NCBI GenBank assembly: GCA_020722945.1
Contig: DYJV01000059.1
Span: forward strand, 1 to 15,055
From: Candidatus Methylomirabilis sp.
GTDB lineage: Bacteria > DYJV01
Direction of reading: 5' to 3'
Length of the DNA: 15,055 nucleotides
The position numbers and the translations under genes are program-made. Every line of letters begins with the position of its first letter. Positions within the stretch are counted from its first letter, which is position 1. This document shows, one piece after another, positions 1 through 15,055 of this stretch. The notes under the pieces were generated by a model. It had not been told where the DNA came from. It did no database searches and saw only the letters and a list, made by a program, of their open reading frames with translations.

Positions 1-70
1 AAAAGAGAAAAAACAAAAGAAAAGACCACCCCGTCACCTAACGGTGCCACCCCTTGAGTAGAGGGGAATG
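1..70. repeat. Repeat module A, left copy
   Basis: GC-rich dispersed repeat in AT-rich surroundings. Positions 14-54 are identical to the reverse complement of 14824-14864, and the match continues less perfectly to about 69. The AAAAGAGAAA stretch at 1-10 also has a counterpart on the right (about 14880-14889), so the left end of the repeat may lie outside the window. It contains GACCACCCCGTC (24-35) followed by a small hairpin, CACC-TAAC-GGTG (35-46), and then a C-rich stretch. It appears non-coding. Confidence 0.8.
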
Positions 71-180
71 AAAAGTGCAGTCTGAAGGGTGTAAGGGGAA
101 AATAGTTACCATTTGATGGTTTTTAATGTTTAGAACAGGAAAAAAATAAAAGCAAAGAGGTTTTATTTTTGCTTTGGATG

Positions 181-381
181 TTATAGTTTTTTTTAAAATT
201 CCCCTCCTTCGGAGGGGTGGCAGGCAGAGCCTGACGGGGTGGTCAAAAGAGTGCCTGATATCTCAGAATAGTTTACCCCATAAATTTAAAAAAATATGGG
301 AGAGGAAAGATAGTTATTAGTTGGGAGTGTTTAGAGGAAAAAAATAAAGAATAGCAACCTCTTGTGGTAGAGGGGAATTGG
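181..381. repeat. Repeat module B, left copy
   Basis: Long repeat whose first 106 bp (181-286) are identical to the reverse complement of 14592-14697. Similarity continues with scattered differences to about 381 (right counterpart down to about 14501). The GC-rich core holds three adjacent hairpins: CCCCTCC-ttc-GGAGGGG (201-217), CAGGC-aga-GCCTG (221-233) and TGAC-ggggtg-GTCA (232-245). The rest is a non-palindromic AT-rich tail. I see no open reading frame. The stretch between modules A and B (71-180) is partly similar to the matching right-hand stretch (for example tctgaaggg and gggaaaatagtta), so the two flanks are mosaics of common origin. Confidence 0.85.
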
Positions 382-598
382 CCAACCCTACAAATGTCTG
401 AATAAGCAGGAAGGGCTGAAGAGTGATGGCAAAAACTAAAATAAAAAAAATAGTGGTTGGTAGTTATTGAAATTATTCACTTTCAATTAATTGTTATTGG
501 GTATTGCCGTTGATTTGGGGAAAATCATTCATCATTCAACTTTGAAGATTAAAATTGTGTAATAACAATAAATTTTTTAATACAATTCGATAAAGATC
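382..598. other. Intergenic AT-rich stretch, no gene seen
   Basis: About 217 bp between repeat module B and the terminator of the leftward operon. The first part (about 408-475) has a weak echo of the repeat family (ggctgaagag, then a tagttatt motif), so it is probably a decayed repeat copy. I found no convincing coding sequence, RNA gene or promoter. Confidence 0.4.
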
Positions 599-624
599 AA
601 AAAAAAGGGGAAAGATTTCCCCTT
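599..624 (-). terminator. Rho-independent terminator of the thiolase operon
   Basis: Read on the minus strand, AAGGGGAA (617-624) pairs with TTCCCCTT (605-612) around a four-base loop, an 8-bp stem. A run of T residues follows (599-606 are all A on the plus strand). It lies about 35 bp beyond the thiolase stop codon, the expected place for the end of the leftward transcript. Confidence 0.7.
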
Positions 625-658
625 CCCCCTCTAAAAAGTAAATCAAATATAAAATGAA

Positions 659-1849
659 TTAGTTAACTTTTAATACCATTGCAGCACCTGTATCACCTGC
701 TGCACAACCTGTAAACAAGCCATAACCGCCACCTTTAATAACAAGCTCCTCTATCATTTCAATTATGGTTCTTCCTGCAGTAGGTCCCTGAGGGTGTCCA
801 AATACAAGTGAGCTACCATAGTTGTTCATATCTTCCCACTTTACACCAAACTCCTTTGCAAAATATATATCATTTACTGCAAAAGGGTTGTGAGATTTGA
901 TTGCTTTCATATCTGTAATTTTGAGATTAGCTTTTTCAAGAGCCATCCTTGCAGCAGGAACTGGAGCTTTAGCCATAGCCCCTGTCTCAACTTTTGAATA
1001 ACCGTAAGATAGTATCTGAATGGTAATATTTTTGTCATCACTCAACTCTTTTGCTTTATCCTTACCTGCTACAATAATAAAGCAGTTCCCATCAGCAGGG
1101 TGTGTCTGAGCTCCAAAACTATGAACTCCATTTGGGAGAACAGGTCCCAAAGCAGCAAGGCTCTCTTTGGTAGAAGGCATAATCCCTTCATCTTTTTCAA
1201 GCAATACAGACTTCTTCTTGTTTATTTTAACTTCTATCGGGAAAAAGTATCTTTTCTGAAATTCGTTCTCATTTTTGAGTGCATCAAGATATTGATTGTA
1301 TCTCAAAACAGCCATATCATCACACTCTTCTTTTGTAGTCCCTATCTCTTTTGCTACTTTTTCAGCAGTCTGTATCATAGCATTTTTAGCAAAAGGATCG
1401 TAATTGAAGTTGTCCATCAACCAATTTTCATGTATCACCTCTCCACCTGGTCCAAGAGGGTTAGGCCATATAATATGAGGACCATTTGAACATCTATCAG
1501 TCATAAGATTTGCAGCACAATTCATATAACCATTGTCAACACCTATAGAAGAGTAGTAAAGACAAGTAGTTGATGTAGAGCATGCCTGACTTACATTGCA
1601 CCCTGGAATATGCTCTGCACCCATTAAAGCTGCTGCCCATGGAGCACCATAAAAAGCTTGTTTCTGATGTATAGTAAAACCTAAATATAGATAATCAAAA
1701 GATTTAGGGTTGATATTTTTGGATGCAAACCATTTTTTTGCAGTCTCTGCAGCAAGTTGAATGGAATGTTGATTCTGAAGAGTCATCTGCCATTTGGAAA
1801 ATGGGGTAGAGTAGTAACCTTTGTAAGGGATATAAACTTTTGTAAACAT
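659..1849 (-). CDS. Thiolase-family acetyl-CoA acetyltransferase
   Basis: A 396-residue thiolase, full length for the family. It would cleave a 3-oxoacyl-CoA with CoA to acetyl-CoA plus a shortened acyl-CoA, or run the reverse condensation, in the cytoplasm. The nucleophilic cysteine is C90 in NVSQACSTST. The other catalytic positions appear as H320 in SHNPF (the slot of the NEAF/HEAF motif), H352 in FGHPQGPTAGR and C382 in TGCAAGDTGAA near the C-terminus. The HNPF form is unlike classical bacterial acetoacetyl-CoA thiolases (NEAF), so the substrate may differ and a divergent, SCP2-like subfamily is possible. GGAGG lies just upstream of the ATG at 1849. The gene is second in a leftward operon, 60 bp after the acyl-CoA ligase, with a terminator beyond its stop. 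Thiolase membership is secure; the substrate is unknown. Confidence 0.9.
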   Translation of the reverse strand: MFTKVYIPYKGYYSTPFSKWQMTLQNQHSIQLAAETAKKWFASKNINPKSFDYLYLGFTIHQKQAFYGAPWAAALMGAEHIPGCNVSQACSTSTTCLYYSSIGVDNGYMNCAANLMTDRCSNGPHIIWPNPLGPGGEVIHENWLMDNFNYDPFAKNAMIQTAEKVAKEIGTTKEECDDMAVLRYNQYLDALKNENEFQKRYFFPIEVKINKKKSVLLEKDEGIMPSTKESLAALGPVLPNGVHSFGAQTHPADGNCFIIVAGKDKAKELSDDKNITIQILSYGYSKVETGAMAKAPVPAARMALEKANLKITDMKAIKSHNPFAVNDIYFAKEFGVKWEDMNNYGSSLVFGHPQGPTAGRTIIEMIEELVIKGGGYGLFTGCAAGDTGAAMVLKVN

Positions 1850-1909
1850 TAAATTTCCTCCTTGTTATGTTTGTAATATAAATTTTGTAGTAATAGTAAA
1901 AAATTAGAA

Positions 1910-3487
1910 TTAGTTTTCACTCCAAGTTCCATATCGTGTTCTTAACTCTCTATGTAAAATTTTACCCGTAGCAGTCCTCGGCATATCAGCATCTTTTATA
2001 AACTCTACTGTTTTAGGAATCTTGTAACCAGCAATTTTACCTTTGCAAAAATTCTTGATCTCCTCTTGGAGCTTTTCAGAAGGTGAAACTCCCTCATGCA
2101 AAACAATAACAGCAGTTACACACTCACCCCATTTTTTATCAGGAACACCAATAACTGCAACGTCTTTAACCTTATCGTGAGCACCAACAACATTTTCAAC
2201 TTCAGAAGGGTAAACATTCTCCCCACCAGTAATAATCATATTCTTTTTTCTATCAACAAGATATAAATATCCATCTTTATCTTTCTTAGCCATATCACCA
2301 GCACTAAAATAATCACCAACAAAAGCAGTTTTTGTAGCTTCTGGAAGTTTCCAATACTCTTTAAAGAGCATAGGGGATGATGAATATAACTCTCCAACCT
2401 CACCATCTTTAACTTCAACACCATCTTCATCTAAAATTTTGATTCTTCTTGTCCCAATAACTTCTCTACCTATTGAACCAAGCTTGGTAAACTGCTCTTC
2501 AGGTCTCAAAAGAGTCACTATTCCAGCTTCGGTAGAGCCGTAAGCTTCAAAAAGCTCAGAGTTTTTAAAGTAATCAAGAATAGCAAGTTTTGTATCTTTC
2601 CTTGCAGGTGCAGATGAACATAAAAGTTTTCGTATCTTGCTAACATCAAATTTACTTTTAACATCATCAGGGAGAGAGAGAATCATAATATAATGAGTAG
2701 GAACAAGAGAGGTAAATGTTATATTCTCATCTGATATTGTTTTGAGAAAATGCTCTGGATCAAAACTCTTCATATTATAGATACAAACTCCGCCATAAGT
2801 ATAGGTGAAGAGAAACGAGTAGTAAATTGAATTGATATGACACATAGGCATTACAAGAAGACCTATGTCTGTTCTGTTAAAACCAAACTCTGAAAGATTT
2901 ATCAGATAAAATGCAATTAGGCTCTCATGGGTTCTTACAACACCTTTTGGCTTCCCTGTTGTCCCTGAAGTGTATGTCATAACCCAAATATCTTCATGAC
3001 TCACATTTACATCAGGCTCCTTCTCAGATGACCTTGCAATAATCTCTTCGTATGAAGAAAAACCAGAAGGGGTAGCAGTATCTCCAAAATATATATAATT
3101 TTTAGAAAGGATAGGGTCAAGATTACCTCTGATACTATCTGCTCCCTTAGCAAACTCATTCTCAACTATGAAAGCCTTTGCTTCTGAATTTTTCAATATA
3201 TATTCATATTCAGCAGGTGGCATTCTAAACATAATAGGAACAGCCACTAACCCAGATTTTGCACAAGCTGCGTATATCTCCATCCACTCAACACAGTTAT
3301 AAGCAATTATAGCAATTTTATCACCTTTTTTAAGCCCAAGAGACAACAACCCATTTGCAAGTCTATTAACCCTTTCATTCCACTGATAAAAGGTCATCCC
3401 CCTCTTTAAATCTTTGGCTCCTAATTTGTCAGGGTAAAGCTCAGCAGCTGTTTTTAGAAGCTCCCCAACATGCAACCATTTAGACAT
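1910..3487 (-). CDS. AMP-forming acyl-CoA ligase (first of two)
   Basis: A 525-residue class I adenylate-forming enzyme. It uses ATP to form an acyl-adenylate and then an acyl-CoA thioester. Visible signatures are the phosphate-binding loop YTSGTTGKPKG (172-182), YGSTEAG (316-322), the AGD aspartate D398, the hinge aspartate D412 in VDRKKN, GGENVYP (421-427) and the PRTATGK motif with catalytic lysine K509. The large N-terminal domain runs to about residue 410 and the small mobile domain follows. Length is normal for FadD-like or aryl-acid ligases, and the substrate cannot be read from sequence. AAGGAGG (3495-3501) sits seven bases before the start. It leads the leftward operon with the thiolase and has a candidate sigma-54 promoter at 3569-3584. 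It is clearly distinct in sequence from the second ligase at 6777-8366, so the pair may take different acids. Confidence 0.93.
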   Translation of the reverse strand: MSKWLHVGELLKTAAELYPDKLGAKDLKRGMTFYQWNERVNRLANGLLSLGLKKGDKIAIIAYNCVEWMEIYAACAKSGLVAVPIMFRMPPAEYEYILKNSEAKAFIVENEFAKGADSIRGNLDPILSKNYIYFGDTATPSGFSSYEEIIARSSEKEPDVNVSHEDIWVMTYTSGTTGKPKGVVRTHESLIAFYLINLSEFGFNRTDIGLLVMPMCHINSIYYSFLFTYTYGGVCIYNMKSFDPEHFLKTISDENITFTSLVPTHYIMILSLPDDVKSKFDVSKIRKLLCSSAPARKDTKLAILDYFKNSELFEAYGSTEAGIVTLLRPEEQFTKLGSIGREVIGTRRIKILDEDGVEVKDGEVGELYSSSPMLFKEYWKLPEATKTAFVGDYFSAGDMAKKDKDGYLYLVDRKKNMIITGGENVYPSEVENVVGAHDKVKDVAVIGVPDKKWGECVTAVIVLHEGVSPSEKLQEEIKNFCKGKIAGYKIPKTVEFIKDADMPRTATGKILHRELRTRYGTWSEN

Positions 3488-3568
3488 GTTAAAACCTCCT
3501 TGAATTTAGTTGAATTTATCCTATTTAAAATAAAAAAGATTTTAAGTAGAAGATAATTTACATTTTAG

Positions 3569-3584
3569 AGCAATAATTAAACCA
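3569..3584 (-). promoter_or_regulatory. Candidate sigma-54 (-24/-12) promoter for the ligase-thiolase operon
   Basis: On the minus strand the sequence reads TGGTTTAATTATTGCT. The diagnostic GG (3583-3582) and GC (3571-3570) are exactly ten bases apart, with TGG at -24 and TTGCT at -12, close to the TGGCAC-N5-TTGCW consensus. The predicted start is near 3558, giving a leader of about 70 bases to the ATG at 3487. The -24 half lacks the CA of the consensus, so it is weaker than the plus-strand element. Confidence 0.5.
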
Positions 3585-3863
3585 AGTTTTTATAATAGTC
3601 ATGCTCTCTATTAAAAATAAGCCCTTTAAAAGAGTAATTTAGAAAATAATCAAAAAATGTTTAAAAATAAAGTATATAAAACATTTACCACCAAAAGATA
3701 AGTAAAATAAAAATCAAGTTTTTGAATAGAAATTAACTAGTAACCTAAAAAATAGTTTTATGTCAACCTATAATTATTTAAAATGATTGTTGATTTTTCT
3801 TGTTATTTCTATTAGGTAGAGGAATATTCACCTCTTGCAACAATAAAATTGTGATTAAATTAA

Positions 3864-3903
3864 TTTGTATATTATATGATACAAGTATAATTTAATATAC
3901 AAA
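3864..3903. promoter_or_regulatory. Dyad, candidate activator or repressor binding site
   Basis: TTTGTATATTA (3864-3874) and TAATATACAAA (3893-3903) form a perfect 11-bp inverted repeat with an 18-base spacer. A nested TTGTAT-N8-ATACAA is present at 3865-3884. The centre lies about 150 bp upstream of the predicted sigma-54 start near 4034, a typical distance for an enhancer-binding-protein site. The region is so AT-rich that chance is a serious alternative. Confidence 0.35.
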
Positions 3904-4007
3904 ACATTATCTATTTACAAAAGAAAACATTTTTATAAAAAGAATTTTTCATTCTATTATTAGCAAGAAAGATGATTTACAAATTATTTAACTACTCTTT
4001 TTCATCA

Positions 4008-4023
4008 TGGCAATATTTTTGCA
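4008..4023 (+). promoter_or_regulatory. Sigma-54 (-24/-12) promoter for the beta-oxidation operon
   Basis: TGGCAATATTTTTGCA carries TGGCA and TTGCA with the invariant GG (4009-4010) and GC (4021-4022) exactly ten bases apart. The predicted start is about 4034, leaving a leader of about 38 bases before the ATG at 4072, with AGGGAGGA as ribosome site (4061-4068). Sigma-54 promoters need an NtrC-type activator, which suggests substrate-inducible expression. Confidence 0.7.
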
Positions 4024-4071
4024 AACATCATTTTAATGTTTATTATAAAAAATAGATTTTAGGGAGGAACT

Positions 4072-5022
4072 ATGTCTGATAAACTAAAAATAGCAATTGT
4101 TGGAGCAGGTGCGTTGGGGGGGACTTTTGGTGTATTACTTGCGGATGCAGGCTTTGACGTTACTATGGTTGAAATTGACAAAAGAAGAGTTGATGCAATA
4201 AAAAGTAATGGTCTTACTTTATATATGCCTGATGGTTCTGTTAAAAAGATTAACATAAAAATTACAGACAATCCTAAAGATGTCGGTATTGTAGATATAG
4301 TTCAAATATCTGTTAAGGGGCCACATACTCACTCTGCAGCGACAATGGCTGCTCCTATGATAGGTGACAATACCTATGTTTTATCAGTTCAAAACGGACT
4401 AGGCAATCTTGAAGTAATAGCAAATGTTGTAGGCAAACATAAAGTTATCGGTGGAATTACTGCACATAGTGCAATGCCTTTATCTATGCACGAAATAAAA
4501 TATGCAGGTGGATTAGGGGGATTATGGATGGGCAGATACGATGCACAAGCTGATCCCAAAATCAAAGAAATTGGAGATATGTTTACACAAGCAGGTTTCA
4601 AGACAGATATCATAGAGGGGAATGTGGAAGTTCCTATCTGGCGTAAACTACTTGCAAATGTTGCATGTAATGCAGTAGCAGCTCTTACAGGTTTTACAGG
4701 TAATCAACTTTTAGGTTGCGAACATACACGAGAGCTCATCATTAAACTTGCAGAGGAGACAGCAAATGTAGCCAAAGCAAAAGGTCTTGAGTTTGAAGAG
4801 CTTAAGTTTGCAGGTGCTTTTGTTTTAAAAGCATTATCAGGAGTCAAGGACAACAAAATTTCCATGCTTCAAGATATTGAAGCAAAAAGGAAAACTGAGA
4901 TAGAAACATTAAATGAAGCTATCTGCAAAGAGGGTGCAAACCACGGTGTGGCTACTCCTTACAACGAAACAATTACAATTCTTATAAAAGCTTTCGAGCA
5001 AAAAATGTTATGGGACAAATAA
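4072..5022 (+). CDS. Ketopantoate reductase (ApbA/PanE) family dehydrogenase
   Basis: A 316-residue NAD(P)-dependent oxidoreductase of the 2-dehydropantoate 2-reductase family. The Rossmann loop GAGALGGTFG is at residues 11-20. Residues matching my recollection of E. coli PanE are all present: K82 in SVKG, N108 in QNGLGN, K192 in WRKLLAN, N196 and N200, S264 in SMLQDIEA and E276 in KTEIE. The fold and catalytic set are therefore intact, and it would reduce a 2-oxo acid to a 2-hydroxy acid or run the reverse. It is the first gene of a catabolic operon, 24 bp ahead of an enoyl-CoA hydratase, and no other pantothenate gene is nearby. A role on a pathway 2-hydroxy or 2-oxo acid is thus as likely as one in CoA synthesis. 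Either reading is inference from context. Confidence 0.88.
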   Translation: MSDKLKIAIVGAGALGGTFGVLLADAGFDVTMVEIDKRRVDAIKSNGLTLYMPDGSVKKINIKITDNPKDVGIVDIVQISVKGPHTHSAATMAAPMIGDNTYVLSVQNGLGNLEVIANVVGKHKVIGGITAHSAMPLSMHEIKYAGGLGGLWMGRYDAQADPKIKEIGDMFTQAGFKTDIIEGNVEVPIWRKLLANVACNAVAALTGFTGNQLLGCEHTRELIIKLAEETANVAKAKGLEFEELKFAGAFVLKALSGVKDNKISMLQDIEAKRKTEIETLNEAICKEGANHGVATPYNETITILIKAFEQKMLWDK

Positions 5023-5046
5023 AATAAAAAATTTTAGGAGGGTAAT

Positions 5047-5856
5047 ATGAGTTATAAATTTTTTAATTTTACTATTGATGAAGGTGTAGGAGTTATTGAT
5101 TTAAACAGACCTCCTGCAAATTCCCTAAATGTAGAGTTTACAGAAGAACTTTCAAAAGTTTTTGATGCCATTACTCCTAACAATGATGTAAAAGTAGTGC
5201 TTATCAAAAGTGCAATTCCGGGATTTTTCGTAGCAGGTGCAGATATCAAAATGTTTGCTAAAATGACCCCACTTGAAGGGAAAGCTGTATCAAAAGCATT
5301 GCAGGATTGCGTTCAGAAGCTTGAAAATATGGACAAGATAAGCATTGCAGCTCTTGGAGGATTTGCACTTGGTGGCGGATTAGAGCTTGCTCTTGCTTGT
5401 GATTTTAGATTTGCTTCAAAAGTAGCAAAAGTAAAAGATAAAGAGAAACCTGTTATGCTTGGACTTCCTGAGACATCCCTTGGAGTAATCCCTGGAGCTG
5501 GTGGGACACAGAGACTTTCAAGAATTATAGGTCCAAAAAAAGCTCTATTTTATATCGCTCAAGCTGCTCAAATATCTGTTGAAGAGGCTTTTAGCATAGG
5601 TATAATCGAAAAAATGTTTGACAATGATGAGCAGATGAACTCTGAAGCTCTTGCTTTTGCAAAATCTCTCGCCAAAAAAGCTACTTATGCAATAGCATGT
5701 GCAAAGAGAGCTATCTACAACGGTGTTGACGAAACTATAGAAACAGGATTAAAATTTGAATGCCAAGAATTTTATAACTGCTTTGTATCTGATGATTCTT
5801 CAGAGGGATTCAACGCATTTGTTGAAAAAAGAAAAGCAAATTTTCAGGGTAAATAA
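5047..5856 (+). CDS. Enoyl-CoA hydratase/isomerase (crotonase family)
   Basis: A 269-residue crotonase-fold protein, normal length. It would add water across a trans-2-enoyl-CoA to give a 3-hydroxyacyl-CoA. The oxyanion-hole region FVAGADIKMF is at residues 61-70, and GGFALGGGLELAL at 104-116. Both hydratase glutamates are present: E113 in GLEL and E142 in LPETSLGVIPGAGG. This supports true hydratase activity rather than a degenerate family member. A short lysine-rich segment between the two glutamates (about 126-134) looks like a small insertion. AGGAGG (5036-5041) precedes the ATG. It sits between the PanE-like gene and the hydroxyacyl-CoA dehydrogenase, with which it forms consecutive beta-oxidation steps. 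Confidence 0.93.
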   Translation: MSYKFFNFTIDEGVGVIDLNRPPANSLNVEFTEELSKVFDAITPNNDVKVVLIKSAIPGFFVAGADIKMFAKMTPLEGKAVSKALQDCVQKLENMDKISIAALGGFALGGGLELALACDFRFASKVAKVKDKEKPVMLGLPETSLGVIPGAGGTQRLSRIIGPKKALFYIAQAAQISVEEAFSIGIIEKMFDNDEQMNSEALAFAKSLAKKATYAIACAKRAIYNGVDETIETGLKFECQEFYNCFVSDDSSEGFNAFVEKRKANFQGK

Positions 5857-5883
5857 ATAATAGCAAATATCGGAGGATAAAGT

Positions 5884-6753
5884 ATGACTTTTGAAAATAT
5901 TAAGACAATTGGAGTTTGTGGTGCAGGAAGTATGGGTTCTGGTATCATCCAGATCTGTGCAGCAGCAGGTTATCAGGTGCAGGTTCTCGATGTAAATGAA
6001 GATGCTTGGAAAAGGGGTAAAAGCCTCATCGAGAAAAGTCTCTCTGCTATGCTCAAAAAGGAGAAAATCTCACAACAAGATTTTGATAACACTATCGGTA
6101 GAATAAAATTTTCTACAGATATTAACCAATTCAAAAATGTAGATTTTGTTATTGAGGCTGTTTTTGAAAATATGGAAGTTAAAAAAGCCACTTATAATAA
6201 TCTCGATTCTGTTCTTAAAGATGATGTTATTATCGCTACCAATACATCATCTATCTGTATCACTGAGTTGTCTGCACTTACCAAAAGATCTGACAAGTTT
6301 ATTGGGATGCACTTTTTCAATCCTGTTCCAATGATGAAGCTTGTAGAGATTATACCCGCATACCAGACATCTGCTTCAACAATAGAAATAGCAATGCAAA
6401 TTTCAAAAAAGATAGGGAAAGAACCTGTAAAATGCACAGATTCACCAGGCTTCATAGTAAACAGACTTCTTGTTCCAATGTTTATAGAAGCTGCAAGGAT
6501 GGTAGAAGAGGGTGTTGCTACCCCTGAAGATATAGACAAAGCCATGAAACTTGGTGCAGGATTGCCTATGGGACCTTGCCAGCTTATGGATTATACAGGT
6601 GTTGAAATTACATACCATGTTGGAAATATTTTTTATGATTACACCAAAAATCCTTACTACACACCACCATTTCTCCTCAGAAAAATGGTTAGTTCAGGGT
6701 ATCTTGGAATGAAGACAGGAAAAGGTTTCTACGATTATTCAAAAAAAGATTAA
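5884..6753 (+). CDS. hbd: 3-hydroxyacyl-CoA (3-hydroxybutyryl-CoA) dehydrogenase
   Basis: A 289-residue stand-alone dehydrogenase that oxidises (3S)-hydroxyacyl-CoA with NAD to 3-oxoacyl-CoA. The NAD loop GAGSMGSG is at residues 13-20. The expected catalytic residues are S122 in NTSS, H143 in MHFFNP, E155 in VEII and N193 in FIVNR, all in the same relative spacing as in the mammalian short-chain enzyme. The C-terminal domain carries PMGPCQLMDYTG (228-239) and ends with the usual K-T-G-K-G-F-Y-D-Y signature. GGAGG precedes the start, and the gene is 27 bp after the hydratase and 23 bp before the second ligase. Chain length cannot be told; the compact size fits short-chain substrates. No frameshift or truncation is visible. 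Confidence 0.93.
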   Translation: MTFENIKTIGVCGAGSMGSGIIQICAAAGYQVQVLDVNEDAWKRGKSLIEKSLSAMLKKEKISQQDFDNTIGRIKFSTDINQFKNVDFVIEAVFENMEVKKATYNNLDSVLKDDVIIATNTSSICITELSALTKRSDKFIGMHFFNPVPMMKLVEIIPAYQTSASTIEIAMQISKKIGKEPVKCTDSPGFIVNRLLVPMFIEAARMVEEGVATPEDIDKAMKLGAGLPMGPCQLMDYTGVEITYHVGNIFYDYTKNPYYTPPFLLRKMVSSGYLGMKTGKGFYDYSKKD

Positions 6754-6776
6754 TATTAATAATAGGAGAGTGAATT

Positions 6777-8366
6777 ATGAACTATGGATATTATGCAGTA
6801 ATAAATTCAGAAAAATTTCCAAATAAAGAGTGCTTGATCGAAAGATCCTACGAGAAAAATAGTCGTAGATCACTCACTTGGAGAGAGTTTAACACAGAGA
6901 TAAACAGATTCTCAAATTACCTAAAAGATAAAGTAGGTATAAAGAAGGGTGATTATGTTATCCATTTTCAGAAAGATACACTCGAATGGATAATTACCTA
7001 CTTTGCAATCTGCAAACTTGGAGCAGTGGTTGTACCTCTCAATTTTAGATTTGTTGAGGCTGATGTTAAGTATTCAGCCGATGTTTGTAGCCCCACTACA
7101 ATCATTTACAGCTCAGACTTTGCAGACATCGTAAAAAATGTCAAACCTGAATTATCTTCAGTCAAAAATTATATTTATGTTGGGGACAACTGTCCCGATT
7201 TTGCTACTGATTACTTCTCTGTAATCAAAAATTACAGCAATACAGCAGAGACCATTGTTGATGTCCCTGCAGAGCATAATATTGCAATGATGTTTACATC
7301 AGGAACCACAGGTAAACCAAAACCTGTTATCCACACTCACGGCTCACTTAATTCTACTGCAATCGGCAATGGTATGAGTTACTTTGTTGAAAGAGAGGAT
7401 AATTACCTATTTTTCCTCCCACTTTATCACTCAGGGACATTTTTCTTATGGGCACCATTTTATGCCTCAGGAGCAACAGGCACAATACTAAAAGAGTTCA
7501 GAGACCCTGAATGGATAATAAAGGGAATAGCAGATGAAAAGTGCACAGATGTTTTATTTGTTGTTCCAGTAGCAATTGCTATTCTCAATGCTATCCATGC
7601 TGGCAAAATAAACCTCAATAATTACGACCTTTCAAGCTGGAAATATATGGAGATAGGTGCACAACCTGTTCCATTTCATGTAATGAAGGACCTCGTTAAT
7701 TGTCTGCCATGCGGGGTATCAAATATTTACGGTATTACCGAAGGTGGCGGCGGAGGAACTTTTAATCTCTACCCTCACGAAGTTCTTAAAAAACCGGGTT
7801 CAATAGGGAAACCTACATTTGGAGTTCAGGCAAGACTTGTTGATATGGACGGCAATGTTATTACTGAGCCCAACAAACCTGGAGAGATAACATTCCGCTC
7901 CCCAAGATTAATGAAAGAGTATTACAACAACCCTGAAATGACCAAAGAGACAATAAAAAATGGCTGGCTCTTTACAGGTGACCTTATGGAGATGGATGAA
8001 GAGGGCTATTTCTATGTAGTTGACAGAAAAAAAGATATGATAACATCTGGTGGAGAGAATATCTACCCCGTTGAGATAGAAGATGCTCTTCACGACCACC
8101 CAAAGATAGATGATGTTGCCGTAATTGGAGCACCAGATCCAAGACTTGTTGAGGTAGTTATGGCAATAGTTCAGCTTAAAAAGGGTGAAACAATGACAGA
8201 AGAGGAAGTTATAGAATTCTGTAAATCAAAAATAGCACTCTACAAAGTTCCAAGAAAAGTTGTTTTTGGTGATGTTCTCAGAAATCCTACAGGGAAGATA
8301 ATGAAACCTGCATTAAGAGAGAAATATACAGGAAGAAAAGAGGCTTTTATAGATATCAGAAAATAG
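6777..8366 (+). CDS. AMP-forming acyl-CoA ligase (second of two)
   Basis: A 529-residue class I adenylate-forming ligase. Signatures are the phosphate loop FTSGTTGKPKP (173-183), YGITEGG (318-324) followed by a run of glycines, TGD (400-402), the hinge D416 in VDRKKD, GGENIYP (425-431) and NPTGK with catalytic K507. The last residue of the phosphate loop is proline where glycine is usual. All residues known to be essential are present, so it should be active. The acid-pocket segment (LPLYHSG, about 214-220) differs from the first ligase (MPMCHINS), which points to a different substrate. It is the fourth gene of the plus-strand operon, 23 bp after the hydroxyacyl-CoA dehydrogenase, and a terminator hairpin follows its stop. 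Substrate unknown. Confidence 0.93.
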   Translation: MNYGYYAVINSEKFPNKECLIERSYEKNSRRSLTWREFNTEINRFSNYLKDKVGIKKGDYVIHFQKDTLEWIITYFAICKLGAVVVPLNFRFVEADVKYSADVCSPTTIIYSSDFADIVKNVKPELSSVKNYIYVGDNCPDFATDYFSVIKNYSNTAETIVDVPAEHNIAMMFTSGTTGKPKPVIHTHGSLNSTAIGNGMSYFVEREDNYLFFLPLYHSGTFFLWAPFYASGATGTILKEFRDPEWIIKGIADEKCTDVLFVVPVAIAILNAIHAGKINLNNYDLSSWKYMEIGAQPVPFHVMKDLVNCLPCGVSNIYGITEGGGGGTFNLYPHEVLKKPGSIGKPTFGVQARLVDMDGNVITEPNKPGEITFRSPRLMKEYYNNPEMTKETIKNGWLFTGDLMEMDEEGYFYVVDRKKDMITSGGENIYPVEIEDALHDHPKIDDVAVIGAPDPRLVEVVMAIVQLKKGETMTEEEVIEFCKSKIALYKVPRKVVFGDVLRNPTGKIMKPALREKYTGRKEAFIDIRK

Positions 8367-8411
8367 TATAAACCAACTAACCATCCATAATAAAAATAAA
8401 TTTAAAATCTT

Positions 8412-8447
8412 AAAAAAGTGGACTTCAGCATAGTCCACTTTTCTTTT
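8412..8447 (+). terminator. Terminator or attenuator between ligase and iorA
   Basis: AAAAGTGGACT (8414-8424) pairs perfectly with AGTCCACTTTT (8432-8442) around a seven-base loop, followed by CTTTT. This is a good intrinsic terminator. Only about a dozen bases separate it from the iorA ribosome site (AAGGAGG, 8459-8465), too few for a promoter. Transcription of iorAB must therefore start upstream and pass the hairpin, so partial termination or attenuation is likely. Confidence 0.7.
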
Positions 8448-8469
8448 AAAATTAAATAAAGGAGGAGTT

Positions 8470-10215
8470 ATGAAGGAGTTATTGTCAGGTAATGAGGCAA
8501 TCGCAAGGGGTATTTATGAATCTGGAGTAAGGTTAGCCTCTGCTTACCCGGGCACACCAAGCACAGAGATACTTGAAAATCTTGCATCCAAATATAAAGA
8601 GATATATTCAGAGTGGGCTACTAATGAAAAAGTGGCACTTGAAGTAGCTATTGGAGCTTCTATGGCTGGTGCAAGATCAGTTGCTACAATGAAACATGTC
8701 GGGTTAAATGTTGCTGCGGATCCTCTATTTACAGTCTCATATACCGGAGTTAACGGTGGCCTCGTATTAGTAACTTGTGATGACCCTGAACTACACAGCT
8801 CTCAAAACGAACAGGACAACAGATATTATGGCAAATCTGCCAAAATGCCTATAATAGAACCATCTGACAGTCAAGAAGCAAAAGATTTTATAAAAGAGGC
8901 ATTCAAGATAAGTGAAGAGTTTGATACACCTGTTCTTTTTAGAAGCACGACAAGAATTTCACACTCTAAAAGTATAGTTGAGCTTGGTAAAAGGGTTGAG
9001 AAAGATATGCCAAAGGAGCTCTCCAAAGAATCTTCCAAATATACAATGCTTCCTGTAAATGCAAGGAAAAGACACCCTATTGTAGAAGAACGATTGAAGA
9101 AACTATCTGAATTTGGAGTCTCTTCAAATCTCAACAAAGTTGAATACAACAGCAAAACATTAGGCATCGTAACCTCTGGAATATCTTATCAGTATGCAAA
9201 AGAAGTTTTTCCCGATGCATCATTTTTAAAACTTGGGCTTACATTCCCTCTACCAGCAAAATTAGTAAAAGAGTTTGCTTCAAAGGTAGACAAGTTGTGG
9301 GTCATAGAGGAGCTTGATCCATTTCTTGAAAACGAGATAAAATTACTTGGGGTTAATGTCGAAAAAGGTAAAAACACTCTCCCTGTTTGTGGAGAGTTAA
9401 ACCAAAAAATATTAAGAAAAGCATTTGGAGTAAAAGGTGAAGAGCAAGTTTTTGCTGCATCAGAAAATTTACCGCTAAGACCTCCAACCTTATGTCCCGG
9501 ATGTGCTCACAGAGGTTTATTTACAGTTCTTGGGAAACTAAAATGTTTTGTTTCAGGTGATATTGGATGTTATACACTTGGAGCATTGCCTCCACTATCT
9601 GCTATGCATTCAACCGTATGTATGGGTGCAAGTATCAGTATGGCTCACGGAATAAGAAAAGTTTTTACACCTGATTCAATCAAAAATAAAACTGTCGCAG
9701 TTATTGGAGATTCCACCTTTTTTCATTCAGGTATCACTTCACTACTCGATATGATTTACAACAATGGCAGTGGTGTGGTTATCATAATGGACAATAGGAT
9801 TACAGCTATGACCGGTGGTCAGGAAAATCCCGGCTCAGGGAAAACATTGCTTTCAGAACCAACAATCGTTACAGATGTCTTTGATGTTGTAAAAGCACTT
9901 GGAGTAAAACATGCATACCAATTCAATTCTTACGACCTTAAAGCAACAGAAGCTATCCTCAAAGAAGCTCTTGACCGTGACGGGCTGACTGTCCTTGTTT
10001 GTAAACAGCCTTGTGTTTTACAGTATAAAGTTTTCAAACAACCGCTTAAAGTTGATGTTGATAAATGTAAAGGGTGCAAATCGTGTATAAAAGTCGGCTG
10101 TATAGCTCTCAACCTCAAAGAGATAAATGGAGAGGTAAAAGCTGAAATTGACGAAAATATGTGCGTAGGTTGCGGCGTATGTGCCCAAGTATGTAAATTT
10201 GATGCAATAAATTAA
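8470..10215 (+). CDS. iorA: Indolepyruvate:ferredoxin oxidoreductase, alpha subunit
   Basis: A 581-residue thiamin-diphosphate enzyme subunit. With IorB it oxidatively decarboxylates a 2-oxo acid, classically an aryl pyruvate, to acyl-CoA and CO2, reducing ferredoxin. The N-terminal pyrimidine-binding domain has SAYPGTPSTEI (24-34) and KHVGLNVAADP (75-85). The thiamin-diphosphate domain begins near CPGCAHRG (342-349), continues with GDIGCYTLG and has the GDS (413-415) to DN (441-442) cofactor motif. The C-terminus is a ferredoxin domain with C533, C536, C539, C544 and C565, C568, C571, C575, enough for two 4Fe-4S clusters; the first has a C-x4-C ending. Length is slightly short but normal for the family. 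It is 17 bp ahead of iorB. The substrate could be an aryl or a branched 2-oxo acid; context links it to acyl-CoA catabolism. Confidence 0.93.
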   Translation: MKELLSGNEAIARGIYESGVRLASAYPGTPSTEILENLASKYKEIYSEWATNEKVALEVAIGASMAGARSVATMKHVGLNVAADPLFTVSYTGVNGGLVLVTCDDPELHSSQNEQDNRYYGKSAKMPIIEPSDSQEAKDFIKEAFKISEEFDTPVLFRSTTRISHSKSIVELGKRVEKDMPKELSKESSKYTMLPVNARKRHPIVEERLKKLSEFGVSSNLNKVEYNSKTLGIVTSGISYQYAKEVFPDASFLKLGLTFPLPAKLVKEFASKVDKLWVIEELDPFLENEIKLLGVNVEKGKNTLPVCGELNQKILRKAFGVKGEEQVFAASENLPLRPPTLCPGCAHRGLFTVLGKLKCFVSGDIGCYTLGALPPLSAMHSTVCMGASISMAHGIRKVFTPDSIKNKTVAVIGDSTFFHSGITSLLDMIYNNGSGVVIIMDNRITAMTGGQENPGSGKTLLSEPTIVTDVFDVVKALGVKHAYQFNSYDLKATEAILKEALDRDGLTVLVCKQPCVLQYKVFKQPLKVDVDKCKGCKSCIKVGCIALNLKEINGEVKAEIDENMCVGCGVCAQVCKFDAIN

Positions 10216-10232
10216 TCAATTAAGGAGGAGAT

Positions 10233-10814
10233 ATGAAGACTTTTAATATAGTTCTTGCAGGTGTTGGAGGTCAGGGAGTTATCCTTGCAAGTAAAATTTT
10301 GAGCGAAGTTGGGATATCACAAGGTCTCGATGTAAAACAGAGTGAAGTCCATGGAATGAGCCAGAGGGGTGGTAGCGTTACAAGCCATGTTAAAATAGGT
10401 TCAAAAGTTTATTCGCCACTTATTACTGAGGGTGAAGCAGATATTGTTCTTGCTTTTGAACTACTTGAAGGGATGAGGAATAAACATTATCTTAAAAAAG
10501 GCGGACAAATTATATACAACACATCAAGAGTAAATCCGATTACTGTATCATCAGGTGCCGTAAAATATCCAGAAAATATCGAGAGTGAACTCAAAAATCT
10601 TGATTGTGAAGTGCATGGATTAGACGCTTTTGATCTATCGAAAAAAGTTGGCAACACTAAATCAGCAAACGTTGTTCTTGTAGGAGCTGTTTCAAAATTT
10701 CTCACTTTCATAGATGAAAATAAATGGAAAGAGGTTATAAAAAGTAGTGTCCCTGCAAAAGTTTTAGACCTTAATTTAAAAGCATTTGAAGCAGGTAGAA
10801 ATAGTGTCCAATAA
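10233..10814 (+). CDS. iorB: Indolepyruvate:ferredoxin oxidoreductase, beta subunit
   Basis: A 193-residue partner of IorA, built from the single pyruvate/ketoisovalerate oxidoreductase gamma-type domain. Diagnostic motifs are GVGGQGVILASKIL (10-23) and the EVHGMSQRGGSV segment (38-49), which the family uses at the subunit and CoA-binding interface. It has no cysteine clusters, as expected, because the iron-sulfur centres are on IorA. AAGGAGGA sits just before the start, 17 bp from the iorA stop, so the two are co-translated or at least co-transcribed. No terminator hairpin is visible directly after its stop, so some read-through into the TRAP genes is possible. Confidence 0.92.
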   Translation: MKTFNIVLAGVGGQGVILASKILSEVGISQGLDVKQSEVHGMSQRGGSVTSHVKIGSKVYSPLITEGEADIVLAFELLEGMRNKHYLKKGGQIIYNTSRVNPITVSSGAVKYPENIESELKNLDCEVHGLDAFDLSKKVGNTKSANVVLVGAVSKFLTFIDENKWKEVIKSSVPAKVLDLNLKAFEAGRNSVQ

Positions 10815-10843
10815 AACCTTGTTTGTTTTTTTGGTAATTGTTG

Positions 10844-10882
10844 TTGACTATTTTGATTTTTTCTGATACTAATTTTTATATC
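10844..10882 (+). promoter_or_regulatory. Possible sigma-70-type promoter for the TRAP operon
   Basis: Two overlapping readings are possible in the 120-bp gap. TTGACT (10844-10849) is followed 17 bases later by TACTAA preceded by TG, an extended -10 form. Alternatively TTGATT (10853-10858) is followed 18 bases later by TATATC (10877-10882). Neither is strong. No GG-N10-GC sigma-54 element is present, unlike in the divergent region. Confidence 0.3.
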
Positions 10883-10902
10883 TAAACTAAAAATTGTTTA
10901 GA
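10881..10902. promoter_or_regulatory. Small dyad upstream of dctP, possible operator
   Basis: TCTAAAC (10881-10887) and GTTTAGA (10896-10902) form a perfect 7-bp inverted repeat with an eight-base spacer, 32 bp before the dctP start and overlapping or just below the candidate promoter. Size and position suit a dimeric repressor site, but AT-rich chance is not excluded. Confidence 0.3.
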
Positions 10903-10934
10903 ACCACAAAATTTATTTTATTAAGGAGGAGATT

Positions 10935-11993
10935 ATGTATTTAAAAAAGTTTTTTAGAGTTTCATTTTTATCTGTTGTTCTGTTATCTTTTTCTCTTACT
11001 TCTTTATCTTTTGCTAAAGAAGATCCTATGGCAAAATGGAAACCAAAGTTTGACACCAAAAAAGCTAAATACTATTTTAAAGTATCCAATGTTTCTAACC
11101 CTGTATTAGAAGGTGTAAAGACAGGATTTAACGTAAGAGATGCATTATGGGAAAAATCTAATGGTCAGATGGGTATGGATTACTATCCATTCTCTCAGCT
11201 TGGTGGAGAAGTAGAAGTTTTTAATATGCTTCAGACAGGGACAATTCAAGGTATGGCTATATCTTCTGTTGCAGCAGCAAATTTTGGTCCAAGAATGGGT
11301 ATAGTTAATGTTCCTTTTGTTATTGATAGTTTCAAAAAACTTGAAGCTTTTGTTGACAACAAAGAGATATTTCAGCCATTTCTTGATGGAATGAAAGACA
11401 AAGGTATCAAAGGTATTAACTTCAGTGGTTACGGTAATTACGGTTGGGCATCCACAAAACCTATAAAAACTTTAGCTGATGCTAAATCTGTCAAATTCAG
11501 AATAGCTGAAGCACCAGTCAACAAAGATTCTTACGCTGCATGGGGACTTAATCCTGTTGTAATGCCTTGGCCTGATGTTCCTATCGCACTCAAACAAGGT
11601 GTTATCGAAGGTCTTGATCATACTCCTGCTGTTTGCTGGATCACCAAAAAGATGGAAGTTTGTAAATATTACACAGTGTTAGACTATGCTCAAGGATTAT
11701 TTATCTGGATTGTCAATCAAGCATGGTATAACAAATTACCTCAAGATTTACAAAAAGTTTTCACAGATATTGTAAATGAAGAGTGTAAAAAAGCAAGATC
11801 TCTCACACAGAAACAGGAAGAAGATTCAATTGCTGCTGCTAAAAAAGCAGGTATCACTTTCTTTACACTTCCTGACAAAGATATGGCAGATCTAAAGAAA
11901 ATGACAGCAGAAAAAGTTTATCCAAGACAAGCTGAGATCATAGGCAAAGATTATTTTGAAAAAGTTAGAGCTTTTATGGCTACAGTTAAGTAA
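10935..11993 (+). CDS. dctP: TRAP transporter periplasmic solute-binding protein (DctP type)
   Basis: A 352-residue exported binding protein. A lysine-rich start, a hydrophobic core (about 9-24) and SFA-KED give a standard signal peptide, with likely cleavage after A27. There is no lipobox cysteine. The mature part has the family layout: QLGGEVEVFNMLQTGTIQG (88-106), the binding arginine R189 in VKFRIAEAP, and QGVIEGLDHTP (221-231) in the slot normally ending in a D-G-x-E-N-P-like motif. R189 is expected to grip a substrate carboxylate. A cysteine and several aromatic residues near the site (W211, W235) could shape it for a larger or aromatic acid, which is speculative. AAGGAGGA precedes the start. 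A strong hairpin follows the stop, so this subunit may be made in excess over the membrane parts. Confidence 0.92.
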   Translation: MYLKKFFRVSFLSVVLLSFSLTSLSFAKEDPMAKWKPKFDTKKAKYYFKVSNVSNPVLEGVKTGFNVRDALWEKSNGQMGMDYYPFSQLGGEVEVFNMLQTGTIQGMAISSVAAANFGPRMGIVNVPFVIDSFKKLEAFVDNKEIFQPFLDGMKDKGIKGINFSGYGNYGWASTKPIKTLADAKSVKFRIAEAPVNKDSYAAWGLNPVVMPWPDVPIALKQGVIEGLDHTPAVCWITKKMEVCKYYTVLDYAQGLFIWIVNQAWYNKLPQDLQKVFTDIVNEECKKARSLTQKQEEDSIAAAKKAGITFFTLPDKDMADLKKMTAEKVYPRQAEIIGKDYFEKVRAFMATVK

Positions 11994-12003
11994 TTCTATT
12001 TAT

Positions 12004-12033
12004 AAAGGGGATGTATCTCATCCCCTTTTCTTT
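12004..12033 (+). terminator. Terminator or transcript-stabilising hairpin between dctP and dctQ
   Basis: AAAGGGGATG (12004-12013) pairs perfectly with CATCCCCTTT (12019-12028) around a five-base loop, followed by TCTTT. It lies 10 bp past the dctP stop and within the 87-bp dctP-dctQ gap. It would reduce transcription into dctQM or protect the dctP messenger. Confidence 0.7.
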
Positions 12034-12080
12034 ATCTTTAAATTCAAATTCTATTTTTTACTAAAAATGAGGGACTAATT

Positions 12081-12575
12081 ATGCTAAATTTTCTTAAAAA
12101 ATTAGATAAAACATTGTCCATTTTTGAAAATTGGACACTTTTTTTTACAACAATGTTAGGCTTAATAGTTTTATTTGTCGCTGTTGTTTTAAGATATAGC
12201 ATCAGCTATACATTAGCATGGGCAGATGAGCTTGTGAGGGATGTAATCATCTATACTACATTGATAGGTTGTAGTGTTGCTGTCCGAAATAGGGGTATGC
12301 TCAAAATAGATGCTCTTACCCAGATAGTTCCAGCCCTAAAACCTATCTGTGAATATATTGCAAATATCGCAACACTCATTTTCTCTATCATTATTATCAA
12401 ATATGGGTATCAGATGGTATTACAGCAGTATAACACAAAGCAATATAGCGTAATTCTCGAAATCCCACTCTATCTACTATACCTTATCTTACCTACAATG
12501 GGAGTATTGATGCTTATACGTATTTTAATGGTTTTTTATGAAGATATTACAAAAAATAAATTTCTTCAAAAATAA
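12081..12575 (+). CDS. dctQ: TRAP transporter small membrane subunit (DctQ type)
   Basis: A 164-residue inner-membrane protein with four predicted hydrophobic segments (about 18-38, 52-68, 89-112, 130-152), as usual for DctQ. The family signature is clear: an A-W-A-D-E-L-x-R segment at 46-53, then S-x-A-V-R-N-R-G-M-L-K-I-D at 65-77. It pairs with DctM to form the sodium-coupled transporter that accepts substrate from the binding protein. GAGGG (12069-12073) lies seven bases before the ATG, a weaker ribosome site than its neighbours have. It is 23 bp ahead of dctM and behind the hairpin that follows dctP. No fusion to DctM. Confidence 0.92.
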   Translation: MLNFLKKLDKTLSIFENWTLFFTTMLGLIVLFVAVVLRYSISYTLAWADELVRDVIIYTTLIGCSVAVRNRGMLKIDALTQIVPALKPICEYIANIATLIFSIIIIKYGYQMVLQQYNTKQYSVILEIPLYLLYLILPTMGVLMLIRILMVFYEDITKNKFLQK

Positions 12576-12598
12576 ATAAAAGTTAGGAGATATTTTAT

Positions 12599-13900
12599 AT
12601 GGAAGGTTCAACTTCTACGTACATAACCATAGGTTTAATAATGTTGGGGCTTATGTTCACCACAATCCCTGTATTTATGTCTTTATTCTTTACTGCTGTT
12701 ATCGGCTTTGTAGTTTTTCAGGATTACCCTATTATAATGCTTGCACAAGCACTCTTTAGAAGTATGGATAACTTTGCACTTGTAGTAGTTTTGTTCTTTA
12801 TACTTTGTGGCAATATTATGACCACAGGTAAAATAGTTGACAAGCTAATCCGTGTAGCAAATGCCTTTGTTGGATGGATGCCTGGTGGGCTTGGAATGGC
12901 TGGTGTAGTAGCATGTGCTCTATTTGGAGCAATATCAGGCTCTACTGTTGCAACTGTTGTTGCTATAGGTGGATTTATGATTCCAGCTCTTTTAGAAAAT
13001 GGATATGATGAGTCTTATACAGTAGGTGTTATGACTGCCTCACCAATACTTGGAATAGTTATCCCTCCAAGTATATCTATGATACTTTACTCAATGATCA
13101 CCAATGATTCACTTGAAGCTCTCTTTATGACAGGATTTGTCCCTGGTATAATGATCGTTATAGCTTTCTGTATATATTCATACTATATTGCCAAAAAGAA
13201 AAATTTCAAACTCCTCCCCAAACCACCAGCAAAAGAGATTTTAGCTGCTTTCAAAGATGGTTTTTGGGCTCTTATGCTCCCTGTATTGATTTTTGGAGGG
13301 ATATTTTCAGGTGCATTCACTGCTAATGAAGCAGCAGTTGTTGCTTGTATGTATGCTTTTTTTGTTGAAATATTCATTCATAAAAGTATGGGATTAAAAG
13401 AGGTATACAAAGTTACTGTTTCATCAGCAGTTACTTCAGCTTCCCTTCTTATAATAGTTGCTGGAGCTACTTGTTTTGGTAAATACCTTACTCTTGAGCA
13501 GATACCATCAATCATCACAGAAGCTGTAATACAGCATATACAGTCACCATGGGTTTTCCTTCTTATAGTCAATATTCTTTTACTTATTGTAGGGACATTT
13601 ATGGATATTATCTCTGCTACTCTTATCCTTACTCCAATATTTATACCAATGCTTCATCAATTTGGGATCAACTCAATTCATTTTGGGCTTCTTATGACAA
13701 TAAATCTTGGGATAGGTTATATTACACCACCTCTTGGGGTAAGTTTGTTTATTACAGGTGCAATGGTAAAGCGGGATATAATTTATGTTACCAAAGCCAT
13801 TCTCCCATTTCTCCTTATTCAGATAGCTATTCTTGCAATACTAACTTACATCCCTGATATTTCACTTTTTTTACCTAAACTATTTTACGGCATAAAATAA
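12599..13900 (+). CDS. dctM: TRAP transporter large membrane subunit (DctM type)
   Basis: A 433-residue, highly hydrophobic protein of full DctM length, with about a dozen membrane segments. It is the ion-coupled transport channel of the TRAP system. Characteristic stretches are GAISGSTVATV (110-120), the hairpin motif GIVIPPSISM (152-161), GGIFSGAFTANEAA (233-246), GTFMD (332-336) and GIGYITPPLGVSLF (371-384). The two repeats of the protein each contain a P-P motif, as expected for the elevator-type ion transporter fold. AGGAG (12585-12589) precedes the ATG. The gene is 12 bp ahead of the UspA-family gene, an arrangement also found in some other TRAP operons. Confidence 0.94.
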   Translation: MEGSTSTYITIGLIMLGLMFTTIPVFMSLFFTAVIGFVVFQDYPIIMLAQALFRSMDNFALVVVLFFILCGNIMTTGKIVDKLIRVANAFVGWMPGGLGMAGVVACALFGAISGSTVATVVAIGGFMIPALLENGYDESYTVGVMTASPILGIVIPPSISMILYSMITNDSLEALFMTGFVPGIMIVIAFCIYSYYIAKKKNFKLLPKPPAKEILAAFKDGFWALMLPVLIFGGIFSGAFTANEAAVVACMYAFFVEIFIHKSMGLKEVYKVTVSSAVTSASLLIIVAGATCFGKYLTLEQIPSIITEAVIQHIQSPWVFLLIVNILLLIVGTFMDIISATLILTPIFIPMLHQFGINSIHFGLLMTINLGIGYITPPLGVSLFITGAMVKRDIIYVTKAILPFLLIQIAILAILTYIPDISLFLPKLFYGIK

Positions 13901-13912
13901 AAGGAGTCCACA

Positions 13913-14344
13913 ATGACAATGAGAATATTGCTCCCAGTAGATGAGAGAGAAGGTTCTATAAGGACAAGTAATTACTTTATAAGAATGAAAGATAGATTTA
14001 ATCCAGTGATCAATTTAATAACAGTATACGACGATACTCAACTTCAAGGTCACGGTCTTCTCGGTGATGTAGAGGAGAAAATTCGCCAAACAGCAGATAA
14101 AATAGGTGAGAAATTACTCAATAATTATCGCACCAAATTAGAGAATGCTGGGATATTTATAGAAAATGCCTATATGGTTTCAGGGGCTCCCGGTGAATCT
14201 ATATGCAAAGAATCTGACAAACTAAATGTTGATATGATAGCTATCTCCCCAAGTAACAATAGTAATCTTATGAACTGCATTCTTGGCTCTGTTACTCACT
14301 ATGTAATTCACAATGCAAGTATGCCTGTTATACTAATAAGATAA
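13913..14344 (+). CDS. UspA-family protein linked to the TRAP transporter
   Basis: A 143-residue universal-stress-protein-type domain, one-domain length. The N-terminal strand RILLPVD, the middle GAPGESICKES (91-101) and the C-terminal GSVTHYVIHNASMPVILIR identify the fold. In ATP-binding members the loop reads G-x2-G-x9-G-S/T. Here the loop is SPSNNSNLMNCILGS (112-126), with S112, N115 and N118 in place of the glycines, so nucleotide binding may be altered or lost. It starts 12 bp after dctM and is the last gene before the terminator. TeaD of the Halomonas ectoine TRAP transporter is a known UspA-type regulator of transport encoded in the same kind of position, which suggests a similar role here. 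AAGGAG precedes the ATG at 13913; a second in-frame ATG is two codons later. Confidence 0.85.
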   Translation: MTMRILLPVDEREGSIRTSNYFIRMKDRFNPVINLITVYDDTQLQGHGLLGDVEEKIRQTADKIGEKLLNNYRTKLENAGIFIENAYMVSGAPGESICKESDKLNVDMIAISPSNNSNLMNCILGSVTHYVIHNASMPVILIR

Positions 14345-14364
14345 TCTACAATATTTCTACCATT

Positions 14365-14401
14365 AAAAAAAGAGAGCATCGTTTTGATGCTCTCTTTTTT
14401 T
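14365..14401 (+). terminator. Strong rho-independent terminator of the TRAP-usp operon
   Basis: The stem AAAAAAAGAGAGCATC (14365-14380) pairs perfectly with GATGCTCTCTTTTTTT (14386-14401) around the loop GTTTT. It ends in a T run and lies about 20 bp past the usp stop. Its A and T arms could in principle work in both directions. Confidence 0.9.
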
Positions 14402-14408
14402 GCTTATC

Positions 14409-14500
14409 AAGGAGAGGCAAAGCCTGACGGGGTGTCCTTTTCTTTTATTTTTCTTCTTTTGTTTTTGTTTTAACTCCCCTTCCCATTGAGGAGGAGGGTT
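14409..14500. repeat. Partial, diverged repeat unit
   Basis: Begins with a small hairpin, AGGC-aaa-GCCT (14415-14425), followed by TGACGGGGTG, the same framework as in module B but with different hairpin arms. A T-rich tract and an imperfect C-rich/G-rich hairpin (about 14473-14499) follow. It joins directly to module B'. Confidence 0.55.
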
Positions 14501-14697
14501 AATCCCCTTCTATCCCAAGTGGTTGTTATTCTTTATTTTTTACCTCTAAACACTCCTAAGTAATAACTATCTTTCTCCACCCATATTTTTTAATTTATGG
14601 GGTAAACTATTCTGAGATATCAGGCACTCTTTTGACCACCCCGTCAGGCTCTGCCTGCCACCCCTCCGAAGGAGGGGAATTTTAAAAAAAACTATAA
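14501..14697. repeat. Repeat module B, right copy (inverted relative to 181-381)
   Basis: Reverse complement of the left module B. Positions 14592-14697 match 286-181 without a single difference, and 14501-14591 match with scattered changes. The same three hairpins are present, including CCCCTCC-gaa-GGAGGGG (14661-14677). It does not code for protein. Confidence 0.85.
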
Positions 14698-14700
14698 TAT

Positions 14701-14828
14701 CGGTGGTGGGGTGGTCTTTTCTCTATTTTTCTACTCTAACAACTAATAACTATTTTCCCTCTTTCCCTTCAGCCTGTCCTTCTGAGGGGGTGCCGCAAAG
14801 CGGCGGGAAATTCCCCTCTACGGAGGGG
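14701..14828. repeat. Diverged repeat unit with GC-rich hairpin
   Basis: Starts with a degenerate ggtggggtggtc and repeats the ctctaac...taataactat tail also seen in module B. It carries the hairpin GCCGC-aaa-GCGGC (14792-14804) and then GGGAAATTCCCC (14805-14816). It corresponds in position to 71-180 on the left but is only partly similar. Confidence 0.6.
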
Positions 14829-14889
14829 TGGCACCGTTAGGTGACGGGGTGGTCTTTTCTTTTGGATTTTATATTTTTATTTTTCTCTT
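14811..14889. repeat. Repeat module A, right copy (inverted relative to 1-70)
   Basis: 14824-14864 is the exact reverse complement of 14-54. Flanking similarity reaches about 14811 on one side and about 14889 on the other after a gap of 14-17 bases. It contains the hairpin CACC-GTTA-GGTG (14832-14843) and GACGGGGTGGTC (14843-14854). Confidence 0.8.
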
Positions 14890-14893
14890 TTTA

Positions 14894-14945
14894 TTGAGAC
14901 TGCCCTTGAGATCTCTCCTTGCTACCCTCGTCGAAATGACAAAAA
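14894..14945. repeat. Second dispersed-repeat-like sequence
   Basis: Contains GAGATCTC (14908-14915), then a segment ending CGTCGAAATGAC (14929-14940). Read on the minus strand this begins GTCATTTCGACG, which resembles the 'GTCATTTCGA...' dispersed intergenic repeats I recall from several AT-rich bacterial genomes; I could not check this. It is unrelated to modules A and B, and there is only one copy in the window. Confidence 0.4.
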
Positions 14946-15055
14946 ATATAGTTTGTCAATATAATTTAAATTTTGAACCTTTTTTGAACCTTGAATTTTA
15001 TCTTTCCCTTCAGCCTTACACCTGTCTTTCTTGGGGGTGGCAGGCAGAGCCTGAC
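14946..15055. repeat. AT-rich spacer and a truncated repeat unit at the window edge
   Basis: After an AT-rich stretch with a short duplication of TTTTGAACCT (14973-14993), a new unit begins near 15003. It ends with GGGGTGG and the hairpin CAGGC-aga-GCCTG (15041-15053), cut by the window end. It has the same orientation as left module B, so the repeat cluster continues to the right. Confidence 0.6.

Follow-up and report, generated by a model that had tools for sequence, protein, structure and literature searches.

A candidate anaerobic module for converting phenylacetate-type aryl acids to benzoyl-CoA in Candidatus Methylomirabilis sp.

The window analysed here, 15,055 nucleotides forming an entire 15-kb contig (C100; DYJV01000059.1) of a Candidatus Methylomirabilis genome, contains a divergent pair of genes for a thiolase and an acyl-CoA ligase and a tight run of ten genes in the order PanE, ECH, HBD, ligase 2, IorA, IorB, DctP, DctQ, DctM, and Usp (Table 1). 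All genes named by the initial annotation are intact in the window's list of open reading frames. Gaps within the plus-strand run span 12–120 bases, with a GGAG-like site at nearly every gene; in the divergent gap, a promoter scan returned no promoter-like site above chance and no terminator was found. Genes for an acyl-CoA dehydrogenase, Etf, a dehydratase, or a regulator are absent from the window. A contaminating contig was ruled out, as the assembly has dozens of contigs that share the repeats at the window ends and the composition matches; contigs of this genome that carry benzoyl-CoA pathway genes correlate with the window in composition at r 0.93–0.96.

Table 1. Genes and intergenic region of the window, with the evidence for each assignment.
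Feature	Positions	Strand	Evidence
thl, thiolase, unusual subfamily	659-1849	-	motifs QACST, HNPFAVND, GHPQGPT, GCAAGD
lig1, ligase 1, AMP-forming acyl-CoA ligase	1910-3487	-	family assignment; 54% to D. multivorans cluster ligase
Intergenic region between divergent units	3488-4071	.	584-base gap between the divergent lig1 and panE
panE, PanE/ApbA-family dehydrogenase	4072-5022	+	catalytic K, S, E conserved; E34 after beta-2
ech, enoyl-CoA hydratase	5047-5856	+	family assignment; 62% in sister genome
hbd, 3-hydroxyacyl-CoA dehydrogenase (HBD type)	5884-6753	+	79% in sister genome
lig2, ligase 2, AMP-forming acyl-CoA ligase	6777-8366	+	62% to a D. multivorans cluster ligase
iorA, arylpyruvate:ferredoxin oxidoreductase alpha subunit	8470-10215	+	TIGR03336 above cut-off
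iorB, beta subunit	10233-10814	+	NF005325 above cut-off
dctP, TRAP solute-binding protein	10935-11993	+	57% to D. multivorans cluster DctP
dctQ, TRAP small membrane subunit	12081-12575	+	Pfam DctQ; 48% to D. multivorans
dctM, TRAP large membrane subunit	12599-13900	+	Pfam DctM; 64% to D. multivorans
usp, universal stress protein, last of run	13913-14344	+	Pfam Usp; 12 bases after dctM

The same genes were detected in the same order, at 53–80% identity, in a sister genome (the one other genome of the order that was compared), on two contigs (thl-lig1 / panE-ech-hbd-lig2 and iorA-iorB-dctP-Q-M), with lig2 and iorA each cut by a contig end; because the order is kept at this identity, the arrangement is not due to chance. 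The sister cluster likewise holds no acyl-CoA dehydrogenase or Etf gene. The initial annotation had remarked on the absence of housekeeping genes, which holds only as far as the 15-kb contig reaches; in the sister genome, the immediate neighbors on the far side of thl are hisG and hisI. Clusters of lig1, panE, thl, and iorAB also occur in Desulfobacterota-type MAGs, whose IorA is 59–62% identical to that of the window; nearly the whole gene set is contiguous at the L059 and L093 loci, and the DctM of the L096 locus is 67% identical to the window's. In 28 of 79 loci, a relative of ligase 1 at 50% identity or above lies close to thl; a dehydratase and its activator lie near thl in 17 loci (always together with lig1), hgd and lig1 co-occur in 18 of 18, and PanE is present in all 11 loci with IorAB. 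The combination of PanE, IorAB, lig1, and thl turns up in different lineages with PanE of two types, both of which carry the acidic residue after beta-2 that is a sign of NAD use. In D. toluolica, the gene set is split in two, and two-component regulators vary between clusters; no viral contigs with PanE were found. Together with the Desulfococcus multivorans cluster described below, these loci support the earlier suggestion of one module joining TRAP uptake, PanE, IorAB, ligases, and beta-oxidation: the iorAB and TRAP genes are not separated from the beta-oxidation genes, with different substrates, in all relatives.

In D. multivorans DSM 2059, a cluster within 22 kb of the chromosome (2,775,000–2,797,300; thl at 2.77 Mb) holds hbd, an ECH/HBD fusion, thl, dctM/Q/P, lig2, lig1, hgd, an activator gene, PanE, and iorB/A, with bamA 6 kb further on. 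Identity to the window is 57/48/64% for DctP/DctQ/DctM, 54% for lig1, 62% for lig2, 59% for thl, 45% for the HBD at 2,775,170, and 51.5 and 43% for IorA and IorB, whereas the PanE copy belongs to the same family but to a different branch, at about 25%. The two loci also differ in that the D. multivorans hydratase is an ECH/HBD fusion while ECH and HBD are separate genes in the window, and in that a dehydratase, an activator, and a two-component system lie inside the D. multivorans cluster but not in the window. We treat the window, from these sequence comparisons, as a variant of the D. multivorans-type phenylacetate/phenylpyruvate module rather than an identical member; that the dehydratase and activator belong to the module is our own reading of the D. 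multivorans locus and not part of the definition given in PMC5109826.

According to the available text of that proteogenomic study (Doerries et al. 2016, PMC5109826), the products of the D. multivorans clusters form specifically during growth on phenylacetate and phenylpyruvate; the induced proteins include a TRAP system, a ligase, Hbd, a hydratase, a thiolase, and IorA3B3, and phenyllactate also supports growth. The gene combination, which the initial annotation did not know as a described pathway, is thus already known at the proteogenomic level. In the same text, the step from phenylacetate to benzoyl-CoA is called unclear, PadB and PadEFGHI are given as absent from D. multivorans, and the hydratase and thiolase copies in a cinnamate/3-phenylpropanoate operon are assigned to the conversion of cinnamoyl-CoA to benzoyl-CoA and acetyl-CoA (PMC5109826). 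We found that the hydratase genes of the cluster and this operon differ at only 4 of 2043 bases and 2 of 680 amino acids, and that the two thiolases are 73.5% identical and form sister clades in the tree. Locus tags were matched to open reading frames via gene order with an uncertainty of one gene: FadD4 is lig1 or lig2, and C24850-70 is dehydratase/activator/PanE or activator/PanE/ACT protein.

Elsewhere in the genome that carries the window, we detected a HadB-like dehydratase (contig C140) and a BcrAD-type activator (C53), which lie apart both from the module and from one another. Cys 80, 119, and 349 of the dehydratase are invariant and correspond in the alignment to Cys of HadB, and we take them to be cluster ligands. 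Proteins of the double-cubane-cluster family are expected to have six Cys; this identity was rejected, as the PDB matches are HadB, MbdO, and BzdO and only four Cys are invariant among eight sequences. Each cluster in the MAG loci and D. multivorans encodes one such subunit and no partner subunit was found, whereas the described 2-hydroxyacyl-CoA dehydratases HadBC and FldBC are heterodimers. The genome also encodes BamA (581 bits), Had (493), and glutaryl-CoA dehydrogenase (619), each above cut-off, and a BamB-C-D-E-F-like locus recognized by domain and gene order, with pathway genes on contigs C69 and C141; its BamB-like protein is 66% identical to one in D. multivorans. No BamA above cut-off was detected in the sister genome, and therefore benzoyl-CoA may have another fate there.

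Sequence relationships suggest roles for most of the proteins. The thiolase, 58–59% identical to both D. multivorans thiolases (phenylpropanoate operon and phenylacetate cluster), is proposed to be a 3-oxo-3-phenylpropanoyl-CoA thiolase that would release benzoyl-CoA and acetyl-CoA; ligase 1 is a putative aryl acid-CoA ligase and ECH a putative cinnamoyl-CoA hydratase. PanE, predicted to be of the NAD(H) type from E34 after beta-2, may be an arylpyruvate reductase/aryl-lactate dehydrogenase. IorA scores 713 bits against the indolepyruvate-specific model TIGR03336 (cut-off 651). A PDB search with the solute-binding protein returned many TRAP binders (best 104 bits) and no ligand-specific match; the protein shares 57% identity with the DctP of the D. 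multivorans cluster, versus 26–32% with other TRAP systems, and is proposed to bind aryl acids.

The initial annotation had arranged these activities so that a hydroxy acid is oxidised to an oxo acid, converted by IorAB to an acyl-CoA, and shortened by beta-oxidation, an order that is probably wrong because the arylacetyl-CoA that IorAB makes from an arylpyruvate carries its ring on the beta carbon and is not beta-oxidisable. The recurring 2-hydroxyacyl-CoA dehydratase and activator point instead to a sequence from oxo acid to hydroxy acid to enoyl-CoA to beta-oxidation. We suggest, with a probability of roughly 55%, that the module is a peripheral anaerobic route leading from aryl acids of the phenylacetate, phenylpyruvate, and phenyllactate type to benzoyl-CoA, in which IorAB carboxylates phenylacetyl-CoA; this carboxylating direction is its least certain element. 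The TRAP system would import the aryl acid, PanE would reduce phenylpyruvate to phenyllactate with NADH, and a ligase would form phenyllactyl-CoA, which the HadB-like 2-hydroxyacyl-CoA dehydratase with its BcrAD-type activator would convert to cinnamoyl-CoA for cleavage by ECH, HBD, and thiolase to benzoyl-CoA and acetyl-CoA. Phenylacetate would enter by way of the other ligase and carboxylation to phenylpyruvate, whereas IorAB given phenylpyruvate may also work in the oxidative direction and provide reduced ferredoxin. The ring of benzoyl-CoA would then be opened by the Bam pathway encoded in this genome. In the proposed route, the two ligases may be explained by two activations (of phenylacetate and phenyllactate), and the missing acyl-CoA dehydrogenase by dehydration making the enoyl-CoA.

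The more specific idea that phenylacetate breakdown begins with the addition of a carbon is tentative, and we hold it to be somewhat short of an even chance: IorAB would serve catabolism as a reductive carboxylase that makes phenylpyruvate from phenylacetyl-CoA, CO2, and reduced ferredoxin. PanE would act next, and after another activation with CoA the single-subunit dehydratase would form cinnamoyl-CoA, with thiolysis to benzoyl-CoA and acetyl-CoA at the end. The literature searched contained no published proposal of such a route for phenylacetate, and nothing was found combining PanE, Ior, TRAP, or phenylpropionate. Several observations weigh against the overall route from aryl acids to benzoyl-CoA: the dehydratase has a single subunit and in its own genome is unlinked to activator and module, reductive carboxylation needs strongly reduced ferredoxin, the available text of PMC5109826 mentions no detection of the dehydratase, activator, or PanE proteins, and IorA3B3 was lower on phenylacetate than on phenylpyruvate, which the authors read as gratuitous induction in the available text (PMC5109826).

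In the interpretation published for D. multivorans, where IorA3B3 is specific to phenylpyruvate, IorAB works only oxidatively, as do the archaeal IorAB cited in the same text (PMC5109826). Phenylpyruvate would then yield phenylacetyl-CoA, CO2, and reduced ferredoxin, an alpha-oxidation of unknown kind would lead from phenylacetyl-CoA via phenylglyoxylate to benzoyl-CoA. For the window, ECH, HBD, and thiolase would on this view serve cinnamate or phenylpropenoates taken up by the same transporter. The missing acyl-CoA dehydrogenase would be compatible with cinnamate or another unsaturated substrate, but the phenylacetate-induced thiolase is left with no clear role, no enzyme for phenylglyoxylate to benzoyl-CoA was found as far as the available text of PMC5109826 goes, the D. 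multivorans phenylacetate cluster has its own hydratase copy and thiolase despite a separate cinnamate operon, and the association with a dehydratase goes unexplained. We consider this reading unlikely, at perhaps one chance in four.

Two further alternatives depart from aryl acids altogether. Branched 2-oxo acids are substrates of PanE-family enzymes, and the order of the initial annotation is chemically possible for 2-hydroxy-3-methylvalerate, which would be imported, oxidised by PanE, and converted by IorAB to 2-methylbutyryl-CoA, then processed by a dehydrogenase encoded elsewhere (the genome has eight acyl-CoA dehydrogenases, all outside the window) and by ECH, HBD, and thiolase to acetyl-CoA and propionyl-CoA. 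Such a scheme is highly improbable, given that orthologous TRAP, ligases, thiolase, and IorAB stand in the D. multivorans phenylacetate/phenylpyruvate cluster next to bam genes, that IorA passes the indolepyruvate-specific model, and that the dehydratase would be idle. Still less do we favor two independent units, with PanE as a ketopantoate reductase for CoA synthesis, IorAB in amino-acid metabolism, and the remainder as a short-chain fatty acid pathway, even though PanE keeps its catalytic residues and is the sole match in its genome at E <= 1e-30, where panB is present. The sister genome keeps PanE in the module with no match to panB, both genomes have a second iorAB away from the module, and the recurrence of PanE, IorAB, lig1, and thl across lineages, with two NAD-like PanE types, also argues against separate units.

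The conversion of phenylacetate to benzoyl-CoA by means other than Pad in strict anaerobes was left open in 2016, and comparison with cultured D. multivorans suggests a complete route that balances in atoms and leaves no gene unused. The module is now placed in a lineage represented by two of the genomes compared, with no further member of its class or phylum among them. The Pad pathway of denitrifiers (PadJ, PadBCD, PadEFGHI) also converts phenylacetate to benzoyl-CoA; Pad-type genes (PadBCD, PadEFGHI) were not detected in the window. Anaerobic 3-phenylpropanoate/cinnamate beta-oxidation in D. multivorans and Aromatoleum aromaticum EbN1 reaches benzoyl-CoA and acetyl-CoA through the hydratase, dehydrogenase, and thiolase steps proposed here, whereas the window lacks an acyl-CoA dehydrogenase and has the additional PanE and IorAB. 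The Fld pathway of Clostridium sporogenes employs a CoA transferase and reduces cinnamoyl-CoA to phenylpropionate, whereas here ligases, a one-subunit dehydratase, and oxidation to benzoyl-CoA are proposed. Like the step proposed here, Fld (FldABC/FldI) converts phenyllactyl-CoA to cinnamoyl-CoA by an activator-dependent dehydratase (PMC13416013). A route from phenylpyruvate via phenyllactyl-CoA and cinnamoyl-CoA to benzoyl-CoA has also been put forward for the benzene culture BzS1, but it was proposed for benzene rather than phenylacetate and does without carboxylation by IorAB (PMC13416013).

The window spans an entire contig (G000:C100). ORF calling with NCBIfam and Pfam assignment detected 12 intact genes in it, matching the parts list and coordinates of the initial annotation. 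The minus- and plus-strand units diverge from a 584-base gap and the plus-strand genes lie 12-120 bases apart, so the latter likely form a ten-gene operon; no acyl-CoA dehydrogenase, Etf or regulator gene was found within the window. In G001 (MAG JALVYZ01), the only other genome of the order compared, the same genes keep their order and orientation at 53-80% identity, spread over two contigs whose adjacency we infer, with the breaks falling within lig2 and within iorA. Both genomes carry a second iorA outside the module (36-38% identical), so the module copy is likely a specialised one. The original observation is confirmed, and its claim of one module is borne out by this synteny and by recurrence of the gene set across lineages. 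Degenerate palindromic repeats (GACCACCCCGTCA, TGCCACCCCT...AGGGGAATT), inverted relative to each other at the two window ends, recur at about 80 places in the genome, often at contig ends. They probably belong to a dispersed family of MITE- or REP-like elements at which the assembly was interrupted.

Locations of features (ECH, enoyl-CoA hydratase; HBD, 3-hydroxyacyl-CoA dehydrogenase; thl, thiolase)
Feature	Locus	Coordinates	Strand	Basis
Thiolase, AMP-forming ligase 1	Window		minus	NCBIfam/Pfam
PanE-family dehydrogenase, ECH, HBD, ligase 2	Window		plus	NCBIfam/Pfam
IorA, IorB, DctP, DctQ, DctM, universal stress protein	Window		plus	NCBIfam/Pfam
Palindromic repeats	Window	1-380; 14500-15055		
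ACT_8 protein	L059	5745-6197		Pfam
ACT_8 protein	D. multivorans	2794221-2794673		Pfam
ECH/HBD fusions	D. multivorans G149:C1	2770112-2772154; 2776549-2778591		
Short PF06050 protein	L125 (G000:C72)	1480-2472		
Short PF06050 protein	L127 (G001:C305)	1480-2493		
thl downstream of hydroxylase genes	L053	4154-6499		
Had, hydratase, thl-ech-hbd	L110	8119-12909		
TRAP genes	L096	376-2170		

Searching other genomes for the gene set, as had been proposed, recovered G001, Desulfobacterota-type loci and a 22-kb cluster of Desulfococcus multivorans (G149, taken to be strain DSM 2059). The view that the combination is undescribed is wrong: the two D. multivorans thl genes at 2.77 Mb fall in the region to which PMC5109826 assigns phenylacetate/phenylpyruvate clusters. 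Neighbourhood annotation places in the 22-kb cluster hbd, an ECH/HBD fusion, thl, a response regulator, kinases, dctM, dctQ, dctP, lig2, lig1, a 2-hydroxyacyl-CoA dehydratase and its activator, a second type of PanE, an ACT-domain protein, iorB and iorA, with bamB genes before and bamA after. Unlike the window, the Desulfobacterota clusters (L059, D. multivorans) carry a paired ACT_8 protein between iorB and panE, possibly a regulator sensing an aryl acid. New here are a variant, from a separate lineage, of a module already known, and a complete proposed route for phenylacetate that can be tested.

PMC5109826 assigns the D. multivorans operon hydratase to a cinnamoyl-CoA route and the operon thiolase to 3-oxo-3-phenylpropionyl-CoA. 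The phenylacetate-cluster hydratase is two residues from the former, a difference hardly resolvable by proteomics and one that may reflect recent duplication, and the cluster thiolase is 73.5% identical to the latter, which argues that the phenylacetate/phenylpyruvate route would pass through cinnamoyl-CoA. The two ECH/HBD fusion genes of D. multivorans, separated by 6 kb, are distinguished by 4 of 2043 bases and share 93 identical upstream bases, pointing to very recent duplication or gene conversion.

The initial annotation had a hydroxy acid oxidised to a 2-oxo acid, converted by IorAB to an acyl-CoA and shortened by beta-oxidation; given a conserved dehydratase with its activator, this order is probably reversed. 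The substrate of hydratase, HBD and thiolase is an enoyl-CoA whose beta carbon is free. In the likeliest scheme, phenylpyruvate would be reduced to phenyllactate by PanE, and phenyllactyl-CoA dehydrated to cinnamoyl-CoA by the dehydratase and activator. For phenylacetate, IorAB would have to carboxylate phenylacetyl-CoA, a direction known from anaerobes making aromatic amino acids from arylacetates; because CoA would be released at this step, a second activation would be needed, hence two ligases. The carbon of the whole route balances as C8 + CO2 = C7 + C2.

Genes elsewhere in the genome suggest that the host can use benzoyl-CoA. Contig C69 encodes BamA/Oah and Had above curated cut-offs plus glutaryl-CoA dehydrogenase, and C141 a 653-aa AOR-family protein (66 and 58% identical to two D. 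multivorans BamB-like proteins) followed by ferredoxin-like, HdrD-like, HdrA-like and FlpD-like genes, in BamB-F order with an interposed FdhD-like gene; in composition, both contigs go with the window. A lone dehydratase lies on C140, its closest solved relative being HadB (159 bits), the alpha subunit of 2-hydroxyisocaproyl-CoA dehydratase, and an activator (49% identity) on C53. A second, short PF06050 protein (330-337 aa), encoded after a lipoprotein-like gene in both genomes, is possibly a partner of the lone dehydratase.

The published reading, in which IorAB works oxidatively from phenylpyruvate to phenylacetyl-CoA and the latter reaches benzoyl-CoA by alpha-oxidation via phenylglyoxylate, is the strongest rival, yet we consider it rather unlikely, as it gives thiolase and dehydratase no clear role. 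The dehydratase occurs at 52-57% identity, inside or outside the cluster, in seven of eight module-bearing genomes checked (L046, L047, L049, L052, L055, L056, L059 and L093); only in the 1.7-Mb MAG of L052 was it not found. A branched-aliphatic substrate is improbable, since it disregards the D. multivorans link. Slightly less probable still are independent units lying side by side by chance, with PanE serving pantothenate synthesis, because the gene set recurs with two different PanE types. In the window PanE, beta-2 is followed by an acidic residue, which generally indicates NAD(H) use. G001 retains PanE without any panB match, so that in this genome the enzyme probably does not serve pantothenate synthesis.

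The window thiolase scores 178 bits against the best NCBIfam model (cut-off 241), placing its subfamily, by sequence, far from characterised thiolases. With an alignment of three sequences as query, a scan of genome contigs yielded at least 538 relatives, of which the best 80 (57-78% identity) are mostly from Desulfobacterota, also Bacillota and others; one supported clade of the tree unites the window, G001, the L046-L093 group and Bacillota sequences. One locus type, lig1-panE-thl-iorA-iorB (L046, L047, L052, L056, L093; lig1 beyond the stretch examined in L046 and L052), has window-like PanE (57-61%) and IorA (59-62%). Another, in many Desulfobacterales, reads [iorAB]-panE2-activator-dehydratase-[ADP-forming-type acyl-CoA synthetase]-lig1-thl, and others have xanthine-dehydrogenase-like hydroxylases or beta-oxidation genes only. 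Across 79 loci (G001's left out, related MAGs counted as independent, flanks of varying length), 18 had a PF06050 dehydratase, accompanied by lig1 in 18 and activator in 17, and 11 had IorAB, all with PanE.

The hydroxylase-linked loci (L053, L051, L057, L077, L081 and L083, from Desulfobacula and relatives), several also with a TRAP transporter, appear to represent another use of the subfamily. In Geobacter MAGs (L110, L115), two benzoyl-CoA pathway genes, for Had and cyclohexadiene-carbonyl-CoA hydratase, directly precede thl-ech-hbd. At L096, TRAP genes (DctQ 54%, DctM 67% to the window's) immediately precede panE2-activator-dehydratase-synthetase-lig1-thl, an arrangement that connects this transporter with the dehydratase type of cluster.
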